From NCBI GenBank assembly GCA_947491935.1, contig CANLLF010000004.1, forward strand, positions 558,001-622,000: DNA of 64,000 nt, in the 5' to 3' direction. The notes under the pieces were generated by a model. That model had not been told where the DNA came from, did no database searches, and was given only the letters and a program-made list of their open reading frames with translations. The position numbers and the translations under genes were made by a program. Below are positions 1-64,000 of the stretch, one piece after another (position 1 is the stretch's first letter; the number at the start of each line of letters is the position of its first letter). Source of the DNA: an uncultured Roseicyclus sp. Lineage in GTDB: Bacteria > Pseudomonadota > Alphaproteobacteria > Rhodobacterales > Rhodobacteraceae.

Positions 1-500
<500 letters not shown>

Positions 501-619
501 TGATCCAGTGACAGACAGGAAACTGTCCAAACTTGATCCTGAAAGCATCACACCAACACCACAACAGTGTTAGATTGGATAGCAGGCCTTCGGGCCAGCT
601 GATGTTTGTATGTCTTTCT

Positions 620-739
620 TGGTTTGGTGGTCATAGCACGAGCAAAACACCCGGCTCCATTCCGAACCCGGCCGTTAAGTGCCGTTGCGCCGATGGTACT
701 GCGTCTTAAGGCGTGGGAGAGTAGGTCACCGCCAAACCT
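620..739 (+). rRNA. 5S ribosomal RNA
   Basis: A 120-nt region about 120 nt after 23S carries the 5S signature CCGAACCCGGCCGTTAAG and a closing stem between TTTGGTGG near the 5' end and CCGCCAAA near the 3' end. Its size and place in the rrn operon fit. Ends are uncertain by a few bases. Confidence 0.93.
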
Positions 740-808
740 AGTAAGACATACGAACCGTATCTCTCGAAACGATGTGCCTCACTCATACGATCCGAGGCGC
801 AAAATTGG

Positions 809-885
<77 letters not shown>

Positions 886-909
886 ACAATACTCGATATT
901 TTCGTCATC

Positions 910-936
910 AAAAGCCGCCCGAATTGGGCGGCTTTT
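910..936 (+). terminator. Rho-independent terminator of the rrn operon
   Basis: An 11-bp perfect stem, AAAAGCCGCCC (910–920) and GGGCGGCTTTT (926–936), closes a 5-nt loop and ends in a T-run. It lies 24 nt after tRNA-fMet. Because the stem carries A and T tracts on both sides it may also stop leftward transcription leaving the aldehyde dehydrogenase gene. Confidence 0.85.
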
Positions 937-991
937 GGCGTATTGGGCATCGCATTGGCAGAGGCGACCGGTTCGGCGCATGCAGCGTGCT

Positions 992-2464
992 TCAAAGGCC
1001 GCCAATGCAGGTGTACTTCGTTTCGAGACAATCGTTGATGCCCTGCCACGAACCTTCCTTGCCCAGGCCGGATTCCTTGAGGCCGCCAAACGGGATTTCG
1101 GGCATCACGATCAGCACTTCGTTGATGCCGATCAGGCCGTATTCCAACTGATCCTGTAGGCGGAACATGCGGGCAAGATCACGCGTGAAGGCGTAGCAGG
1201 CGAGGCCGTACTCGGTGTCGTTGGCCGAAGCAATCACATCGGCCTCCTCCTCAAACCGGTAGATCGGTGCGACGGGGCCGAAGATCTCCTCCCGCGTCAC
1301 CCGCATATCAGGCGTGGCGTCTGCGATGACCGTTGGTTGGTAGAACAAGCCGCCACGGGCATGGGGCGCACCGCCGGTCACAAGTTGGCCACCTTTGGCA
1401 AGCGCGTCTGCAACAAGCGCCTCGATCTTGTCCAAGGCCTGTGGATCCACCAGCGGGCCTTGTTCGGCGCCGTCTTCATGGCCCGGTGCGACCTTCAGCG
1501 ACGCGACGCGGGCCGCGAAGGCTTCCACGAAGCGATCGTAAATCCCGGCCTGAACGAACAGACGGTTGGTGCAGATACAGGTTTGGCCGGCGTTGCGGAA
1601 TTTGGCGATGATCGCACCATCGACAGCAGCCTCCAGATCGGCGTCGTCGAAGACGAGAAAGGGCGCGTTGCCTCCCAATTCCATCGACATGCGTTTCACG
1701 GAGCCGGAGGCTTCGGCGAGGAGTTGCTTCCCGATTTCAGTGGAACCGGTAAAGGTGATCTTGCGGACCTTGGGGTTTGACGTGATCTCGGCCCCAATGG
1801 CGCGGGCGCTGCCGGTGACGATATTCACGACGCCCGGAGGAAAGCCGCATTGCTCGGCCAGATGGCCCCAGACGAGGGCGGAGAGGGGCGTCGCGCTGGC
1901 CGGTTTCACAACGACGGTACATCCGGCAGCCAACGCTGGCCCGAGTTTGCGCGCCAGCATGGAAGACGGGAAATTCCACGGCGTGATTGCCGCCACCACG
2001 CCAACAGGATGCCGCGTGGTCATCAGCTTTCGCCCGGCGATGGGGGACGGGATCACCGCCCCATCGGTGCGGCGCGCTTCTTCGGCGAACCACAGGGCGT
2101 AGGCGGCCGAGGAGGCAACTTCGGCCCGGGCCTCGGTGAGGGGTTTGCCCTGCTCGGCCGTCATCATGGCCGCCATCGGCTCCAGATTGTCAAGGATCGC
2201 ATCGTGAAGCTTGCGCATCAGCCCCACACGTTGCCCGAGCGGCATGGTGGAATAGGCCGGGAAGGCGGCGTGGGCGGCCTCGATCGCGCGGCGGGTTTCC
2301 CCCGCGCCCGCGTTCGGGACGGTGGCAATGACCTCGCCGGTGGCGGGATCGGTCACGTTGAGGGTGGAACTGTCGTCGGCTGCGACCCAGTCCCCGTCAA
2401 TCAGGTTGTGCTGACGGATCAAACTCGCGAACCCCGCATCGGCGGGGCGAAGGGAGACGTTCAT
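992..2464 (-). CDS. NAD(P)-dependent aldehyde dehydrogenase (succinate-semialdehyde dehydrogenase-like)
   Basis: A 490-residue aldehyde dehydrogenase that oxidises an aldehyde to a carboxylate in the cytoplasm. The cofactor motif TPWNFPSS (about 161–168), FTGSTEIGK (238–246), general base Glu262 in MELGG and catalytic Cys296 in GQTCICTNR are all present. The length is normal for the GabD/α-ketoglutarate-semialdehyde dehydrogenase group. Its start overlaps the stop of the aminotransferase gene by 4 nt (ATGA), so the two are translationally coupled; the aminotransferase could supply its semialdehyde. It is the last gene of the leftward operon starting at 10544. Succinate semialdehyde, α-ketoglutarate semialdehyde and other ω-oxo acids are all possible substrates. 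Confidence 0.88.
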
Positions 2465-3840
2465 AACAGCACCTCATGGGTTGCGGCGCGGAGTGCCTTG
2501 GCAACGATATCGATTTCGTCGCGGGTGATGCAGAGCGGTGGTGCAAAGCCTACGATATTGCCCTCGGGCATGGCGCGGGCGATGACACCCATACGGGTCA
2601 TCGCATCCGAGATCTGTGGGCCGACGCTCATGGACGGGAACCATGTTCCATCGGCGGGGTTCGCCATGAATTCGACGGCAACCATCAGGCCGACGCCCCG
2701 GATTTCGGCGACGTTGGGATGGTCGCCAACGGCGTCTTTTAGGGCTTCCAGCAGATAAGGGCCGTTATCACGCGCGTTCGCCACAAGGCCCAGATCGTCG
2801 ACCAGCTTCAGGGTTGCAATGCCCGCAGCAGCGCCAATCGGATGGGCCGAATAGGTCCAGCCATGGGCCAGTGGCCCGAAATCGTCCGCCCCCTGCATCA
2901 GCACATCGAAGATTCGCTGCGATATGATCGAGCCCGAGAGCGGCGCGTAGGCCGAGGTCAAGCCCTTGGCAATGGTCATGAAATCCGGGCGCAGCCCGTA
3001 ATGGTCGGAGCCGAACATGGAGCCGGTGCGGCCAAAGCCGGTCACAACTTCATCCGCGATAAGCAGGATATCGTGCCGGTCCAGCACCTCTTGCACCCGC
3101 GCCCAGTAGCCGTCAGGCGGTGGGATCAATCCGCCTGTGCCCATGGCCGGTTCGCCGATAAAGGCGCAGATCGTCTCGGGGCCCTCGGCTTCAATCATTC
3201 CCTCAAGTTCTTCTATCAGAAAGTCGAGGAATTGCGCTTGCGTCATGTCCGGATCCGGGCGACGCAGGTAGTGGGGGCAACCGGTATGTAGGAAGCCGTC
3301 AAGCGGCAGGTGGAAGCGCGCGTGATAGGCGGCAAGGCCGGTGAGCGAGCCGGACACGAGGCCCGAGCCGTGATAGGCGCGCCAACGGCTGATGATCTTC
3401 CTCTTCTCGGGCTTGCCGCGCAGGATGTTGTAGTGCCACGCGAGTTTGACATTGGTCTCATTCGCGTCGGAGCCGGAGAGGCCGAAATAGACCCGCGCCA
3501 TATGGTCCGGCGCGCGATCCATCACCATTTTCGCCAGCGTGATCGCGGGCTCATTTCCGTGGCCTGCGAAGGCATGGAAATAGGCCAGTTTGTGCGCCTG
3601 TTCGGACATCGCGTCGGCAATCTCGGTCCGCCCGTAACCCGCGTTTACGCAGTAAAGCGCGGCAAAAGCATCGAGCAGCTTGTTCCCATCCCGGTCAGTG
3701 ATGTAGACGCCCTTGCCGCCGGTGATGATCCGCCCCGGCGCAGTGCCGCGCGCGTGGTTCGACGTGTGGGTCGTCGGGTGCAACAGATGATCTCGATCCC
3801 ATGAGGCAAGTTCATCGTTCAGGCGGGGATCAAGTGTCAT
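2461..3840 (-). CDS. Class III (ω-amino acid) PLP aminotransferase
   Basis: A 459-residue fold-type I, class III aminotransferase. The PLP-binding Lys292 lies in [12 protein letters not shown], the pyridine-nitrogen Asp263 in [12 protein letters not shown], and the cofactor phosphate-binding region in [10 protein letters not shown] (121–130). Known relatives move a distal amino group (β-alanine, GABA, putrescine, taurine-like amines) to pyruvate or α-ketoglutarate and give an aldehyde. The coupled aldehyde dehydrogenase immediately downstream fits that chemistry. It overlaps both neighbours by 4 nt. The substrate cannot be read from sequence. Confidence 0.88.
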
Positions 3841-4529
3841 ATCAGGCTCTCATAGCGGGTATTGGCGATCAGCTCGGGTACGCTGGCCTGATTGGGCAGG
3901 GCCAGCAGCATGGTGACGAGGCCTGCGACGGTGTCGGGCGGCAGGCGATCCGCCTTCGGCGTGGCGCCGGGAACGCCCGCGATCAGATCCGTGTCGATGG
4001 CACCGGGGCAAAGCGCTGTCGCGCGGACGCCGTCATCATAGCCAGCCGCACGCACGGCTTGGGTGATAGCCAAAACCGCATGTTTACTCATGGAATAGCC
4101 GAGCGACGTGCCCTCCCGGAAGCGTTTGCCGTCGGTCGAGGCAATGTTGACGACCCGCCCCTCGCCACAAGCGCGCAGGTGGGGCAAGGCGGCGCGGATC
4201 AGGCGGAAGGGCGCTTTGACATTGATCGACCACATGTCGTCGAGGTCGTCTTCTGAACCGCTCTCGAAATCGACCATCTTCATGATGCCCGCGTTGTTCA
4301 CCAATGCATTCAGATGGCCGTGTTGCGCAATCGTCGCGTTGACCCAGGCAGGGGCGGAGGCGGGATCGGTGGCATCGAACGGATGCCTGGATACCGCATC
4401 GCCGAACGATTCCGCCTGGCTCAGGTCCCGCAGTCCGAGCGATACGGTCCAACCTTCGTGGATCAGGGCCGTGGTGATCGCGGCCCCAAGGCCACGTCCG
4501 CCGCCAGAGACCATCACCACCTTTGTCAT
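3837..4529 (-). CDS. Short-chain dehydrogenase/reductase
   Basis: A 230-residue classical SDR. It shows the N-terminal cofactor motif GGGRGLG (9–15), the NNAG motif, a serine in the VNIAST segment and the active-site YSMSK (Tyr-x3-Lys). It is a cytoplasmic NAD(P)-dependent oxidoreductase acting on an alcohol or ketone. It is the second SDR in the operon, overlapping the upstream SDR by 1 nt (TGATG) and the downstream aminotransferase by 4 nt. The substrate is unknown; a 3-oxo or hydroxy acid intermediate is likely from context. Confidence 0.82.
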
Positions 4530-5314
4530 CAGAACAGCCCCTGATAGACGCCGCCATCGTTGACGATGTTCTGGCCGGACATGAAGCCCGCCTGACTGGA
4601 GCAGAGATAGGCGATCAGGTCACCGCATTCGGACGGATCGGCGAACCGGCCCGCAGGGCAGGTTTCGATTCGGTTTTGAACGATCGCCTCATAGGTCGTA
4701 TTTCCACGTTTGGCGTGGCCGTGCAGATTCGTGTGCAGCGCATCGGTATCGAACAGGCCGGGGCAAACCGTGTTGATGGTCACGTTATGGCCAATCAACT
4801 CGCGCGTCATTGCCGCTGTGGCACCGGACAGGGCCAGCCGCGCGGCATGGCTGTGGGCGAAGCCCACCTGCGGGAATTTGATGAAGCTGACGGACATGTT
4901 CACGATCCGCCCGAAGTTCTGCGCCTTCATGGCGGGGGCGACGGCCTGGATCATCTCCACCGAGGACATGAAATGCACCTCCATCCAGTAGCGCCAGTCC
5001 TCCGCCGTGATCTGATCGTAGGGCGTGGGCACCTGCCGAACACCCGGATTGTTCACGAGGATGTCGCAGGCCCCATCTGCGGCCTCCAGCAGCGCTCCGC
5101 GGCCTTCCTTGCTGTTGAAATCGGCGGGAACGGCGATGGCGTCCACCCCGAACTCATCGCGGATCGCTTGTGCGGCTTCCTCCAAAGGGCCTTCGCTGCG
5201 GGCGTTCATGATCACCGATACGCCTTCGCGGGCGAGGGAGCGGGCGGTGGCAAGGCCAAGGCCGCGGCTGGCGGCTGCAACAATGGCTTTGCGCCCGGTC
5301 AATCCAAGATCCAT
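4529..5314 (-). CDS. Atypical SDR-family protein lacking the YxxxK pair
   Basis: A 261-residue SDR-fold protein. The dinucleotide motif is AAASRGLG (13–20) and NNPG replaces NNAG. Where classical SDRs have Tyr-x3-Lys, this protein reads HSHAARLAL, so neither the catalytic Tyr nor Lys is in place. A known subgroup of β-ketoacyl-reductase-like SDRs has such imperfect motifs; members are annotated as SDR oxidoreductases without a proven reaction. The C-terminal VNDGGVYQGLF resembles the usual SDR tail. It may use other residues, or work with the active SDR encoded next to it. Confidence 0.8.
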   Translation of the reverse strand: MDLGLTGRKAIVAAASRGLGLATARSLAREGVSVIMNARSEGPLEEAAQAIRDEFGVDAIAVPADFNSKEGRGALLEAADGACDILVNNPGVRQVPTPYDQITAEDWRYWMEVHFMSSVEMIQAVAPAMKAQNFGRIVNMSVSFIKFPQVGFAHSHAARLALSGATAAMTRELIGHNVTINTVCPGLFDTDALHTNLHGHAKRGNTTYEAIVQNRIETCPAGRFADPSECGDLIAYLCSSQAGFMSGQNIVNDGGVYQGLF

Positions 5315-5344
5315 TCGTTCAACTCCTTCGATGCGGTGCGCGGC

Positions 5345-6262
5345 TCAGGCGACGCGCTTTTTGTCGGCAACCAACCGGTGCATTCCGGCCATCAGATCGG
5401 CGAGGGATGCGCCATCAAGCGGTCGTAGGGGCGGGCGAAGTGCGCCACCACCGGGGAACCCGAACTCATTCATCACGGCCTTGGTTGATGGGTAAAGGGT
5501 ACGGCCCTCGGCCGTGAACAGGTCGGTCATCGCCACGCCGGTGGCCTGTAGGGCCCATGCCTCATCCATGCGGCCTTCGGCGGTTGCGTGCCAGAGCGAC
5601 ATGCAATCGGTCCAGACGTTCGGGAAGCAATCGATATGCCCATCCGCACCGGCCAGAGACGCCGGCACCCCAAATGCAGAGGATGGCCCGCAAAAGACGC
5701 GGATGCGATTCCTGACCATGTTCAGCGTGCGGTGAAAGTTGCTCCAGCTGCCGCTGCTTTCCTTGATGGCGACCACGTGATCAAGATCGGCCAAACGGTC
5801 GGCGATCTCGGGTGTAATAGCGTTCCCGGCATTGCCGGGAATGTTGTAGAGCACGATCGGCAGGCTGGATTTGGCATCCACAGCCTCGAAATGTGCGATA
5901 ATCTCGGCCTCGGTCAGATGCGCGAAATAGGGCGGCAGGACCAGCACGGCATCGGCCCCAGCGACGCGCGCGGCGTCGATCTGTTCGATCACTTCGCCTT
6001 CGGTGATCGCGCCGGTGCCGATGATGGCCGGGCTACGCCCCTTGCATGCGGCGGCGGTCAGTTCCGCCAGTCGGGCGCGTTCCGCAAACGACAACGTCCA
6101 GAATTCGCCGGTGCATCCGGCCGCGACGATGCCAGTTGCGCCAGCATCGAGCAGGCGGGTCATATTGGCAGTGAAGCCCTCTTCATCCAGCGAGAAATCG
6201 GGCCGGAACGCGGTTGTGACGGCCGGCATCGGCCCGGTCCAATTGATGCTGTCTCTGTTCAT
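5345..6262 (-). CDS. DapA-family lyase/aldolase (DHDPS/NAL superfamily)
   Basis: A 305-residue class I aldolase-fold enzyme. Schiff-base Lys167 lies in VAIKESSG and the partner Tyr139 in LYNIPG; the GCTGEFWTLS segment (49–58) corresponds to the GTTGE motif that binds the pyruvate carboxylate. Relatives include dihydrodipicolinate synthase, N-acetylneuraminate lyase, 5-dehydro-4-deoxyglucarate dehydratase and the hydroxyproline-pathway deaminase. The catabolic operon rules against a biosynthetic DapA. Dehydratase or deaminase products of such enzymes are often α-ketoglutarate semialdehyde, which the operon's aldehyde dehydrogenase could use. A second, divergent family member lies at 19006–19962. 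Confidence 0.85.
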   Translation of the reverse strand: MNRDSINWTGPMPAVTTAFRPDFSLDEEGFTANMTRLLDAGATGIVAAGCTGEFWTLSFAERARLAELTAAACKGRSPAIIGTGAITEGEVIEQIDAARVAGADAVLVLPPYFAHLTEAEIIAHFEAVDAKSSLPIVLYNIPGNAGNAITPEIADRLADLDHVVAIKESSGSWSNFHRTLNMVRNRIRVFCGPSSAFGVPASLAGADGHIDCFPNVWTDCMSLWHATAEGRMDEAWALQATGVAMTDLFTAEGRTLYPSTKAVMNEFGFPGGGALRPPLRPLDGASLADLMAGMHRLVADKKRVA

Positions 6263-6286
6263 GCTCGGCCTCCTGTGAGGGGTGCC

Positions 6287-7402
6287 TTAGTTGGCGGCGG
6301 ATTTGAGATCTGGGGTGGCGATGTTGCTGGGCAGGTTCAGCCTTGGGCCATGGGGGCCGGGGCCGAAGATGTGGGCCTGTTCGGCGTCCAGCGACAGCTG
6401 CACGTTTTCCCCGATGGACCAGCTTTGCGGTGCGGGCACGCGGCCCGTCAGGCGTTGGCCACCCTCCAGCCCGATGATCACGATGTTTTCGTGCCCGGTT
6501 TTTTCGACGACCTGGATGGTGCCATTGATCGACCCTTGGCCGATGGACACATGTTCGGGGCGAACGCCCAGACAAGCCCCGCCCGGTTCCGCCCGGTCGT
6601 TCAGCGCGCCAACATCCATCGAGATGCCGGGCGCGTCAAAGCGCCAGGTGCCACCTTGCTTGCTTAGCTCGCCATCCATCAGGGTCATCCCGGGCGTGCC
6701 GATGAAGCTGGCGACAAAGCGGTTGGCGGGGGCGGCATAGACTTCCGCGGGCGGGGCGAATTGCTGCAGCACGCCACCTTCCATCACCGCGATGCGGTCG
6801 GACATCGTCATCGCCTCCAATTGGTCATGGGTGACGTAGACCATGGTGCGGCCAAGGCGGCGGTGAAGCTCCACCAGCTCCACCCGCATATAGCCGCGCA
6901 GCTTCGCGTCGAGGTTCGAGAGTGGCTCGTCCAGCAAAAACACTTTCGGATCCCGCACCAGGGCGCGGCCGAGGGCGACGCGTTGCTGTTGCCCGCCGGA
7001 CAGCTGCCGGGGTTTACGCTTGAGTAGCTCGGTCAGTTGCAGAAGCTCGGCGGTTTTGGCGACGGCAATATCGCGATCCGCCCTGCCGACACCGCGTTTC
7101 TTGAGCGGGTAGGCGATATTGTCGGCCACGCTCATATGCGGGTAGAGCGCATAGGATTGGAACACCATCGCGATGTCGCGCTGACCGGGAGGAATGTCGT
7201 TGACGACCCGGTCACCGATCTGGATGTCGCCGGATGTCGGAAATTCGAGGCCCGCAAGCATCCGCAGTGTCGTGGTCTTGCCGCAGCCCGATGGGCCCAG
7301 AAGCGACACGAATTCCCCCTCTTTGATGTGCAGGTCCAGCCCATGCACGGCGGTGAACGTGCCGAAGGCTTTCTTGACTTGGGAGAAGACCACTTCGGCC
7401 AT
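6287..7402 (-). CDS. Carbohydrate ABC transporter ATP-binding protein (MalK/UgpC type)
   Basis: A 371-residue CUT1-family ATPase. It has Walker A GPSGCGKTT (about 37–45), signature [15 protein letters not shown], Walker B LLDEPLSNLDA, the H-loop VTHDQLEAM, and a C-terminal TOBE/OB regulatory domain (about 240–371) typical of MalK-type ATPases. It energises the importer made with the two permeases and the binding protein encoded just upstream. The 3-nt gap to the permease gene suggests coupled translation. Confidence 0.92.
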   Translation of the reverse strand: MAEVVFSQVKKAFGTFTAVHGLDLHIKEGEFVSLLGPSGCGKTTTLRMLAGLEFPTSGDIQIGDRVVNDIPPGQRDIAMVFQSYALYPHMSVADNIAYPLKKRGVGRADRDIAVAKTAELLQLTELLKRKPRQLSGGQQQRVALGRALVRDPKVFLLDEPLSNLDAKLRGYMRVELVELHRRLGRTMVYVTHDQLEAMTMSDRIAVMEGGVLQQFAPPAEVYAAPANRFVASFIGTPGMTLMDGELSKQGGTWRFDAPGISMDVGALNDRAEPGGACLGVRPEHVSIGQGSINGTIQVVEKTGHENIVIIGLEGGQRLTGRVPAPQSWSIGENVQLSLDAEQAHIFGPGPHGPRLNLPSNIATPDLKSAAN

Positions 7403-7405
7403 GGA

Positions 7406-8233
7406 TTACCCTTTCACGCCGCCGGCACCGAAGCCGCGGGTCAGATAGCTTTGCAGGAAGGCGAAGACGATGATCAGCGGCACCGACATCATGACGGAGG
7501 CCGCCATCAGCAGCGACCATTCAATATTGAAGCTGGAGATCAACATGTTCATGACACCCGTGGTCAGAGGCCGAGAGCTATCGGAATTCACTAGCACAAG
7601 CGCGTAGAGATATTCGTTCCAACTCAGGATGAACGTGAAGAGCGCCGTGGAAATGATGCCGGGCAGAAGTTGCGGTAGAATGATGTCGCGAAAGGCCCCC
7701 ATCCGCGTGGCCCCGTCACAGAGCGCCGCACTCTCCAGGTCTTCCGGAATGCCCGCCATGAAGGACCGTAGGAGCCAGAGTGCGTAGGGCAGCGCAAAGG
7801 TGGTATAGGCGATGACAAGGCTGAAGATCGTGTTCGACACACCCAGTTGTACCAGCAGCAGGTAGAGCGGAATGATCAGCACCACGGACGGCAGTAGGTA
7901 GGTGAAGAGCACCAGAAACGCGAGGCTTTCGCGACCCCGGTATTTGAAACGCACGAGGCTGTAGGCCCCGAGGGTTGCCACCGCCACCACAAGCAATGTC
8001 GTGGCGGATGACAAGATCACGGAATTGCGGAAATAGACGAGGAAGTTCGTGTCGGCCAGGAGCGTCCAGTAGTGCTCGAATGTCCAGGTTTCGGGCAGGA
8101 TCGTGGGCGGGCGGCGGAACAGTTCGAATTGCGGTTTGACGGACGTGACCAGCATCCAGAAAAGCGGGAAGGCGACGGCCAGAACAATACTCCAGGCCAT
8201 CAGGTTGAATAGGATCTTGCGAAGATGTGCCAT
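7406..8233 (-). CDS. Carbohydrate ABC transporter permease (MalG type)
   Basis: A 275-residue inner-membrane permease with about six membrane segments, the first at residues 10–30. The cytoplasmic EAA loop that contacts the ATPase reads DLESAALCDGATRMGAF and sits in the second half. The length is normal for MalG-type subunits. Its stop lies 3 nt before the ATPase start, and its start overlaps the other permease stop by 1 nt. Confidence 0.92.
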   Translation of the reverse strand: MAHLRKILFNLMAWSIVLAVAFPLFWMLVTSVKPQFELFRRPPTILPETWTFEHYWTLLADTNFLVYFRNSVILSSATTLLVVAVATLGAYSLVRFKYRGRESLAFLVLFTYLLPSVVLIIPLYLLLVQLGVSNTIFSLVIAYTTFALPYALWLLRSFMAGIPEDLESAALCDGATRMGAFRDIILPQLLPGIISTALFTFILSWNEYLYALVLVNSDSSRPLTTGVMNMLISSFNIEWSLLMAASVMMSVPLIIVFAFLQSYLTRGFGAGGVKG

Positions 8234-9129
8234 CAGCTGCCCTCCTCACTTCTGGTGCGGCGGATATAGACGATCATGAAGACCAGCATGATCGCCATCA
8301 TCACCACGGCATAGGCCGAAGCCCGTCCCATATCGTTCAAGGCAAAGGCTTCCTGATAGACCAGAAGGGGCAGGGTCTGGGTATCATTAATCGGGCCGCC
8401 ACCGGTCAGCAGGAAGATCAGGTCGAATTCCTTGAAGTCCCAGATGGCGCGCAGAAGGATGATGACGACCAGCACTTCGCGCAGTTGCGGCAAGGTTACA
8501 TCGAAGAACCGCGCGATGGGGCCTGCGCCGTCGATCTTGGCGGCCTCGTAAAGCGCATCGGGAATGCTTTGCAGCCGGGCCAGCACGGCGATCACCACGA
8601 AGGGGAAGTATTTCCATGCGCCCACCAGGATCACAGAGACCATCGCGTTGGGCATCGTGCCAAGGAAATCCATCGGGAAGTCGATGATACCGGCGGAGAT
8701 CAGAAGGTGGTTCATGATCCCGTAGAGATCATTGAAGAGCCACTTCCAGACTAGCACCGCGACCACTGTGGAGATGAAGTAGGGAAACAGGATCAGCGAG
8801 CGTGCGAGGCTGCGGAACCATATGTTTTGGTGCAGCACCAGCGCCATCGCGATGCCGAATATGATCTGAAGGCTGAGTGTCCCGACCGTCCAGATCAGGG
8901 TGTTGCCGAGGGCGGACCAGAACTGGCCGGTCTGCAAAAGCTCCGTGTAATTGCTCAGACCCACCCACTCGCCTTCCAGCGTCGGGGTGAAGATGTTGAA
9001 GAATGACAGGTAGATGGCCGAGACGAGCGGGTAGATGATCACCGCACAGAACACCAGAACGGTCGGCGCGATCAGCATCAAACCGAGCGCGGCGTAGCGC
9101 CGTTCCAACAGCGTGTTTGAAGAAGACAT
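8233..9129 (-). CDS. Carbohydrate ABC transporter permease (MalF type)
   Basis: A 298-residue inner-membrane permease. The first membrane segment is at about 12–35 (LGLMLIAPTVLVFCAVIIYP) and the EAA loop reads ALYEAAKIDGAGPIARF. It pairs with the MalG-type subunit encoded next. It starts 77 nt after the binding-protein stop, a gap that holds a hairpin. Confidence 0.92.
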   Translation of the reverse strand: MSSSNTLLERRYAALGLMLIAPTVLVFCAVIIYPLVSAIYLSFFNIFTPTLEGEWVGLSNYTELLQTGQFWSALGNTLIWTVGTLSLQIIFGIAMALVLHQNIWFRSLARSLILFPYFISTVVAVLVWKWLFNDLYGIMNHLLISAGIIDFPMDFLGTMPNAMVSVILVGAWKYFPFVVIAVLARLQSIPDALYEAAKIDGAGPIARFFDVTLPQLREVLVVIILLRAIWDFKEFDLIFLLTGGGPINDTQTLPLLVYQEAFALNDMGRASAYAVVMMAIMLVFMIVYIRRTRSEEGS

Positions 9130-9143
9130 GCGAAGCTTTCATT

Positions 9144-9172
9144 GGTCGGCCGCCCCGAATGTAGGGGCGACC
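9144..9172 (-). other. Hairpin between binding-protein and permease genes
   Basis: Inverted repeat CGCCCC (9151–9156) / GGGGCG (9164–9169) with a 7-nt loop; GGT and ACC outside it can extend the stem with a bulge. It lies in the 77-nt gap after the solute-binding protein gene. It has no T-run, so it more likely protects the 5' mRNA segment or lowers read-through than fully terminates. Confidence 0.5.
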
Positions 9173-9206
9173 GGGATCACATTGTGAACAAATCCAAGCG
9201 GGTGTG

Positions 9207-10544
9207 TCAGCCCTGCATGATACCTTCGATGGTGGCCGACGCGGCCCCCAGCGCTTCGTCGACATTATCGCCGTTCAAGACGACGCGCTGCACCAGCTCG
9301 GAAATCACGTTGGAGCCGATGATCTCGCCGGCCTTTTCGTTCGAGGCGTGATCAGCGCTCTCGTAACCGAGATTGTAGCCACCTGCCGCGGACGCAGCCA
9401 TCAGTTCCACCTCGGGGGCGTATTTCTGAATGATGTCGTTGTCCTGATAGAGCGGGCTGTTGTTGATCGACTGAAGCACCGGCAGGACGTGGCCGGGGGC
9501 CGCGTGGAGCTGCTGGATGTAACCCTCGGGATCGAAGAGGAAGGCAGCGAAGAGCTTTGCTGCGTCCTTCTGCTGCGACTGCGCCGGAATGAAGACCGAC
9601 GGAAAGTCATTGAAAGTCCACGGTGCGATATCTTCGGACATGCGCGGGTAGGTTACACACGTGATGTGATCGGCAATCGACGGGTTCTGGTCACGCACAT
9701 TGGCCAGAACGCGGCCGGTATAGATGCCGGTTGCTGTGGCGCCGGATACGAACGCCGTCAGGCTTTCACCCCACGAATAGTTGGTGGCGCCGGGCGGGCA
9801 GAATTCGCGCATCTCGCGGTAGAATTCCAACGCATTGCGCGTCCCTTCATTGTCGATGGCGACCTCGAGATCGGGGCTGAACACCTGGCCCCCGGCCTGA
9901 TGGATGAAGCCGATGAAGATCAGCGACGTCATCGAATTCGCGCCGTAGGGCAGAGGCGCGCCGTAGAGGCCGCCGGTCTGCATCGCAGTTACCGCGGTGC
10001 GCATCTCGTCCCACGTGGTGGGCGCGCTTTCGATGCCGGCCTGCTCCATCAGATCCTTGCGGAGCCACATCATATTGGCTGCGGAGTTGCCGATTCCGGT
10101 GCCGCAATAGTTGCCATCGGCGGCTTGGAACACGTCGTTCGCGCCGGGGAAGTAATCGTCGGCCCCGATGGCTTCGATAACATCGTTGAAGGGCTCAATC
10201 AGACCATTGGCATAGTAGGACTGAACCGCGAAAGAGGGCAGGTGCGTAACGATGTCGGGCACCTCGCCGGACGAGAACGCGGCGGCGAGCTGCGGCGCGT
10301 AGCCTTCGTCTGACGTTGTCTCGAACACCACCGTGATTTCGGGGTGGAGCGCCTGGAACTGGGCGATCTGAAATTCATAGGCCGCGACCTGCGCGGGTGA
10401 CGCCTGTGGGGACCACCAGCGGATCGTTGCATTGGACTGCGCGCGCGCGCGGATCGGCATGGCTGCCAGCGCCGTGGTCGCCGTCAGGCCCTGCAGGGCC
10501 GTGCGGCGCGAAATGCTATTCGCAAGAATCGAACGTTTGGTCAC
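9207..10544 (-). CDS. ABC transporter extracellular solute-binding protein, family 1 (Tat-type signal)
   Basis: A 445-residue periplasmic binding protein of the carbohydrate (CUT1) type. The N-terminus has SRRTALQGL followed by a hydrophobic stretch and ARAQS, which fits a twin-arginine signal peptide (about residues 1–35). The mature start TIRWWSPQAS resembles family-1 sugar-binding proteins. The GTG start at 10544 is chosen because GGGAG lies 6 nt upstream. It is the first gene of a nine-gene leftward operon. A candidate IclR operator at 10570–10593 lies 26 nt before the start. The ligand is unknown. Confidence 0.9.
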   Translation of the reverse strand: MTKRSILANSISRRTALQGLTATTALAAMPIRARAQSNATIRWWSPQASPAQVAAYEFQIAQFQALHPEITVVFETTSDEGYAPQLAAAFSSGEVPDIVTHLPSFAVQSYYANGLIEPFNDVIEAIGADDYFPGANDVFQAADGNYCGTGIGNSAANMMWLRKDLMEQAGIESAPTTWDEMRTAVTAMQTGGLYGAPLPYGANSMTSLIFIGFIHQAGGQVFSPDLEVAIDNEGTRNALEFYREMREFCPPGATNYSWGESLTAFVSGATATGIYTGRVLANVRDQNPSIADHITCVTYPRMSEDIAPWTFNDFPSVFIPAQSQQKDAAKLFAAFLFDPEGYIQQLHAAPGHVLPVLQSINNSPLYQDNDIIQKYAPEVELMAASAAGGYNLGYESADHASNEKAGEIIGSNVISELVQRVVLNGDNVDEALGAASATIEGIMQG

Positions 10545-10569
10545 CGTAATCTCCCACCAGTTTATGTTT

Positions 10570-10593
10570 GTTCACATAGCGAACGATTGTGCG
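10570..10593. promoter_or_regulatory. Candidate IclR operator, site A
   Basis: GTTCACATAGCGAACG (10570–10585), followed by TTGTGCG (10587–10593). It sits in the 195-nt gap between the divergent binding-protein operon and the IclR gene. It matches the motif repeated at five other intergenic sites up to 27 kb, with three differences from the consensus. Control of both directions, including autoregulation of the IclR gene, is inferred. Confidence 0.6.
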
Positions 10594-10739
10594 ATAATTC
10601 ACCCTTCGCTTGAGTTGTGCAAGTATTATTACGAAATCTGCGGATGTAGCGGCGGCGTGTCCTGTGATAGGAAGATGCAAATCAATAAGTTTCCTTCCCG
10701 GTATCGGGGTGGGGCACCAGGTAAATTCAGGGGGATGCC

Positions 10740-11609
10740 ATGGCGAAGCCGCCCGGCACCGCAAACCGCGAAACACCATCAAAGGGCGGTAGCCGCACCG
10801 GTTTGATGACGGCGGCCCCGGATGATATCGACGAGAGCGCTGGCGACACTGCCAATTCGCGAGACTACGTCAGCTCGCTTGCGCGGGGTCTGGACGTGTT
10901 GCGGGCCTTCAATCGCACGCGGCGCAAGATGACCCTGTCGGAGGTGGCCGCGGAGACCGGCAATACCCGGGCCGGCGCGCGCCGGATCCTGTTGACGCTT
11001 GTGCGCGAGGGCTACGCCGTCGCGGATGGCCGCCTGTTCGACCTGACGCCGAAGGTGCTGGAGCTTGGGTTCTCGGTTCTGTCCTCCAAAGGTACCTGGG
11101 ATATTGCGCGTCCGTTCATCGAGCATCTGTCGGAAGAGATCCGCGAAAGCGTATCGGCCGCCGTGCTGGACGAATACAGTGTCGTCTATGTCAGCGGCAC
11201 GCAGTTCCACCGCGTCATCAGCGTGGGTATCACGGTTGGGCGCCGGTTCCCCGCCCATTGCACCGCGACTGGCCGGGTGCTTCTGGCGGCCCTGCCCGAC
11301 GCGCAATGGCCGAACATGCTTGCCTCCATCCAGTTGACGCGCATGAACGAGCGTACGGTGACCGACCGCGATGAGTTTCGGGCGATCCTGGAAGACGTGC
11401 GGGCCAAGGGATGGTCGCTGGTCAATCAGGAATTGGAGATTGGCCTGATGTCGATCGCGGTGCCGGTTGCGCTGTCGTCTGGGGCGATCATCGGTGCCGT
11501 CAATGTCGGCATCCCGACCCTACGTATGACGCCGGAGGGTATGGTTGAGGAGATCCTGCCCAAACTCCAGACCACGGTCGAAAACATCACGCAGGCGCTG
11601 AAGCGCTAA
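10740..11609 (+). CDS. IclR-family transcriptional regulator (PcaR/PcaU/PobR subgroup)
   Basis: A 289-residue regulator with an N-terminal winged helix–turn–helix (about 38–100, containing YVSSLARGLDVLRAF and LSEVAAETGNTRAGARRILL) and a C-terminal effector-binding domain (about 115–285). SLARGL, TRA.ARR.LLTL and LTPKVLELG match the β-ketoadipate-regulator subgroup of IclR proteins. That subgroup is known to bind sites with GTTCG-N5-CGCAC spacing, and the repeated motif in this window has the same form. The ATG at 10740 is preceded by AGGGGG. The gene is transcribed away from the transporter operon and ends 4 nt inside the convergent oxidoreductase gene. The effector is unknown. Confidence 0.9.
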   Translation: MAKPPGTANRETPSKGGSRTGLMTAAPDDIDESAGDTANSRDYVSSLARGLDVLRAFNRTRRKMTLSEVAAETGNTRAGARRILLTLVREGYAVADGRLFDLTPKVLELGFSVLSSKGTWDIARPFIEHLSEEIRESVSAAVLDEYSVVYVSGTQFHRVISVGITVGRRFPAHCTATGRVLLAALPDAQWPNMLASIQLTRMNERTVTDRDEFRAILEDVRAKGWSLVNQELEIGLMSIAVPVALSSGAIIGAVNVGIPTLRMTPEGMVEEILPKLQTTVENITQALKR

Positions 11610-12733
11610 ACCGCGAAGCGGACGGGGGAGAATCGCTCGGAGTCAAACCCGGTCTGAGCGCCAAGAGCGATTGATGCGGCCATCTGCCCGACCATCGGCC
11701 CCAGCGTGTAGCCCGCATCCCCCGGGATCGCCATGACGATGCGCTCTGCGCCGGGCAAAGCCCCTATGACGGAGGCGCCGTCGATGGTGGTGTTCATCCC
11801 GGCCCAAGTCCGGATCACCTTCAGGCCCGAGATAGCGGGCGCAAGCTTTGCTGCCAGCGCCACGTTGCCGAGAAGCGACGCGGGCCGGACCAGCGGCGGC
11901 TGGGTCTGGCCACGATAGGTCGCGGGCCAACCGCCCCCGATCACGATCTGGCCGGATCCGAATTGCTTCAATGTGATGGACCGTTCCGCATGCTGAACGA
12001 GGTGATTGATCGACGGCGCCCCCGGCTCCGTGATGTTCATATGCAGTGGCTCGGCCCGGGTGGGAATGCTCACGCCGAACCCGTCTGCCAAACGGCCTGC
12101 CCCCCAGGCCGCCGCAACGATGACCTGATCGGCCTGCAGCGGTCCCTCTGCCGTGGTTGCTTCCACGCCGCGCGCCGTCAAGGCCAAGCCGTCGACCTTC
12201 CCGGTGATCCGCGCGACTCCGGCAGCTTCGGCCCGGCCGCGCAACAGGCGGTTGGCAAGAAGGGGGTTCAGCTTTCCCTCGTCGCGGCATAATTCAGCCC
12301 CGATGATGTTGGGCCCAAGCCAAGGCGCGATCTGGTCAAGCGCGGTGCGGTCGAGGACCTCAACGGAGAGGCCCTGCGCGGCCTCGCGGTCCGCCTTGTG
12401 TTCAAGAAACGCCAGCTGGTCCGGGGTTTCGGCCAGCATCAAGCCGCCGTTGCGAACCAATTCCACGCCCCCAAGCACCGCGTCCAGCCGCACCCATTCC
12501 TCCGCCGCGGCCCGGTAGAACGGCAACGACGCTTCCACATTGGGCACCTGATCGGGGTAAAGCCGCATGAAGCGGCTTTGCATCTGCACATGCAGCGACC
12601 CCGCATTCGCGTCGGACCCGGCATTCACGCCCGCATCGATCAATGTCACCGAAGCGCCCGCATCCGCCAAGGTGATCGCGGCGAGCGTTCCGGTCACCCC
12701 GCCCCCGATCACGAGCACATCAGCCCTCGCCAT
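11606..12733 (-). CDS. FAD-dependent oxidoreductase (DAO family), small flavoprotein subunit copy 1
   Basis: A 375-residue D-amino-acid-oxidase-fold flavoprotein. The FAD motif VIGGGVTG lies at 7–14, and SDANAGSLHVQMQ follows near 40. ATG at 12733 is chosen over TTG at 12736 because GAGG lies 7 nt upstream. It overlaps the [2Fe-2S]/FAD gene by 14 nt, so the two probably form one enzyme, as in opine oxidase, HcnBC or heteromeric hydroxyproline dehydrogenase. It would oxidise an amine or imino acid and pass electrons on rather than make peroxide. A paralogue with matching segments (NAGSLH, IGGGWP) lies at 19989–21125. Confidence 0.85.
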   Translation of the reverse strand: MARADVLVIGGGVTGTLAAITLADAGASVTLIDAGVNAGSDANAGSLHVQMQSRFMRLYPDQVPNVEASLPFYRAAAEEWVRLDAVLGGVELVRNGGLMLAETPDQLAFLEHKADREAAQGLSVEVLDRTALDQIAPWLGPNIIGAELCRDEGKLNPLLANRLLRGRAEAAGVARITGKVDGLALTARGVEATTAEGPLQADQVIVAAAWGAGRLADGFGVSIPTRAEPLHMNITEPGAPSINHLVQHAERSITLKQFGSGQIVIGGGWPATYRGQTQPPLVRPASLLGNVALAAKLAPAISGLKVIRTWAGMNTTIDGASVIGALPGAERIVMAIPGDAGYTLGPMVGQMAASIALGAQTGFDSERFSPVRFAV

Positions 12734-14384
12734 CAAGCGCCTCTTCCGCCGCGAGGATGCAGGAGATCGCCACCGGCTTGATAGGCACGCGGGGCGCGAA
12801 GAAGCTGAGATCCTCGATGGGTTTGCCGGTGGCCTCTGCCACCATCCGGGCGGCCACCGGCCCGCAATAGCGCCCTTGGCACCGCCCCATGCCGACGCGG
12901 GTGGACCGCTTCAACGTGCCCGCATGGCCGGGTCTGCCCTCCAGACCGCCGCGCAGGTCGCCGATGGTCAGTTCCTCACACCGGCAGACAAGTGTGTCGT
13001 CCGGCATCGTCGCGGCGTTCCTTGGGGCAATGTCATAGAGTGCCCAGAGGCAGGATTGAAACCGGCGATGGCGGGCAAGGGCGCGGCGTGCTGCAAACAG
13101 GTCATAAGCATCGCCATGGCCTGTTGCAGTTGCGGCATGGGCGCCGGCGATGATCCCTTCTTGGCGCGCCGCGGGGGCACCGCCGAGGCCTTTGCAATCC
13201 CCAACAGCGTAAAGCCCCGACACATTGGTGTGCATCGTATCGTCGGTGTGGCAGCGCAGGGTGCCCATCTCCGGATCATAACGCATCTCCGCCCCAAGAA
13301 GGCGCAGGATCTCGTTTTGCGGCTCGAACCCGGAATTCATGCACAGGGCGTCCACGCCGATGGTGTCCTCGACCCCCGCCGCGCTGCGGAACGTGGCAAG
13401 AAGCTCCGATCCACTTTGCGTCACGCCCACCAGCTCGCAGGCATTGCGCATATCGATCCCGCGGCGGCGCAGGGCCAATTCCATCGTCACGCCTTTGGCC
13501 GTCTGGCTCGCGCCGGCGGCGCCCATCTTCAGCGATGCGAAGGGCCGCTTCAAAGGATGCGGAGCCCGTTCCGCAAGGCGCACGATATCGGCCCCGCCCC
13601 GCGCCAGCTCCAGCGCGACCTGGAGGTTGAGCGGCCCCGACCCGCAGACAGCAATCCGTTTGCCTGGCAAGGTACCGTAGCTGCGCCAAAGGGTCTGCGC
13701 CGCGCCGGTTGTCATCACGCCGGGAAGTGTCCAGCCGGGGACCATCACGGGGCGTTCATAGGCGCCGGTGGCCACGATTGCCGTCTTGGGCCGTGCGACG
13801 ATGGCCGTGTCGCCCTGCTGTGCGAGGAAGAGGAGGGGGTCGAAGGCGCCCCACAGCTCAACGCCAGAAAGGATCTCGGCCCCTGAGGCGCGCGCTGCGG
13901 CGAGCAGCTCCGCCCCTTCCTGCTGTTGAGCATCCAATATGGAGCCGTCGGCAGATTGTTTGTAGTATTGCCCGCCCGCAACTTTGCGCTCGTCCAGAAC
14001 CACCACGTCTGCCCCGGCCCGGGCGGCAGTGATGGCAGCCGACAATCCGCCCGCCCCGCCGCCGATCACCAATACGTCGGGTGAGAGATGCTTCGATGCA
14101 GATGACTCGACATGCGCCCCGGAGAATTCCGGGAATGGGGCCTGCTTGGCGACGACCATGCCATTGCGCACGGGCGACATGCAGGCCCGCAGATTTGGCA
14201 TGCCATCGACGCTGACAAGGCATTCCTGACAAACACCCATGCCGCAAAACATGCCGCGATCGGCAGATTTGGCGGTTTCCCGAAATGCGCGGTGGCCTGC
14301 CTCGGTCAGGGCGGCGGCAAGGCTCTGCCCTTCGCGCGCGGTGATCTTGTGCCCGTCGAAGGTGAAGGTGATCTCAGTCATCAT
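12720..14384 (-). CDS. [2Fe-2S]/FAD/NAD-binding dehydrogenase large subunit (HcnAB/OoxA-like fusion)
   Basis: A 554-residue multidomain protein. Residues 1–90 form a ferredoxin-like domain with Cys47, Cys52, Cys55 and Cys68 (CGMGVCQEC...C). A pyridine-nucleotide-disulphide-oxidoreductase domain follows, with FAD motif IGGGAGG near 107–113 and a second dinucleotide motif CGSGPLNLQ. A C-terminal BFD-like [2Fe-2S] domain has VCRCEE and later GRCQGRYC. This fuses what are separate γ and α subunits in some heteromeric hydroxyproline dehydrogenases or in HcnA+HcnB. It overlaps the upstream dehydrogenase gene by 11 nt and the DAO gene by 14 nt, so all three are one operon. The substrate is probably a secondary amine or imino acid. 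Confidence 0.85.
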   Translation of the reverse strand: MMTEITFTFDGHKITAREGQSLAAALTEAGHRAFRETAKSADRGMFCGMGVCQECLVSVDGMPNLRACMSPVRNGMVVAKQAPFPEFSGAHVESSASKHLSPDVLVIGGGAGGLSAAITAARAGADVVVLDERKVAGGQYYKQSADGSILDAQQQEGAELLAAARASGAEILSGVELWGAFDPLLFLAQQGDTAIVARPKTAIVATGAYERPVMVPGWTLPGVMTTGAAQTLWRSYGTLPGKRIAVCGSGPLNLQVALELARGGADIVRLAERAPHPLKRPFASLKMGAAGASQTAKGVTMELALRRRGIDMRNACELVGVTQSGSELLATFRSAAGVEDTIGVDALCMNSGFEPQNEILRLLGAEMRYDPEMGTLRCHTDDTMHTNVSGLYAVGDCKGLGGAPAARQEGIIAGAHAATATGHGDAYDLFAARRALARHRRFQSCLWALYDIAPRNAATMPDDTLVCRCEELTIGDLRGGLEGRPGHAGTLKRSTRVGMGRCQGRYCGPVAARMVAEATGKPIEDLSFFAPRVPIKPVAISCILAAEEALDGEG

Positions 14385-15339
14385 CCGCCTGCGTCATCAA
14401 CCCGTCCCGCGCAGCCACAAGCCGGGCAACGGCCTCCGCGCGCCACGCAACGCGTTTCGGTATGTCCGCCTCGGCCAGGATCTCCCGCCGCGCGGCGGTG
14501 ACCTGCGCCACCAATTCGTCGCTCCAATCGACGTGTTCGCCGCGTCCCTCGCCGATCTGTTTGTAGGCGGGGCCCATCCGGGCGGCATGGGCCGCAATCC
14601 CGCCGGGCGTATTGAGTTCCGCGGTTTCAAACGGGCCGGACAGCGCCCATCGAGGCCCAAGGCCCATGCGCATTACAGCATCAATACCCGCCACATCCGT
14701 GATACCCTCATCCACAAGCCGATAGGCCTCGCGCAGAACCGCGCTTTGCAACCGGTTCAGAACGAAGCCTTCGATTTCCTGCCCCAGCACGATGGCGGCG
14801 AACCCGGCGGCTCCGAACAGAGCTTGCGCCTTGGCAGAAAAGTTCGCGTCTGTGCCGGGTGCGGGCACCAATTCGATCACTCGCAAGACCGAGGGGGGGT
14901 TCACTGGATGAGCCACAAGGCAGCGGCATTGCTGGGCCACGTCCGGCACGATCCGGGACATCGGGATGGCCGAGGATGCGGTAGCGAGTATGGTCTCCGG
15001 CTCGGCTTCCTCCAGAAGTCGCGAGAAGATATCTTGCTTGATCGCCAGATCTTCCGGCCCGCATTCCAGAACCATCACGGCATCCGCCAGATCATTGGTT
15101 GCCTGCGCGGCCACATCTACCCTGCCACGCGCCGTACCTGAGAGGCCTGCGGTCGCGATCACCTGATGTTGATGGGCCAAAGCGCCGGGCACCGAGGCCC
15201 GCCTATCAGCGTCGGGATCAACAAGCGTAACCTGCGCGCCCGCCTCGCAAAACGTCGCCGCGAAGGCCACGCCAATCGAGCCCGCCCCAAGGATGACGAT
15301 CCGCACGCGATTAACGGGAGGTAGCGGTTTTTCTTGCAT
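14374..15339 (-). CDS. 3-hydroxyacyl-CoA dehydrogenase-family NAD-dependent dehydrogenase
   Basis: A 321-residue Rossmann-type dehydrogenase. The NAD motif ILGAGSIG is at about 16–23, the HPVNPP active-site segment sits mid-protein, and the C-terminal helical domain follows. Relatives of this length without a thiolase or hydratase partner include L-carnitine dehydrogenase, L-gulonate 3-dehydrogenase (λ-crystallin) and hydroxybutyryl-CoA dehydrogenase; a free hydroxy acid is the likelier substrate. ATG at 15339 is preferred to TTG at 15375. No clear Shine–Dalgarno lies before it and the operator at 15342–15366 touches it, so a leaderless mRNA is possible. It is the first gene of a three-gene operon. 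Confidence 0.8.
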   Translation of the reverse strand: MQEKPLPPVNRVRIVILGAGSIGVAFAATFCEAGAQVTLVDPDADRRASVPGALAHQHQVIATAGLSGTARGRVDVAAQATNDLADAVMVLECGPEDLAIKQDIFSRLLEEAEPETILATASSAIPMSRIVPDVAQQCRCLVAHPVNPPSVLRVIELVPAPGTDANFSAKAQALFGAAGFAAIVLGQEIEGFVLNRLQSAVLREAYRLVDEGITDVAGIDAVMRMGLGPRWALSGPFETAELNTPGGIAAHAARMGPAYKQIGEGRGEHVDWSDELVAQVTAARREILAEADIPKRVAWRAEAVARLVAARDGLMTQADDD

Positions 15340-15341
15340 GT

Positions 15342-15366
15342 GTTCACATAACGCACAACTGTGCGG
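15342..15366. promoter_or_regulatory. Candidate IclR operator, site B
   Basis: GTTCACATAACGCACA (15342–15357) runs into a perfect inverted repeat CGCACA-AC-TGTGCG (15352–15365). It lies between the divergent dehydrogenase gene (start 15339) and the SDR gene (start 15410), so it can control both. It is one of the best matches to the shared motif. Confidence 0.65.
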
Positions 15367-15409
15367 CCCTAGCAATCGGTAAAGTAAACCCTAGGCGGAG
15401 GGCTGGACG

Positions 15410-16168
15410 ATGACAAAGGATGTCTCACTGAGCGGACGGGTCGCCGTTGTTACGGGGGCCGCGCGGGGCCTTGGCCGCGCCATTGCCAATCGCCTGGCTG
15501 CGGGCGGCGCGACGATCATCGCGGTGGATCGCCCGGCTGCGCTGAGTGATGCACCGGCGGGCTGGCAGGTGGCAGAAATCGATTTGGCGGACGATACCAC
15601 CGACAAGGCCCTGGCGGATTTGGCTCGGACACTGGGGGTCGTGGATATCGTCGTGGCGAATGCCGGTGTGGTGCCGCCATGGCGCGGCATGGACGCGTTG
15701 GACCGGGCGGAATGGGACCGGGTGATGCGCATCAACACGTGGGGTGTCGCGGCGACAATCGGGGCCTTCGCGGAGGCCTTGGAGCAATCCGGGCACGGGT
15801 CCGTTGTGGCCATGGCATCGATCAACGGCTACCGCGCGCATCCCAAGCAGGTCCTCTACACGGCTTCAAAACACGCGGTGATCGGCATCGTGCGCGCCGC
15901 CGCGCTGGACCTCGGGCCGCGCCATATTCGCGTCAACGGCCTGGCCCCCGGCCCGATTGCAACCGACGCCCTGCTGTCGCGTCTTGAGACGCGCCACGCC
16001 CAGGGTGAGCCGCAGCCGGTTGTCGCCCTTCAGGAACTGGCCAACGGATCGGCGCTGGGCCGGCTTGCCACGCCAGAAGACGTCGCCAACGCAGCGCATT
16101 TTCTTGCATCCGATGCCTCGGCAGGGATGACGGGAACGATCTTGCCGGTCGAGGCTGGCCTCACCTAG
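15410..16168 (+). CDS. Short-chain dehydrogenase/reductase
   Basis: A 252-residue classical SDR with VTGAARGLG (15–23), VANAG and the active-site YTASK. It is an NAD(P)-dependent cytoplasmic oxidoreductase of unknown substrate. ATG at 15410 is supported by GGAGGG just upstream. The promoter region contains operator site B. Its stop lies 1 nt from the stop of the convergent TIM-barrel gene, with no terminator between. Confidence 0.85.
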   Translation: MTKDVSLSGRVAVVTGAARGLGRAIANRLAAGGATIIAVDRPAALSDAPAGWQVAEIDLADDTTDKALADLARTLGVVDIVVANAGVVPPWRGMDALDRAEWDRVMRINTWGVAATIGAFAEALEQSGHGSVVAMASINGYRAHPKQVLYTASKHAVIGIVRAAALDLGPRHIRVNGLAPGPIATDALLSRLETRHAQGEPQPVVALQELANGSALGRLATPEDVANAAHFLASDASAGMTGTILPVEAGLT

Positions 16169-16169
16169 G

Positions 16170-17009
16170 TCAGCCGCGTCCCTTCCAGCCATTGGCAGCG
16201 AGGATGTCGTGGCTCGCCTTTATATCCCCGTCCGGGTCCGCGCCGGGGGCCAGGGCGTCGGTGATGATCTCCAGCACCGTCACACCATCATAACCGATGT
16301 CCTGCAAAGCCTGCGCGGACGGCTCGGGATCGACGATGCCGGTGCCAAGACGCTCGTGTTTGAAATCGTCATAGCCTGAATCCGAGATATGCACGTTCTT
16401 CACCAGATCGCCCAACATGCGGATGGCCTCGGCCGGGTCCTCCTTGATGAAGGCGCTGTTGCAGACATCGAAATTCACGCCGACCTCCGGCCCGATCAGG
16501 GCCGCGGTATCGGCGATGTCCTTGGCGGTCGGCAGATATGTGAACGGCACGTTTTCCAGCAGGAGCTGCACGCCGGTTCCCTTGGAATAGGCCAGAAGCT
16601 CCTGCATGCCTTCGACAAACCAGTTGAGCATCCAGTCATGGGGTGGGTTGATCAGGCTGTTCACCGGACCCGGGATCGCCACGACATAGGGGCATTCCCA
16701 TTCCGCGGACAGATCAATCGCCTCCTTGTAGCGGTCGAGCGTGTAGGCCCGCATCAGGCGGTCGACGCCGTTGGGGTTGTTGTCGAGCAGCGGATAGCAA
16801 AAGCTGCTGATCCGGCCGCCTTCCCCGTTCAGCCAGGCCTTATACTCGCGACGGTCCTTCACCGTAAGCTCCCGCGGCCAGCAATGGGGCGGGAAAATCA
16901 TCATCTCATATGTGTCAAACCCCAAAGTTTTCAGATGCTTCAGCGCATCAATGCCGCTGTGCGAATAGAGGAAGGGAAAGGTGCTGGCAGCGACGTCAAG
17001 TTGGGGCAT
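16170..17009 (-). CDS. Sugar phosphate isomerase/epimerase-like TIM-barrel protein
   Basis: A 279-residue xylose-isomerase-like TIM barrel. Likely metal and substrate positions sit at the ends of barrel strands: Glu in LLENVP, Asp in NFDVCNS, His in VHISDS and Glu in VLEIITD. Such proteins isomerise or epimerise sugars or keto acids, or dehydrate inositol derivatives, with a divalent metal. It stands alone on its strand, with operator site C upstream. A role in reshaping the carbon skeleton of the cluster's substrate is inferred only. Confidence 0.8.
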   Translation of the reverse strand: MPQLDVAASTFPFLYSHSGIDALKHLKTLGFDTYEMMIFPPHCWPRELTVKDRREYKAWLNGEGGRISSFCYPLLDNNPNGVDRLMRAYTLDRYKEAIDLSAEWECPYVVAIPGPVNSLINPPHDWMLNWFVEGMQELLAYSKGTGVQLLLENVPFTYLPTAKDIADTAALIGPEVGVNFDVCNSAFIKEDPAEAIRMLGDLVKNVHISDSGYDDFKHERLGTGIVDPEPSAQALQDIGYDGVTVLEIITDALAPGADPDGDIKASHDILAANGWKGRG

Positions 17010-17045
17010 TGTGGGGCTTTCTGCTTGTCAGGGTTACAGGGCCGT

Positions 17046-17069
17046 GTTCAGATAACGCACAAACGTTAC
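17046..17069. promoter_or_regulatory. Candidate IclR operator, site C
   Basis: GTTCAGATAACGCACA (17046–17061), one base off the consensus. It lies in the 128-nt gap between the divergent TIM-barrel (start 17009) and Old Yellow Enzyme (start 17138) genes. Confidence 0.6.
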
Positions 17070-17137
17070 CATACCGCACGCACTATACCGGCAGGGCAAC
17101 GCGGATCAATCGCATTCTCGGAAGGTGTTTTCCGCCC

Positions 17138-18238
17138 ATGACCAGCCAGTTGTTTTCCGAATTCGATCTGGGGGGGCTGCCCCTGCCCAATCGGATCGTG
17201 GTGTCACCAATGTGCCAATACGCGGCGCGTGATGGCGTGCCGGGGCCATGGCACCATGCACATCTGGGGCAGTTCGCGATGTCCGGTCCCGGCCTGATCT
17301 TCGTGGAGGCGACGGGGGTGGAGCCCGAGGGGCGGATCACCCCCGGATGCACTGGGCTCTACGACGACGGGACAGAGGCGGCGTTTGCCGAGATCGTCGG
17401 GTTCATAAAATCGATTGGAGACAGCCGCGTTGGCATTCAGCTGAGCCATTCGGGCCGCAAGGGCAGCACGGTTGCGCCGTGGGAGGGTGGTGGGTTGATC
17501 GAAGGCGACGGCGCATGGATCACCGATGCGCCGTCCGCCGTGGAATACCTGCCCGGCTGGCCTAAGCCGCGGGCGATGGACGATGCGGCGCTGACGCGGG
17601 TGAAGGACGCTTTTGCGGACAGCGCCCGCCGGGCGGCCCGTGCAGGCTTTGATCTGGTGGAAGTGCATGCCGCCCACGGATATCTGCTGCATCAATTCCT
17701 ATCGCCCATCACCAACACTCGGACGGACCAATACGGCGGATCACTTGAAAATCGCATGCGATATCCATTGGAGATTTTCGCCGCTGTGCGGGAAGCGTTC
17801 CCGGCGGATCGTCCGGTGATGCTGCGCCTGTCGGCAACCGACTGGATCGAGGGCGGCTGGGATATGGACAGCTCTGTGACGTTTGCGGCGGCGTTGAAGG
17901 ATCTCGGCTGTGCTGCTGTGGACGTCACATCGGGCGGGCTGGACCAACGACAGGTGATCACCACCGGGCCGGGTTATCAGGTGGGCTTTGCCGAGACGAT
18001 CCGGCGTGAGACAGGCCTGCCGGTCATGGCCGTCGGGCAGATCACCGATCCGGTTCAGGCCGAAACCATCATCGCCACCGGACAGGCCGATCTGGTCGCC
18101 CTGGCGCGGGGCATGTTGTGGGACCCGCGCTGGACCTGGAAGGCGGCGCTAGCCTTGGGCGCAGAAATCTCGCTGCCCGCGCCTTATGCGCGCTGCAACC
18201 CGGCGCTGGCCGCCAAACCCTTCGTCACGAGGAGCTGA
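17138..18238 (+). CDS. NADH:flavin oxidoreductase, Old Yellow Enzyme family (YqjM-like)
   Basis: A 366-residue FMN-dependent ene-reductase-type TIM barrel. SPMCQYAARDG near the N-terminus holds the Cys that tunes the flavin in YqjM-type enzymes. HSGRKGS, the substrate-binding HAAHGYLLHQFLSP and RTDQYGGSLENR segments and the C-terminal phosphate-binding LARGML are also present. It would reduce an activated C=C bond, or act as a dehydrogenase. ATG at 17138 follows an upstream GGAAGG. It is followed 3 nt later by an SDR gene, so the two form an operon under operator site C. Confidence 0.88.
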   Translation: MTSQLFSEFDLGGLPLPNRIVVSPMCQYAARDGVPGPWHHAHLGQFAMSGPGLIFVEATGVEPEGRITPGCTGLYDDGTEAAFAEIVGFIKSIGDSRVGIQLSHSGRKGSTVAPWEGGGLIEGDGAWITDAPSAVEYLPGWPKPRAMDDAALTRVKDAFADSARRAARAGFDLVEVHAAHGYLLHQFLSPITNTRTDQYGGSLENRMRYPLEIFAAVREAFPADRPVMLRLSATDWIEGGWDMDSSVTFAAALKDLGCAAVDVTSGGLDQRQVITTGPGYQVGFAETIRRETGLPVMAVGQITDPVQAETIIATGQADLVALARGMLWDPRWTWKAALALGAEISLPAPYARCNPALAAKPFVTRS

Positions 18239-18241
18239 GCC

Positions 18242-19003
18242 ATGGGTGAACTGACCGGAAAGACCGTCATTGTCACTGGCGCCTCCAAGGGGATCGGTGC
18301 GGCGACGGCCACGGCAATGGTGGCCGCCGGGGCCAATGTAATCGCGCATTATGGCGGCGACAGGGCCGGCGCAGAGGCTGCGACGGGCGGCCACGCGCAT
18401 CTGATTCAGGCTGATTTTCGCGATATGGCCGCGGTCGATGCCTTTTGGAGGGAGGCGGCAGAATTCGCCAGCGGTCAGATCGATGTGCTTGTGAACAATG
18501 CCGGGATCATGCGGCAAACCGGCGGCATAGAAGATCCTGTAGAAGAATGGGATAGGGTCTGGACCGAGGCCATGGCCGTCAACGTCACCGCCCCGGCACG
18601 CTTGTTGCGCCATGCCGTCCGGTCCTGGTTGGAGGCCGAGGTGCATGGTGCGATCATCGGGATCGGATCGTGGGTGTCGACCCGTGGCACAGCCAATCCC
18701 GGCGCGATTGCCTATGCCGCCTCAAAGGCCGCGATCTCAGCCGCCACGAAGACCGTCGCGCGTAACTACGCCGCTCAGGGTATCCTGGCCTACGTCATTG
18801 CGCCGGGCGTAGTGCGCACGCAGATGTCGGTTGATAGCGCAGCCAAAACTGGCGGTGAGGCCGCCGTGACCGCGACCTTGCCCATGGCCGAATGGGTGCC
18901 GCCATCCGATATTGCCGAAACCGCTGTGTTTCTGGCCAGTGGCCGGGCCCGCCACCTGACTGGCGCGACCATAGACCTGAACGGCGCGGCCTATATCAGA
19001 TGA
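18242..19003 (+). CDS. Short-chain dehydrogenase/reductase
   Basis: A 253-residue classical SDR. Visible are VTGASKGIG (11–19), NNAGIM, active-site YAASK and the C-terminal DLNGA. It is co-transcribed with the Old Yellow Enzyme gene; together they could reduce an enone or saturate and reduce a keto acid. Its stop is only 2 nt from the stop of the convergent DapA-family gene, with no terminator. Confidence 0.85.
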   Translation: MGELTGKTVIVTGASKGIGAATATAMVAAGANVIAHYGGDRAGAEAATGGHAHLIQADFRDMAAVDAFWREAAEFASGQIDVLVNNAGIMRQTGGIEDPVEEWDRVWTEAMAVNVTAPARLLRHAVRSWLEAEVHGAIIGIGSWVSTRGTANPGAIAYAASKAAISAATKTVARNYAAQGILAYVIAPGVVRTQMSVDSAAKTGGEAAVTATLPMAEWVPPSDIAETAVFLASGRARHLTGATIDLNGAAYIR

Positions 19004-19005
19004 GC

Positions 19006-19962
19006 CTATTCGGCGGCGGCGCTGTGGCGCCCTTCGATTTCATCGACGATCCGGTCGAGCTTGGCCATCAGTTGCCCCATCTGCGCCACCCGGTCCGTTC
19101 CCTCCGCCCCAAGCGACGCAAAGGTTGTGATCGGCGCGCGCACGTCTCCCACCGGGTATCCAGCCGCCGCCGCCAACGCCTTGGAATAGCATTGATGCCC
19201 GTAGAGCGGATGGCCCGCCGTGATGATGGCGTCGAATTCGGAAATCACCGATTGCACCGCCTGCACATCGTCCCACCGCCCTTGTTCGGCCCAATCCACG
19301 AACTTGACCGAGGCGCGGGGGATGTAGTTGCCATAGGGGTTCACATAGCCTTTTGCGCCCATCTTGTAGCTTTCCAGCACCCGCTGCCCGGCCCAGACAT
19401 TCATCAACCCGTCGCTTTCGACGATGATGTCATGGATGCGTTCGATCCGTTGACTGGCCTCCTTGATGTAGCGGATTTGCTCGAAGGTCTTGGTCAGCTT
19501 GCCAACCAACTTGGCGCTCATATCCACGCGGGACGTGAACGGGTTGTTGTAGAGCATGATCGGAAGGTCACAGCCCTCACAGATCGCCTTGTAGTAATTG
19601 AAGATCTCGTCTTCGGTCGGCGTGTAGTAGTAAGGCGGGATGATCATCAGCCCGTCCGCGCCAAGCTCTTCCGCCTGTTTCGAATAGCGCACGGCGTTTG
19701 GGGTGTAGGCGTTCATCGTGCCGACCATGACCGGGATACGCCGTGCAATGTGTTTGACGGTGGCGTCAACGAATTCCTCGCGTTCAGCATCGGTGATGGT
19801 CAGGAACTCCCCGGTTGTGCCAAGGATGATGATGCCCGGCACGCCGGAGGCCAGTTGCCAATCAAGGTAGCGTTCCCAGGCCGGGTAATCGATGGCCTCG
19901 CCGCCTTCAGTGAACGGTGTAATCGTGACAGTATAGCTGCCGGAGAAGGGCGTATGGGTCAT
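19006..19962 (-). CDS. DapA-family lyase/aldolase, second copy
   Basis: A 318-residue DHDPS/NAL-superfamily enzyme. Schiff-base Lys167 is in RYIKEASQ, Tyr138 in LYNNPF and the carboxylate-binding motif in LGTTGEFLT (47–55). It is clearly diverged from the 5345–6262 protein, so the two probably act on different intermediates. ATG at 19962 is favoured over TTG at 19989 because AAGGATC lies just upstream and the protein begins normally. Only 26 bp separate this start from that of the divergent FAD gene, too little for two promoters. Confidence 0.85.
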   Translation of the reverse strand: MTHTPFSGSYTVTITPFTEGGEAIDYPAWERYLDWQLASGVPGIIILGTTGEFLTITDAEREEFVDATVKHIARRIPVMVGTMNAYTPNAVRYSKQAEELGADGLMIIPPYYYTPTEDEIFNYYKAICEGCDLPIMLYNNPFTSRVDMSAKLVGKLTKTFEQIRYIKEASQRIERIHDIIVESDGLMNVWAGQRVLESYKMGAKGYVNPYGNYIPRASVKFVDWAEQGRWDDVQAVQSVISEFDAIITAGHPLYGHQCYSKALAAAAGYPVGDVRAPITTFASLGAEGTDRVAQMGQLMAKLDRIVDEIEGRHSAAAE

Positions 19963-19988
19963 GGGGTGATCCTTTGGCGGGTCGGGCA

Positions 19989-21125
19989 ATGAAAACGGCG
20001 GATGTAGTGATCATCGGCGGCGGCATCACCGGGCTGATGACGGCGTGGAACCTGGCCGAGGCCGGGGCCGATGTCGTGTTGCTGGAAGCGGGCGATCTGG
20101 GCGCTCAGGCGTCGGGCGCCAATGCGGGCAGTCTGCATTTGCAGATCCAGTATCCCGAATTCGTCAAATACGGGGCGGATTGGGCGCGCGCCTATGGGCC
20201 GTGCCTCGGGTTCCTGAAACAGTCGCTGGCCCTGTGGCAGGATCTGCCGGGGCGTTCCGGTGTGGATCTGGATGTAAGGCTGGGCGGCGGGATCGTCGTG
20301 GCGCAGGACGATGCGCAGATGGCTCAGATCGAAGCCAAGGCGCGGATCGAAGCCGAGTATGGCGTTGAGACGGAAATGTTGGACCGCGACGCGTTGCGGG
20401 CAATTGCACCATACCTGTCCGACAAAGCCATAGGCGGCGGGTTTTGTGCGATGGAGGGCAAGGCCAATCCGTTGCGCGTGATACCTGCGGTACGGGTGGC
20501 GCTGCAACGGCTCGGCGTGACGGTATTGCGAGAAACACCGGTGACGGCGATCGTTTCGGAAGATGGTGGATACACGGTGATGACGAAAGATCGTGCAGTT
20601 CATGGGCGCCGGGTGGTCAACGCTGCCGGAGCGTCCGCCGGTAAAGTCGCCGCCATGCTTGGCCTGCACATCGAGATTGACGGGTTCCCGCTGCAGGTCA
20701 CGGTGACAGAGCCGGTGGCCCCGCTGATCCCGCATCTGATCTATTCCGCGGCGGGCAAGCTGTCGTTGAAACAGGCTCCGAACGGGGGATGCATCATTGG
20801 CGGGGGGTGGCCGTCTGCCGAAAGACCGGATGGCACCCTTGCGACCGATCCGCAAAGCCTGACCGGCAACATGGCCATCGCGGCGGATGTGGTGCCCCGT
20901 CTGGGCCAGATGCGTGCGTTGCGCAGTTGGACGGCCTGGGTGAACGGCACGCCCGATTGGCGGCCGATCCTTGGCGAAATGCCGGGCCAACCCGGTTTCT
21001 TTCTGGCGCTGTTCCCATGGGTGGGGTTCAGCGCGGCGCCGATGACGGCCAAGGTGGCCGCCGAACTGGTGCTGGGTCAACGCAGCACGGTGTCCCTCAA
21101 GGGAATCTCCGTTCTCGCGGATTGA
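19989..21125 (+). CDS. FAD-dependent oxidoreductase (DAO family), small flavoprotein subunit copy 2
   Basis: A 378-residue DAO-fold flavoprotein with FAD motif VIIGGGITG (6–14). It shares NAGSLH, IGGGWPS and the LSLKQ/ITLKQ region with the 11606–12733 protein, so the two are paralogues. No large [2Fe-2S] subunit gene adjoins it; it could replace copy 1 as partner of the 12720–14384 protein or act alone. ATG at 19989 is chosen over TTG at 19974. The gene lies head to head with the DapA-family gene and tail to tail with gcvPB. Confidence 0.83.
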   Translation: MKTADVVIIGGGITGLMTAWNLAEAGADVVLLEAGDLGAQASGANAGSLHLQIQYPEFVKYGADWARAYGPCLGFLKQSLALWQDLPGRSGVDLDVRLGGGIVVAQDDAQMAQIEAKARIEAEYGVETEMLDRDALRAIAPYLSDKAIGGGFCAMEGKANPLRVIPAVRVALQRLGVTVLRETPVTAIVSEDGGYTVMTKDRAVHGRRVVNAAGASAGKVAAMLGLHIEIDGFPLQVTVTEPVAPLIPHLIYSAAGKLSLKQAPNGGCIIGGGWPSAERPDGTLATDPQSLTGNMAIAADVVPRLGQMRALRSWTAWVNGTPDWRPILGEMPGQPGFFLALFPWVGFSAAPMTAKVAAELVLGQRSTVSLKGISVLAD

Positions 21126-21141
21126 CGCCGGCCTGACCATT

Positions 21142-22704
21142 TCAAGCGACGCCGCGATTGGCCCCGTCACCCTCGGCCTTCTTGCGCTTGTAGGCACGCC
21201 ACGTCATCGCCCATTTCGCAGGGTCCTCGAACACGTCGCCCTTGAGTTGGGACACCGGCTGATTGTGAGGGGCGGATTTGACCATTTCCGGGTCTGTCCG
21301 GGCCTCCTCCACGATCTTGGCCACCACGTCGATCCATAGGTCGATATCTTCCTTCGACCACAGCTCACCGGCTTCCGGTGTGAAGGGCTCCGCTACGATC
21401 CACGGCTCATGGCTCATCCACCATGGATCAATCCCGTAATCGGCCATGCGGTTGGCGAAATCGACGGTGCTGATACCGGTTTCTTCGAACAGCGGGCCAA
21501 GAGACCAACGGGTCATTTCCATGCGATGGGCTTTGATCTCGGGGTTGGAGATTTCCAAACCGGGGATCTTCGACAGGCGCATATCCATGTAATTGTTGGC
21601 GACGACTGAGATGTCCGAGGCCAATTCGATCCCCTCCGCGCCCATGCCTCTTGCCCAGGCATAGGCCTTCACCACTTGGGGGATGTTGCCCCAGTATTCC
21701 CGAACCTTGCCCGCGGATTTAGGGCGATCTTCGTCCAAGATATAGCGGTCCCCATCCTTCACGACGACGGGGCAGGGCAGATACGGGGCGAGCTCGTCCG
21801 AGCATCCGAACGCGCCGACGGCGGGGCCGCCGCCAGCCTTCGGCGCGCCGAAGGTTTTGTGCAGCATGAACATGCAGGCATCGAACCCAAGCTCCCTCGC
21901 GGAGAGTTTGCCCATGACGCCGTTGAAATTCGCATGGTCATAGAAGCAAAGCGCGCCGGCCTCTTTCGCGATGCGGACCCATTCTTTGATCTCCGGGTTG
22001 TAGATACCCATGTCGTCGGGATTGTTGATCATGATCAGGGCGGTCTTGTCGCTGACCGCCGCTTTCAGCGCCTCAAGCGAGGGATATCCATTTTCCTCCA
22101 GCGGCAGGTTCACCACCTTGAATCCGGCGGCGGCGGCCGTCGCCGGGTTGCACGGATGGGCCTGCACGGATGTGACCATCTCGGTGCGCTGCCCCAGCAT
22201 ACCGCGATCGGCCCAATAGGCACGCGCCACGATGGCCATGGTGTAGGCCGCATCCGCCCCGCCACCGGCTTGGAAAATGAACTGATCCATGCCCGACAGC
22301 GAGCGCAGGATGCCATCGAAATCATGGATGATGCTGAGCACCCCCTGCAGGGTATCGGGGTGTTGATAGGGGTGCACCTCGGCCAGTTCGGGCCGCAGGG
22401 TCGCGTATTCGGACGTTTTGGAATTGTACTTCATGGTGCAGGTGCCAAAGAGGCTCACACCCATCATGCCCAACGTCATCTGGCTCAGATGCAGATAATG
22501 GCGCTGCGCCTCGAATTCCGTGATCTCGGGCAGGTCCGGGCGATCCTTGCGCGCCATGGTGGAGGGGATCAGATTGGTGCCGACTGCGTCGGTGACGTCC
22601 GCTTCGGGCGCGGGGAAGATCTGCCCCCGACCACCGGGGCGACCCATTTCCATGACAACGGGTTCGTCCCATTTGGCGGCGTGAAACTCGGGCAGACGGG
22701 TCAT
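21142..22704 (-). CDS. gcvPB: Glycine dehydrogenase (decarboxylating) subunit 2-like, P-protein β half
   Basis: A 520-residue PLP enzyme of the split glycine-cleavage P-protein. PLP Lys283 is in MLHKTFGAPKAGGGP, the glycine-rich loop following it is kept, and the N-terminal GTCTMKYN segment (88–94) matches the family. In the family it decarboxylates glycine together with GcvPA and passes the aminomethyl group to lipoyl-GcvH. Neither gcvH nor gcvT is in this window and several motifs differ (NNPDDMG for TNPNTLG), so another amino acid may be the substrate. The start overlaps the gcvPA stop by 4 nt. Confidence 0.82.
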   Translation of the reverse strand: MTRLPEFHAAKWDEPVVMEMGRPGGRGQIFPAPEADVTDAVGTNLIPSTMARKDRPDLPEITEFEAQRHYLHLSQMTLGMMGVSLFGTCTMKYNSKTSEYATLRPELAEVHPYQHPDTLQGVLSIIHDFDGILRSLSGMDQFIFQAGGGADAAYTMAIVARAYWADRGMLGQRTEMVTSVQAHPCNPATAAAAGFKVVNLPLEENGYPSLEALKAAVSDKTALIMINNPDDMGIYNPEIKEWVRIAKEAGALCFYDHANFNGVMGKLSARELGFDACMFMLHKTFGAPKAGGGPAVGAFGCSDELAPYLPCPVVVKDGDRYILDEDRPKSAGKVREYWGNIPQVVKAYAWARGMGAEGIELASDISVVANNYMDMRLSKIPGLEISNPEIKAHRMEMTRWSLGPLFEETGISTVDFANRMADYGIDPWWMSHEPWIVAEPFTPEAGELWSKEDIDLWIDVVAKIVEEARTDPEMVKSAPHNQPVSQLKGDVFEDPAKWAMTWRAYKRKKAEGDGANRGVA

Positions 22705-24107
22705 TGGAGGATCTCCTTCAACGTATCGGCAAGGCGGCGGATATCAGCGGCGGAATGCATCTCGGTCACGCAGTAAAGCGCGGATTGGCCGAGGTTCAGG
22801 CCCTCGTCCGAGATATCCTTGCCACCAAAGATGCCATGGGCACGCAGGGCGTCGTTGATCTCGGAAACACTCCTGCCCGTCCCATCGAAATTCACCACGA
22901 ATTCCTTGAACTGAGTGTCGGGCCAGACCACACGAACGCCTGGTACGTCGTCCAACAGCTTCGCAGCATAGCGCGCCCGTGACACGATCAGCTGACCCAA
23001 CTCGCGGAAACCTTCGGGGCCAAGCAGGCTCATGTAGACGGCGCCGGCAATCGCCCAAAGATAGGTCGAATTGCCGGTCCAGTCGTTCCCGTCTTCGCGC
23101 ATCCCGTAGGAATTCTGGTGCGGGCAGGCGAGGCCGAAGCCGACCTCCCCCTCGGTCAGCGTCTCCGCGATGGAGACCAGAAAGCCGTTATACGTCCGCA
23201 CGTAGCGTTCTTCGTCGCGCGACGCGATGAAACCGCCCGCGCCACCGCCGCATTGCATATGCACGCCAAGGGGTTGTACCGGGCCGGTCACGATATCCGC
23301 GCCGTAATCTCCCGGCGCTGTCATCACGCCAAGGCTGGCGGGGTCGACCCCCACGATGGTTTCCGCGCCCGCCGCACGGGCGAGTTTTGCGATCCCCGCG
23401 GCCCCCGTTTCGATTGTCCCGAGATAGGTCGGGTTTTCAAAATAGACGGCCGCCACATCGTCACCGAGCTTGGATTTCAGATCGCCCAGATCCAGTCTGC
23501 CGGAGGTGGGATCAGCAGCGACAAGGACAACCTCGAGGCTGCCCTCCATCTCGCTCGGCTGGCAATAGGTGCGGATCACCGACAGGCGCTCAGGGTCGGA
23601 CAACTGCGGCACCACCACCTTGGACCGGCCCGTTATCCGCGCCGCCATTCGCATCGCATGCCCAATTGCGCAGCCCCAGGAATAGACCGGCAATTGCACG
23701 ACATCGAGGTTCAGCAGTGCGCCCAGTTGCGATGAAAACTCGAACCAGGCCTGATTGCGGCCATGGTCGGACTGGTAGCTGCCCCAGACGTTGGTGGCGA
23801 ATTCGGTGCGCCCGACGATCTCATCCACAATGGCGGGCACGTGGTGCTGCCAGACGCCAGCGCCGAGGAAGCTGAGGTTGGCCTCGCAATCTTCGTTGCG
23901 CTTCAGCCGCGTGACAAGATCGCGGCGCAGTTCCATCTCGGAGGTCAGGGCCGGGGGCAGATCCAGCGGTGCCTTGCGAAAATGGTCGTCCGGGATCTGC
24001 TCGAACACATCGGCGACGGAGGACGCGCCGATCTCGGCCAGCATCGCATCGATCGCGCCGGGGGCGGATAGGGCCATCCAAGGGTGTGATCTGGTATCGG
24101 TGGGCAT
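22701..24107 (-). CDS. gcvPA: Glycine dehydrogenase (decarboxylating) subunit 1-like, P-protein α half
   Basis: A 468-residue partner of GcvPB. SFLGAGVWQHHVPAIV matches the family's FLGAG..H..P motif, and NPTYLGTIE follows. The canonical YTPYQPE..QG and MYDG regions are replaced by GSYQSDHGRNQ and VYSWG, so this is a divergent member. It lies under operator site D and may also be read through from the acoX-type gene upstream. The family assignment is good; glycine as the substrate is not certain. Confidence 0.8.
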   Translation of the reverse strand: MPTDTRSHPWMALSAPGAIDAMLAEIGASSVADVFEQIPDDHFRKAPLDLPPALTSEMELRRDLVTRLKRNEDCEANLSFLGAGVWQHHVPAIVDEIVGRTEFATNVWGSYQSDHGRNQAWFEFSSQLGALLNLDVVQLPVYSWGCAIGHAMRMAARITGRSKVVVPQLSDPERLSVIRTYCQPSEMEGSLEVVLVAADPTSGRLDLGDLKSKLGDDVAAVYFENPTYLGTIETGAAGIAKLARAAGAETIVGVDPASLGVMTAPGDYGADIVTGPVQPLGVHMQCGGGAGGFIASRDEERYVRTYNGFLVSIAETLTEGEVGFGLACPHQNSYGMREDGNDWTGNSTYLWAIAGAVYMSLLGPEGFRELGQLIVSRARYAAKLLDDVPGVRVVWPDTQFKEFVVNFDGTGRSVSEINDALRAHGIFGGKDISDEGLNLGQSALYCVTEMHSAADIRRLADTLKEILQ

Positions 24108-24186
24108 CAGCGGGCCTCCTCATATCCGTGCCGGTCGTGTGCTGCGGCAGAGTTGATTCTGATATTTGCGCAAGAATTGCACAAAA

Positions 24187-24205
24187 GTTCGCATAACGCA
24201 CACAT
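24187..24205. promoter_or_regulatory. Candidate IclR operator, site D
   Basis: GTTCGCATAACGCACA (24187–24202) matches the consensus fully. A further half-site, TTGCACA (24177–24183), stands just upstream with the same spacing as at site F. It lies 80 nt before the gcvPA start, between gcvPA and the acoX-type gene on the same strand. Confidence 0.65.
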
Positions 24206-24209
24206 CGAT

Positions 24210-25319
24210 TCAGCCTGCGGACAGACGCATCATGGTTTCTCGTCCGCGCCCGGTACGAACGCGCAGGTAGCCCGACAATTCCGCGTCCAGATCAGGCTCA
24301 CCGCTATCGACCCAGAGTGTGGGCTGTGCGAGGCGGGCGAGTTTGTCTTCCGACGCCAGCACGATGAGGCCGTCCTTCCCCGCGCGGCGCAGGGTATCGG
24401 GGCCGATCTGCTGGTTCCCGCGCCCGATCAGAAACCCCTGCTGTCCCGTTACCCCCAAGATGATCCTGACCGGTCGTTGACCCGCAAGCGCGATAAGCTC
24501 CGTCGCGCCCAGATCGCGCCCGACTACCGCGCCGTCGCGCATCGCATCGGTGCCCAGGATCGTCGGCGCGTGTCCGGCGGCGCGCATCACGGCGCCCGCG
24601 CTTGTTCCGGGGCCGATCACGTAGAGCGTTCCCGGCTCCATCTCCGCCACGATCTGTGTAGCAGCGGCGGACAGTGCCGTGCCCCAATCCACCCGCGGTC
24701 CACCTTTGGACGCCTGCATCCGGTTGCGCAGAATTGGCACGCGGGCGTGGCCGTAGAGTTTCGGCGCGATGTGGCCGGCACGAAGCGCAGCCTCGTCGAT
24801 ATCCATGACTTCGGCGTCATCAGTCCAGCTGATCCGGTCGGGTGCAGCCACGATGTCGGCGATCAGGGCGCCGGCCGCTTCCGGGGAGATCGCAAAGACG
24901 CCGGAGTGCATTTTGACACCGCAGGGAATCCCGAGGATCGCCTGGTTTGGCGCGATGTCGGCGCAGACGTCGCGGGCCGTTCCGTCCCCCCCCGCAAAGA
25001 CGATCAGGTTGCAATCGGCCATCTGTGCAACCGCGGCCCGCGTGTCCCGCGCCGATCCGGTGAGCGGCATCGGGCGGATGTCGAGATCAAGATTGAGACC
25101 CTCGGCCACATCTGCCCCAAGGACCCCGGGGGCGAGGGTGATCTTGGTTCCGGGCAGCCGGTCCGCAAGGCGCTGCAGGGCACGACGTGCCCGCGTGCCG
25201 GATTGCGGGGCGGCCCCACGCGCGAGGGCGTCGGCGACGATGCCCGGGCCATCCGTGCCTTTCAGCCCGACACGTCCACCAAGGCCCGCAATCGGGTTCA
25301 CGATCAGTCCGATCCGCAC
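24210..25319 (-). CDS. AcoX-type ATP-NAD kinase-like protein
   Basis: A 369-residue protein of the NAD-kinase/diacylglycerol-kinase superfamily. VRIGLIVNPIAGLGG at the N-terminus and VFAGGDGTARDV in the nucleotide-binding region are typical. GTG at 25319 is chosen because the reading begins exactly as other family members do and AGGAGG lies upstream; TTG at 25343 would place that site inside the gene. AcoX-type proteins occur in acetoin and other catabolic clusters, with no proven reaction. NADP supply or phosphorylation of a small molecule is possible. It lies divergently to the aldo-keto reductase fusion gene and upstream of gcvPA. Confidence 0.8.
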   Translation of the reverse strand: MRIGLIVNPIAGLGGRVGLKGTDGPGIVADALARGAAPQSGTRARRALQRLADRLPGTKITLAPGVLGADVAEGLNLDLDIRPMPLTGSARDTRAAVAQMADCNLIVFAGGDGTARDVCADIAPNQAILGIPCGVKMHSGVFAISPEAAGALIADIVAAPDRISWTDDAEVMDIDEAALRAGHIAPKLYGHARVPILRNRMQASKGGPRVDWGTALSAAATQIVAEMEPGTLYVIGPGTSAGAVMRAAGHAPTILGTDAMRDGAVVGRDLGATELIALAGQRPVRIILGVTGQQGFLIGRGNQQIGPDTLRRAGKDGLIVLASEDKLARLAQPTLWVDSGEPDLDAELSGYLRVRTGRGRETMMRLSAG

Positions 25320-25359
25320 GGTGTTTTTTTCCTCCTGCCGCAATCCCGCTTGCAGCTCT

Positions 25360-25388
25360 GTTCATTATCCGCACACTTGTGCGCGAAT
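25360..25388. promoter_or_regulatory. Candidate IclR operator, site E
   Basis: GTTCATTATCCGCACA (25360–25375) followed by a perfect inverted repeat CGCACA-CT-TGTGCG (25370–25383). It lies in the 80-nt gap between the divergent acoX-type gene (start 25319) and the AKR–RidA gene (start 25400), ending only 11 nt before the latter start. Confidence 0.6.
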
Positions 25389-25399
25389 TGGAGAGTGCC

Positions 25400-26890
25400 A
25401 TGAGTGTGATGCCAGAGAAAGCCACCATCGGGCGAAACGTCCCCTTGCGCCGTCTTGTCACCGGCCTGTGGCAGATGGCCGATCAGGAGCGGGACGGGAA
25501 GCCGTTCGATCTGGACACCGCTGCAGAGGCACTGGTGGGGTATGCGCGTGACGGGTTCGACAGCTTTGATATGGCGGACCATTACGGCAGCGCTGAGATC
25601 GTGGCCGGCATGGCGCACAAGGCGCTGCGTGAGGCGGGGGAGGCCCCGCCGACGATCCTGACGAAATGGTGCCCGGAGCCCGGCGCGATGGATTTGGCCA
25701 CCGTCCGGGCAGGCGTTGAAACCGCGCTGCAACGGCTTGACCTGCCGGTTGTCGATGTCATGCAATTTCATTGGTGGCGGTACGAGCAGCCGGAATATCT
25801 GGAGGCACTCAATAACCTCATGCGGCTGCGGGAGGAGGGGTTGATCCGCGAGATCGGGTTGACGAATTTCGATGCCGCACATCTGCATCTCGCGCTGAGT
25901 GAAGGAGTCGACATCGCCTCGAACCAGGTGTGTTTCTCGCTATTGGATCGACGGGCCGCCGGTGCGATGAGCGAGGTGGCCCGTGCGAAAGGCGTTGCCA
26001 TCCTGGCGTTCGGCACACTCTGCGGTGGGTTTCTGTCGGACAAGTGGTTGGGTCAGGATGAACCAGCCGAGATCCCCGATTGGAGCCGGATGAAGTACAA
26101 GCGGTTCATTGATGCAAACGGGGGCTGGACGCGGTTTCAGGCGCTTCTGGCGACGCTGGGCGAGGTTGCGGGCAAACACGACGTGTCGATCAGCAACGTC
26201 GCCACCGCATGGGCGTTGAGCCACCCGGCCATCACCGCCACGATCATCGGAGCGCGCCTGGGGGAAGGGCAGCACCGGCAGGACAACAAGCGCGCACTGG
26301 ACCTTGCACTGGATGCCGATGACCGGGCCGAAATTGCCGCCGTGCTGAATGAGATGGAAACGATCCCAGGCGATTGCGGGGACGAGTATCGAAAGCCGCC
26401 CTTCCTGACGGCGTCAGGAGATCTGAGCCACCATCTGGATGCCCTGCCGCCCGTCTTTCCCATTGTGGAGAGTGCCGTGCGTCCGGGACGGGTGCGGGCC
26501 GACAGCGGATCGATCTGGGAAGAGAAGGCCGGGTTTGCCCGCGCAATCCGTAGCGGGGACCGCGTTCTTGTCAGCGGAACCACCGCCACTGGGCCGGATG
26601 GAAACGCAATCGGGCAGGGCGATGCCGCGGCGCAAGCCACCTACATTCTGGACAAGATTTCCGCGTCTCTGGACGCGCTCGGCGGTACGCTTGAGGATGT
26701 GGTGCGCACCCGGATCTACCTGCGAAACGAGGCGGATTGGGAAGCGGTCTCGGCCATCCATGCCCGCTATTTCGGAGCGGTTCGGCCAGCGAACACGTTG
26801 ATCGCGGGGGTCGCACTGATCGGCGGTTACGACGTGGAAATCGAAGCAGAAGCCGACGTTGCAGATCGCGCGGGGCAAGCCGGGGATTGA
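25400..26890 (+). CDS. Aldo-keto reductase fused to a RidA-like domain
   Basis: A 496-residue two-domain protein. Residues 1 to about 335 are an aldo-keto reductase with the full tetrad Asp57, Tyr62 (DMADHYG), Lys89 (ILTKW) and His124 (MQFHW). Residues about 370–490 are a Rid/YjgF domain (VSGTTATGPDGN, DVVRTRIYL, DVEIEAEADV). In E. coli RidA the substrate-binding Arg105 sits in PARSCVEV; here the matching segment reads RPANTLIAG, so that Arg is replaced. Rid proteins without it are not known to be imine deaminases. ATG at 25400 follows GGAGAG. One chain could pair carbonyl reduction with handling of an unstable enamine or imine. Confidence 0.85.
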   Translation: MSVMPEKATIGRNVPLRRLVTGLWQMADQERDGKPFDLDTAAEALVGYARDGFDSFDMADHYGSAEIVAGMAHKALREAGEAPPTILTKWCPEPGAMDLATVRAGVETALQRLDLPVVDVMQFHWWRYEQPEYLEALNNLMRLREEGLIREIGLTNFDAAHLHLALSEGVDIASNQVCFSLLDRRAAGAMSEVARAKGVAILAFGTLCGGFLSDKWLGQDEPAEIPDWSRMKYKRFIDANGGWTRFQALLATLGEVAGKHDVSISNVATAWALSHPAITATIIGARLGEGQHRQDNKRALDLALDADDRAEIAAVLNEMETIPGDCGDEYRKPPFLTASGDLSHHLDALPPVFPIVESAVRPGRVRADSGSIWEEKAGFARAIRSGDRVLVSGTTATGPDGNAIGQGDAAAQATYILDKISASLDALGGTLEDVVRTRIYLRNEADWEAVSAIHARYFGAVRPANTLIAGVALIGGYDVEIEAEADVADRAGQAGD

Positions 26891-26914
26891 CAGAATCCCA
26901 AAGCGACGTCCATC

Positions 26915-26947
26915 TTACGCACGAAAGTTCGCAATGCGCACAAGAAC
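26915..26947. promoter_or_regulatory. Candidate IclR operator, site F
   Basis: GTTCGCAATGCGCACA (26927–26942), preceded by a half-site ACGCACG (26917–26923) and followed by AGAAC. It lies 65 nt before the amino-acid-binding protein gene, in the 121-nt gap after the AKR–RidA gene. Confidence 0.6.
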
Positions 26948-27011
26948 GGATGCGGTCTTTCCAGCCTTGGCGCGAGGTATGCCCGCGCCACCCAACTTTG
27001 GAGGAAGATGA

Positions 27012-27821
27012 ATGTTCAAGCGCACTTTCCTGGCCGCCCTCGGCGGGCTTGCCTTGCTGGCCACACCCTTTGCCGCCGCAGAGGCGCGCACGCTCGATGA
27101 AATCCTGTCCGAGGGGGTTCTTCGCGTGGGGATCAACCCGAATTTCCCGAATATGAGCACCCGGAACGATGCTGGTGATTGGGAAGGCTTTGACATCGAC
27201 ATCGCCAATGCGCTGGCGGCAGGTCTGGGCGTCGAGGTGGAATGGGTGCCGACGGAAACCCCGCAGCGCGTGCCGTTTCTTGTCTCCGACCGGATCGACA
27301 TTTCGCTGGGCGCGCTGACGCGGAACGCGGAACGCGCGATGCTGATCGATTATACCGTTCCGCTCCACACCGAAGTGCTGGCCGTTCTGGCGACCGATGA
27401 GATCGAAGGCGACAGCTGGGAAGACTTCAACCTCGACAGCGTGACGCTGGCCAATATGCGCGGCAACTGGACCGTCGGCTGGATCGAAGAGAACATGCCC
27501 GAAGTTGAGTTGGAGCTGGTCGACAGCCTCGCCGATACTGTGCGCCTTGTTGCACAGGGCCGCGCCGACGCGATTGTCGAGAATATCGACTTCTTCATGG
27601 CCTTCACCGAGAACTACCCTGACGTGAACTGGCGCGTGGTTGAGACACCGATCTTCGTGGCTTATTGCGCCATCGGCGTGGCGCAGGGAAATGACAACCT
27701 GACAGAAGTGCTGAACGTCATCCTCTACAACCTGCACTCATCCGGCATGGTGAACGAGACCTGGCAGGCCCATTACGGCGCGCCGATGCTGCGCGAGGTT
27801 GAGCCGACACCGTACTTCTGA
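27012..27821 (+). CDS. Polar amino-acid ABC transporter substrate-binding protein (family 3)
   Basis: A 269-residue periplasmic binding protein. A Sec signal peptide spans about residues 1–24 (MFKRTF...AAAEA). The mature part has the family-3 pattern VLRVGINPNFPNMS, FDIDIANALAAGLGVEVEWVP and RIDISLGALTRNAERA, which holds the α-amino-acid-binding Arg. GGAGG precedes the ATG. It begins a five-gene rightward operon ending with aconitase X and is probably induced through operator site F. The ligand is probably an amino or imino acid. Confidence 0.9.
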   Translation: MFKRTFLAALGGLALLATPFAAAEARTLDEILSEGVLRVGINPNFPNMSTRNDAGDWEGFDIDIANALAAGLGVEVEWVPTETPQRVPFLVSDRIDISLGALTRNAERAMLIDYTVPLHTEVLAVLATDEIEGDSWEDFNLDSVTLANMRGNWTVGWIEENMPEVELELVDSLADTVRLVAQGRADAIVENIDFFMAFTENYPDVNWRVVETPIFVAYCAIGVAQGNDNLTEVLNVILYNLHSSGMVNETWQAHYGAPMLREVEPTPYF

Positions 27822-27835
27822 TCCACCCTTTGCTG

Positions 27836-27867
27836 CGCCCCGTCGAGCCCGCCGGTTCGGCGGGGCG
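27836..27867 (+). other. Competing hairpins between binding-protein and permease genes
   Basis: CCCGCCG (27848–27854) and CGGCGGG (27858–27864) form a 7-bp stem with a 3-nt loop. Alternatively CGCCCCG (27836–27842) can pair with CGGGGCG (27861–27867). It lies 15 nt after the binding-protein stop with no strong T-run, fitting mRNA protection or partial attenuation. Confidence 0.5.
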
Positions 27868-27887
27868 TTCAGGTGCCCGGACCATAC

Positions 27888-28565
27888 ATGGACTATAATT
27901 TCCAATACGGCGTGGTCTGGGACAATTTCGGTGCCCTGATGGAAGGCGCGTGGCTGACCTTTCAGCTGGGCGTCTTCGCGTTTGCAGGCGGTGTGCTGAT
28001 CGGTCTTCTGGGGGCCTCGATCAAAACCTACGGGCCATGGCCCCTGCGGTTTCTGGTCGATTGCTATGTCGTCTTCATCACCAACACGCCCGCCCTGATC
28101 CAGATCTATTTTCTCTATTTTGGTCTGCCGGAGCTTGGCGTGCGATGGTCGAACGAGACCTGCGTTCTGATCGGCCTCGTCCTGAATGCCGGTGCGTATC
28201 TGACGATGATCCTGCGGGCCGGGTTCCTGTCTGTGCGCAAGACGGAGCTTGAGGCGGGCCAAACGCTGGGATTCTCCCTCGTGCAACAGATCCGCTACAT
28301 CGTGGTGCCCCATATCGCCAAGACCGTGTATCCCGCGCTCGCCAATTTCTTTATTGTGGTTCTGGTCATGGGCACGTCCATCGGCGCGCTGATCGGGGTG
28401 GATGATTTGACCGGACAGGCGATCAACCTGTCGTCGATCAATTATCGCTGGCTGGAATACTTCTCGGTCGTGGCCGTGATCTACGTGGTACTCACCTTCG
28501 TGGCCTCCATCGGGCTTGCGCTGCTGGGCCGGTGGGCATTCCGTGTGCGGGCGAGGATCTTCTGA
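27888..28565 (+). CDS. Amino-acid ABC transporter permease (HisM/HisQ type)
   Basis: A 225-residue inner-membrane permease with about five membrane segments. The EAA loop reads TELEAGQTLGFSLVQQIRYIVVPHI. ATG at 27888 is preferred over GTG at 27873 because MDYNFQYGVVWDNF matches the usual N-terminus of this family. Its stop overlaps the next permease start (TGATG). Confidence 0.9.
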   Translation: MDYNFQYGVVWDNFGALMEGAWLTFQLGVFAFAGGVLIGLLGASIKTYGPWPLRFLVDCYVVFITNTPALIQIYFLYFGLPELGVRWSNETCVLIGLVLNAGAYLTMILRAGFLSVRKTELEAGQTLGFSLVQQIRYIVVPHIAKTVYPALANFFIVVLVMGTSIGALIGVDDLTGQAINLSSINYRWLEYFSVVAVIYVVLTFVASIGLALLGRWAFRVRARIF

Positions 28566-29278
28566 TGGAGCGTATCCTTGAACAGATCCCGCGCTTTTTC
28601 ACCGCGGATAATATGGCACTTTTGCTTCAATCGGCAGGGCTGACGCTGGCGATGACGCTGACGGGCTGCCTGATCGGGTTTGGGCTGGCCTTCATTCTGG
28701 TTTTTCTGCGGCAGACGCCGGGCCTCTGGGCCCTGCCGCTCCGTGTCGTGTGCATCACCTATGTTGAGGTGTTCCGGCGGATCCCCTTCATCGTGGTGAT
28801 CTACCTTGTCCTGTTCTTCATCCAGACAGTTGCAAGTGATGCGTCGCTCTTCACCATCGCGGTCATATCCATCTGCATCTACGCGATCGCCTATACCGCC
28901 GACATCATCCGTGGCGGGCTGGAATCAGTGCCTGTCACCCAGACGGAGGCTGCGCGGGCGATGAATTTCGGGCGGCTGCGCACCTTGGTCACGGTGACCT
29001 TGCCACAGGCCTGGCCGGTCATTTTGCCGCCTGCCATCGCCTTTGCCGTCAGCTTCATCAAGGATACCGCTCTGGTCAGTCAGATCGGTGTGTTTGAACT
29101 GACGTTCCGGGGCAAGGAGCTGAACAATCAGGGCTATTCGGGCATCCTCGTCTTTGGCACGATCGCGATGTGCTATTTCCTCATGTCCTTCCCGCTCAGC
29201 ATGCTGGGCCAATATCTGGAGAAACGGCTTGCCACACCTCGCGGTGAACGATCTGCGCGCAAAATACGGCGCGCTTGA
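28565..29278 (+). CDS. Amino-acid ABC transporter permease (HisM/HisQ type)
   Basis: A 237-residue inner-membrane permease partner. The EAA loop TQTEAARAMNFGRLRTLVTVTLPQA is evident, with membrane segments at about 20–45 and 55–80 and further ones to the C-terminus. Its 3' end overlaps the ATPase gene by 50 nt. Confidence 0.9.
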   Translation: MERILEQIPRFFTADNMALLLQSAGLTLAMTLTGCLIGFGLAFILVFLRQTPGLWALPLRVVCITYVEVFRRIPFIVVIYLVLFFIQTVASDASLFTIAVISICIYAIAYTADIIRGGLESVPVTQTEAARAMNFGRLRTLVTVTLPQAWPVILPPAIAFAVSFIKDTALVSQIGVFELTFRGKELNNQGYSGILVFGTIAMCYFLMSFPLSMLGQYLEKRLATPRGERSARKIRRA

Positions 29279-29966
29279 GGTTCTGAAAGGCGTCAGCTTT
29301 TCGATGGAGAAAGGGCAGGTCGTGGCCCTTGTCGGGCCGTCGGGATCGGGCAAATCCACGGTGCTGCGCACGCTGGTGGGCCTGACGCCGGTATCCGGCG
29401 GATCGGTCACGATCCATGGTGACGAGATCCGCTATTCCAATGCCGCCTCTGTGCGGCGAGCCCGGGATCAGATGGCCATCGTGTTCCAGCAATACAATCT
29501 GTTCCAGAACATGCGCATCATCGACAACGTCACGGTTGCCCCCACCAAGATAAAGAAACGCCCCAAGGCCGAGGCACGGGCCGACGCCGAACGCCTCCTT
29601 GCCATGGTCGGGCTCGCCGACAAGCTGAACGCGTTTCCCGACCAGCTTTCCGGCGGGCAGCAACAACGCGTCGCCATTGCCCGGGCGCTGGCGCTTCACC
29701 CCGAAATCCTTCTGCTCGATGAGGTGACGTCTGCGCTGGACCCCGAACTGGTCAACGAAGTACTGGATACCATCCGCAGGCTCGCCACTGAGGGGATGAC
29801 GATGATCCTCGTGAGCCATGAGATGGCCTTTGTCCGGGAGGTCGCGGACAAGGTTATTTTCATGGATAGCGGTGCGGTGGTGGAAGAGGGCCTGCCCGAG
29901 CAGTTGTTCGATGCGCCCAAGACCGACCGCGCGCGCGAATTTTTCGGGAAGATCCTGCGCCATTGA
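29229..29966 (+). CDS. Amino-acid ABC transporter ATP-binding protein
   Basis: A 245-residue ATPase of the polar amino-acid uptake family. It has Walker [10 protein letters not shown], signature [15 protein letters not shown], Walker [17 protein letters not shown] and H-loop [14 protein letters not shown] at 29229 is the proposed start because GGAG lies 7 nt upstream; GTG at 29244 is an alternative and no ATG fits. The gene therefore begins 50 nt inside the permease gene, which would couple their translation. It has normal family length without extra domains. Confidence 0.85.
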
Positions 29967-30021
29967 TTGCCCCGCCGATACCCGCGATCCAATCGTGCCT
30001 TAGCCGAAAAAGGGGCGTCCC

Positions 30022-31698
30022 ATGGCCAAACTGATCGTTCCGGCAGAGGCGGACGGGCCCATCCTGGCCTTGACGGAGGGGCTAAGCTTCTGGGGTGGGG
30101 TGGATTCCAAGACCGGCACAATCATTGACGCGTTCCATCAGCGGCACGGACAGTCATTGGCCGGCAAGATTGTGATGATGCCAACAACACGCGGGTCGTG
30201 TTCCGGCAGTGGTGGTTTGTTGGAACTGGCGATGAACGGGTGCGGACCCGCGGCGTTGATCTTTCGCGAGGATGAGGATGTCGTGACGCTCGGCGCCCTG
30301 GTCGCCACGCGGATGTTTGACCGCCCGGTTGCGGTTCTGCGGCTTCCGCCGCATGAGTATGCCGCTGTGGCCGCCAAACCGCACGCGCAGGTCAACGACA
30401 CCCACCTGATCGCCGGAGATATCGCCCTTCCGCTAGACACGCTTGCGCTGGACGATTTGGCGTTGACCGATACCGATCGCGCGATGTTGAACGGCAGGGA
30501 TGGCGCGGCGGTGCGATTGGCGATGGAGATGCTTTGCACCATGGCCGTGTTGCAAGGCGCAGAGCGGTTCGTGGATGTCACCCGTGCCCATATCGATGGC
30601 TGCATATACGGTGGCCGCGCCAATTTGGGGTTCGCGGAGCGGATGGCCGATATGGGCGGGCGGGTTCGCATCCCCACGACGATGAACGCGATCTCGGTTG
30701 ATCATGCGAATTGGCGCAGCCAAGGCGTCCCGCCCGATTTCGGACTGCCCGCCAGCCGTCTGGCGGATGCCTATCTCAAGATGGGGGCCCGCTCGAATTT
30801 CACCTGCGCCCCATATTACGCCGAAGATGCGCCAGGGGAGGCCGAAAACATCGGCTGGTCGGAATCCAACGCGGTGATCTTCGCCAATTCTGCTCTGGGC
30901 GCGCGGACCACGAAACACCCCGACTTCATGGATCTGTTCATCGCCCTGACAGGGCGCGCGCCATTGGCCGGGGTTTACCTGCCGGAAAACCGTATCGCGC
31001 GCCGTGTGATCGATGTGGATGTGCCCAAGGGATATGACGATGCGCTTTGGCCGTTGTTGGGGTGGCTCGCCGGAAAGATCGCACCGGATCGAATTCCGAT
31101 ACTGACGGGTCTGCAAGGGGCAGAGCCGGTGGAAGATGATCTGAGAGCAGTTTGCGCCGCGTTCGGCACTACGTCGGCGGCGCCCATGCTGCACGTGGCG
31201 GGCATCACGCCGGAAGGCGATAACCCACCGGCCGCTGATGCAGGCCGGCACCGCGTCACACGCGCCGATCTCGCAGCCGCCTGGCGGCAGTTCAACACCG
31301 GGCCGGACCGCGTCGACCTTGTGGCGCTGGGCAGCCCCCACTTTTCGCTCGATGAAACGCGCATTTTTGCGGGGCTGATGGCAGGCAAGCCACGACATGC
31401 CGCAACATCCGTGATCGTCACGCTGGGCCGTGACGTGCGTGCGCAGGCGGACGATGAGGGTCTTGTGGCGCAACTGGAAGAGGCGGGCGTGCAGATGATC
31501 CCGGACATTTGCTGGTGTTCAATCACCGAGCCGGTGTTTCCGTCGGACGCCAGAACGATCATGACGAATTCCGGAAAATACGCCCACTACGCGCCGGGCC
31601 TGAGCGGGCGGGCGGTGCGGTTCGGTGGATTACGCGCCTGTGCGGAGGCTGCGCAATCCGGCTTCGCCCCGGCGGAGCTTCCGGACTGGTTGCAATAG
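30022..31698 (+). CDS. Fused aconitase X (cis-3-hydroxyproline dehydratase-like)
   Basis: A 558-residue aconitase-X protein. Residues 1 to about 135 form the swivel (DUF126) domain with TTRGSCSGSGG (55–65), and about 140–558 the large (DUF521) domain. In many bacteria these are separate proteins; the fused form is a known subtype. Characterised bacterial members dehydrate cis-3-hydroxy-L-proline to Δ1-pyrroline-2-carboxylate; archaeal ones dehydrate mevalonate 5-phosphate. It follows the amino-acid transporter by 55 nt, which supports an imino-acid substrate. Its end faces the frcA stop across 38 nt with no terminator. Confidence 0.85.
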   Translation: MAKLIVPAEADGPILALTEGLSFWGGVDSKTGTIIDAFHQRHGQSLAGKIVMMPTTRGSCSGSGGLLELAMNGCGPAALIFREDEDVVTLGALVATRMFDRPVAVLRLPPHEYAAVAAKPHAQVNDTHLIAGDIALPLDTLALDDLALTDTDRAMLNGRDGAAVRLAMEMLCTMAVLQGAERFVDVTRAHIDGCIYGGRANLGFAERMADMGGRVRIPTTMNAISVDHANWRSQGVPPDFGLPASRLADAYLKMGARSNFTCAPYYAEDAPGEAENIGWSESNAVIFANSALGARTTKHPDFMDLFIALTGRAPLAGVYLPENRIARRVIDVDVPKGYDDALWPLLGWLAGKIAPDRIPILTGLQGAEPVEDDLRAVCAAFGTTSAAPMLHVAGITPEGDNPPAADAGRHRVTRADLAAAWRQFNTGPDRVDLVALGSPHFSLDETRIFAGLMAGKPRHAATSVIVTLGRDVRAQADDEGLVAQLEEAGVQMIPDICWCSITEPVFPSDARTIMTNSGKYAHYAPGLSGRAVRFGGLRACAEAAQSGFAPAELPDWLQ

Positions 31699-31736
31699 AG
31701 TCGTGAGCCGCGCGCCCGGATCAAGGGTATCGCCTC

Positions 31737-32528
31737 CTAAGCGGTTTCGGCCTCCAGATGCTGGTCCGGCTCCTTCGCGCCGGTCATGTAGGCCACCGCA
31801 TCCGACATTGAATGCGATTTCGGATCGATGACGCAAAGGCGCCTGCCAAGGCGATGCACGTGGATCCGATCCGCAACCTCGAACACGTGGGGCATGTTGT
31901 GGCTGATCAGAATGATTGGAATGCCCCGCGACTTCACATCCTGGATCAATTCGAGGACCTTTCGGCTCTCCTTGACGCCCAGGGCTGCGGTCGGTTCATC
32001 CAGAATGATCACCTTGGATCCAAACGCCGCCGCGCGTGCCACCGCCACGCCTTGACGCTGGCCGCCGGACAGGGTCTCGACCGCCTGATTGATGTTCTGG
32101 ATCGTCATCAGGCCCAATTCGCTGAGCTTGTCGCGGGCGAATTTTTCCATGGCGGGCCGGTCGAGCTTGCGAAAGACCGACCCCATGATACCGGGCCTGC
32201 GAAGCTCGCGCCCCATGAACATGTTGTCCGCAATCGACAGCGCCGGCGACATAGCAAGAGTTTGGTAAACGGTCTCTACGCCCGCTTCCCGCGCCTCGGT
32301 CGGTGAGCGGAAATTGACGCGCTTGCCTTCCATCCAGACCTCGCCGCTATCGGGCACGACAGCCCCGGAGACGGCCTTGATCAGTGTCGATTTCCCGGCG
32401 CCATTGTCGCCGATCACGGCCAGGATCTCACCGGGATAAAGGTCGAAATCGCAGTGATCCAATGCGGTGACACGGCCATACCGCTTCACAAGGTTGCGCC
32501 CCTTCAGGATAGGTTCTTGCGAGTTCAT
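31737..32528 (-). CDS. frcA: Sugar ABC transporter ATP-binding protein (FrcA type)
   Basis: A 263-residue CUT2-family ATPase with a single ABC domain, unlike the two-domain RbsA. Walker A GDNGAGKST, signature LSGGQRQGVAVARA, Walker B VIILDEPTAALG and ISHNMPHVFEVADRIHVHRLGRR match the fructose transporter FrcA of Sinorhizobium. ATG at 32528 is chosen over 32549 because AAAGG lies 8 nt upstream and the ATGA overlaps the frcC stop. It energises import by FrcB/FrcC. Fructose, mannose or ribose are the family's sugars. Confidence 0.85.
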   Translation of the reverse strand: MNSQEPILKGRNLVKRYGRVTALDHCDFDLYPGEILAVIGDNGAGKSTLIKAVSGAVVPDSGEVWMEGKRVNFRSPTEAREAGVETVYQTLAMSPALSIADNMFMGRELRRPGIMGSVFRKLDRPAMEKFARDKLSELGLMTIQNINQAVETLSGGQRQGVAVARAAAFGSKVIILDEPTAALGVKESRKVLELIQDVKSRGIPIILISHNMPHVFEVADRIHVHRLGRRLCVIDPKSHSMSDAVAYMTGAKEPDQHLEAETA

Positions 32529-33607
32529 GCCGATACCTTTCTGATCCATTGATCAACGGCCACCGCCGCAATGATAAGCACGCCGATCAGCAGATAGGTC
32601 CATTGCGCATCCGCCCCGGCCAGACGCAGGCCAAGCGTGAATACCCCCACGATCAAGGCGCCGAACAACGTGCCGAGGATGGATCCGCGCCCCCCGAAGA
32701 GCGAGATACCCCCGATCACGACGGCGGTGATGCTTTCGATATTGGCGAACTGCCCGGATGTCGGCGAGACGGAACCGATCCGTCCGATCAGCGCCCATCC
32801 GGCAAAGGCACAGATGATGCCTGCCAGCATGTAGACTGAAATGATCGTGCCCCTGACATTCACGCCGGACAGGGCCGCGGCTTCGGGATCGTCCCCCACC
32901 GCATAAACATGGCGCCCCCAGGCGGTGTGTTTCAGCACATACGCCATGATCACAAACAGGATCAGCATGAAGATAACGCCATAGGTGAACACCGCGCCCC
33001 CGCGCCCCGCCTCGTCCGCGCCGATGCGGAAGGTACTGCCGAAGAACTGCAGGATCGGCGCGTCTGCCTCGATGTCTTGGGATCGTATCGTCTCATTGGC
33101 CGAATAAAGGAAATTCGTTGCAAGAACGATCTGCCACATTCCCAGGGTCACGATGAAAGGCGGCAGCTTGAGGACGGCGACGAGGAAGCCGTTGATGAAG
33201 CCCATAAGCGTGCCACAGGCCAGCCCGAGGATGATCGAAAGCTCCGGGGGCAGGCCGTAGCGGAAGGTGAATTGCCCCATCACGACGCTCGACAGGACCA
33301 TGATCGCGCCCACGCTCAGGTCGATCCCGGCCGTCAGGATCACCAGCGATTGCGCCACCGCGACAATACCCACGATCTGTACCTGTTGCAGGATCAGCGT
33401 CAGCGCGAAGGGGCTGAGAAAGCGATCGCCCAACAGCAGGGCAAACACGATCGTAGCCGAGATCAGGACGATCAGGGGCACCAAAGCGGGTGTGACGTGG
33501 AGCGCATGTTGCAGGGAGTGGACCGCGCCACGCCTCTGGCTGTCAAACTCGGCAACACGTGTGCTGGCACCATCGACCGCGGACTCGTAATTGTCCTGGC
33601 TGCTCAT
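32525..33607 (-). CDS. frcC: Sugar ABC transporter permease (FrcC type)
   Basis: A 360-residue CUT2 permease with eight to ten membrane segments after a soluble N-terminus of about 45 residues. TAGIDLSVGAIMVLSSVVMGQ, LPPFIVTLGMWQIV and ITAVVIGGISLFGGRGS are the family's conserved blocks. ATG at 33607 is supported by GGGGAGG upstream; a longer reading frame from 33685 would cover the intergenic hairpin. Confidence 0.88.
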   Translation of the reverse strand: MSSQDNYESAVDGASTRVAEFDSQRRGAVHSLQHALHVTPALVPLIVLISATIVFALLLGDRFLSPFALTLILQQVQIVGIVAVAQSLVILTAGIDLSVGAIMVLSSVVMGQFTFRYGLPPELSIILGLACGTLMGFINGFLVAVLKLPPFIVTLGMWQIVLATNFLYSANETIRSQDIEADAPILQFFGSTFRIGADEAGRGGAVFTYGVIFMLILFVIMAYVLKHTAWGRHVYAVGDDPEAAALSGVNVRGTIISVYMLAGIICAFAGWALIGRIGSVSPTSGQFANIESITAVVIGGISLFGGRGSILGTLFGALIVGVFTLGLRLAGADAQWTYLLIGVLIIAAVAVDQWIRKVSA

Positions 33608-33650
33608 GGCAGGTCCTCCCCTGGGCGTGCGATTGAAGGAAAGCGTAGCA

Positions 33651-33684
33651 TGATCGGGGCGGATGTCTGCCACCGCCCCGATCA
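33651..33684 (-). other. 12-bp perfect hairpin between frcB and frcC
   Basis: TGATCGGGGCGG (33651–33662) and CCGCCCCGATCA (33673–33684) form a perfect 12-bp stem with a 10-nt loop. It lies 18 nt after the frcB stop and before the frcC ribosome site. With no T-run it probably stabilises the frcB part of the mRNA or attenuates frcCA. Confidence 0.65.
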
Positions 33685-33702
33685 AATGTCATATCGCGGG
33701 TG

Positions 33703-34722
33703 TTAGCCCCAGCAGAGGTCGAGACCTTCAGCCACAGAGATCGACTCGATTCCATCCGCCGGTTGGTCCGTGACAAGCGCCACGCCGGTGTTGAAGAAAT
33801 CGAGGCCTTCGGAGGGCTGCGGAACGGTGCCGTCCGCGGCGAATTGCGCAATCGCCTCGATCCCGAGCGACGCCATCAGCAGCGGATATTGCTGCGCCGT
33901 GGCACCGATCACGCCGTCAGCGATGTTCTGCACGCCGGGGCAACCGCCGTCGACCGAGACGATCAGCACGTCATTCTCACGGCCGATGGAGCGCAGCGCC
34001 TCGTAGGCACCCGCAGCGGCGGGCTCATTGATGGTATAGACGACGTTGATCGTCGGATCGATGGCCAGAAGCTCCTCCATTGCGCGGCGGCCGCCTTCTT
34101 CGTTCCCGGCCGTCACGGAATGGCCCACGATCCGGGGATCGTCTTCATCGCCCCAGCGGGACGGATCGGCGATGTCGATGCCAAATCCTTCCATGAAGCC
34201 CTGGTCGCGCAACACGCCGACGGAGGGCTGGCTGACGGCTAGGTCGAGCATGGCAATGCGGGCATCGGCGGCGGCGTCACCCATGGTTGCCGCGGCCCAT
34301 GCCCCGATCAGGCGACCGGCCTCGAAATTGTCGGTGGCGAAGGTCGCATCGGCCGCGTCGATCGGCTCAAGCGGTGTGTCGAGCGCAATCACCAAAAGCC
34401 CGGCGTCGCGCGCCTGCTGCACCGCCGAGACGATGGACGATGTGTCGGAGGCCGTGATCAGAATACCCGCCGCCCCGTCGGCGATGCAGGTTTCGATGGC
34501 CGCGACTTGGGTTTCATGGTCGCCGTCGATCTGGCCGGCATAGGAATTCAGAGTGATCCCAAGCTCTTCCGCGGCTGCTGTCGCGCCCTCGCGCATCATC
34601 ACGAAAAACGGGTTTGTGTCGGTTTTGGTGATCAGGCAGGCCGAAACGCCGTGTCCGTCGGCCATGGCCGCTCCGGTAGTTGTCATCAGGCCGAGCGCCG
34701 TGCAGGTGAGCAGTTTTTTCAT
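33703..34722 (-). CDS. frcB: Sugar ABC transporter substrate-binding protein (FrcB type)
   Basis: A 339-residue periplasmic binding protein of the RbsB/FrcB family. The signal peptide spans about 1–22 (MKKLLT...AAMADG). [26 protein letters not shown] and SVDGGCPGV are conserved FrcB segments. ATG at 34722 is chosen because GGGAGG lies just upstream. It begins the leftward frcBCA operon. A divergent ROK gene and a palindrome lie upstream. Confidence 0.88.
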
Positions 34723-34838
34723 CCAGAAATCCTCCCAAAAGGCGGGGCCGCGATGGACGTCTCCCGCGTCGTGTATTCGACTCGCTCTCCCAAGCGAGAC
34801 CCTACCACCAAACATGAAGCCTTCCCTTGGGTCAATAA

Positions 34839-34857
34839 ATAAATCAACTTGATTTAT
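34839..34857. promoter_or_regulatory. Perfect 9-1-9 palindrome, candidate ROK operator
   Basis: ATAAATCAA-C-TTGATTTAT is a perfect inverted repeat in an AT-rich patch (about 34830–34860) of an otherwise GC-rich region. It is centred in the 181-nt gap between frcB and the divergent ROK regulator gene, 47 nt before the latter. It is probably bound by that regulator and may control both directions. Confidence 0.7.
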
Positions 34858-34903
34858 AAATGCACCGTGGCAGACTCCGGAGCGGAATCACGGCAGGGCC
34901 AAC

Positions 34904-36085
34904 ATGCTTACACCCCGGCAGATGGAGCGCATTCGGCGTGGCAACAGCATCGCGCTGTTCGACCGTTCAGCCAATGAGCGCATGATTCTGTCGATTATCC
35001 AAAATATCGGCCCGCTGCCCTCGGTTGAAATTGCGCGAAGGACGCAGCTTTCGGCGCAATCGGCCTCGGTCATTACCCGATCGCTTGAGGCTGATGGCCT
35101 GCTTCTCAAGGGCGATCCGGTACGTGGCAAGGTTGGCAAGCCCCTGACGCCGTTCCTGTTGAACGAGGACGGTGCGTTTTCGCTCGGGCTACGGATCGGT
35201 CGACGATCGGCCGATATGGTTCTGCTCGATTTCGTGGGCGGCGTGCGCGGGCACATCGCCTCCAGTTTCGCGTATCCGACCCCGCAGCGGATCACCGACA
35301 TCGCACTGACGGGCATGACGGAATTGATGTCGAAGCTTCCCCCCGATCAGCAGGCCCGCATCGCCGGATTTGGCGTCGCCGCGCCTTTCGAGTTGTGGAA
35401 ATGGCTCGATGCCACCGCTATTCCAAAGGCCGACATGATGGCGTGGCGGGATTTTGATTTTGCCGAAGCGTTCAGTGCCTTCACCGCGTTGCCGGTGGTG
35501 ACGGGCAATGACGGGTCGCTGGCCTGCATGGGTGAGCATGCATTTGGCAGCGCAACGGGTTTTTCCGACTTCGTGTATTTTTACGTTGGCTCCTTCATCG
35601 GGGGCGGGGTTGTGACCAACAACCATCTTCACTTGGGCGCGCGGGGAAATGCCGGCGCATTCGGGTCGCTTCCCGTTCGGGGACCGGGCGGACAATGGCG
35701 GCAACTGATCTCCCATGCCTCGGTCGTTCAGCTTGAGGCAAAACTGGACGGCCGATGGCCAGGCGCGGCGCAGGACCTTCTGAAACAGCCGGATTGGGCG
35801 GGGTTCGATGACCTTCTGGAAGACTGGATGGCAGATACGAGTGAACATCTGGGTTATGCCGCCATAACCGCCGCCGCCGCGTTCGATGTGCCCCATGTGG
35901 TGGTGGATTGCGGCGCGCCACAGGCCGTCAAACGCGACCTGATCGCGCGCATGAATAGGGTCGTTGCCCAAGCCGATTGCCGCGGCATCGAACGGCCGGT
36001 TTTGGTCGAGGGGCGGCTGGGCCCAATGGCCGGCGCGTTGGGGGCGGCGTATCAACCCATTGTCGGGCGGCTGCTCCGGAAATGA
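34904..36085 (+). CDS. ROK-family transcriptional regulator
   Basis: A 393-residue regulator. Residues 1–85 carry a winged helix–turn–helix (SVEIARRTQLSAQSASVITRSL) and about 90–390 the ROK sugar-kinase-like fold. The kinase-type catalytic Asp region reads GNDGSLACMGEHAFG and a glycine-rich GGGVVTNNHLHLGARGNAGAFG follows. The zinc-binding Cys cluster of Mlc/NagC is not evident. It is divergent from frcBCA and is probably its sugar-responsive repressor, acting at the 34839–34857 palindrome. Confidence 0.87.
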   Translation: MLTPRQMERIRRGNSIALFDRSANERMILSIIQNIGPLPSVEIARRTQLSAQSASVITRSLEADGLLLKGDPVRGKVGKPLTPFLLNEDGAFSLGLRIGRRSADMVLLDFVGGVRGHIASSFAYPTPQRITDIALTGMTELMSKLPPDQQARIAGFGVAAPFELWKWLDATAIPKADMMAWRDFDFAEAFSAFTALPVVTGNDGSLACMGEHAFGSATGFSDFVYFYVGSFIGGGVVTNNHLHLGARGNAGAFGSLPVRGPGGQWRQLISHASVVQLEAKLDGRWPGAAQDLLKQPDWAGFDDLLEDWMADTSEHLGYAAITAAAAFDVPHVVVDCGAPQAVKRDLIARMNRVVAQADCRGIERPVLVEGRLGPMAGALGAAYQPIVGRLLRK

Positions 36086-36123
36086 GCCGTTGCGTTTTGG
36101 CCCGTTTGCCGGTGGATTTCGAG

Positions 36124-37263
36124 CTAGACCAATTCGACAGCAACGGACCGCGCCATAACGCGTTCTTCATCGGTCGGGATCACAAGGATCGGTGTGGCGC
36201 CGTCGCCGACAGAGATTGCGTTCGCAGCATTCGCCTCGGGTGCGATCCGAAGGCCGAGATAATCCATTCCCACGGTTGCGCGCGCCCGGATTTCAGCGGC
36301 GTTCTCGCCGATGCCGCCACAGAAGACCAGGCCATCAAGCCCGCCCAGGATAGCGGACATCGCGCCAAGTTCACGCCGGATCCGGAACACGTAATAATCG
36401 ATGGCCTCCGCCGCCTCCGGAGTATCGCTTCCAAGCAAGGTGCGCATGTCATGGCTGATGCCGGACAGGCCCTTCAGGCCGCTTTCCTCGTAAAGCATCG
36501 TCTTGATCTGGCTGGCTGACAGCCCGCGATCCATCAGATAAAGCACCGCGCCTGGGTCAAGCTGCCCGCAGCGGGTCCCCATCGGCAGACCGTCGAGCGC
36601 CGACAAGCCCATAGTGGAGCCAATGCTTTTCCCGCCTCTTATCGCGCACATCGATGCGCCATTGCCCAGATGCGCCACCACGACCCGTCCGGCATGGAGC
36701 GCGGGCCAATCCCATGCCAACACGCCTGAAATGTAGTCGTAGGACAAGCCGTGAAACCCGTAGCGCCGCACGCCCTCGTCGTAGAACCGGCGGGGCAGGG
36801 CGAAGGTATCGTTCACCCAAGGGTGTCCACGGTGAAACGCGGTATCGAAACAGCCGATCTGCAACGCATCCGGGAATGCGGCAAGGGCGGTGTCCACCAT
36901 CGACAGGTTGTGGGGCTGGTGAAGCGGGGCAAGCGGTGCCAAGGCCGCCAGGCGTTGCAGGACATCGGGCGTCAGTCGGGCAGGCGCGTCGAACTCGGTG
37001 CCGCCATGGACGATCCGATGGCCGACGCCGACGATCTGGCGCCCCTCGGCGATGGCATCAACGGCCCGCAGGATCGCGGTAAGCGCGGCCGCGTGGTCAG
37101 CGGCCCCGATCTCGACCGCCGGATCGTCCCCCAGCATCAGTCGCGCGGCGGGGCCCAAGTTTTCGACCTGCCCCTCAACCAGCAGATCCGGTTCGGTCGC
37201 CGCGCCGTAGAGCCCGAATTTGATTGATGAGCTGCCTGCATTGAGGGTGAGGATCAAGGCCAC
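36124..37263 (-). CDS. ackA: Acetate kinase
   Basis: A 379-residue acetate kinase interconverting acetate + ATP and acetyl phosphate + ADP. NAGSSSIKFGLYG at the N-terminus, HRIVHGG, RRYGFHGLSYDYISG, HLGNGASM and GTRCGQLDPG are the family signatures. The GTG start at 37263 follows AAGGAGCCTGAT, a strong ribosome site. No phosphotransacetylase or phosphoketolase gene adjoins it. It stands alone, convergent with the ROK gene. Confidence 0.93.
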   Translation of the reverse strand: MALILTLNAGSSSIKFGLYGAATEPDLLVEGQVENLGPAARLMLGDDPAVEIGAADHAAALTAILRAVDAIAEGRQIVGVGHRIVHGGTEFDAPARLTPDVLQRLAALAPLAPLHQPHNLSMVDTALAAFPDALQIGCFDTAFHRGHPWVNDTFALPRRFYDEGVRRYGFHGLSYDYISGVLAWDWPALHAGRVVVAHLGNGASMCAIRGGKSIGSTMGLSALDGLPMGTRCGQLDPGAVLYLMDRGLSASQIKTMLYEESGLKGLSGISHDMRTLLGSDTPEAAEAIDYYVFRIRRELGAMSAILGGLDGLVFCGGIGENAAEIRARATVGMDYLGLRIAPEANAANAISVGDGATPILVIPTDEERVMARSVAVELV

Positions 37264-37429
37264 ATCAGGCTCCTTCAGTCATTCATCTGTTGCCGTCAGG
37301 ATGGGCCGTGGCTTGGTCCGCGCGGAATGCGGCATAGGCACCCGGCTTGAGCGTACGTGATCAGGTTTGGTGGCCGAGGTTGCGGCCACCCCTGTCGCAG
37401 GATGTCCTGGCTCTACCGCGGCCCCGCGA
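37264..37429. other. Intergenic region with a short hairpin
   Basis: A 166-nt gap between the flavoprotein gene and ackA, both leftward. It holds a 7-bp stem GGTGGCC (37369–37375) / GGCCACC (37384–37390) with an 8-nt loop and no T-run, and the ackA ribosome site at its left end. No gene is seen. Confidence 0.4.
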
Positions 37430-38734
37430 TCAGCGGGTTACAAGGTAATCGAGGAATTTCATCCAGCGGATGACGAACGGCAGCCCCATGACCTTGAGAT
37501 TGCGCAGCGGGATGGCCGCCACATCCGTCACCGGGAACGGTAACGCGTCAGGCTCCGCGCCCAATATGCGTTCCGCCATGACGCGGCCCATGACGTTCGA
37601 CATCGCCACGCCCCGCCCATTATAGCCAAGCCCCACGATCAGGCCCTTCTGTGGCTCGTGCAGGTGCGGCAGATGATCGTCAGTGATTGCGATCCGCCCG
37701 CCCCAGCGGAACGACCAGTTCACGCCTTTCAACTGCGGAAAGACGCGCTCGGCATCCTGTTTCAACCACTGGAACCCGGCCAGATCGCCATTCCTGTCCG
37801 GCTGGCCGTGGCCTCCATAGACCATTCGGTTGTCGGGCTCCCGTCGCGCATACATGATGACCCGCCGACTGTCGGAAATCGTGTGGCCATTGGGCAGGAC
37901 CTCACCAATGATATCATCGGGCAGCGGATCGGTTGCGATCTGGATCGGTGTTATGGGAATGACGGACCGGGCAAGTTCGGGCACGAGGTCGTCCGAATAT
38001 CCGTTGGTTGCAACCACAACCCAATCGGACGTGATCCGCCCGCCCGCGGTGCCGATGGCCCAACCTTTGTCTGTCTTTTTCAACGACTCCACGGCGCTTT
38101 GGCCGAAGATCTGCACGCCCCGGCTTTTGGCGGCATTTGCCAGCCCGCGGGCAAACATCAGGGGCTGCAATGCGCCGCCGCGTGGGTTCACCATGCCGGA
38201 TCGATAGGCGCGGCTGCCCGATAGCGAGACAACATCGCCGGCCCCGACAATCGACATCTCGGCGCCGATCGCGTTCCAGTTCCGAATATCGGCTTCGGAT
38301 TTCCGATGCGCCGCCCTATTGTGGTGGACCCGCAGCCATCCCTTTTGGCGGGCCTGGCATTCGATCTGGTAGGTCTTGATCAGGTCAAAGATCTCATCCG
38401 CCGAATTCAGCGATGCCTCCGCCAGCCGATCAAACGTTTTGCCGCCCACGATTTGCCTGATCCTGTCGGGCGAATTGAACGGCATCATCGGGTTGACCTG
38501 CCCACCCGTCCGCCCTGACGCACCCGCCCCGACATCGCCCGCATCCACCACCGCCACACGCGTCCCGGCCTCGGCCAGGGCAAGGGCCGCCCGAAGGCCC
38601 GTATATCCCGCGCCGATCACCGCAACATCGACATTCAGATCGCCCGCCAGCGGCGGATTGGCAGCTTCATCCGGTGCGGTGTGCATCCAGAGCGAGGCGG
38701 GCTTTACCGTCGCTGAGGCTGTGGGGGCATTCAT
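37430..38734 (-). CDS. FAD-dependent oxidoreductase (PuuB/OrdL type)
   Basis: A 434-residue DAO-family flavoprotein. FAD motif VAVIGAGYTGLRAAL is at about 31–45, GASGRTGGQVNP follows, and the C-terminal GRGVAMSNVMGR is typical of γ-glutamylputrescine-oxidase-like proteins. It would oxidise a primary or secondary amine, with FAD as cofactor. ATG at 38734 begins a normal N-terminus; the ribosome site is weak. A half-site TACGGAAC (38748–38755) matching the palindrome before the taurine-type transporter suggests control by the neighbouring IclR protein. Confidence 0.85.
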   Translation of the reverse strand: MNAPTASATVKPASLWMHTAPDEAANPPLAGDLNVDVAVIGAGYTGLRAALALAEAGTRVAVVDAGDVGAGASGRTGGQVNPMMPFNSPDRIRQIVGGKTFDRLAEASLNSADEIFDLIKTYQIECQARQKGWLRVHHNRAAHRKSEADIRNWNAIGAEMSIVGAGDVVSLSGSRAYRSGMVNPRGGALQPLMFARGLANAAKSRGVQIFGQSAVESLKKTDKGWAIGTAGGRITSDWVVVATNGYSDDLVPELARSVIPITPIQIATDPLPDDIIGEVLPNGHTISDSRRVIMYARREPDNRMVYGGHGQPDRNGDLAGFQWLKQDAERVFPQLKGVNWSFRWGGRIAITDDHLPHLHEPQKGLIVGLGYNGRGVAMSNVMGRVMAERILGAEPDALPFPVTDVAAIPLRNLKVMGLPFVIRWMKFLDYLVTR

Positions 38735-38745
38735 ATAGGTCTCGC

Positions 38746-38755
38746 AATACGGAAC
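38746..38755. promoter_or_regulatory. Half-site of the second IclR operator
   Basis: AATACGGAAC repeats the left arm of the palindrome at 39695–39710 (there ATACGGAAC). It lies 12 nt upstream of the flavoprotein start. Only one arm is clear, so the call is tentative. Confidence 0.35.
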
Positions 38756-38799
38756 ACACCTCTTATTTTGTGAGAGACCTCCGCCGTCGGTCAAGCCCC

Positions 38800-39573
38800 T
38801 TACTGCAGGGTCGCGTCCCATCCATTGAGCGATGAGATATCCGATGCGGCACGGATCAGATGCGGCGCATAGCGCTCCACCTGCTCTGGCGTGGCATTGT
38901 CCGTGATTGTCCAGACGGACAGGCAGGCCGACACATCGCCCTGGGCATCCCGGATCGGGGCGGCCATGCCGATCACGTGGAGATATTCCTCGCAGATGGC
39001 CAAGGCATACCCGCGCGCACGGATGTCGGGCATTTCGGCTTCGAGATCCGCCGCTTCGGTTTTCGTGAATTCGGTGAATTTCGCAAGCTTCATCGTCGCC
39101 AGCATTTCGGCCCGGCGTTTGTCGGTCATGTAGGCCAGAAACACCTTGCCCGCAGCGGTGTTGTGGAGGGGCGCCCGATCACCGGCGCGGGCGGCCAGAC
39201 GAAGCGACAAGCGATCGGAGGTCCGCAGGTACAAAATGAACTCATCGTCGTGGATCGACAGGGCCGCATTCATCCCGGTGATCTCGCTCAGCGCATCCAT
39301 GGCGGGCACGGCGATGTCCTGGATGTCCGTGCGATGCCAACTGGCCCGCGCCCAGAGCTTCAGACGGGGGCCGGTGAAGTAGGTGCGGCTATGTTCATCA
39401 TAGCTGATCATGTCTTCGCTTTTGAGCACCGCCAGGATGCGGTGGCAGGAGCTTTTGACGAAGCCGGTGCGCGCCACGATTTCGGAAAACGGAAGTGGTT
39501 TTCGCGCCATGCTGATCACGTCCATGATCATTGCGCATTTCGTGACGATGGAGCTTTCCGTCGTGCGGGCCAA
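38800..39573 (-). CDS. IclR-family transcriptional regulator
   Basis: A 257-residue regulator. The N-terminal winged helix–turn–helix contains FSEIVARTGFVKSSCHRILAVLKSEDM, and the C-terminal effector domain contains AAGKVFLAYM and GYALAICEEYLHVIGMAAPI. TTG at 39573 is proposed because GGGAG lies 8 nt upstream; GTG at 39615 would add 14 residues but has a poorly spaced ribosome site. It is divergent from the taurine-type transporter and upstream of the flavoprotein on its own strand. It probably controls both. Confidence 0.85.
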   Translation of the reverse strand: MARTTESSIVTKCAMIMDVISMARKPLPFSEIVARTGFVKSSCHRILAVLKSEDMISYDEHSRTYFTGPRLKLWARASWHRTDIQDIAVPAMDALSEITGMNAALSIHDDEFILYLRTSDRLSLRLAARAGDRAPLHNTAAGKVFLAYMTDKRRAEMLATMKLAKFTEFTKTEAADLEAEMPDIRARGYALAICEEYLHVIGMAAPIRDAQGDVSACLSVWTITDNATPEQVERYAPHLIRAASDISSLNGWDATLQ

Positions 39574-39687
39574 TGTGTTGTCTCCCGGGTTCGGCCACTT
39601 TGCGCGGATCGACACGCTCCTGCGCGCGCTTCACTCCGCGTTCCACCATAAGAAAAAGGTTGACGCATAGTCCGCTTTGGATAGCCT

Positions 39688-39710
39688 TGCTATACGGAAC
39701 GCGAGTTCCG
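39688..39710. promoter_or_regulatory. Extended −10 promoter overlapped by a palindromic operator
   Basis: TGCTATAC (39688–39695) looks like an extended −10 element. It runs into CGGAAC-GCGA-GTTCCG (39695–39710), an inverted repeat with 6-bp arms. The site lies 105 nt upstream of the taurine-type binding-protein gene, in the gap with the divergent IclR gene. A GGAA..TTCC inverted repeat is common for IclR-family operators, so repression by the adjacent IclR protein is likely. Confidence 0.55.
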
Positions 39711-39814
39711 CAATGCAGGAGTCTAAGGCGCGAATCAAAAAAAGCAACTGCAGTCGAAAAAGGGCTGTCGACACACTGCCAAAACAAATCAGACCTTCTC
39801 AACAGGAGAGTAAT

Positions 39815-40816
39815 ATGAAGAAGACAATCGCCACGTTGCTGGCCGGAACCGCTATCCTCGCCAGCGGCCAGGCTGCATTGGCCGATGGCCACATCGAAGA
39901 GATCACCGTGGCCTACTTCCTTGAATGGCCGCTGCCCTTGTACGAAGCCTGGGCCAATGGCGAATTCGAAGAAGCCATGGGGATCGATTTGAACTGGGTT
40001 TCGTTTGAAACCGGGACCGCAATGTCGGCGGCCATGGCGTCCGGTGACGTCCAGATCGCCGTGTCGCAAGGTCTTCCGCCCTTCGTGGTTGCCGCATCCG
40101 CGGGCCAGGACCTGCAGGTCGTCGACGTGGCCGTGACCTATGCCGACAACGACAACTGCGTCGTGCGCTCGGATCTGGAAATCGATGCCGACAACGCCTC
40201 CGAGTTGTCCGGTCGCCGCGTTGCCGTACCGCTGGGCACCGCCGCCCATTACGGCTTCCTGCGCCAGATGGAGCATTTCGGCGTTGATCTCGCGAGCCTC
40301 GACATTGTTGACATGGCTCCGCCCGAAGGCGCCGCCGCTCTGTCGCAGGGTGCGGTTGATTTCGCATGCGGCTATGGCGGTGGTCTGACCCGTATGCTGG
40401 AATACGGCAACGTGCTGCTGACAGGTGACGAAAAGACGGAGCTGGGCATCCTGGTGTTCGACGTGATCTCGGCGCCCGCCGAGTTCGTAGCGGAAAACCC
40501 CGATCTCGTGGCGCAGTTCGTGGCCGTCGGCCAGGCCGCAAACGAGCGCTGGAATTCCGGAGAAGGCGGCGACGAGATGCTGGCCGTGATCGCCGAACGT
40601 GCCGGTATGGACCTTGAAGGGGCCCGTGCCGCGATCTCCACCATGGGCTTCCCCGATGCGGACACCGTGTTGGGTGAAACGTGGATGGGCGGCGGCATGT
40701 CCGAGTTCATGCTGGGCGTGGCGAACGTGTTCGTGGAAGCAGGCTCGATCGACAGCGCGCTGTCGAGCTACGAGGACGCGGTGAACCCCGGGCCTCTGAG
40801 CGCCGCGGCCAACTGA
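39815..40816 (+). CDS. ABC transporter substrate-binding protein (taurine/sulfonate TauA type)
   Basis: A 333-residue periplasmic binding protein of the TauA/SsuA/NMT1 group. The signal peptide spans about 1–23 (MKKTIA...AALADG). VAYFLEWPLPLYEAW, SGDVQIAVSQGLPPFVVAASAG and TWMGGGMSEFM match TauA-type proteins. ATG at 39815 follows AGGAGAG. No taurine-catabolic gene (tpa, xsc, tauXY) is nearby, so the ligand may be another small amine or sulfonate; the neighbouring amine-oxidase-type flavoprotein favours an amine. Confidence 0.85.
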   Translation: MKKTIATLLAGTAILASGQAALADGHIEEITVAYFLEWPLPLYEAWANGEFEEAMGIDLNWVSFETGTAMSAAMASGDVQIAVSQGLPPFVVAASAGQDLQVVDVAVTYADNDNCVVRSDLEIDADNASELSGRRVAVPLGTAAHYGFLRQMEHFGVDLASLDIVDMAPPEGAAALSQGAVDFACGYGGGLTRMLEYGNVLLTGDEKTELGILVFDVISAPAEFVAENPDLVAQFVAVGQAANERWNSGEGGDEMLAVIAERAGMDLEGARAAISTMGFPDADTVLGETWMGGGMSEFMLGVANVFVEAGSIDSALSSYEDAVNPGPLSAAAN

Positions 40817-40826
40817 TCAGGTTCCC

Positions 40827-40860
40827 GAAGGGGCCCGGTGTTCCGGGCCCCTTCTTCTTT
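40827..40860 (+). terminator. Strong hairpin with T-rich tail after the binding-protein gene
   Basis: GAAGGGGCCCGG (40827–40838) and CCGGGCCCCTTC (40843–40854) form a perfect 12-bp stem with a 4-nt loop, followed by TTCTTT. It has the form of an intrinsic terminator inside the operon, so it should reduce expression of the ATPase and permease genes relative to the binding protein. Confidence 0.7.
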
Positions 40861-40897
40861 TCCCTCTTTTCGTCTTTACGAGACAGGAGTGCCACGC

Positions 40898-41704
40898 ATG
40901 ACCGGCTTGGCTATCAGAAATGTCTCCATGCGCTTCGACCTGCCGGGTGGCGGGGCCGTGCAAGCGCTGGAAAATGTGTCGCTCGACATCAAACAGGGCG
41001 AAATCCTGAGCGTCCTGGGGCCGTCCGGATGCGGCAAGACCACGCTTCTCAATATCGTGGCGGGCTTTCTTGCCCCGACGGAGGGCGTGATCGAGTTGAA
41101 CGGGCACGAAGTGCACGGGCCGGATGCCGAACGCGGCATGGTGTTCCAGAAAGGCGCCCTGTTCGAATGGATGAGCGTCCGCGAGAATGTCAGCTTTGGG
41201 CCGAGGATGAAGGGCCAGCGTGCGGCGCAATATGCCGAGAACGTAGATCACCTGCTGGATGTCGTGGGTCTGCAGGATTTCAAGGAAAAGGCGATTTATG
41301 AGCTGTCTGGCGGCATGCAGCAGCGTGTGGCTTTGGCCCGCTGCCTGGCCAATGATCCGGACGTCATCTTGATGGACGAACCGCTTGGCGCGCTTGATGC
41401 GCTGACGCGCGAGAAGATGCAAAGCCTTGTGCTGAAGCTCTGGAAAGAGACTGGCAAGACGATCATCCTGATCACCCACTCCGTCGAAGAAGCGCTGCTT
41501 CTGGGCGAGCGGTTGATCGTGATGGCCCCGCGCCCCGGTCGTATCCACAAGGAATACAACCTCCCCTTTGCGGATGAAGGCGTTGATGCCGATCTGCGCG
41601 AAGTGAAGAAGAACCCCAAATTCGCGGAGGTGCGCGAGGAAATCCTCGGCATGATCTGGGATATGGAAGAAGAGATTATGGGCAGAACGGAGGCCGCACA
41701 ATGA
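40898..41704 (+). CDS. ABC transporter ATP-binding protein (TauB type)
   Basis: A 268-residue ATPase of the nitrate/sulfonate/taurine family. Walker A GPSGCGKTT, signature LSGGMQQRVALARCL, Walker B VILMDEPLGALDALTR and H-loop ITHSVEEALLLG are present. ATG at 40898 follows AGGAG. It overlaps the permease start by 4 nt (ATGA). Confidence 0.9.
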   Translation: MTGLAIRNVSMRFDLPGGGAVQALENVSLDIKQGEILSVLGPSGCGKTTLLNIVAGFLAPTEGVIELNGHEVHGPDAERGMVFQKGALFEWMSVRENVSFGPRMKGQRAAQYAENVDHLLDVVGLQDFKEKAIYELSGGMQQRVALARCLANDPDVILMDEPLGALDALTREKMQSLVLKLWKETGKTIILITHSVEEALLLGERLIVMAPRPGRIHKEYNLPFADEGVDADLREVKKNPKFAEVREEILGMIWDMEEEIMGRTEAAQ

Positions 41705-42993
41705 TCCCCCTTCTGATCTATGTCGGCATCTTCGTTGTCGCCTTCTTCGCGGTGCGCGCCGTCGCTGGCGGCATTGCGCGCACCGGGTTCTCGTCGCTGA
41801 AAACGGTCACGTTCGGGGACGAAAGCGCTGTTACGCCGGACCGGCGCGCATCGGTGATCTCGATCCTGACGCTGTTCTTTTTGTGGGCCACCTTTACCGG
41901 ATCGGCCCTGATCCCGTCCTTCCTGCACATGCCCGGCCCGCCCTTGGGTCTGCATACGTTCGAGCACACGGTGCAGAACGCCGAGGGCGAGACGGATACC
42001 GCAACCGTGACTTTCCTGCTGTTCGAGACCGAACAGGACGCGGAGGGCAACGATTTGCCCGACCCAGAGCCGCCCGTCGTGGAGCCGGGCGATGGCTTTG
42101 CGCTCAACGACAGCCTGATCATCGAGGCCTACGGCTCGGAACTGGCGCGCCTGCAGGATAACGATGAGCTGACCCGCGATGACGGCACCACCATCGTCGC
42201 CGTGAACGGGCAACCGATCAGCCCGGGCGACCGGCTTGATTTCGGCTTCGGGACGATCTCGATGTCGACGCGCGGCTCGCTCAACATCCTGCCCGACCAA
42301 GGCTGGCAGATGGAGCCAATCTGGCTCCCCGCGCCCGAATCGGTGGCCGTGCGGTTCTGGGACATCCTGTGGAACGGGTTCCGTAACTTCTCGCTGGCCG
42401 AACATCTGGGCTATTCGCTGTTCCGGGTTGTCGTCGGTTTCGTTCTGGGGGCCTTAGTCGGTATCCCGCTGGGCTACGCGATGGGGCTGAGCAACTGGTT
42501 CCGGGGCTGGTTCGACCCGATCGTCGAGTTCATGCGCCCAGTTCCACCCTTGGCGCTGATCCCGCTGGTCATCATCTGGGCGGGCATCGGCGAGACCGGC
42601 AAGATCGTACTCCTCTTCCTCGCGGCCTTATGGATCATGGCCATTGCCGCGCGGGCGGGCGTGTCGGGGGTGAACATCTCCAAGGTACACGCGGCCTATT
42701 CGCTTGGTGCCAGCAAGTGGCAGATCATGCGCCACGTCATCATGCCCAACTCGCTACCGGAGATCTTCACCGGTGCCCGCGTGGCCATGGGCGTGTGTTG
42801 GGGCACGGTGGTTGCCGCGGAACTTGTGGCTGCGGAACAGGGCGCGGGCATGATGATCATGGTCGCATCGCGGTTCCAGAACACTGATATCGTGATCCTC
42901 GGCATTATCCTGATCGGGATCATCGGCTTCGGCATCGACATCCTGATGCGCTGGGCCGAGCGGATCCTGGTGCCCTGGAAAGGCCGCAGCTGA
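41701..42993 (+). CDS. ABC transporter permease (TauC type) with a long N-terminal extension
   Basis: A 430-residue permease; TauC-type proteins are usually about 250–290 residues. The core permease occupies about 215–425, with the EAA loop HAAYSLGASKWQIMRHVIMPNSLPE. In front are two extra hydrophobic segments (about 2–25 and 50–72) and a hydrophilic, acidic domain of about 130 residues, probably periplasmic (containing TEQDAEGNDLPDPEPP). The extension could contact the binding protein or sense the ligand. The assignment as permease is secure; the role of the extension is unknown. Confidence 0.87.
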   Translation: MIPLLIYVGIFVVAFFAVRAVAGGIARTGFSSLKTVTFGDESAVTPDRRASVISILTLFFLWATFTGSALIPSFLHMPGPPLGLHTFEHTVQNAEGETDTATVTFLLFETEQDAEGNDLPDPEPPVVEPGDGFALNDSLIIEAYGSELARLQDNDELTRDDGTTIVAVNGQPISPGDRLDFGFGTISMSTRGSLNILPDQGWQMEPIWLPAPESVAVRFWDILWNGFRNFSLAEHLGYSLFRVVVGFVLGALVGIPLGYAMGLSNWFRGWFDPIVEFMRPVPPLALIPLVIIWAGIGETGKIVLLFLAALWIMAIAARAGVSGVNISKVHAAYSLGASKWQIMRHVIMPNSLPEIFTGARVAMGVCWGTVVAAELVAAEQGAGMMIMVASRFQNTDIVILGIILIGIIGFGIDILMRWAERILVPWKGRS

Positions 42994-43017
42994 TCCCGCC
43001 TGATCGGATGTGAATTG

Positions 43018-43050
43018 AAAACGCACCGGCCTGATGGGTCGGTGCGTTTT
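43018..43050. terminator. Bidirectional terminator between convergent operons
   Basis: AAAACGCACCG (43018–43028) and CGGTGCGTTTT (43040–43050) form a perfect 11-bp stem with an 11-nt loop and A and T tracts on opposite sides. It separates the rightward taurine-type transporter (stop 42993) from the leftward racemase-fold gene (stop 43060). Confidence 0.85.
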
Positions 43051-43059
43051 GCGTTGATG

Positions 43060-43806
43060 CTAGCAGTCCAGAAGCCGATAGGGGCCTCGGATCACATCGC
43101 CGATCCCTGCCATCCGGCCCATGTGCCATGCCAGCGCAAGGTTGCTTCCGAAGACGGGGATATCCAACTCAGCCTCCAGATCCGTGATCACATCAAGCGT
43201 CCGCAAATTTGTGCAGGAGAGGAAGATCCCGTCGATATCCGCCGCCCCGGCCAGATTGCGCGCCGCATCGGCGATGGAGGCCGGATCGATACGCGCCACA
43301 TTGGCCTCCACCTCCTCTCCAAAGCTGACGGTTCGCGCCACCGGCGTCCCCGCCGCCACAAAGGCCTCGGCCAGCACATTGGCAATGTCGGACGTATAGG
43401 GCGACACGATCCCAAGGCGCTTGATGCCCAATTGGGTGCAGGCCATCCTTGCCGCATCAAGGGGGTTGCAGACGTGCCGCGTTGCGCAGGCGCCTTTCAC
43501 CAACCTCTCCACCTCGCTCGGTCCGATCAGCGTGGTGCCCGACGTGCATCCGTAACCCACAGCATCGAACTGCGCCGCGCGTGGAAGCAAGCGCGCCGCG
43601 GCGGGCAGGTCCACGCCCATCTGCGCGATCATCTCGGGCGTCAACTCCGCGCCCGACGGGATACGCGTGATGTAAAGGGCAATGCCCGGATCAGATAGCA
43701 GGCGGCGAAAGTCCTGCTCGATCGTCTCATCCGTTTGCAACACGATCAGGCCCAGGGTTGCCGTTGTCCCGATAGATCCGATCAGGTCGTAGGGGGCATG
43801 TGTCAC
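43060..43806 (-). CDS. Aspartate/glutamate racemase-family protein (EutA/arylmalonate decarboxylase-like)
   Basis: A 248-residue protein of the racemase superfamily that includes maleate isomerase, arylmalonate decarboxylase and the ectoine-utilisation protein EutA. Both catalytic-type cysteines are present: GYGCTSGT and LSCTNLRT. SNLALAWHMGRMAG near the C-terminus resembles EutA. Its start overlaps the M24 gene stop by 4 nt. In ectoine clusters EutA adjoins an M24 hydrolase and a PLP dehydratase, the same three types as here, but the deacetylase and cyclodeaminase genes are missing. Substrate unknown. Confidence 0.78.
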   Translation of the reverse strand: MTHAPYDLIGSIGTTATLGLIVLQTDETIEQDFRRLLSDPGIALYITRIPSGAELTPEMIAQMGVDLPAAARLLPRAAQFDAVGYGCTSGTTLIGPSEVERLVKGACATRHVCNPLDAARMACTQLGIKRLGIVSPYTSDIANVLAEAFVAAGTPVARTVSFGEEVEANVARIDPASIADAARNLAGAADIDGIFLSCTNLRTLDVITDLEAELDIPVFGSNLALAWHMGRMAGIGDVIRGPYRLLDC

Positions 43807-44969
43807 AGGGTGATCTCCGGCATCTCGGCGGGCGCGCGGGCTGACAGAAGCTCCGGCCCCTCCGGGCGCAACAAGATGTTTTCCTCATGCACAAGAATGC
43901 GCCCCGGTGCGATTTCGGCCGATGGCTCGAATGTCAGAACCATACCGTCGCGCAACTCGGTTCGATCCTTCGGTGTGAAGGACGGCCATTCGGTTAGTGT
44001 CACGCCAAGGCCGTGGCCGAACCGCCCGTTGCACGGCCGAACGCCGCTCTCCGCGAGGGATGTGCTCATGATCCGGTGCGCCTCGCTGGCCAGCATGCCA
44101 GGGCGGAGCGTGTCGAGCGCCGCATCCACCGCTTGGTGAAGCGCGGCGTGACTGCGCCGGACATCATCGGCGGGCGGTCCAATCGAGAAGTTGCGATCAA
44201 AGTCGCAGAAATACCCATCCTTCACTGCGCCCGTATCGAGCATGAGGACATCGCCGGTTTGGAGGCTTACGTCATCCGCCGGAGAGATCACATCGCCAGA
44301 TCCGCCCGGCCCCGCGCCGCCCGCAATGTAGCTGACCCAATCCGCGCCTTCGTCCAGAAGCGCCATTTGAAACCGCCGGAAGACATGATCGAGGCGCGGC
44401 GCGTGCTGCACGATCTCGGGCACACGGGTGAAGGCGGCGTCACCGATCCGGCAGGCCGCGCGGATCTTGTCGATTTCGTGCTCGGATTTCACCTCTCGCA
44501 CGCGCTGCACCACGTCCGTGCCGTCGATCAGGCGCGCGGGTCCAAGGTGTCCGATCAACGCATGATAGTCAGCAAGCGGCATTCGTAGGTGCGTTTCAAG
44601 CCCCATCGGTGTCCCGATCAGGCCGATGTCGCCCGCAACCTCGCGCAGTGTATTGGCCAGCAGGCTCACGCCATCATCCACGGGATCGGGGGCATCCCAT
44701 GTCCGGATATCCGCCACCCATGTCCGGGCCATCAGGTCACGCCCGATGGAGGGGATAACGGCGATGGGTTTTCCGTGGGACGGTACAATCACGAACCATG
44801 GGCGCGCGGGGCTCTCCCAGAACCGCGTGAGGAAGCCGGTGGTGTAGAAGATGTCGGCAGCGGTAGTGAGCAGAAGGGCCGATAGCCCTGCGGCCTCCAT
44901 CCGGGTTTGCAATGCTTCAATCCGGCGTTCGTATTCAGCCGCCGGAAAGATCAGAGATCCCTCACCCAT
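43803..44969 (-). CDS. M24-family metallohydrolase (Xaa-Pro peptidase/ectoine hydrolase-like)
   Basis: A 388-residue pita-bread-fold enzyme. An N-terminal creatinase-like domain (about 1–150) precedes the catalytic domain, which keeps the dimetal ligands: Asp in MLDTGAVKDGYFCDFDRNF (two), His in GHGLGVTLTEW, Glu in LTFEPS and Glu in LVHEENILL. Family members cleave Xaa-Pro peptides, creatine or the ectoine ring. It sits between the EutA-like and PLP lyase genes, overlapping both by 4–8 nt, which favours a small cyclic amide or amidine substrate over a peptide. Confidence 0.85.
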   Translation of the reverse strand: MGEGSLIFPAAEYERRIEALQTRMEAAGLSALLLTTAADIFYTTGFLTRFWESPARPWFVIVPSHGKPIAVIPSIGRDLMARTWVADIRTWDAPDPVDDGVSLLANTLREVAGDIGLIGTPMGLETHLRMPLADYHALIGHLGPARLIDGTDVVQRVREVKSEHEIDKIRAACRIGDAAFTRVPEIVQHAPRLDHVFRRFQMALLDEGADWVSYIAGGAGPGGSGDVISPADDVSLQTGDVLMLDTGAVKDGYFCDFDRNFSIGPPADDVRRSHAALHQAVDAALDTLRPGMLASEAHRIMSTSLAESGVRPCNGRFGHGLGVTLTEWPSFTPKDRTELRDGMVLTFEPSAEIAPGRILVHEENILLRPEGPELLSARAPAEMPEITL

Positions 44970-46011
44970 CTTCGGGCCCTTCGCTCAACACGGCCAAGAT
45001 GCGGGCGTCGGGCGGCAAGTCCAATCCTCCCGCCATCGCGGCGCACAGACCGGCAGTGCCGGACGGCGTTGATGCGATCCCCATGGCGGCAAGCCTCGCC
45101 GTGCCCTCCTCGGCCTCCGCTTCGGTGATCGTGGCGAAGATATCCGCATCCCGCGACAAGGACGCCAACGCCACCATGGAGGGAGTTTTGCAATCGAGCC
45201 GCCCCATGTTTGATACCGGCCCCCCCGTCGTCAGCAAGGCACCCGCACGGATGCTTTCGATCAGGGCGGGTGCCACCTCCGGTTCGACCACCATGATGAT
45301 GGGGTCATCGCCCCAAACATACCTTGCATGGGCGGCCAAGGCCGCAGCCATACCGCCGACACCGGCTTGCAACAGGATATGGGTTGGCGGTGCAGGGACC
45401 TGCTTCACCGCCTCCTGGGCCATCTGAAGGTAGCCCTCCATCACGTTCATCGCCGGGTCGATGTAGCCCTCCCACGTGCTGTCGGACAAAAGGGTCCACC
45501 CATGATCGCGCGCCGCGGCCTCGGCGGCCTCCATGCTCTCTTCGTAAGTGGCACCGGCACGCACGACGTCAGCGCCCTTGGCGCGCAGCTTGGCGGCGAA
45601 GGCCTCCGGCACCGTATCCGACAGATAGATCACGGCGCGCGCGCCGAAAACGCGCGCACCCGCCGCAACAGACAGGCCGTGGTTGCCGGCGCTGGCCGCA
45701 ACATAGGTTCTGCCATTCAGTGCCGATGTTATAGCGGCCGGATCATCGACGGCGGCGGCTGCATCTTTGGCCACCGCGAAGGCTGCGCCCAGGGCCTTGA
45801 AGCTGCCCAACCCCATACGGGCGCGTTCATCTTTGATGTGGATCGAGCTGACATTGCATTCCCGGGCCAGCTCCACGGCATCGATCAGCGGGGTGACATC
45901 ATGCTTGGGGCAATCCGCGAGAAGTGCTGTGACGGCGTCGGACGTCGCGCGCGTGCGGGGCGCGTCGGAGAGCAAGCCCTTGCCCCGATGGGGATTGAGA
46001 AGAATATCCAT
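44962..46011 (-). CDS. PLP-dependent lyase (diaminopropionate ammonia-lyase-like)
   Basis: A 349-residue fold-type II PLP enzyme. The PLP lysine is in ERARMGLGSFKALGAAF, followed by ASAGNHGLSVAAGA, the phosphate-side loop GVGGMAAALAAH and STPSGTAGLCA. These match diaminopropionate ammonia-lyase, which releases pyruvate and ammonia; threonine dehydratase-type EutB is a relative. ATG at 46011 fits the family N-terminus (LNPHRGKG) but has a poor ribosome site; ATG at 46068 is the alternative. It is the first gene of the leftward three-gene operon. Confidence 0.82.
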   Translation of the reverse strand: MDILLNPHRGKGLLSDAPRTRATSDAVTALLADCPKHDVTPLIDAVELARECNVSSIHIKDERARMGLGSFKALGAAFAVAKDAAAAVDDPAAITSALNGRTYVAASAGNHGLSVAAGARVFGARAVIYLSDTVPEAFAAKLRAKGADVVRAGATYEESMEAAEAAARDHGWTLLSDSTWEGYIDPAMNVMEGYLQMAQEAVKQVPAPPTHILLQAGVGGMAAALAAHARYVWGDDPIIMVVEPEVAPALIESIRAGALLTTGGPVSNMGRLDCKTPSMVALASLSRDADIFATITEAEAEEGTARLAAMGIASTPSGTAGLCAAMAGGLDLPPDARILAVLSEGPEDG

Positions 46012-46236
46012 TGAGGGGCGCCCCGCGTTGCTTTTGACATGCGAACAAGACGATGGATGGCACGCCATCGCAATCCCGTTTGCGACACCAGCTGTTCGGG
46101 CGCCCCATGGCGATCCGGGGCCAGGTTATCGGCAGGTCTGCCGGTTTCGTATGTGATCTGCCCGCTGTTCGGCGCATAGTCCGACCACGGGCCATCTGAA
46201 TAATGGCCCAAACGGAATGGGATAAGGCCGCGATGA
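46012..46236. promoter_or_regulatory. Divergent promoter region with a 6-2-6 palindrome
   Basis: A 225-nt gap between the PLP lyase and pxpB, read in opposite directions. It holds GATGGC-AC-GCCATC (46056–46069), a perfect inverted repeat, close to the lyase start. No promoter could be assigned with confidence. The nearest regulator gene is marR at 48819. Confidence 0.4.
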
Positions 46237-46974
46237 ATGTCGGATGATCGATTTCCTCTGCTCCGATCCCTCGGCGTGGACGGATACCTTGTCACCTTCG
46301 ATGCGGAGCTGAGTGAACCGGCCAACCGGGCGGCGCTCGCCTTGCGCAGCGCGATTGAGCGCGCTGGGTGGGATGGGGTTGAGGAAAGCACGACCTCGCT
46401 CATCTCAACCTACCTCCGGTTCGACGCGCTGTCGGTCGATCACGCCATGATCCGCGGTCAGCTTCAGGCCTTGCTGGAGAGCCAGGATTGGTTCGCCGCC
46501 GACCTGCCCGAGGGTCGCCGATTGTGGCGCATTCCAACCGTGTTCGGCGGCGATCGTTGTCCGCAACTGGATGCGGCGGCGGAGTTGGCGGGGTTGTCGC
46601 CCGAGGCCGCAATCGCCCAGATCGCCGCGACGAAGGTGCGGGTCCAGACCATCGGGTTCGCGCCGGGGATGCCGTATCTTGGGGAATTGCCGGCGGCCTG
46701 GAACATCCCGCGCCAGACGGAGCTGACCAAATCCGTGCCGGTCGGTGCGCTTGCCGTGGCGATCCGGCAATTGGTTTTGTTCCCTGTGACCTCAACAACC
46801 GGCTGGCGGCATATCGGGCAAACGGCGTTTCGCCCGTTCCAGCCCGAAGCGGAGCGTCCCTTTGTTCTGAACCCTGGCGACGAAGTGCTTTTCGAGCCGG
46901 TGGACCGGGCCACCTTTGAAGCGATGCGGACCTCCGCCCCCAATGGCGGCGCAACCTTTGAGGTGCTGCCGTGA
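46237..46974 (+). CDS. pxpB: 5-oxoprolinase subunit B
   Basis: A 245-residue KipI/PxpB-family protein. IGFAPGMPYLGELP, the PRQTELTKSVPVGALAVA stretch, TGWRHIGQT and FVLNPGDEVLFEPV are the family's conserved blocks. With PxpA and PxpC it forms the ATP-dependent 5-oxoprolinase, which opens pyroglutamate to glutamate in the cytoplasm. It is the first gene of pxpBCA and its stop overlaps the pxpC start (GTGA). Confidence 0.9.
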   Translation: MSDDRFPLLRSLGVDGYLVTFDAELSEPANRAALALRSAIERAGWDGVEESTTSLISTYLRFDALSVDHAMIRGQLQALLESQDWFAADLPEGRRLWRIPTVFGGDRCPQLDAAAELAGLSPEAAIAQIAATKVRVQTIGFAPGMPYLGELPAAWNIPRQTELTKSVPVGALAVAIRQLVLFPVTSTTGWRHIGQTAFRPFQPEAERPFVLNPGDEVLFEPVDRATFEAMRTSAPNGGATFEVLP

Positions 46975-47993
46975 GCCCGCGTTTTCTCGTCCATCAGGCC
47001 GGTCCCGGAGTGACGGTGCAGGATCTCGGCCGCCCGGGATACATGGCGCTTGGCTTGTCGCGCGGCGGTGCGGCCGACCGTTTGGCCCTTGCCGAAGGCG
47101 CGGCCCTTCTGGGACAGGCACCTGGCCTCGCCGCACTTGAGATGGCGGGAATGGGTGGCCGGTTCGAGGTGACGCAGGACACCCGGATCGCCCTGACCGG
47201 GGCCGAGATGCGGGCGTCGATCGATGGCGCGGCGGTTGCCTGGAATGCATCCCATCTGCTGCCCGCGGGGGCTCAGCTGGTCATCGGCCCGGCGATACAG
47301 GGTGTCTACGGCTACCTCAGCGTGTCCGGGGGTATCGCCACCGATCCGCAATTGGGCGCACGCGCCGCCCATCTTGTGGCGTCTTTGGGGGACGTCTTGC
47401 AGCCGGGGCAGGAACTTCCGCTTGGCATCGATGCTTCGAGGGCCGAGGCGGGCTTGATCCTGCCGCGCGATGACAGGTTCAGCGGCGGCGCGGTGCGCTT
47501 CGTTCCCGGACCGCAGACCAACCTATTCGCGCAGGCCGATCAGGAGCGGTTTCAGTCAATCCCCTTCACCCGGGATACCCGCGGCAACCGCATGGGCGTG
47601 CGCCTGATCCCGGAATCCGGCGGGTTCGAAAGCGAGGCGGGCCTGTCGGTTCTGTCGGAAATCGTCGTGCCCGGCGATATCCAGATTACAGGCGACGGCA
47701 CCCCCTTCGTGTTGTTGGCCGAATGTCAGACGACGGGCGGATATCCCCGGATCGGATCCGTCCTGCCCAGTGACCTGCCCCGCATCGTGCAGGCCGCACC
47801 CGGCACTGTCTTGCGATTTCAGATGGTGGGCCTGGAGGAAGGGGTCGCCATCGAACGCCGCGCGGCCGAGGCGCGCAGAACGCTCGCCTCTCGCCGCACC
47901 CCCCTTGTCCGCAACCCCCACGACATGCGCGATCTTCTCGCCTATCAATTGATCAGCGGCGTCGTTTCCGGCGACCCACAGGAGGAGCCCTGA
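46971..47993 (+). CDS. pxpC: 5-oxoprolinase subunit C
   Basis: A 340-residue KipA/biotin-dependent-carboxyltransferase-like protein. AGPGVTVQDLGRPGYMALGLSRGGAAD near the N-terminus, YLSVSGGI, FRFTRD-type VPGPQTN and TTGGYPRIGSVLPSDLPRI are characteristic. It uses a GTG start overlapping the pxpB stop. It works with PxpA and PxpB in pyroglutamate hydrolysis. Confidence 0.9.
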   Translation: MSPRFLVHQAGPGVTVQDLGRPGYMALGLSRGGAADRLALAEGAALLGQAPGLAALEMAGMGGRFEVTQDTRIALTGAEMRASIDGAAVAWNASHLLPAGAQLVIGPAIQGVYGYLSVSGGIATDPQLGARAAHLVASLGDVLQPGQELPLGIDASRAEAGLILPRDDRFSGGAVRFVPGPQTNLFAQADQERFQSIPFTRDTRGNRMGVRLIPESGGFESEAGLSVLSEIVVPGDIQITGDGTPFVLLAECQTTGGYPRIGSVLPSDLPRIVQAAPGTVLRFQMVGLEEGVAIERRAAEARRTLASRRTPLVRNPHDMRDLLAYQLISGVVSGDPQEEP

Positions 47994-47995
47994 AC

Positions 47996-48772
47996 ATGCA
48001 GAAGAGTGTCGATCTGAACGCGGATATGGGCGAAGGGTTCGGCCCATGGCCAATGGGCGCCGACGAAGCTCTGCTTCAGGTGATCAGCTCGGCCAATATC
48101 GCGTGCGGGTTCCATGCGGGCGACGCGGACGTGATGGCGAATGTCATGGCGCAGGCGGTCGAGGCCAAGGTCGGCATCGGCGCGCATCCGGGCTTCCCCG
48201 ATTTGCAGGGCTTTGGGCGCCGGCGCATGTCTCTGCCCGCCGAAAGCGCCGGAAATCTCGTGCGGTATCAGCTGGGTGCGGCACAGGGCATGGCCCGCGC
48301 GGCGGGCGGCACTGTCCGGCACCTGAAGTTGCACGGGGCGCTGGCCAACATGGCGGCGGAGGACAAGGCGCTGGCCACGGCCTGTTATCGGGCCGCCCTT
48401 TCCGTCGATCCCGACATCATCATCATGGTTCTGGCCGGAACCGCACAGCAGGACGCGGCGCAGGAGCTGAACGCGCGTCTGGCTTGCGAGATCTTCGCGG
48501 ATCGGGCCTACAACGATGATTGTACACTGGTTGATCGGTCCTTACCCGGCGCGGTCATCCATGATGCCGATCGGGCCGCGCCGCGCATTCTGGAGATGTT
48601 GAAGGCGGGCGCGATCATTTCCGAAAGTGGCCGCCACATCCCGTCGCGCATCGATACGATCTGCCTGCACGGTGACACGCCGGAGGCCGTGGAGATCGCG
48701 CGCGCCCTGCGACGTGATCTGACCGCTGCGGGGCTTGCCATCGCGCCGTTTTCTGGCGAGCGGGCGGGCTGA
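47996..48772 (+). CDS. pxpA: 5-oxoprolinase subunit A (LamB/YcsF family)
   Basis: A 258-residue LamB/YcsF-family protein. DLNADMGEGFGPW, SSANIACGFHAGD, GIGAHPGFPDLQGFGRR and HLKLHGAL are all conserved family motifs. GGAGGAG precedes the ATG. It completes the three-subunit 5-oxoprolinase. It is followed by the MarR gene after 46 nt. Confidence 0.93.
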   Translation: MQKSVDLNADMGEGFGPWPMGADEALLQVISSANIACGFHAGDADVMANVMAQAVEAKVGIGAHPGFPDLQGFGRRRMSLPAESAGNLVRYQLGAAQGMARAAGGTVRHLKLHGALANMAAEDKALATACYRAALSVDPDIIIMVLAGTAQQDAAQELNARLACEIFADRAYNDDCTLVDRSLPGAVIHDADRAAPRILEMLKAGAIISESGRHIPSRIDTICLHGDTPEAVEIARALRRDLTAAGLAIAPFSGERAG

Positions 48773-48778
48773 CACGAA

Positions 48779-48798
48779 TTGGTTGTTTTTGTAACCAA
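48779..48798. promoter_or_regulatory. Inverted repeat before marR, candidate MarR operator
   Basis: TTGGTT (48779–48784) and AACCAA (48793–48798) are separated by 8 nt. The repeat lies 20 nt before the MarR start and 6 nt after pxpA. MarR proteins usually bind such short inverted repeats and repress their own gene. Confidence 0.5.
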
Positions 48799-48818
48799 CC
48801 GTTGATAGGCCTGCGCCC

Positions 48819-49259
48819 ATGACGCGCGACACTTCCTTTCATCTGCCCCATTTCCTGCCCTATCTGCTCAATCAGGCGGCCGAGGCGGCCAGCCAGGATT
48901 TTCAGACCTATTATCGGGAGCGGTACGGGATGCTCCGAACCGAATGGCGCGTGCTGTTCCATCTTGGCTGCTACGGCGATCTGTCGGCCAGGGAGATCTG
49001 CCAGAAGGCCTCGATCCACAAAACCAAGGTAAGCCGGGCTGTCGCGGCCCTTGAGAAGAAACGGTATCTCAACCGGCTGGAAATGCCCCATGACCGACGT
49101 GTTGAGACACTGGGCCTGACGCCGCAGGGCGCGCGGGTCTTCCGTGATCTGAGCGCAACAGCGGAACGGTTCGAGCGGGACCTGATCGGCGGGCTTGACC
49201 GGTCCGAGGTTGAGAGTCTGCGGCGAAGCCTCCTCAAGCTTGCGGATCTTCCGGCCTAG
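48819..49259 (+). CDS. MarR-family transcriptional regulator
   Basis: A 146-residue winged-helix regulator. The DNA-binding part reads TEWRVLFHLGCYGDLSAREICQKASIHKTKVSRAVAALEKKRYL, with the wing MPHDRRVETLGLTPQGARVF. The C-terminal dimerisation helix follows. It probably controls pxpBCA, its own gene, and perhaps the divergent lyase operon, in response to a metabolite. Confidence 0.88.
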   Translation: MTRDTSFHLPHFLPYLLNQAAEAASQDFQTYYRERYGMLRTEWRVLFHLGCYGDLSAREICQKASIHKTKVSRAVAALEKKRYLNRLEMPHDRRVETLGLTPQGARVFRDLSATAERFERDLIGGLDRSEVESLRRSLLKLADLPA

Positions 49260-49703
49260 CGCCCGTTCGATTCGTGGAAAAGCTGGCTTTGCGGCGCCTT
49301 CAGCGGATGGTTGCGACGGATTTACAGGTAAATCGCGGGCTTTTCGGCGTGCTGAACATGTCGGGCCTGATGCCGAACGGCTCCTGTCCCATATCTGCTC
49401 CAAACGCGTGTGTTGGTTGGGATTGATCTAGGTCTGGGCCCTCCGCGCGCACCTGCCTGCCGCATGAACAAGGGGCTGACACCAGCCCTGGAGGCCCCGG
49501 CCCATTCCCGGCGCGCAACGGCTCGTTTCCGAATTGCTATAGGGTTGGGGCCGCATCCCAGGCAGGCCGAATGCGGCGATCCCGGTGCCTCCTCTCCGAT
49601 TCCCGTTGATCTGTCCGACATGCCCGCGAGGCCGTGTGCGATAACCTGTGGACGGGGCTGGCACTTGTTTTTATCGTTTCAGAAAAATCCATGGGAGGAT
49701 CTG
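49260..49703. other. 444-nt non-coding region before the second CUT1 operon
   Basis: No convincing gene is seen; the frame open from 49410 is only a 5' extension of the binding-protein frame. It contains one perfect inverted repeat, GATTTAC-AG-GTAAATC (49319–49334), with lower GC than its surroundings. No clear terminator follows marR. The ribosome site GGGAGG of the next gene is near 49693. Confidence 0.5.
49319..49334. promoter_or_regulatory. Perfect 7-2-7 palindrome of unknown binder
   Basis: GATTTACAGGTAAATC is a perfect inverted repeat 60 nt after the marR stop and 370 nt before the CUT1 binding-protein gene. Its shape suits a dimeric regulator, but no candidate protein can be named. 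Confidence 0.4.
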
Positions 49704-50972
49704 ATGACAAAACTGCAAACCCTGCGGCTGACCTGTGCCGCGACCGCTCTGATGGCCGCTGGTGCGGCCTCGGCGGATGAAGTGAATTTCCTGTGCTACC
49801 AGAACGGCAATGAATGCGATGTTCTGGGCGCGCTGGCCGAGGATTTTGCGGCCGCATCCGGCCACACGATCGCCATGGAGGTCGTGGGATATGAAATCGT
49901 CCGCGATCAGCTGGAAAACCAGCTTCAGACCGATGCGGCCCCCGACGTGGCCCGTGTGACGAACCTCGGCGGTCTGAACCAGTATTACCTCGACCTGACG
50001 CCTTATGTGGATGCCGACTACATGGAGAGCGCCTATGGCGCAGTCCTGGGCTGGTATCGCGCGCCGGGCGGCGAGGATATGGGCATCTACGGCTGGCCGA
50101 CCGAGCTGACCGTGACCGGCCCCTACATCAACGTCACGATGTTCGATGATGCAGGCGTGGACATCCCCGGTGATGGCGCCACGTGGGACGACTGGGCCAC
50201 GGCACTGGGCGAGGTACAGGAAACGCTGGGCCTCGACGCGGCGTTTGCAATGGACCGCACTGCGCATCGGTGGGCGGGCCCCGCCTTCTCCTACGGCGCG
50301 GCGTTCTTCGATGATGCGGGTGAGCCAATCCTCGTCGACGATGGCTTCCGCACCTATGCCGAGACCTTTGTGGGCTGGCACGAAAGCGGCCTGATGCCCG
50401 CCGATGGCTGGCCCGCCGGCACCGGCACCGCCTATCGCAACGCGGCTCCGCTGTTCCTGTCGGGTTCCGTGGCCATGCACATGTCCGGCTCGTGGATGAT
50501 CGGCAACTATGCCGAGAACATCACCGATTTCGAATGGCGTGCGGTTCCTGCGCCCTGTGGGCCGGGCGGCTGCGGCGCCATGCCAGGCGGTGCAGGCATC
50601 GTAGCGTTCGAGTCCACCGACGTGCCCGAAGCGGCCGCGGCTTGGATCGCCTTCCTTGCGGAAGAGGAAAATGCCGCGCGTTATGCGGCCGAGACCCGGT
50701 CGATCACGGCCCATGCGGGGCTTCAGGCCTCCGGCGTGGATTACGGCGACGCCTCGCCCGCCGTGGCGCAGGCGCTGTCGACCTTCGCCGCCTCCATCGG
50801 CAATGCGGCCGAATCCACGCCCCAGGCCTTCACCTTCCAGGGCTATCCCCAGAACTTCGTGATCTACGGCGTTGTGCCGGACTACATCACGCAGGTCATC
50901 ACGGGTGAAATGAGCCTCGATGACGCGCTGGCGGCCATCGACGCGGATGTCGCCGCACAGATCGCGGAATAA
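49704..50972 (+). CDS. ABC transporter extracellular solute-binding protein, family 1
   Basis: A 422-residue carbohydrate-type periplasmic binding protein. A Sec signal peptide spans about 1–24 (MTKLQT...GAASADE). The mature part begins VNFLCYQNGNECDVLG and has the family-1 pattern (APDVARVTN, YGWPTELTVTGPYINVTMFDDAG). ATG at 49704 follows GGGAGGATCTG. It begins a rightward CUT1 operon of four transporter genes. The ligand is unknown. Confidence 0.9.
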   Translation: MTKLQTLRLTCAATALMAAGAASADEVNFLCYQNGNECDVLGALAEDFAAASGHTIAMEVVGYEIVRDQLENQLQTDAAPDVARVTNLGGLNQYYLDLTPYVDADYMESAYGAVLGWYRAPGGEDMGIYGWPTELTVTGPYINVTMFDDAGVDIPGDGATWDDWATALGEVQETLGLDAAFAMDRTAHRWAGPAFSYGAAFFDDAGEPILVDDGFRTYAETFVGWHESGLMPADGWPAGTGTAYRNAAPLFLSGSVAMHMSGSWMIGNYAENITDFEWRAVPAPCGPGGCGAMPGGAGIVAFESTDVPEAAAAWIAFLAEEENAARYAAETRSITAHAGLQASGVDYGDASPAVAQALSTFAASIGNAAESTPQAFTFQGYPQNFVIYGVVPDYITQVITGEMSLDDALAAIDADVAAQIAE

Positions 50973-50996
50973 GGACCGGGCGGCGGGGCCGGGCGC

Positions 50997-52058
50997 ATGT
51001 GGACGGCGGTTGAAAACGCCTTCGCAGGGTCGGCCTGGCCGCTAGGGTTCCTTGTCTATCTCATCGTTGGGGCGGTCGTTGCCCGCCCCACCGGCACCTT
51101 CGGCTCTCGCGCCATGGCCGTGCTCGGCTGGCCGCTTGAGCTGGCGCAGAAGATGGGGGGCCACGGGCCGCTGCCCTACCTCTTCCTTCTGCCCAACCTT
51201 CTTGTTTTCGGTATTTTCACCTTCGCGCCGCTGTTCATCAATGTGGGCTTCAGCGTCACTGAGGGCCAAAGCATCAACTTCTCGGACCGCCCCTTCGCGG
51301 GAACGGAGAACTGGCAGCGCCTGCTGGCGGAGACCCAGATCGACACCGGCGCGCCGAACCTTGAAGACGATCAATTCTACCGCGCCGTGATGGACACCTC
51401 CGTCTTCGTGATCTTCCAGGTTCCGATCATGGTGCTGTTTTCACTGATCACCGCGCTGGTCTTGAACCGCGATATCGTGGCTCGGGGCCTCTGGCGGTCG
51501 ATCTTCTTCTACCCCGTCATGCTATCACCAGTCGTTGTCGGTTTCCTCTGGACCCTGATCCTGAAACGGCAGGGCCTGATGTCCCTGACCCTGATGCAAT
51601 GGGGATGGATCGATGAGCCGATCCAATGGCTCGTCGATCCGAACTGGACGATGTTCTGGTCCATCTTCGTCTACACTTGGGCGCATCTGGGCTTTTACAT
51701 GCTGATCCTCCTGGCGGGTCTGCAAGCGATCCCCGGCGACCTCTACGAGGCGGCGGAAATGGACGGCGCGTCGCCCTGGCGGGTGCTCACCAAGATCACC
51801 CTGCCGCTGCTGATGCCCACGCTTCTAGTCGTGACCATCCTGTCGCTGATCAAGGCGTTCCAGGCATTCGAGGAGCTTTACGCGATGCAGGTCGGCTGGA
51901 TCTCCATCGTCGCCTACATCTTCGAGACCGCCGGTTTGCGCGGCAATCCCACACCCAACGGCCTCGGCATAGCGGCCACCGCGTCGCTGATCATCGCGGG
52001 CGTATTGGCGCTGCTCTCCATCGTGCAGATCTTCTTGAGCGGACGGAACGCGCGATGA
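50997..52058 (+). CDS. Carbohydrate ABC transporter permease (MalF type)
   Basis: A 353-residue inner-membrane permease, a little longer than the usual 290–310 because of an extra N-terminal hydrophobic segment (about 12–30) before the typical LPYLFLLPNLLVFGIFTFAP. The EAA loop reads DLYEAAEMDGASPWRVLTKITLPLLMP. Its stop overlaps the next start (ATGA). Confidence 0.9.
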   Translation: MWTAVENAFAGSAWPLGFLVYLIVGAVVARPTGTFGSRAMAVLGWPLELAQKMGGHGPLPYLFLLPNLLVFGIFTFAPLFINVGFSVTEGQSINFSDRPFAGTENWQRLLAETQIDTGAPNLEDDQFYRAVMDTSVFVIFQVPIMVLFSLITALVLNRDIVARGLWRSIFFYPVMLSPVVVGFLWTLILKRQGLMSLTLMQWGWIDEPIQWLVDPNWTMFWSIFVYTWAHLGFYMLILLAGLQAIPGDLYEAAEMDGASPWRVLTKITLPLLMPTLLVVTILSLIKAFQAFEELYAMQVGWISIVAYIFETAGLRGNPTPNGLGIAATASLIIAGVLALLSIVQIFLSGRNAR

Positions 52059-53491
52059 ATGGGGTTTGGGATTTCTTCACCCGGACGCAGGGAAGGGGGC
52101 GGCTGACCCTCACCGACTGGCTCTCCTACGCGTATCTGCTGCTCGGGTTCCTGATTATCCTCGTGCCGGTCCTGTGGCTCGGCCTGAACTCCGTCAAAAC
52201 CCAGTTCCAGATCGAAAGCCAGGATCTGTCGCTCTTGCCCGGCGATTTCGAGAGGGTGGCGCGCGCCACCGTCAACGGCCCCGATGGGAGGGAGATTTTC
52301 GTAATCGCCGACCTGCCGGACTGGGTACTCAACTGGTCCGACCTGTCAGCGCAGGAACAGGCCGATCGCGATGTCGGGGCGTTCCTTGCGGATTACGAGG
52401 GCAACACGCTCTACGCGCTGCGGTCGCATCTGGGGCAGGTCTCCAACGCCGCCCGCGCCGTCATCGCGGCAGAGGGCCTGCCGGTCTGGCTCAACCGCTA
52501 CGGCGCGCTGACTCCGTCCGCGCGCGAGGCGTTCGATCTGGACGCCGTCGTGGCCACCCTGGCGCCGGAACAGGAACGCCTGATCCTCGAATACCTCGGC
52601 GTGGAGCCGTACCAGCCCAACCGCATCGTGACGCAAGCGCTGGTCACCGCGCCCCACCCCGATACCGGGGTGGTGATGGAATGGGCCGTCCCAAACCCCA
52701 ACGCGACGTCCGAATTCCTGCCGGGCCGCGCCGTGGACGGCGCCATCGAAGGGGTTGTGCGCCTGCCGCGCGAGACGGTTGTGACCGAACGCAATATCGC
52801 GCCCGATTGGGGCAATTATATCGAGCCGCTGACCGGCACCGCCTATGGCGTGAACGTCGATTTCGCGACCTGCATTACCAATTCCGTCCTCGTGACCGTG
52901 ATCGCCACACTGATGACGCTGCTGATCAATTCCATGGCTGCCTTCGCGCTCTCGAAATACACGTTCCGGGGGCAGACCTTCTTCCTGGTGATGATCCTCG
53001 CCACCCTCATGGTGCCCGCGACGATCACGCTTGTGGGCGTCTTCAAGGCGATCAACGCCACCGGCCTGTCGGGCTCCATCTGGGGCGTCATCATCCCAGG
53101 CGCGGCAACCCCTGCGGGCGTGTTCCTGCTGCGCCAATACATGCTGACCATCCCCGATGAATTGCTGGAGGCCGCGCGGATGGATTCCGCCTCGGAATGG
53201 AAAGTCTATTGGCGCATCGTCCTGCCCTTGGCCCTGCCTGCCATCGCGGCCCTTGGTATCCTCAGCGTCATCTGGCGCTGGAACGACCTGATCATCCCCA
53301 TGGTCGCCATCGCCACGAACACCGAAGCCTACACGATCCAGCTTTGCCTTCTGGAATTCCGGGGTGAGCATATCAGCCAGGAACATTATCGCCTTGCGAT
53401 GACAGTCGTATCCCTGATCCCCACGACGCTCGTCTTCGTCTTCCTGCAAAAATACATCACCACCGGTATCGCCAATACCGGCATGAAATAA
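52055..53491 (+). CDS. Carbohydrate ABC transporter permease (MalG type) with a large insertion
   Basis: A 478-residue permease; MalG-type proteins are usually about 275–300 residues. After the first membrane segment (about 27–47, LLLGFLIILVPVLWLGL) comes a hydrophilic region of about 210 residues, likely periplasmic. The core permease resumes near 270, with EAA loop ELLEAARMDSASEWKVYWRIVLPLALPA. ATG at 52055 overlaps the stop of the preceding gene. The insert may dock the binding protein, as the enlarged P2 loop of MalF does. Confidence 0.88.
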   Translation: MNGVWDFFTRTQGRGRLTLTDWLSYAYLLLGFLIILVPVLWLGLNSVKTQFQIESQDLSLLPGDFERVARATVNGPDGREIFVIADLPDWVLNWSDLSAQEQADRDVGAFLADYEGNTLYALRSHLGQVSNAARAVIAAEGLPVWLNRYGALTPSAREAFDLDAVVATLAPEQERLILEYLGVEPYQPNRIVTQALVTAPHPDTGVVMEWAVPNPNATSEFLPGRAVDGAIEGVVRLPRETVVTERNIAPDWGNYIEPLTGTAYGVNVDFATCITNSVLVTVIATLMTLLINSMAAFALSKYTFRGQTFFLVMILATLMVPATITLVGVFKAINATGLSGSIWGVIIPGAATPAGVFLLRQYMLTIPDELLEAARMDSASEWKVYWRIVLPLALPAIAALGILSVIWRWNDLIIPMVAIATNTEAYTIQLCLLEFRGEHISQEHYRLAMTVVSLIPTTLVFVFLQKYITTGIANTGMK

Positions 53492-53534
53492 GCGCGCTCA
53501 AGTAGCGAAGCGATAGCGCATAAGGAACACTTCC

Positions 53535-54608
<1,074 letters not shown>

Positions 54609-54622
54609 CCCGCGATCTCCCG

Positions 54623-54672
54623 TTGACTCCGCTTGTGGAACGTTCCAAAACAGATACCAATAGGAACGTTCC
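54623..54672 (+). promoter_or_regulatory. Tandem LacI-type operators before the Gfo/Idh/MocA gene
   Basis: TGGAACGTTCCA (54636–54647) and GGAACGTTCC (54663–54672) are perfect palindromes with a central CG, typical of LacI-family operators, with centres 26 bp apart. A −35-like TTGACT lies at 54623–54628. The nearest LacI gene is at 59539–60579, beyond the enzyme genes that this promoter would drive. Confidence 0.65.
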
Positions 54673-54691
54673 AATTCGGCGGAGACTGCAC

Positions 54692-55684
54692 ATGCGTTGG
54701 GGATTGATCGGTGCCAGCACCATCGCGTCCGAGCATATGATCGGGGCGATCCGTGCCTCGAGTGGGCATATCGCGAGCATCATGTCGTCCAGCCCCGACC
54801 GCGCCGCAAGCTACGCCGCGGACCACGGCATCGACGCCGGTGTCACCGATCTCGACGCGGCGATGGAAGGCGTGGATGCCGTTTACATTTCCACCACCAA
54901 CGAAAAGCATCTGCCGCAGGCCATGGCCGCCATCGCGGCGGGCAAGCATGTGCTGTGTGAGAAACCACTGGCGATGAACGTGTCCGATGCCGTTTCCATG
55001 GTGCGGGCGGCTGAGGCGGCGGACGTCACCTTCGCCACCAACCACCACCTCCGCAACGCAGGCAGCCACCTCGTGATTCGCGACGTGATCGCGGCGGAGC
55101 GTCTGGGCGACATCCTCTCCGTCCGGGTCTTCCACGCCGTCCACCTGCCACCGCATCTGCAAGGCTGGCGGATCGACAACCCCGGCGCGGGCGGTGGCGT
55201 GATCCCCGACATCACCGTTCATGATGCCGATACCGTTCGCTTTCATCTCGGCGAGGACCCCGTCGATGTCGTTGCCATGAAAACGGCCAGCGGCATGGGG
55301 CAGGGGGTGGAGGACAGCGCGATGTCGCTCTGGTCCATGCCCTCGGGCGCAATGGTGCAGACCCATGAAAGCTTCACCCATGCCCATGCCGGGACGGGGA
55401 TCGAGGTCCACGGCACCAAGGGCTCCATCTTCGCGCACGGCGTGATGACCCAGGCGCCCACCGGCACCGTGATGCTCCGCAGCGACGCGGGGGAGGAAGC
55501 GCTCAGCTATTCCACCCACGGCCTCTATGACCGTGCCGTAAGCCTCTTCGCCAAAGCCTGCGCAGGCGAAGGCCGCCCTGCCGCCGATGGCGTGGACGGG
55601 GTGAAATCCCTGGCCGTGGCCGCCGCCGTCAGCGAAGCGGCTGATACCGGCCAGCGCATCACCATTGACTATGGCGGGATCTGA
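54692..55684 (+). CDS. Gfo/Idh/MocA-family oxidoreductase
   Basis: A 330-residue NAD(P)-dependent oxidoreductase. The N-terminal Rossmann fold has WGLIGASTIASEHM, and the family's EKP motif is in VLCEKPLAMN (about 85–95). The C-terminal α/β domain follows, with IPDITVHDADTVRFHL holding the conserved Asp/His region. Members oxidise sugars, inositols or their derivatives. ATG at 54692 lies 20 nt after the second LacI-type palindrome. It begins a four-gene operon with CoA-type enzymes. Confidence 0.87.
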   Translation: MRWGLIGASTIASEHMIGAIRASSGHIASIMSSSPDRAASYAADHGIDAGVTDLDAAMEGVDAVYISTTNEKHLPQAMAAIAAGKHVLCEKPLAMNVSDAVSMVRAAEAADVTFATNHHLRNAGSHLVIRDVIAAERLGDILSVRVFHAVHLPPHLQGWRIDNPGAGGGVIPDITVHDADTVRFHLGEDPVDVVAMKTASGMGQGVEDSAMSLWSMPSGAMVQTHESFTHAHAGTGIEVHGTKGSIFAHGVMTQAPTGTVMLRSDAGEEALSYSTHGLYDRAVSLFAKACAGEGRPAADGVDGVKSLAVAAAVSEAADTGQRITIDYGGI

Positions 55685-55685
55685 G

Positions 55686-57257
55686 ATGTCGAAGATCGTC
55701 TCCGCGTCCGACGCCGTCGCCCGCATCAAGGACAATGCGGTTGTGACGGTCTCCAGTTCCTCCGCGCTTGGCTGCCCGGATGCCGTCTTGCAGGCGCTTG
55801 GCGAGCGGTTCGACGCGGAGGGCGCACCGCGAAACCTCACCACGATCCATCCCATCGCGGCAGGCGACATGTATGGCGTGAAGGGCGTGGACCACATTGC
55901 CAAGGACGGTTTGCTGGCGCGGATCATCGGCGGCTCCTACCCCTCCGGCCCGTCTTCCTTGCCCATGCCCGCGATCTGGCAAATGGTCGTGGAGGATCGT
56001 GTGGCGGCGTATAACGTGCCCTCCGGCATTCTCTTCGACATGCACCGCGACGTGGCCGCCCGCCGCCCCGGTGTGCTGACCCAAGTGGGCTTGGAGACCT
56101 TCGTGGACCCCGTCCGAGAGGGTTGCGCGATGAACGACAGCGCGGCCAAGGCCCCCATCGTTCACCGCACCGAATTCGCGGGCGACACATGGCTCCACTT
56201 CCCGAACATCGTGCCGGACGTCGCCATCATCCGCGCGACCACCGCCGATGAGAACGGCAACCTGACCTACGAACATGAGGGCGCGTATCTGGGCGGCCTC
56301 GATCAGGCAATCGCCACCCGCAATCACGGCGGGCTGGTGATTGCGCAGGTCAAACGCGTGACAGCTGCGGGAAGCCTCCGCCCCCATGACGTGCATGTGC
56401 CGGGTCACCTCGTGGACCTCATCGTCGTCGCGCCGGACCAGAAGCAGACGACCGAAACACCCTATGACCCCGCGATCAGCGGCGAAGTCATGCGGCCATG
56501 GTCCTCCTTCTCGCTGGCGGATTACGGCGTCGAGAAGATCATCGCCCGCCGCGCGGCGATGGAGCTCAAGCGGGGCCAAACCGCCAATCTGGGCTTCGGC
56601 ATCTCCGCCATGGTGCCGCGTATTCTTTTAGAAGAAGATGCCCATGACGCCGTGACCTGGGCCATCGAACAAGGCGCCGTTGGGGGCATGCCGCTCACCG
56701 GTTTCGCCTTCGGCTGTGCGTCGAACGCCGACGCCTTCGTGCCGTCCCCCAACCAGTTCGCCTACTTCCAGGGCGGCGGGTTCGACGTGTCGTTCCTGTC
56801 CTTCATGGAGGTCGACGTGGACGGCAACGTGAACGTGTCCAAGCTCGGAAAAAAACCCTACCTGACCGCCGGTTGCGGCGGCTTCGTAGACATCACCGCA
56901 CACGCGAAAAAGATTGTCTTCAGCGGATATTTCGAGGCCGGCGCGCAGCTCGACATCACCCCTGATGGCCTGCACGTCACCAGACCCGGTAAGTTCACCA
57001 AGATGGTCGACGCGGTGGAGCATGTCACCTTCGCGGGCCGCCGCGCGAAAGCCCGCGACGCGGACGTCCTCTATATCACCGAACGCTGCGTGATGCGCTT
57101 GGGTGAAAACGGCCTTGTCGCGCACGAGATTATGCCGGGCATCGACCCGGAGCGGGACATCGTTGCGGCGAGCGACGGGCGGGTCAGCATGGCCAGCGAC
57201 GCAACCACGATGCCGCTCGCCCTGCTCCAGGATGCGCCAATGGGACTGCGGCTATGA
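55686..57257 (+). CDS. Acetate/propionate CoA-transferase (YdiF-type, fused subunits)
   Basis: A 523-residue family I CoA-transferase with both halves in one chain (about 1–270 and 290–515). The catalytic Glu is probably in TWAIEQGAVGGMPL, matching the family's E-x-G signature; GSYPSGPSSLP and NGNLTYEHEGAYLGG are further conserved parts. It moves CoA from an acyl-CoA such as acetyl-CoA to a free carboxylic acid. It lies 1 nt after the oxidoreductase stop and overlaps the enoyl-CoA hydratase start by 4 nt. Confidence 0.87.
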   Translation: MSKIVSASDAVARIKDNAVVTVSSSSALGCPDAVLQALGERFDAEGAPRNLTTIHPIAAGDMYGVKGVDHIAKDGLLARIIGGSYPSGPSSLPMPAIWQMVVEDRVAAYNVPSGILFDMHRDVAARRPGVLTQVGLETFVDPVREGCAMNDSAAKAPIVHRTEFAGDTWLHFPNIVPDVAIIRATTADENGNLTYEHEGAYLGGLDQAIATRNHGGLVIAQVKRVTAAGSLRPHDVHVPGHLVDLIVVAPDQKQTTETPYDPAISGEVMRPWSSFSLADYGVEKIIARRAAMELKRGQTANLGFGISAMVPRILLEEDAHDAVTWAIEQGAVGGMPLTGFAFGCASNADAFVPSPNQFAYFQGGGFDVSFLSFMEVDVDGNVNVSKLGKKPYLTAGCGGFVDITAHAKKIVFSGYFEAGAQLDITPDGLHVTRPGKFTKMVDAVEHVTFAGRRAKARDADVLYITERCVMRLGENGLVAHEIMPGIDPERDIVAASDGRVSMASDATTMPLALLQDAPMGLRL

Positions 57258-58021
57258 GTGCCGTTCACCTGAACATCGACGGACCCATCGCCCGCATCAA
57301 GCTCGACAATCCGTCCAAGCTCAACGCCCTGACGGTCGGCATGTTGCAGCAGTTGGAGGAGGCCTGCGCGACCCTCGAACACAGCCCCGATATCCGTGCG
57401 GTAATCCTGACTGGCGAAGGCGACCGCGCATTTTGCGCCGGGGCCGACATCACCGGTTGGGGCGGCCTGACGCCCGCCGATTTCGCCCGCAACTGGGTCC
57501 GCGAAGGGCACAGGATCTATGACCGGTTCGCCCGGCTGTCCAAGCCCACCATTGCCGTGATCCACGCCCACGCCTTCGGCGGCGGCCTTGAACTCGCCGC
57601 CTGCGCCGACATCCGGGTCATGGCCCCTGATGCCACGCTGGCGCTGCCCGAAGCGCAGGTCGGGATCGTGCCGGGCTGGGGCGGCAATACGCGGCTCCTG
57701 CGCCTTTTGTCTGAGTCGGTGGTCAAGGAAATGGCCCTGTTCGGGCGCCGCCTCAGCGCTGACCGCGCGCTGGCCTTGGGCTTCGTGGCCGACGTGTCCG
57801 ATACTCCTCTGGCCACAGCAAAGGCGATAGCGGAACAGGCCATGGCAGCCTCCCCCCGCGCTCATGAAGTGGCGAAGTACCAGATCCACGCCGCCGTGGG
57901 CGAAGACCGTGCCGCGATGATCGAGGCGCTCGGCGGCGGCATGATCGGAGCCACGGGTGATCGGGCCGAGGGCGTCGCCGCCTTCAAAGAGAAACGCAAA
58001 CCTGACTTTTCCGGGGATTGA
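57254..58021 (+). CDS. Enoyl-CoA hydratase/isomerase-family protein
   Basis: A 255-residue crotonase-fold enzyme. The two glutamates used by enoyl-CoA hydratase are both present, in GGGLELAACADI and LALPEAQVG, followed by PGWGGNTRL. The oxyanion-hole segment is FCAGADI. It would hydrate or isomerise an enoyl-CoA made from the CoA ester that the coupled CoA-transferase forms. No thiolase or acyl-CoA dehydrogenase is in this operon, so hydratase, lyase or hydrolase activity cannot be told apart. Confidence 0.88.
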   Translation: MSAVHLNIDGPIARIKLDNPSKLNALTVGMLQQLEEACATLEHSPDIRAVILTGEGDRAFCAGADITGWGGLTPADFARNWVREGHRIYDRFARLSKPTIAVIHAHAFGGGLELAACADIRVMAPDATLALPEAQVGIVPGWGGNTRLLRLLSESVVKEMALFGRRLSADRALALGFVADVSDTPLATAKAIAEQAMAASPRAHEVAKYQIHAAVGEDRAAMIEALGGGMIGATGDRAEGVAAFKEKRKPDFSGD

Positions 58022-58024
58022 TCC

Positions 58025-59548
58025 ATGACCGAGCTGACCATCATCCCCGCCGCCGGAATCGCGCTCCCCACTGCGTTTTCCAGCCGCCACCTGATCAACG
58101 GCGCGTGGACGGACAGCGCCGATGGCGCCACGTCTGACCGCCACTCCCCCGCCCACGGCATACTGGTCAGCTCTGCGGCCAAGGGTGGCGCGGCCGAAGC
58201 GGAGGCTGCGATTGCCGCCGCCCGCGCGAGTTTCGATGCAGCCGATTGGTCATTTTCCAGCGGCGCATCGCGCGCGGCGATCCTGCTGAAGGTCGCGGAC
58301 CTGATCGAAGAACATCTCGACCGAATCGCCCTTCTGGAAACGCTTGAATCCGGCAAGCCGATCAGCCAGGCGAAGGCCGAAATCGGTGGCGCGGCCGACC
58401 TCTGGCGTTATGCCGCCAGCCTCGCGCGGATGATCCATGGGGACAGCCACAACAGCCTCGGCCCTGACATGCTCGGTGTCGTTCTGAAAGAGCCCATCGG
58501 CGTTGTCTCCATCATCTGCCCGTGGAACTTCCCCTTCCTGATCGTCTCGCAAAAACTGCCCTTCGCGCTCGCCGCTGGCTGCACGGCGGTGATCAAACCA
58601 TCGGAACTGACGCCCTCCACCACCTGCATCCTGGGCGAATTGTTGATCGAGGCAGGCCTGCCCGCTGGCGTTGCCAATATTGTCTTGGGCTTCGGCGATC
58701 CGGTGGGCGAGATCCTCTCCACCGATCCGCGCGTTGACATGGTCTCCTTCACCGGCTCCACCGGCGTCGGCAAACGGATTTCGGCTGCGGCCAGCGGCAC
58801 GCTCAAGAAGGTGTCGCTTGAGCTTGGCGGCAAGAACCCCCAAGTCATCTTCCCCGATGCCGATCTGGATCAGGCCGCCGATGCCATCACCTTTGGCGTC
58901 TATTTCAACGCGGGTGAATGCTGCAATTCGGGCTCCCGCATCATCGTGCATGAGGACGTGGCCGAGGCGCTGACCGAGAAGGTCGTGGCCCTGTCGCGCA
59001 AGGTCCCCTTCGGCGATCCGCTGGATCCCAAAACGCAAGTCGGCGCGATCATCTCGCCCGAGCACATGGCCAAGATCGACGGCTATGTGCAGGATGCCGT
59101 GGCAGATGGCGCAACGGTTGCGATCGGTGGCGCGGCGTTGGAGGTCGATGGTGTCGGTCCGCAATTCTACCAGCCCACGGTGGTCACGAACCTGCGCCCC
59201 GACATGGCCATCGCGCGGGACGAGGTCTTCGGCCCAGTCCTGTCGGTGCTGACCTTTCGCACAATGGAAGAGGCGCTGAGCCTCACGAATGATGCGGCTT
59301 ATGGCCTGAGCGCTGGTGTCTGGTCACGCGACATATCCACCTGCCTGACGTTTGCGCGCCGCGCGCAGGCCGGCACGATCTGGACGAATACCTGGATGGA
59401 TGGCTTCCCCGAAATGCCCTTCGGAGGCGTCAAGGAAAGCGGGCAGGGGCGGGAGCTTGGGCGCTATGGCCTAGAGGAATTCCTCGAGGTCAAAACCGTG
59501 CAGATGCGCATCGGTGACACGCGGCAGCCCTGGGTGGCTCAGGAATGA
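58025..59548 (+). CDS. Aldehyde dehydrogenase family protein
   Basis: A 507-residue aldehyde dehydrogenase. CPWNFPFLI, FTGSTGVGKRI, general-base Glu in LELGGKNPQ and catalytic Cys in FNAGECCNSGSR are present; two adjacent cysteines occupy the active-site loop. It follows the hydratase gene by 3 nt and ends 10 nt inside the convergent LacI gene. It oxidises an aldehyde intermediate of the operon's sugar-derived substrate, identity unknown. Confidence 0.88.
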   Translation: MTELTIIPAAGIALPTAFSSRHLINGAWTDSADGATSDRHSPAHGILVSSAAKGGAAEAEAAIAAARASFDAADWSFSSGASRAAILLKVADLIEEHLDRIALLETLESGKPISQAKAEIGGAADLWRYAASLARMIHGDSHNSLGPDMLGVVLKEPIGVVSIICPWNFPFLIVSQKLPFALAAGCTAVIKPSELTPSTTCILGELLIEAGLPAGVANIVLGFGDPVGEILSTDPRVDMVSFTGSTGVGKRISAAASGTLKKVSLELGGKNPQVIFPDADLDQAADAITFGVYFNAGECCNSGSRIIVHEDVAEALTEKVVALSRKVPFGDPLDPKTQVGAIISPEHMAKIDGYVQDAVADGATVAIGGAALEVDGVGPQFYQPTVVTNLRPDMAIARDEVFGPVLSVLTFRTMEEALSLTNDAAYGLSAGVWSRDISTCLTFARRAQAGTIWTNTWMDGFPEMPFGGVKESGQGRELGRYGLEEFLEVKTVQMRIGDTRQPWVAQE

Positions 59549-60579
59549 TGCAACCGCTCGAAATCCGGCATCAGGATATGGGTCAGCCCCTCCGGCTTGT
59601 CCCCCGCCATCCGGCGCAGGAGCATCTCGGCCATCTTGTGGCCGGTCTCGCGCAGGTCTTCGTAGACCGTCTCGATGCGCGGGCGAATATTGTCGAAAAT
59701 CGGCGAGGCGCGCTTGGCGAAGATGTCGGCGTCCCGCCCCAGCACCGCGCCCGAATCGGCCAGCGCCGACAGCGTCACCAACGCGGTAACCTCGCCCACG
59801 CAAACGTATCCATCGGGTGGCGTATCCGACGACCGGCCGTCGCGCATGGCGGTGGCGATCTCGGCGGCGGAACTGTCGAGCGTTACGCCGGCCACGATCT
59901 CATGGTCAACGCCCGCCTCTCGCGCTGCGCTGAGGAAGCCGTAGCGCAGATGTTGGGTGAAGGTGAACCGATCCTCGGGCAGGATCAGCGACAGGCGGTT
60001 GCGCCCCCGTTCGACCAAACGGGCAACGGCGATCCGCGCAAAAGCCTCGTTGTCGAAATCGACGTAAGGATGCGGCGTGGTGAATTCCGTGCGGCCGTGG
60101 CTGACGAAGGGAAAATCGTTCTCCATCAGCAGCCTGACGCGGGGGTCAAAGGCCTCGGTTCGGGTGAACAGGATGCCGTCGGCCAGATGATTCCGCAGGA
60201 TGTTGCGCACCGGTTGCAAGCGGTCTTCGCCGACATGGTCGGGGACGACATTGACGGAATACCCGGTGCCGCGCAGGGCCTCGGTAATGCCGCTGAGGAA
60301 TTCATGTGTGAAGCCCAGAAACTCGTGTTCGGTGTTCAGAAGAAGCGTCACAACCTGCGTGCGTCCGGTCCGCAATCGCCGCGCCGCGCGGTCGGGAACG
60401 TAGCCCGCCGCCGCCGCGGCCGCCGCCACCTTGGCGCGGGTTTTCGTGGCGATTCGCGGATCATCGGCCAGCGCCCGGCTGATTGTCGCGATCGAGAATC
60501 CGGTCGCTTCCGCCAACGAGCGAAGCGTCGGTTTGTCGCCGTTTGGCGCGGGGCTGGTATCAAGGATCTCGCGGGTCAT
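59539..60579 (-). CDS. LacI-family transcriptional regulator
   Basis: A 346-residue repressor-type regulator. Residues about 14–65 form the helix–turn–helix and hinge (TLRSLAEATGFSIATISRAL, AAGYVPDRAARRL), and about 70–345 a periplasmic-binding-protein-like effector domain. It is divergent from the CUT1 transporter at 60818 and convergent with the aldehyde dehydrogenase. CG-centred palindromes on both sides of the gap (60631–60638, 60757–60771) and before 54692 are its likely sites. The effector is probably the imported sugar or a metabolite. Confidence 0.9.
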   Translation of the reverse strand: MTREILDTSPAPNGDKPTLRSLAEATGFSIATISRALADDPRIATKTRAKVAAAAAAAGYVPDRAARRLRTGRTQVVTLLLNTEHEFLGFTHEFLSGITEALRGTGYSVNVVPDHVGEDRLQPVRNILRNHLADGILFTRTEAFDPRVRLLMENDFPFVSHGRTEFTTPHPYVDFDNEAFARIAVARLVERGRNRLSLILPEDRFTFTQHLRYGFLSAAREAGVDHEIVAGVTLDSSAAEIATAMRDGRSSDTPPDGYVCVGEVTALVTLSALADSGAVLGRDADIFAKRASPIFDNIRPRIETVYEDLRETGHKMAEMLLRRMAGDKPEGLTHILMPDFERLHHS

Positions 60580-60628
60580 GGCGCTTTGTCGCCCTTAGGT
60601 TGTGCCGCGCCTAATATTGCGCGAGATT

Positions 60629-60640
60629 TCAAACGTTTCA
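60629..60640. promoter_or_regulatory. Candidate LacI operator near the regulator's own start
   Basis: AAACGTTT (60631–60638) is a perfect 8-bp CG-centred palindrome, with one further matched pair after a mismatch. It lies 51 nt upstream of the LacI start and may serve autoregulation. Confidence 0.45.
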
Positions 60641-60741
60641 ATAGCGCTGTTTTCGCGGCCGATCTTTCTGCGCTGCGGAAAAATCACAATGAAACATGCT
60701 GTTCTGCAGAGATGCGTGCGATCACAATGAACAATTTCTGG

Positions 60742-60772
60742 TTGACTTCAACCGGATTTATAACGTTTTAAT
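60742..60772 (+). promoter_or_regulatory. Promoter with LacI-type operator before the third CUT1 operon
   Basis: TTGACT (60742–60747) and TTTAAT (60767–60772), spaced 19 nt, form a plausible σ70 promoter. An imperfect CG-centred palindrome TTATAACGTTTTAA (about 60758–60771, core AACGTT) overlaps the −10. It lies 45 nt before the binding-protein start, so repression by the divergent LacI protein is likely. Confidence 0.5.
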
Positions 60773-60817
60773 TCTGTCAGCCCCGGCAAGGGGATCGGTC
60801 AATTGGGAGGAAAACGA

Positions 60818-62068
60818 ATGACCATGATGAAAAAACTCTACACCGGCGCGGCGGTTGTCGCCCTGTCAACGACGGCAGTTGCCGCGCAGGAAGTCGAGGT
60901 TCTGCACTGGTGGACCTCGGGCGGAGAAGCGGCCGCTCTGAACGTCCTGCGTGAAGATCTCGCCGGTGGCGGCGTCGGCTGGACCGATATGCCCGTGGCC
61001 GGTGGCGGCGGCTCCGACGCCATGACTGTTCTGCGCGCCCGTGTCACCGCCGGTGACCCGCCGACCGCCGTGCAGATGCTGGGCTTCGCGATCCAGAACT
61101 GGGCCGAGGAAGGCGCATTGGCCGACCTGAACGCCCTCGCCGAAGAGCAGAACTGGAACGAGGTCGTCCCCGAGGCGCTTCAGCGGTTCTCCACCTACGA
61201 AGGCAACTGGGTTGCGGCACCGGTCAACGTGCACTCCACCAACTGGGTCTGGGCCAACACCGCCCTGATGGAAGAGCTTGGCATCGAACAGCCCACCAGC
61301 TGGGAAGAGTTCGTGGCCGCGATGCAAACCGCCCAGGATGCCGGTTACACCGCGCTCGCCCATGGCGGCCAGGCCTGGCAGGACGCCACGATCTTCGATT
61401 CGATCGCAATGGGCGCCGGTGGCCCGGAATTCTACCAGGCGGCCTTCGTCGATCTGGACCCCGAGGCGCTTGGCGGTGCCGAGATGGTTGAAGCGTTCAA
61501 CCGCATGGACACCTTGCGCGGCTTCGTGGATGACAACTTCTCCGGTCGCGACTGGAACCTCGCCACGGCGATGGTCATCAACGGCGAAGCCCTATTCCAG
61601 ATCATGGGCGATTGGGCCAAGGGTGAATTCGTCAATGCGGGTCTGACCGCGGGCGAAGAATTCCAGTGCTTCCGCGTTCCCGGATCCGAAGGCACGGTAA
61701 CCTTCAACTCCGACCAGTTCGCGATGTTCAACGTCGAAGACGAAACCGACCAGGAATCGCAGGTTGCCATGGCGTCCGCCGTTATGAGCCCGGAATTCCA
61801 GATCGCGTTTAACCTCGTCAAAGGCTCCGCGCCCGCGCGGACCGACATCGACCCGTCCTCGTTCGATGCCTGCGGCCAGGCGGCTATGGCGGACCTCGCG
61901 GCGGCTGGCGAAGGCGGCACACTCTTCGGCTCCATGGCCCACGGCCACGCCAACCCGCCCTCCGTCCAGAATGCGATGTATGACGTGATCACCGCGCATT
62001 TCAACGGTGAGTACGACGCCGAGACCGCGGCGGCCGAAATGGTCACCGCCGTCGAACTGGCACAGTAA
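60818..62068 (+). CDS. ABC transporter extracellular solute-binding protein (glucose/mannose-type)
   Basis: A 416-residue periplasmic binding protein. The signal peptide spans about 1–25 (MTMMKKLY...AVAAQE). [33 protein letters not shown] and [11 protein letters not shown] resemble glucose/mannose-binding proteins of the GtsA type. ATG at 60818 follows GGGAGG with a 7-nt spacer. It starts the third CUT1 operon, divergent from the LacI gene. Confidence 0.9.
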
Positions 62069-62077
62069 CGTCCTCCC

Positions 62078-62129
62078 GGATCGGCCCTCTCTTGGGGCCG
62101 GTCCACCCCCCGTGCGGTCCTGCCCGCAC
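62078..62129 (+). other. Two hairpins between binding-protein and permease genes
   Basis: The first stem pairs 62078–62087 with 62095–62104 (10 bp including one G:U, 7-nt loop). The second pairs GTGCGG (62112–62117) with CCGCAC (62124–62129). They fill the 91-nt gap after the binding-protein gene and have no T-run. Confidence 0.55.
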
Positions 62130-62159
62130 CTGACCAACCCCGAGTGAAGGAGAGGCCCG

Positions 62160-63068
62160 ATGGCCGCACCTGACCCCATGCTTGCCGGGGGCGCGGATTT
62201 CCGAACGCGCCTTCAAACCTGGCTGCCGAAGATCGTCCTCGCGCCGTCTTTCGCGATCATGGTCATCTTCGTCTACGGTTTCATCGCCTTCACCGTCTAT
62301 CTCAGCTTCACCGGAAGCCGCATGTTGCCGAGCTTCGATCTGGTGGGCTGGCAGAATTACGACCGCCTGTTCCGCATCCGCGAATGGGATATCGCGGTCT
62401 CCAACCTCTTCGTCTTCGCCTCGCTCTACATCGTGATCTCCACGATCATCGGGCTGATGCTGGCGATCTTCCTCGACCAGAAAATCCGCGGCGAAGGTAT
62501 CCTGCGCCCGATCTTCCTTTATCCCATGGCGCTCAGCTTCATCGTGACGGGCACGGCGTGGAAATGGTTCCTCGACCCCGGCATCGGGATCGAACATTCC
62601 ATGCACCTCTGGGGGTTCGAGAATTTCGAATTCGACTGGATCAAGGACCGCGACATGGCGGTCTACACCATCGTCATCGCCGCCGTCTGGCAATCGTCGG
62701 GCTTCGTGATGGCGATGTTTCTGGCCGGCCTCCGCGGGATCGACAACGAGATCCTGAAAGCGGCCCAGATGGACGGCGCGTCGAACTTCCAGATGTATCG
62801 CCGGATCATCCTGCCGCAGCTTCGCCCGGCCTTCCTCAGCGCCTTCGTGATCCTCAGCCACCTCGCGATCAAGTCCTATGACCTTGTGATCGCGCTGACC
62901 GGCGGCGGGCCCGGCAATGCCACGGCGATGCCCGCGACCTTCATGTATTCCTACACCTTCACGCGCGACCAGATGGGCATCGGCGCGGCCTCTGCCGTCA
63001 TCATGTTGATGACCATCGCCGCGATCATGGTGCCCTACCTCTATGCCGAATTGCGGGAGAAGAAGTGA
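62160..63068 (+). CDS. Carbohydrate ABC transporter permease (MalF/GtsB type)
   Basis: A 302-residue inner-membrane permease with six predicted membrane segments, the first at about 27–52. The EAA loop reads EILKAAQMDGASNFQMYRRIILPQLRP. Its stop overlaps the next start (TGATG). Confidence 0.92.
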   Translation: MAAPDPMLAGGADFRTRLQTWLPKIVLAPSFAIMVIFVYGFIAFTVYLSFTGSRMLPSFDLVGWQNYDRLFRIREWDIAVSNLFVFASLYIVISTIIGLMLAIFLDQKIRGEGILRPIFLYPMALSFIVTGTAWKWFLDPGIGIEHSMHLWGFENFEFDWIKDRDMAVYTIVIAAVWQSSGFVMAMFLAGLRGIDNEILKAAQMDGASNFQMYRRIILPQLRPAFLSAFVILSHLAIKSYDLVIALTGGGPGNATAMPATFMYSYTFTRDQMGIGAASAVIMLMTIAAIMVPYLYAELREKK

Positions 63069-63949
63069 TGGCCATTGCCTCCAACGATTCCGCGATGCGC
63101 TCGTCCAACGTCACGCGGATGTTCATCTACCTCGTGCTGCTGCTCTTCGCGCTGTTCTACCTGCTGCCCTTCGGGATCATGCTGGTGAATTCGCTGAAAC
63201 CCCTGTCCGAGATCACCGAAGGCAACATGATTGCGCTGCCCCGCGAATGGACGATCGAGCCTTGGCTCAGTGCCTGGTCCACCGCCCAGATCGGGGTGGA
63301 GCCCACGGGCCTGCGTCCCTATTTCATCAACTCCATCGCCATGGCCGTGCCTGCGGTCGCGATCTCCACCGTACTCGGGGCATTGAACGGATATGTTCTG
63401 ACCAAGTGGCACTTCCGGGGCGCGACCTGGATCTTCGGCCTGCTGCTGTTTTCGTGCTTCATCCCGTTCCAGATCGTCCTGATCCCGATGGCCCGGATCC
63501 TCGGAATTCTGGACATTGCGGGTACGACCTACGGCCTGATCCTCGTCCACGTCGTCTATGGCATCGGCTTCTCCACCCTCTATTTCCGCAACTACTATGC
63601 CGCCTTCCCCACGGAGCTTGTGCGCGCTGCTCAGATCGACGGGGCCGGGTTCTTCCAGATCTTCTGGCGCATCATGCTGCCCTCATCCGGGCCGATCATT
63701 GCGGTCTGCTGCATCTGGCAGTTCACCAATATCTGGAACGACTTCCTGTTCGGCGCGTCCTTTGCCTCCGGTGGCGCGGCCCCGATGACGGTGGCTTTGA
63801 ACAACCTCGTCAACTCCTCCACCGGCGTGCGGGAATACAACGTCCATTTCGCTGGCGCCATCATGGCCGCCGGTCCCACACTTCTCGTCTACATCGTCGC
63901 GGGCCGCTATTTCGTGCGCGGTCTGATGGCTGGCAGCGTAAAAGGATAA
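63068..63949 (+). CDS. Carbohydrate ABC transporter permease (MalG/GtsC type)
   Basis: A 293-residue inner-membrane permease. The first membrane segment is at about 17–40 and the EAA loop reads ELVRAAQIDGAGFFQIFWRIMLPSSGP. The C-terminal RYFVRGLMAGSVKG is typical of MalG-type proteins. It is followed 5 nt later by the ATPase gene. Confidence 0.92.
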   Translation: MAIASNDSAMRSSNVTRMFIYLVLLLFALFYLLPFGIMLVNSLKPLSEITEGNMIALPREWTIEPWLSAWSTAQIGVEPTGLRPYFINSIAMAVPAVAISTVLGALNGYVLTKWHFRGATWIFGLLLFSCFIPFQIVLIPMARILGILDIAGTTYGLILVHVVYGIGFSTLYFRNYYAAFPTELVRAAQIDGAGFFQIFWRIMLPSSGPIIAVCCIWQFTNIWNDFLFGASFASGGAAPMTVALNNLVNSSTGVREYNVHFAGAIMAAGPTLLVYIVAGRYFVRGLMAGSVKG

Positions 63950-63954
63950 GCCCC

Positions 63955-64000
63955 ATGGGATTTCTCGACATCAACAACGTCACCAAATCCTACGGCGCGG
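63955..64000 (+). CDS. ABC transporter ATP-binding protein, 5' end only
   Basis: An ATG 5 nt after the permease stop begins MGFLDINNVTKSYGA, the usual N-terminus of MalK/UgpC-type ATPases. The window ends after 15 codons. Its position completes the CUT1 operon that starts at 60818. Confidence 0.8.
   Translation, partial: MGFLDINNVTKSYGA

Follow-up and report, generated by a model that had tools for sequence, protein, structure and literature searches.

A single IclR-type regulator very probably controls about 26 neighbouring genes in the window (the whole stretch of 64,000 nucleotides analysed here) through six matching multi-part sites. Judging from the DNA and its relatives, we consider it highly probable that the block at 992-31698 forms a single regulon of several operons governed by the IclR-family regulator encoded within it, which would recognise a three- or four-box operator at six promoters (Table 1). 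At the sequence level, we show that the operators share one architecture, that exact matches in the genome are restricted to the block, that the operators recur at orthologous promoters, and that they co-occur with a single regulator clade; the operons and the binding of the regulator at the six sites are predicted.

Table 1 Operators and genes of the block, in order of position.
Feature	Position	Strand	Basis and context
Aldehyde dehydrogenase	992-2464	-	PF00171; left end of operon
Class-III (omega) aminotransferase	2461-3840	-	PF00202; closest solved chains 3fcr, 3gju
SDR dehydrogenase a	3837-4529	-	PF00106
SDR dehydrogenase b	4529-5314	-	PF13561
DHDPS-family lyase/dehydratase 1	5345-6262	-	PF00701
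CUT1 ABC ATPase	6287-7402	-	PF00005, TOBE_2
CUT1 ABC permease 2	7406-8233	-	PF00528
CUT1 ABC permease 1	8233-9129	-	PF00528
CUT1 ABC solute-binding protein (SBP)	9207-10544	-	PF01547
Operator 1	10570-10593	+	Exact three-box match; between CUT1 SBP (-) and iclR (+)
IclR-family regulator, PcaR/PcaU/PobR subfamily	10740-11609	+	PF01614, PF09339, TIGR02431
DAO-family FAD subunit	11606-12736	-	PF01266
2Fe-2S/FAD subunit	12720-14384	-	PF13510, PF07992, SO_alpha_A3; best solved relative 1y56_A
3-hydroxyacyl-CoA-dehydrogenase-like dehydrogenase (3HCDH)	14374-15339	-	PF02737; start from sequence
Operator 2	15342-15365	+	Exact three-box match; between 3HCDH-like (-) and SDR c (+)
SDR dehydrogenase c	15410-16168	+	PF13561
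Xylose-isomerase-like TIM barrel (epimerase/isomerase type)	16170-17009	-	PF01261
Operator 3	17046-17079	.	Two-mismatch matches, both strands; between TIM-barrel isomerase (-) and OYE (+)
Old-yellow-enzyme (OYE) family flavin reductase	17138-18238	+	PF00724 (scanned with longer start); start from sequence
SDR dehydrogenase d	18242-19003	+	PF13561
DHDPS-family lyase/dehydratase 2 (DHDPS2)	19006-19962	-	PF00701; start from sequence
Second DAO-family FAD oxidoreductase	19989-21125	+	PF01266, 206 bits
Diverged GcvPB-like subunit	21142-22704	-	NF003346 above cut-off; PLP lysine motif HKTF kept
GcvPA-like subunit	22701-24107	-	NF001696 above cut-off
Operator 4	24168-24201	-	Exact three-box match 24178-24201; fourth box, one mismatch; upstream of GcvPA-GcvPB (-)
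ATP-NAD-kinase-like protein	24210-25319	-	PF01513, PF20143; start from sequence
Operator 5	25351-25383	+	Exact three-box match 25360-25383; weak fourth box; between NAD-kinase-like (-) and AKR-RidA (+)
Aldo-keto reductase (AKR) fused to RidA domain	25400-26890	+	PF00248, PF01042; start from sequence
Operator 6	26908-26941	-	Exact three-box match 26918-26941; fourth box, one mismatch; upstream of amino-acid-type ABC operon (+)
Amino-acid-type ABC transporter, whole	27012-29966	+	PF00497, PF00528
Amino-acid-type ABC binding protein	27012-27821	+	
Amino-acid-type ABC permeases	27873-28565 and 28532-29278	+	
Amino-acid-type ABC ATPase	29154-29966	+	Frame from tblastn conservation in relatives, not Pfam
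Aconitase-X enzyme (AcnX; cis-3-hydroxy-L-proline dehydratase type)	30022-31698	+	NF051439, 874.8 against cut-off 700; last gene of operon

Exact three-box matches confined to the block

A sequence-only reading of this DNA had listed six intergenic sites, four of them between divergent genes, sharing the form GTTCG-N5-CGCAC. All six sequences occur where it placed them, and with start codons set from the sequence every one is intergenic, including the site at 15342, which falls within the longest possible 3HCDH frame yet lies upstream of the ATG at 15339. Divergent gene pairs do flank four of the sites (10570, 15342, 17046, and 25360). The two-box core is present as described, but it is unspecific, and the signal resides in a third half-site beside it that had gone unnoticed, giving the full operator word GTKCR-N5-YGMAC-N4-GTKCR. 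At 17046, the third box is the variant GTTAC, so that the three-box word matches only with two mismatches; this operator consists of two overlapping three-box matches that have the degenerate box in common. Three-box motifs of the GTNCG-N5-6-CGNAC type are described for PcaU, PobR, and HmgR in PMC8222616. The block operators have the same build, a palindrome with a third box of alternating direction, the 17046 site only by way of its degenerate third box.

The genome was scanned with patterns rather than with a matrix. Random matches across the genome, which the earlier reading had named as evidence against itself, do weaken the case for the two-box word but leave that for the three-box operator intact. 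Allowing two mismatches, the 15-mer consensus matched the window 14 times against 12.2 +/- 3.3 expected, which is not significant, and GTTCR-N5-CGMAC matched the genome exactly 53 times, a reversed-pattern control 39 times (palindromic places scored on both strands); because of the latter counts, the two-box word alone is no genome-wide regulon marker. These figures speak for the reading that the six sites are a chance similarity picked by eye. In contrast, exact matches to the three-box word number five in the 4,654,583 bases of the genome, and each coincides with a different one of the six sites. When one mismatch was tolerated, the word matched 36 times and the control 20 times; of the 36, 8 lie in the block, and the one-mismatch matches among the 28 outside it are not clearly above background.

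Conservation of the operators in related loci

Of 80 related loci fetched, 43 have cluster genes adjoining the regulator and 37 lack the cluster. Across the 43 cluster loci, the 5/4 spacing yielded 72 exact three-box matches, while 35 other spacings gave 0-6 matches each, 10 altogether, and no match came from the reversed pattern. These 72 matches, together with the five genome matches that all fall in the block, contradict chance similarity, which we regard as practically negligible given the third box and its phylogenetic conservation.

Counting related loci, which are not independent of one another, the operator in the SBP-iclR promoter is exact in 31/37 and within one mismatch in 36/37, and that in the 3HCDH-SDR promoter is exact in 27/34 and within one mismatch in all 34, compared with 87 of 2150 random 320-bp stretches from the same loci, operators included. 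The TIM-OYE promoter carries a match with at most two mismatches in 20/20 loci (window included; 5/20 exact), against 151/2150 random stretches at that threshold, and the GTTAC third box recurs in relatives. Upstream of GcvPA, a site with at most one mismatch occurs in 13 of the 14 relatives whose GcvPA is at least 81% identical, and directly before GcvPA in 0/13 more distant ones; in L215 and L217, two of the distant relatives, sites stand ahead of the NAD-kinase-like gene located before GcvPA. At the same threshold, sites lie within 400 bases upstream of the AKR gene in 10/23 related loci (three of them more than 200 bases away) and of SBP3, in the amino-acid-type transporter operon, in 14/18. 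Outside the scanned promoters, the same 68 loci (260 kb) held 16 exact matches and 32 with one mismatch or fewer, some falling at neighbouring cluster promoters.

The regulator and its subfamily

The protein encoded at 10740-11609 has the N-terminal HTH_IclR (PF09339) and C-terminal IclR_C (PF01614) domains of the IclR family. Its earlier assignment to the PcaR/PcaU/PobR subgroup is corroborated by TIGR02431, which the protein matches at 301.9 bits (cut-off 284.75); the model also matches all five aligned orthologues, the comparison with the cut-off applying to the window protein only. Regulators from the cluster loci form one clade (44 rows, support 95/94). Base 5 of the operator varies with the recognition helix (16 A and 3 G with NTRAGARR, 8 G of 8 with MSRATARR), a difference that tracks the tree.

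Could another IclR-family protein of the genome own the operators? The 37 cluster-free loci, fetched by other family regulators, contain 15 exact three-box matches, of which 8 precede the matched regulator by no more than 200 bases; the word thus does not belong to the block regulator alone. However, we consider such an owner quite unlikely, as no other protein of the genome matches the block regulator at E <= 1e-40 and the site stands at the cluster iclR itself in nearly all of the related loci.

Given the subfamily name, the block might also be an ordinary aromatic regulon of the beta-ketoadipate type, and we would place its operator in the TGT-11-ACA motif type, for which PMC8222616 describes an enrichment in aromatic metabolism. 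Yet Pfam scans of 27 of the 28 block proteins recognised no ring-cleavage dioxygenase and no protocatechuate or beta-ketoadipate enzyme, which makes this reading very improbable. We therefore treat the regulator as a subfamily member by sequence and do not class it as a beta-ketoadipate regulator.

According to PMC8222616, PcaU and PobR of Acinetobacter baylyi, also of the TIGR02431 subfamily, likewise pair a GTNCG-N5-CGNAC palindrome with an external direct half-site repeat, and the PcaR consensus of Pseudomonas putida has a palindromic core of the same form. Unlike these systems, the block has no recognised pca or other beta-ketoadipate targets among the 27 of 28 proteins scanned; it differs from the Acinetobacter systems in its six promoters and 28 genes, and from PcaR in the third box. 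PcaU and PobR are activators according to a title in the reference list of PMC8222616, whereas two block promoters point to repression.

Extent of the probable regulon and its proposed control

The sequence-only reading proposed one regulator for about 28 genes. We do count 28 genes in the block, but by operon logic the sites cover 26: DHDPS2 and the adjacent FAD oxidoreductase lie downstream of no site. Near their divergent gap there is no three-box match with up to three mismatches, and in relatives this gap has a site with at most one mismatch in 0/18 and with at most two in 1/18. The opposite-strand frame at 19959-21197 is a shadow ORF over the second DAO gene.

According to our model, the block regulator would recognise GTKCR-N5-YGMAC-N4-GTKCR at six promoters serving these 26 genes, its own among them. 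Two divergent promoter gaps measure only 70 bp (15340-15409) and 80 bp (25320-25399), so a 24-bp operator there must overlap core promoter DNA, and from this position the regulator most likely represses. An inducer, either the substrate or an intermediate, would then release repression at these two promoters.

A probable catabolic block with a split glycine-decarboxylase paralogue

The inventory comprises two ABC importers, opine-oxidase-type and DAO flavoenzymes, four SDRs, an OYE-type reductase, two DHDPS-type lyases, an omega-aminotransferase, an aldehyde dehydrogenase, and a split glycine-decarboxylase paralogue; we read it as a probable breakdown pathway for the uptake and oxidation of a small nitrogen-containing metabolite. 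The 3HCDH-like protein scored 316.1 against PRK06129, under the cut-off of 347. We take the DAO and 2Fe-2S/FAD pair to be related to the opine oxidases OoxAB and the dye-linked L-proline dehydrogenase of the PH1363-PH1364 type, and its 2Fe-2S/FAD subunit presumably to be of that type. As in those systems, a DAO-family subunit adjoins a 2Fe-2S/FAD subunit, whose best solved match is the PH1363 chain 1y56_A (E 2.8e-24), although the relationship is distant and the block has other gene neighbours.

Both subunits of the split paralogue exceed the NCBIfam equivalog cut-offs, as a split glycine cleavage GcvPA/GcvPB would, and the GcvPB-like subunit retains HKTF, presumably with the PLP-binding lysine. 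Unlike the glycine cleavage system, the block pair is an extra paralogue: a canonical fused GcvP is encoded elsewhere in the genome, and the only GcvH match adjoins it, outside the block. In place of PHGGGGPGMGP, every cluster-type copy found by motif search of the fetched loci has the loop PK(A/G)GGGPAVGA.

It is a real possibility, a little short of an even chance, that separate catabolic modules (CUT1/opine-oxidase, GcvPA/PB, amino-acid ABC, and AcnX) were gathered side by side into a regulon that is not one linear pathway; they might have a regulator in common because each breaks down a different portion of one complex substrate, or because their several substrates occur together. In relatives the modules come apart: in G002, some 11 kb with other open frames separates SBP3-AKR from the rest, and at the cut-offs used GcvPA is missing in 2/29 genomes and SBP3 in 11/29. 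The earlier reading had taken AcnX as a limit of the pathway, which is not clearly so: the SBP3 transporter operon occurs in 12 of 16 stretches fetched from relatives, and AcnX adjoins it in 2 of those 12, on the upstream and not the downstream side of the transporter. AcnX is only loosely tied to the block. Against separate modules, the same operator precedes them in most close relatives and is kept even where SBP3 sits apart (e.g., L212 and L213).

We suggest tentatively, and as somewhat less than probable, that Roseobacter-type and a few other alphaproteobacteria share a pathway not yet described, delineated by this regulon and acting on a cyclic or N-substituted amino-acid compound, in which the split glycine-decarboxylase paralogue was repurposed for a new PLP step. 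The substrate could, as a guess, be an N-substituted amino acid or an amino-cyclitol. Mycosporine-like amino acids, in which an N-substituted glycine is carried on a cyclohexenone, are one concrete candidate; such a substrate would offer a natural step each for the opine-type oxidase, the OYE reductase, and the glycine-decarboxylase-like enzyme.

By their titles, the 43 cluster loci come mostly from Roseobacter-type alphaproteobacteria. The conserved operators delimit a set of genes that can be tested as a probable catabolic pathway, and they draw attention to a split glycine-decarboxylase paralogue whose active-site loop is altered and conserved, turning a generic list of oxidoreductases into a definite question: what is the inducer of these 26 genes?

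A probable three-box operator in the block

The six two-box words that the sequence-only reading had joined into an IclR regulon were all present in the window sequence at the positions given, and their intergenic position held true after start codons were read from the sequence, with four of the six lying between divergent genes. As a genome-wide marker, the two-box 15-mer was rejected because it did not clearly exceed its controls: its consensus with up to two mismatches gave 14 matches in the window versus 12.2 ± 3.3 in shuffles, and GTTCR-N5-CGMAC gave 53 exact matches across the genome versus 39 for the reversed pattern. Two exact two-box words within the AKR-RidA and permease coding sequences, without an exact third box, are probably chance occurrences.

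We show that the sites carry a third half-site, absent from that earlier description, 4 bases past the palindrome and alternating in direction (GTKCR-N5-YGMAC-N4-GTKCR). This three-box word has five exact matches genome-wide, every one inside the block, and three of these five sites extend to a fourth box, the longer match then having one mismatch. The site at the TIM/OYE promoter has two mismatches, both in its third box (GTTAC), and is overlapped on the opposite strand by a second two-mismatch match. When one mismatch was allowed, the genome held 36 matches versus 20 for the control. As 28 of the 36 fall beyond the block, such matches elsewhere count mainly as background. Two of them lie 1.4 kb apart in the window's own genome (G000:C1:245236-246641; loci L007 and L224), around a glutamine-synthetase-like gene and a solute-binding protein. 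This pair (245236/246618) could be a distant regulon member, the sites of another regulator, or chance; it was not added to the regulon because its matches are of the one-mismatch class only, with 28 outside the block against 20 for the control.

The predicted operator is of a known kind, since PMC8222616 describes IclR motifs with three boxes, those of PcaU, PobR and HmgR, and predicts such motifs for 32 orthologous groups. The regulon itself would be a new member of that kind, though an orthologous regulog may be in that paper's supplementary tables.

Predicted operators and other features of the window; genes per operator are from operon inference
Feature	Position	Strand	Third box	Description
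tRNA-Met gene	809-885			left border of block
Operator 1, SBP/iclR	10570		right	nine genes leftward and iclR
IclR-family regulator	10740-11609	+		
Gap of operator 2	15340-15409			divergent, 70 bp
Operator 2, 3HCDH/SDR	15342		right	three genes one way, one the other
Operator 3, TIM/OYE	17046			one and two genes
DHDPS2	19006-19962	-		divergent from second DAO gene, 26-bp gap
Rejected frame	19959-21197	-		412 aa
Second DAO-type oxidoreductase	19989-21125	+		clear DAO-family gene opposite the rejected frame
GcvPA/GcvPB pair	21142-24107			additional, split paralogue
Operator 4, GcvPA	24187		left (minus-strand reading)	two genes
Gap of operator 5	25320-25399			divergent, 80 bp
Operator 5, AKR-RidA	25360		right	one and one gene
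Two-box word	26780			within AKR-RidA coding sequence
Operator 6, SBP3	26927		left (minus-strand reading)	five genes
Two-box word	28140			within permease coding sequence
AcnX	30022-31698			
Convergent transporter gene	31737-32549			right border of block
Sugar-type ABC transporter region	31737-37263			outside regulon; ROK-family regulator, acetate-kinase-family gene
NMT1-type ABC transporter region	39677-44969			arylmalonate-decarboxylase-family gene, M24 creatinase/prolidase-type peptidase

Conservation in related loci

A scan with five aligned orthologous regulators as query gave 418 candidate loci, of which the best 80 were kept; tblastn found cluster genes in 43 of them and none in 37. Culturable relatives with the cluster include Jannaschia seohaensis and Pseudotabrizicola algicola. 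The 43 cluster loci (783 kb) contained 72 exact matches to the 5/4 geometry, versus 10 in total (at most 6 each) for 35 other spacing pairs and none for the reversed pattern, counts that are not independent because many of the loci are closely related to each other and one of them, L060, is almost the same as the window. Another 15 exact three-box matches occurred in the 37 loci without the cluster, in eight cases no farther than 200 bases upstream of the matched regulator.

Conservation differed from promoter to promoter. The three-box site was exact in 31 of 37 related loci at the SBP/iclR promoter (36 with at most one mismatch) and in 27 of 34 at the 3HCDH/SDR promoter (34 with at most one). 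At the TIM/OYE promoter, window included, 5 of 20 were exact, 7 had at most one mismatch and all 20 at most two. Of 2150 segments of 320 bp drawn at random from the same loci, with operators left in, 67 had an exact match, 87 a match with at most one mismatch and 151 one with at most two.

Among the 29 genomes reached through these loci, GcvPA was found in 27, AKR-RidA in 23 and SBP3 in 18. Sites with at most one mismatch no more than 400 bases upstream were found for 13 of 27 GcvPA genes (13 of the 14 that are at least 81% identical, none of the other 13), 10 of 23 AKR genes and 14 of 18 SBP3 genes. Elsewhere in these 68 loci (260 kb) there were 16 exact matches and 32 with at most one mismatch, some of them at neighbouring cluster promoters. 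In two distant genomes (L215 and L217), the site lies upstream of an NAD-kinase-like gene, itself ahead of GcvPA.

The regulator and its mode of action

The regulator has the IclR domains and scores above the TIGR02431 cut-off, and no second protein matching it at E ≤ 1e-40 was found in the same genome. The 44 cluster regulators, counting that of the window, fall together on one side of a branch (support 95/94); the join of two Rhizobiaceae sequences (L101, L103) to the other 42 drew a long-branch warning and is less sure for that reason. One regulator, from a record titled Enemella evansiae TN21-6, an actinobacterium (L097), nests within Roseobacter-type sequences, and this record is likely mislabelled or contaminated. 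Recognition helices could be read by pattern in 30 of 37 regulators (7 had no match): operator base 5 was A in 16 and G in 3 with NTRAGARR, and G in all 8 with MSRATARR. This covariation would fit direct recognition of the operator, although it is confounded by descent.

A 24-bp operator takes about one third of each of the two divergent gaps at operators 2 and 5. Two promoters could hardly avoid the operator in the DNA that is left, which makes repression, relieved by an inducer, likelier there. The sign of regulation may differ by promoter, since a title cited in PMC8222616 refers to PobR and PcaU as activators.

Genes covered and borders of the block

The earlier proposal placed about 28 genes under one regulator; operon inference assigns 26 of the 28 to an operator, and DHDPS2 and the second DAO-type oxidoreductase are without one. 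No operator lies between these two genes in the window, nor at up to one mismatch in any of 18 relatives, and they may be transcribed by read-through from neighbours or fall outside the regulon. The long frame opposite the second DAO gene was rejected as a shadow ORF, having no family match and antisense-looking letters; 18 related loci likewise yielded a long antisense frame. Farther right, the NMT1-type transporter region looks like another small catabolic cluster. AcnX had been taken as the limit of the pathway, which was not clearly borne out: it adjoins the SBP3 operon in 2 of the 12 relatives' stretches holding that operon.

Function and distribution

A canonical fused GcvP is encoded elsewhere in the genome, outside the block, as is the genome's only GcvH match. 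Those cluster-type GcvPB copies that a motif search picked out share the altered PLP loop HKTFGAPK(A/G)GGGPAVGA, whereas the canonical GcvP of the same genome has HKTFCIPHGGGGPGMGP.

AcnX scores above the cut-off of the cis-3-hydroxy-L-proline dehydratase model. Hydroxyproline degradation (AcnX, DHDPS, DAO, aldehyde dehydrogenase) was considered as a complete explanation but is disfavoured, because AcnX lies outside the conserved core and the SDR, OYE and GcvP genes have no known role in that pathway. Solved-structure searches with the 2Fe-2S subunit, NAD-kinase-like protein, DHDPS1, aminotransferase, TIM barrel and CUT1 binding protein gave no specific substrate. Judged by listing, none of the papers listed on the breakdown of mycosporine-like amino acids, on IclR regulons in Rhodobacterales, or on GcvPA/GcvPB together with either IclR or Roseobacter described the cluster; in the literature searched, no paper joined opine oxidase to both OYE and glycine cleavage.

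Within the window's family, 119 further genomes were sampled, and 15 of them have a regulator match at E ≤ 1e-40; in the best four (54-75% identity), where neighbours were examined, cluster genes adjoin the regulator, and the other 11 have 35-43% identity. The distribution of the cluster in the family is patchy. Its gene set points to a pathway that takes up a small nitrogen-containing molecule and degrades it by oxidation, and a mycosporine-like amino acid is a candidate for that molecule on purely chemical grounds.
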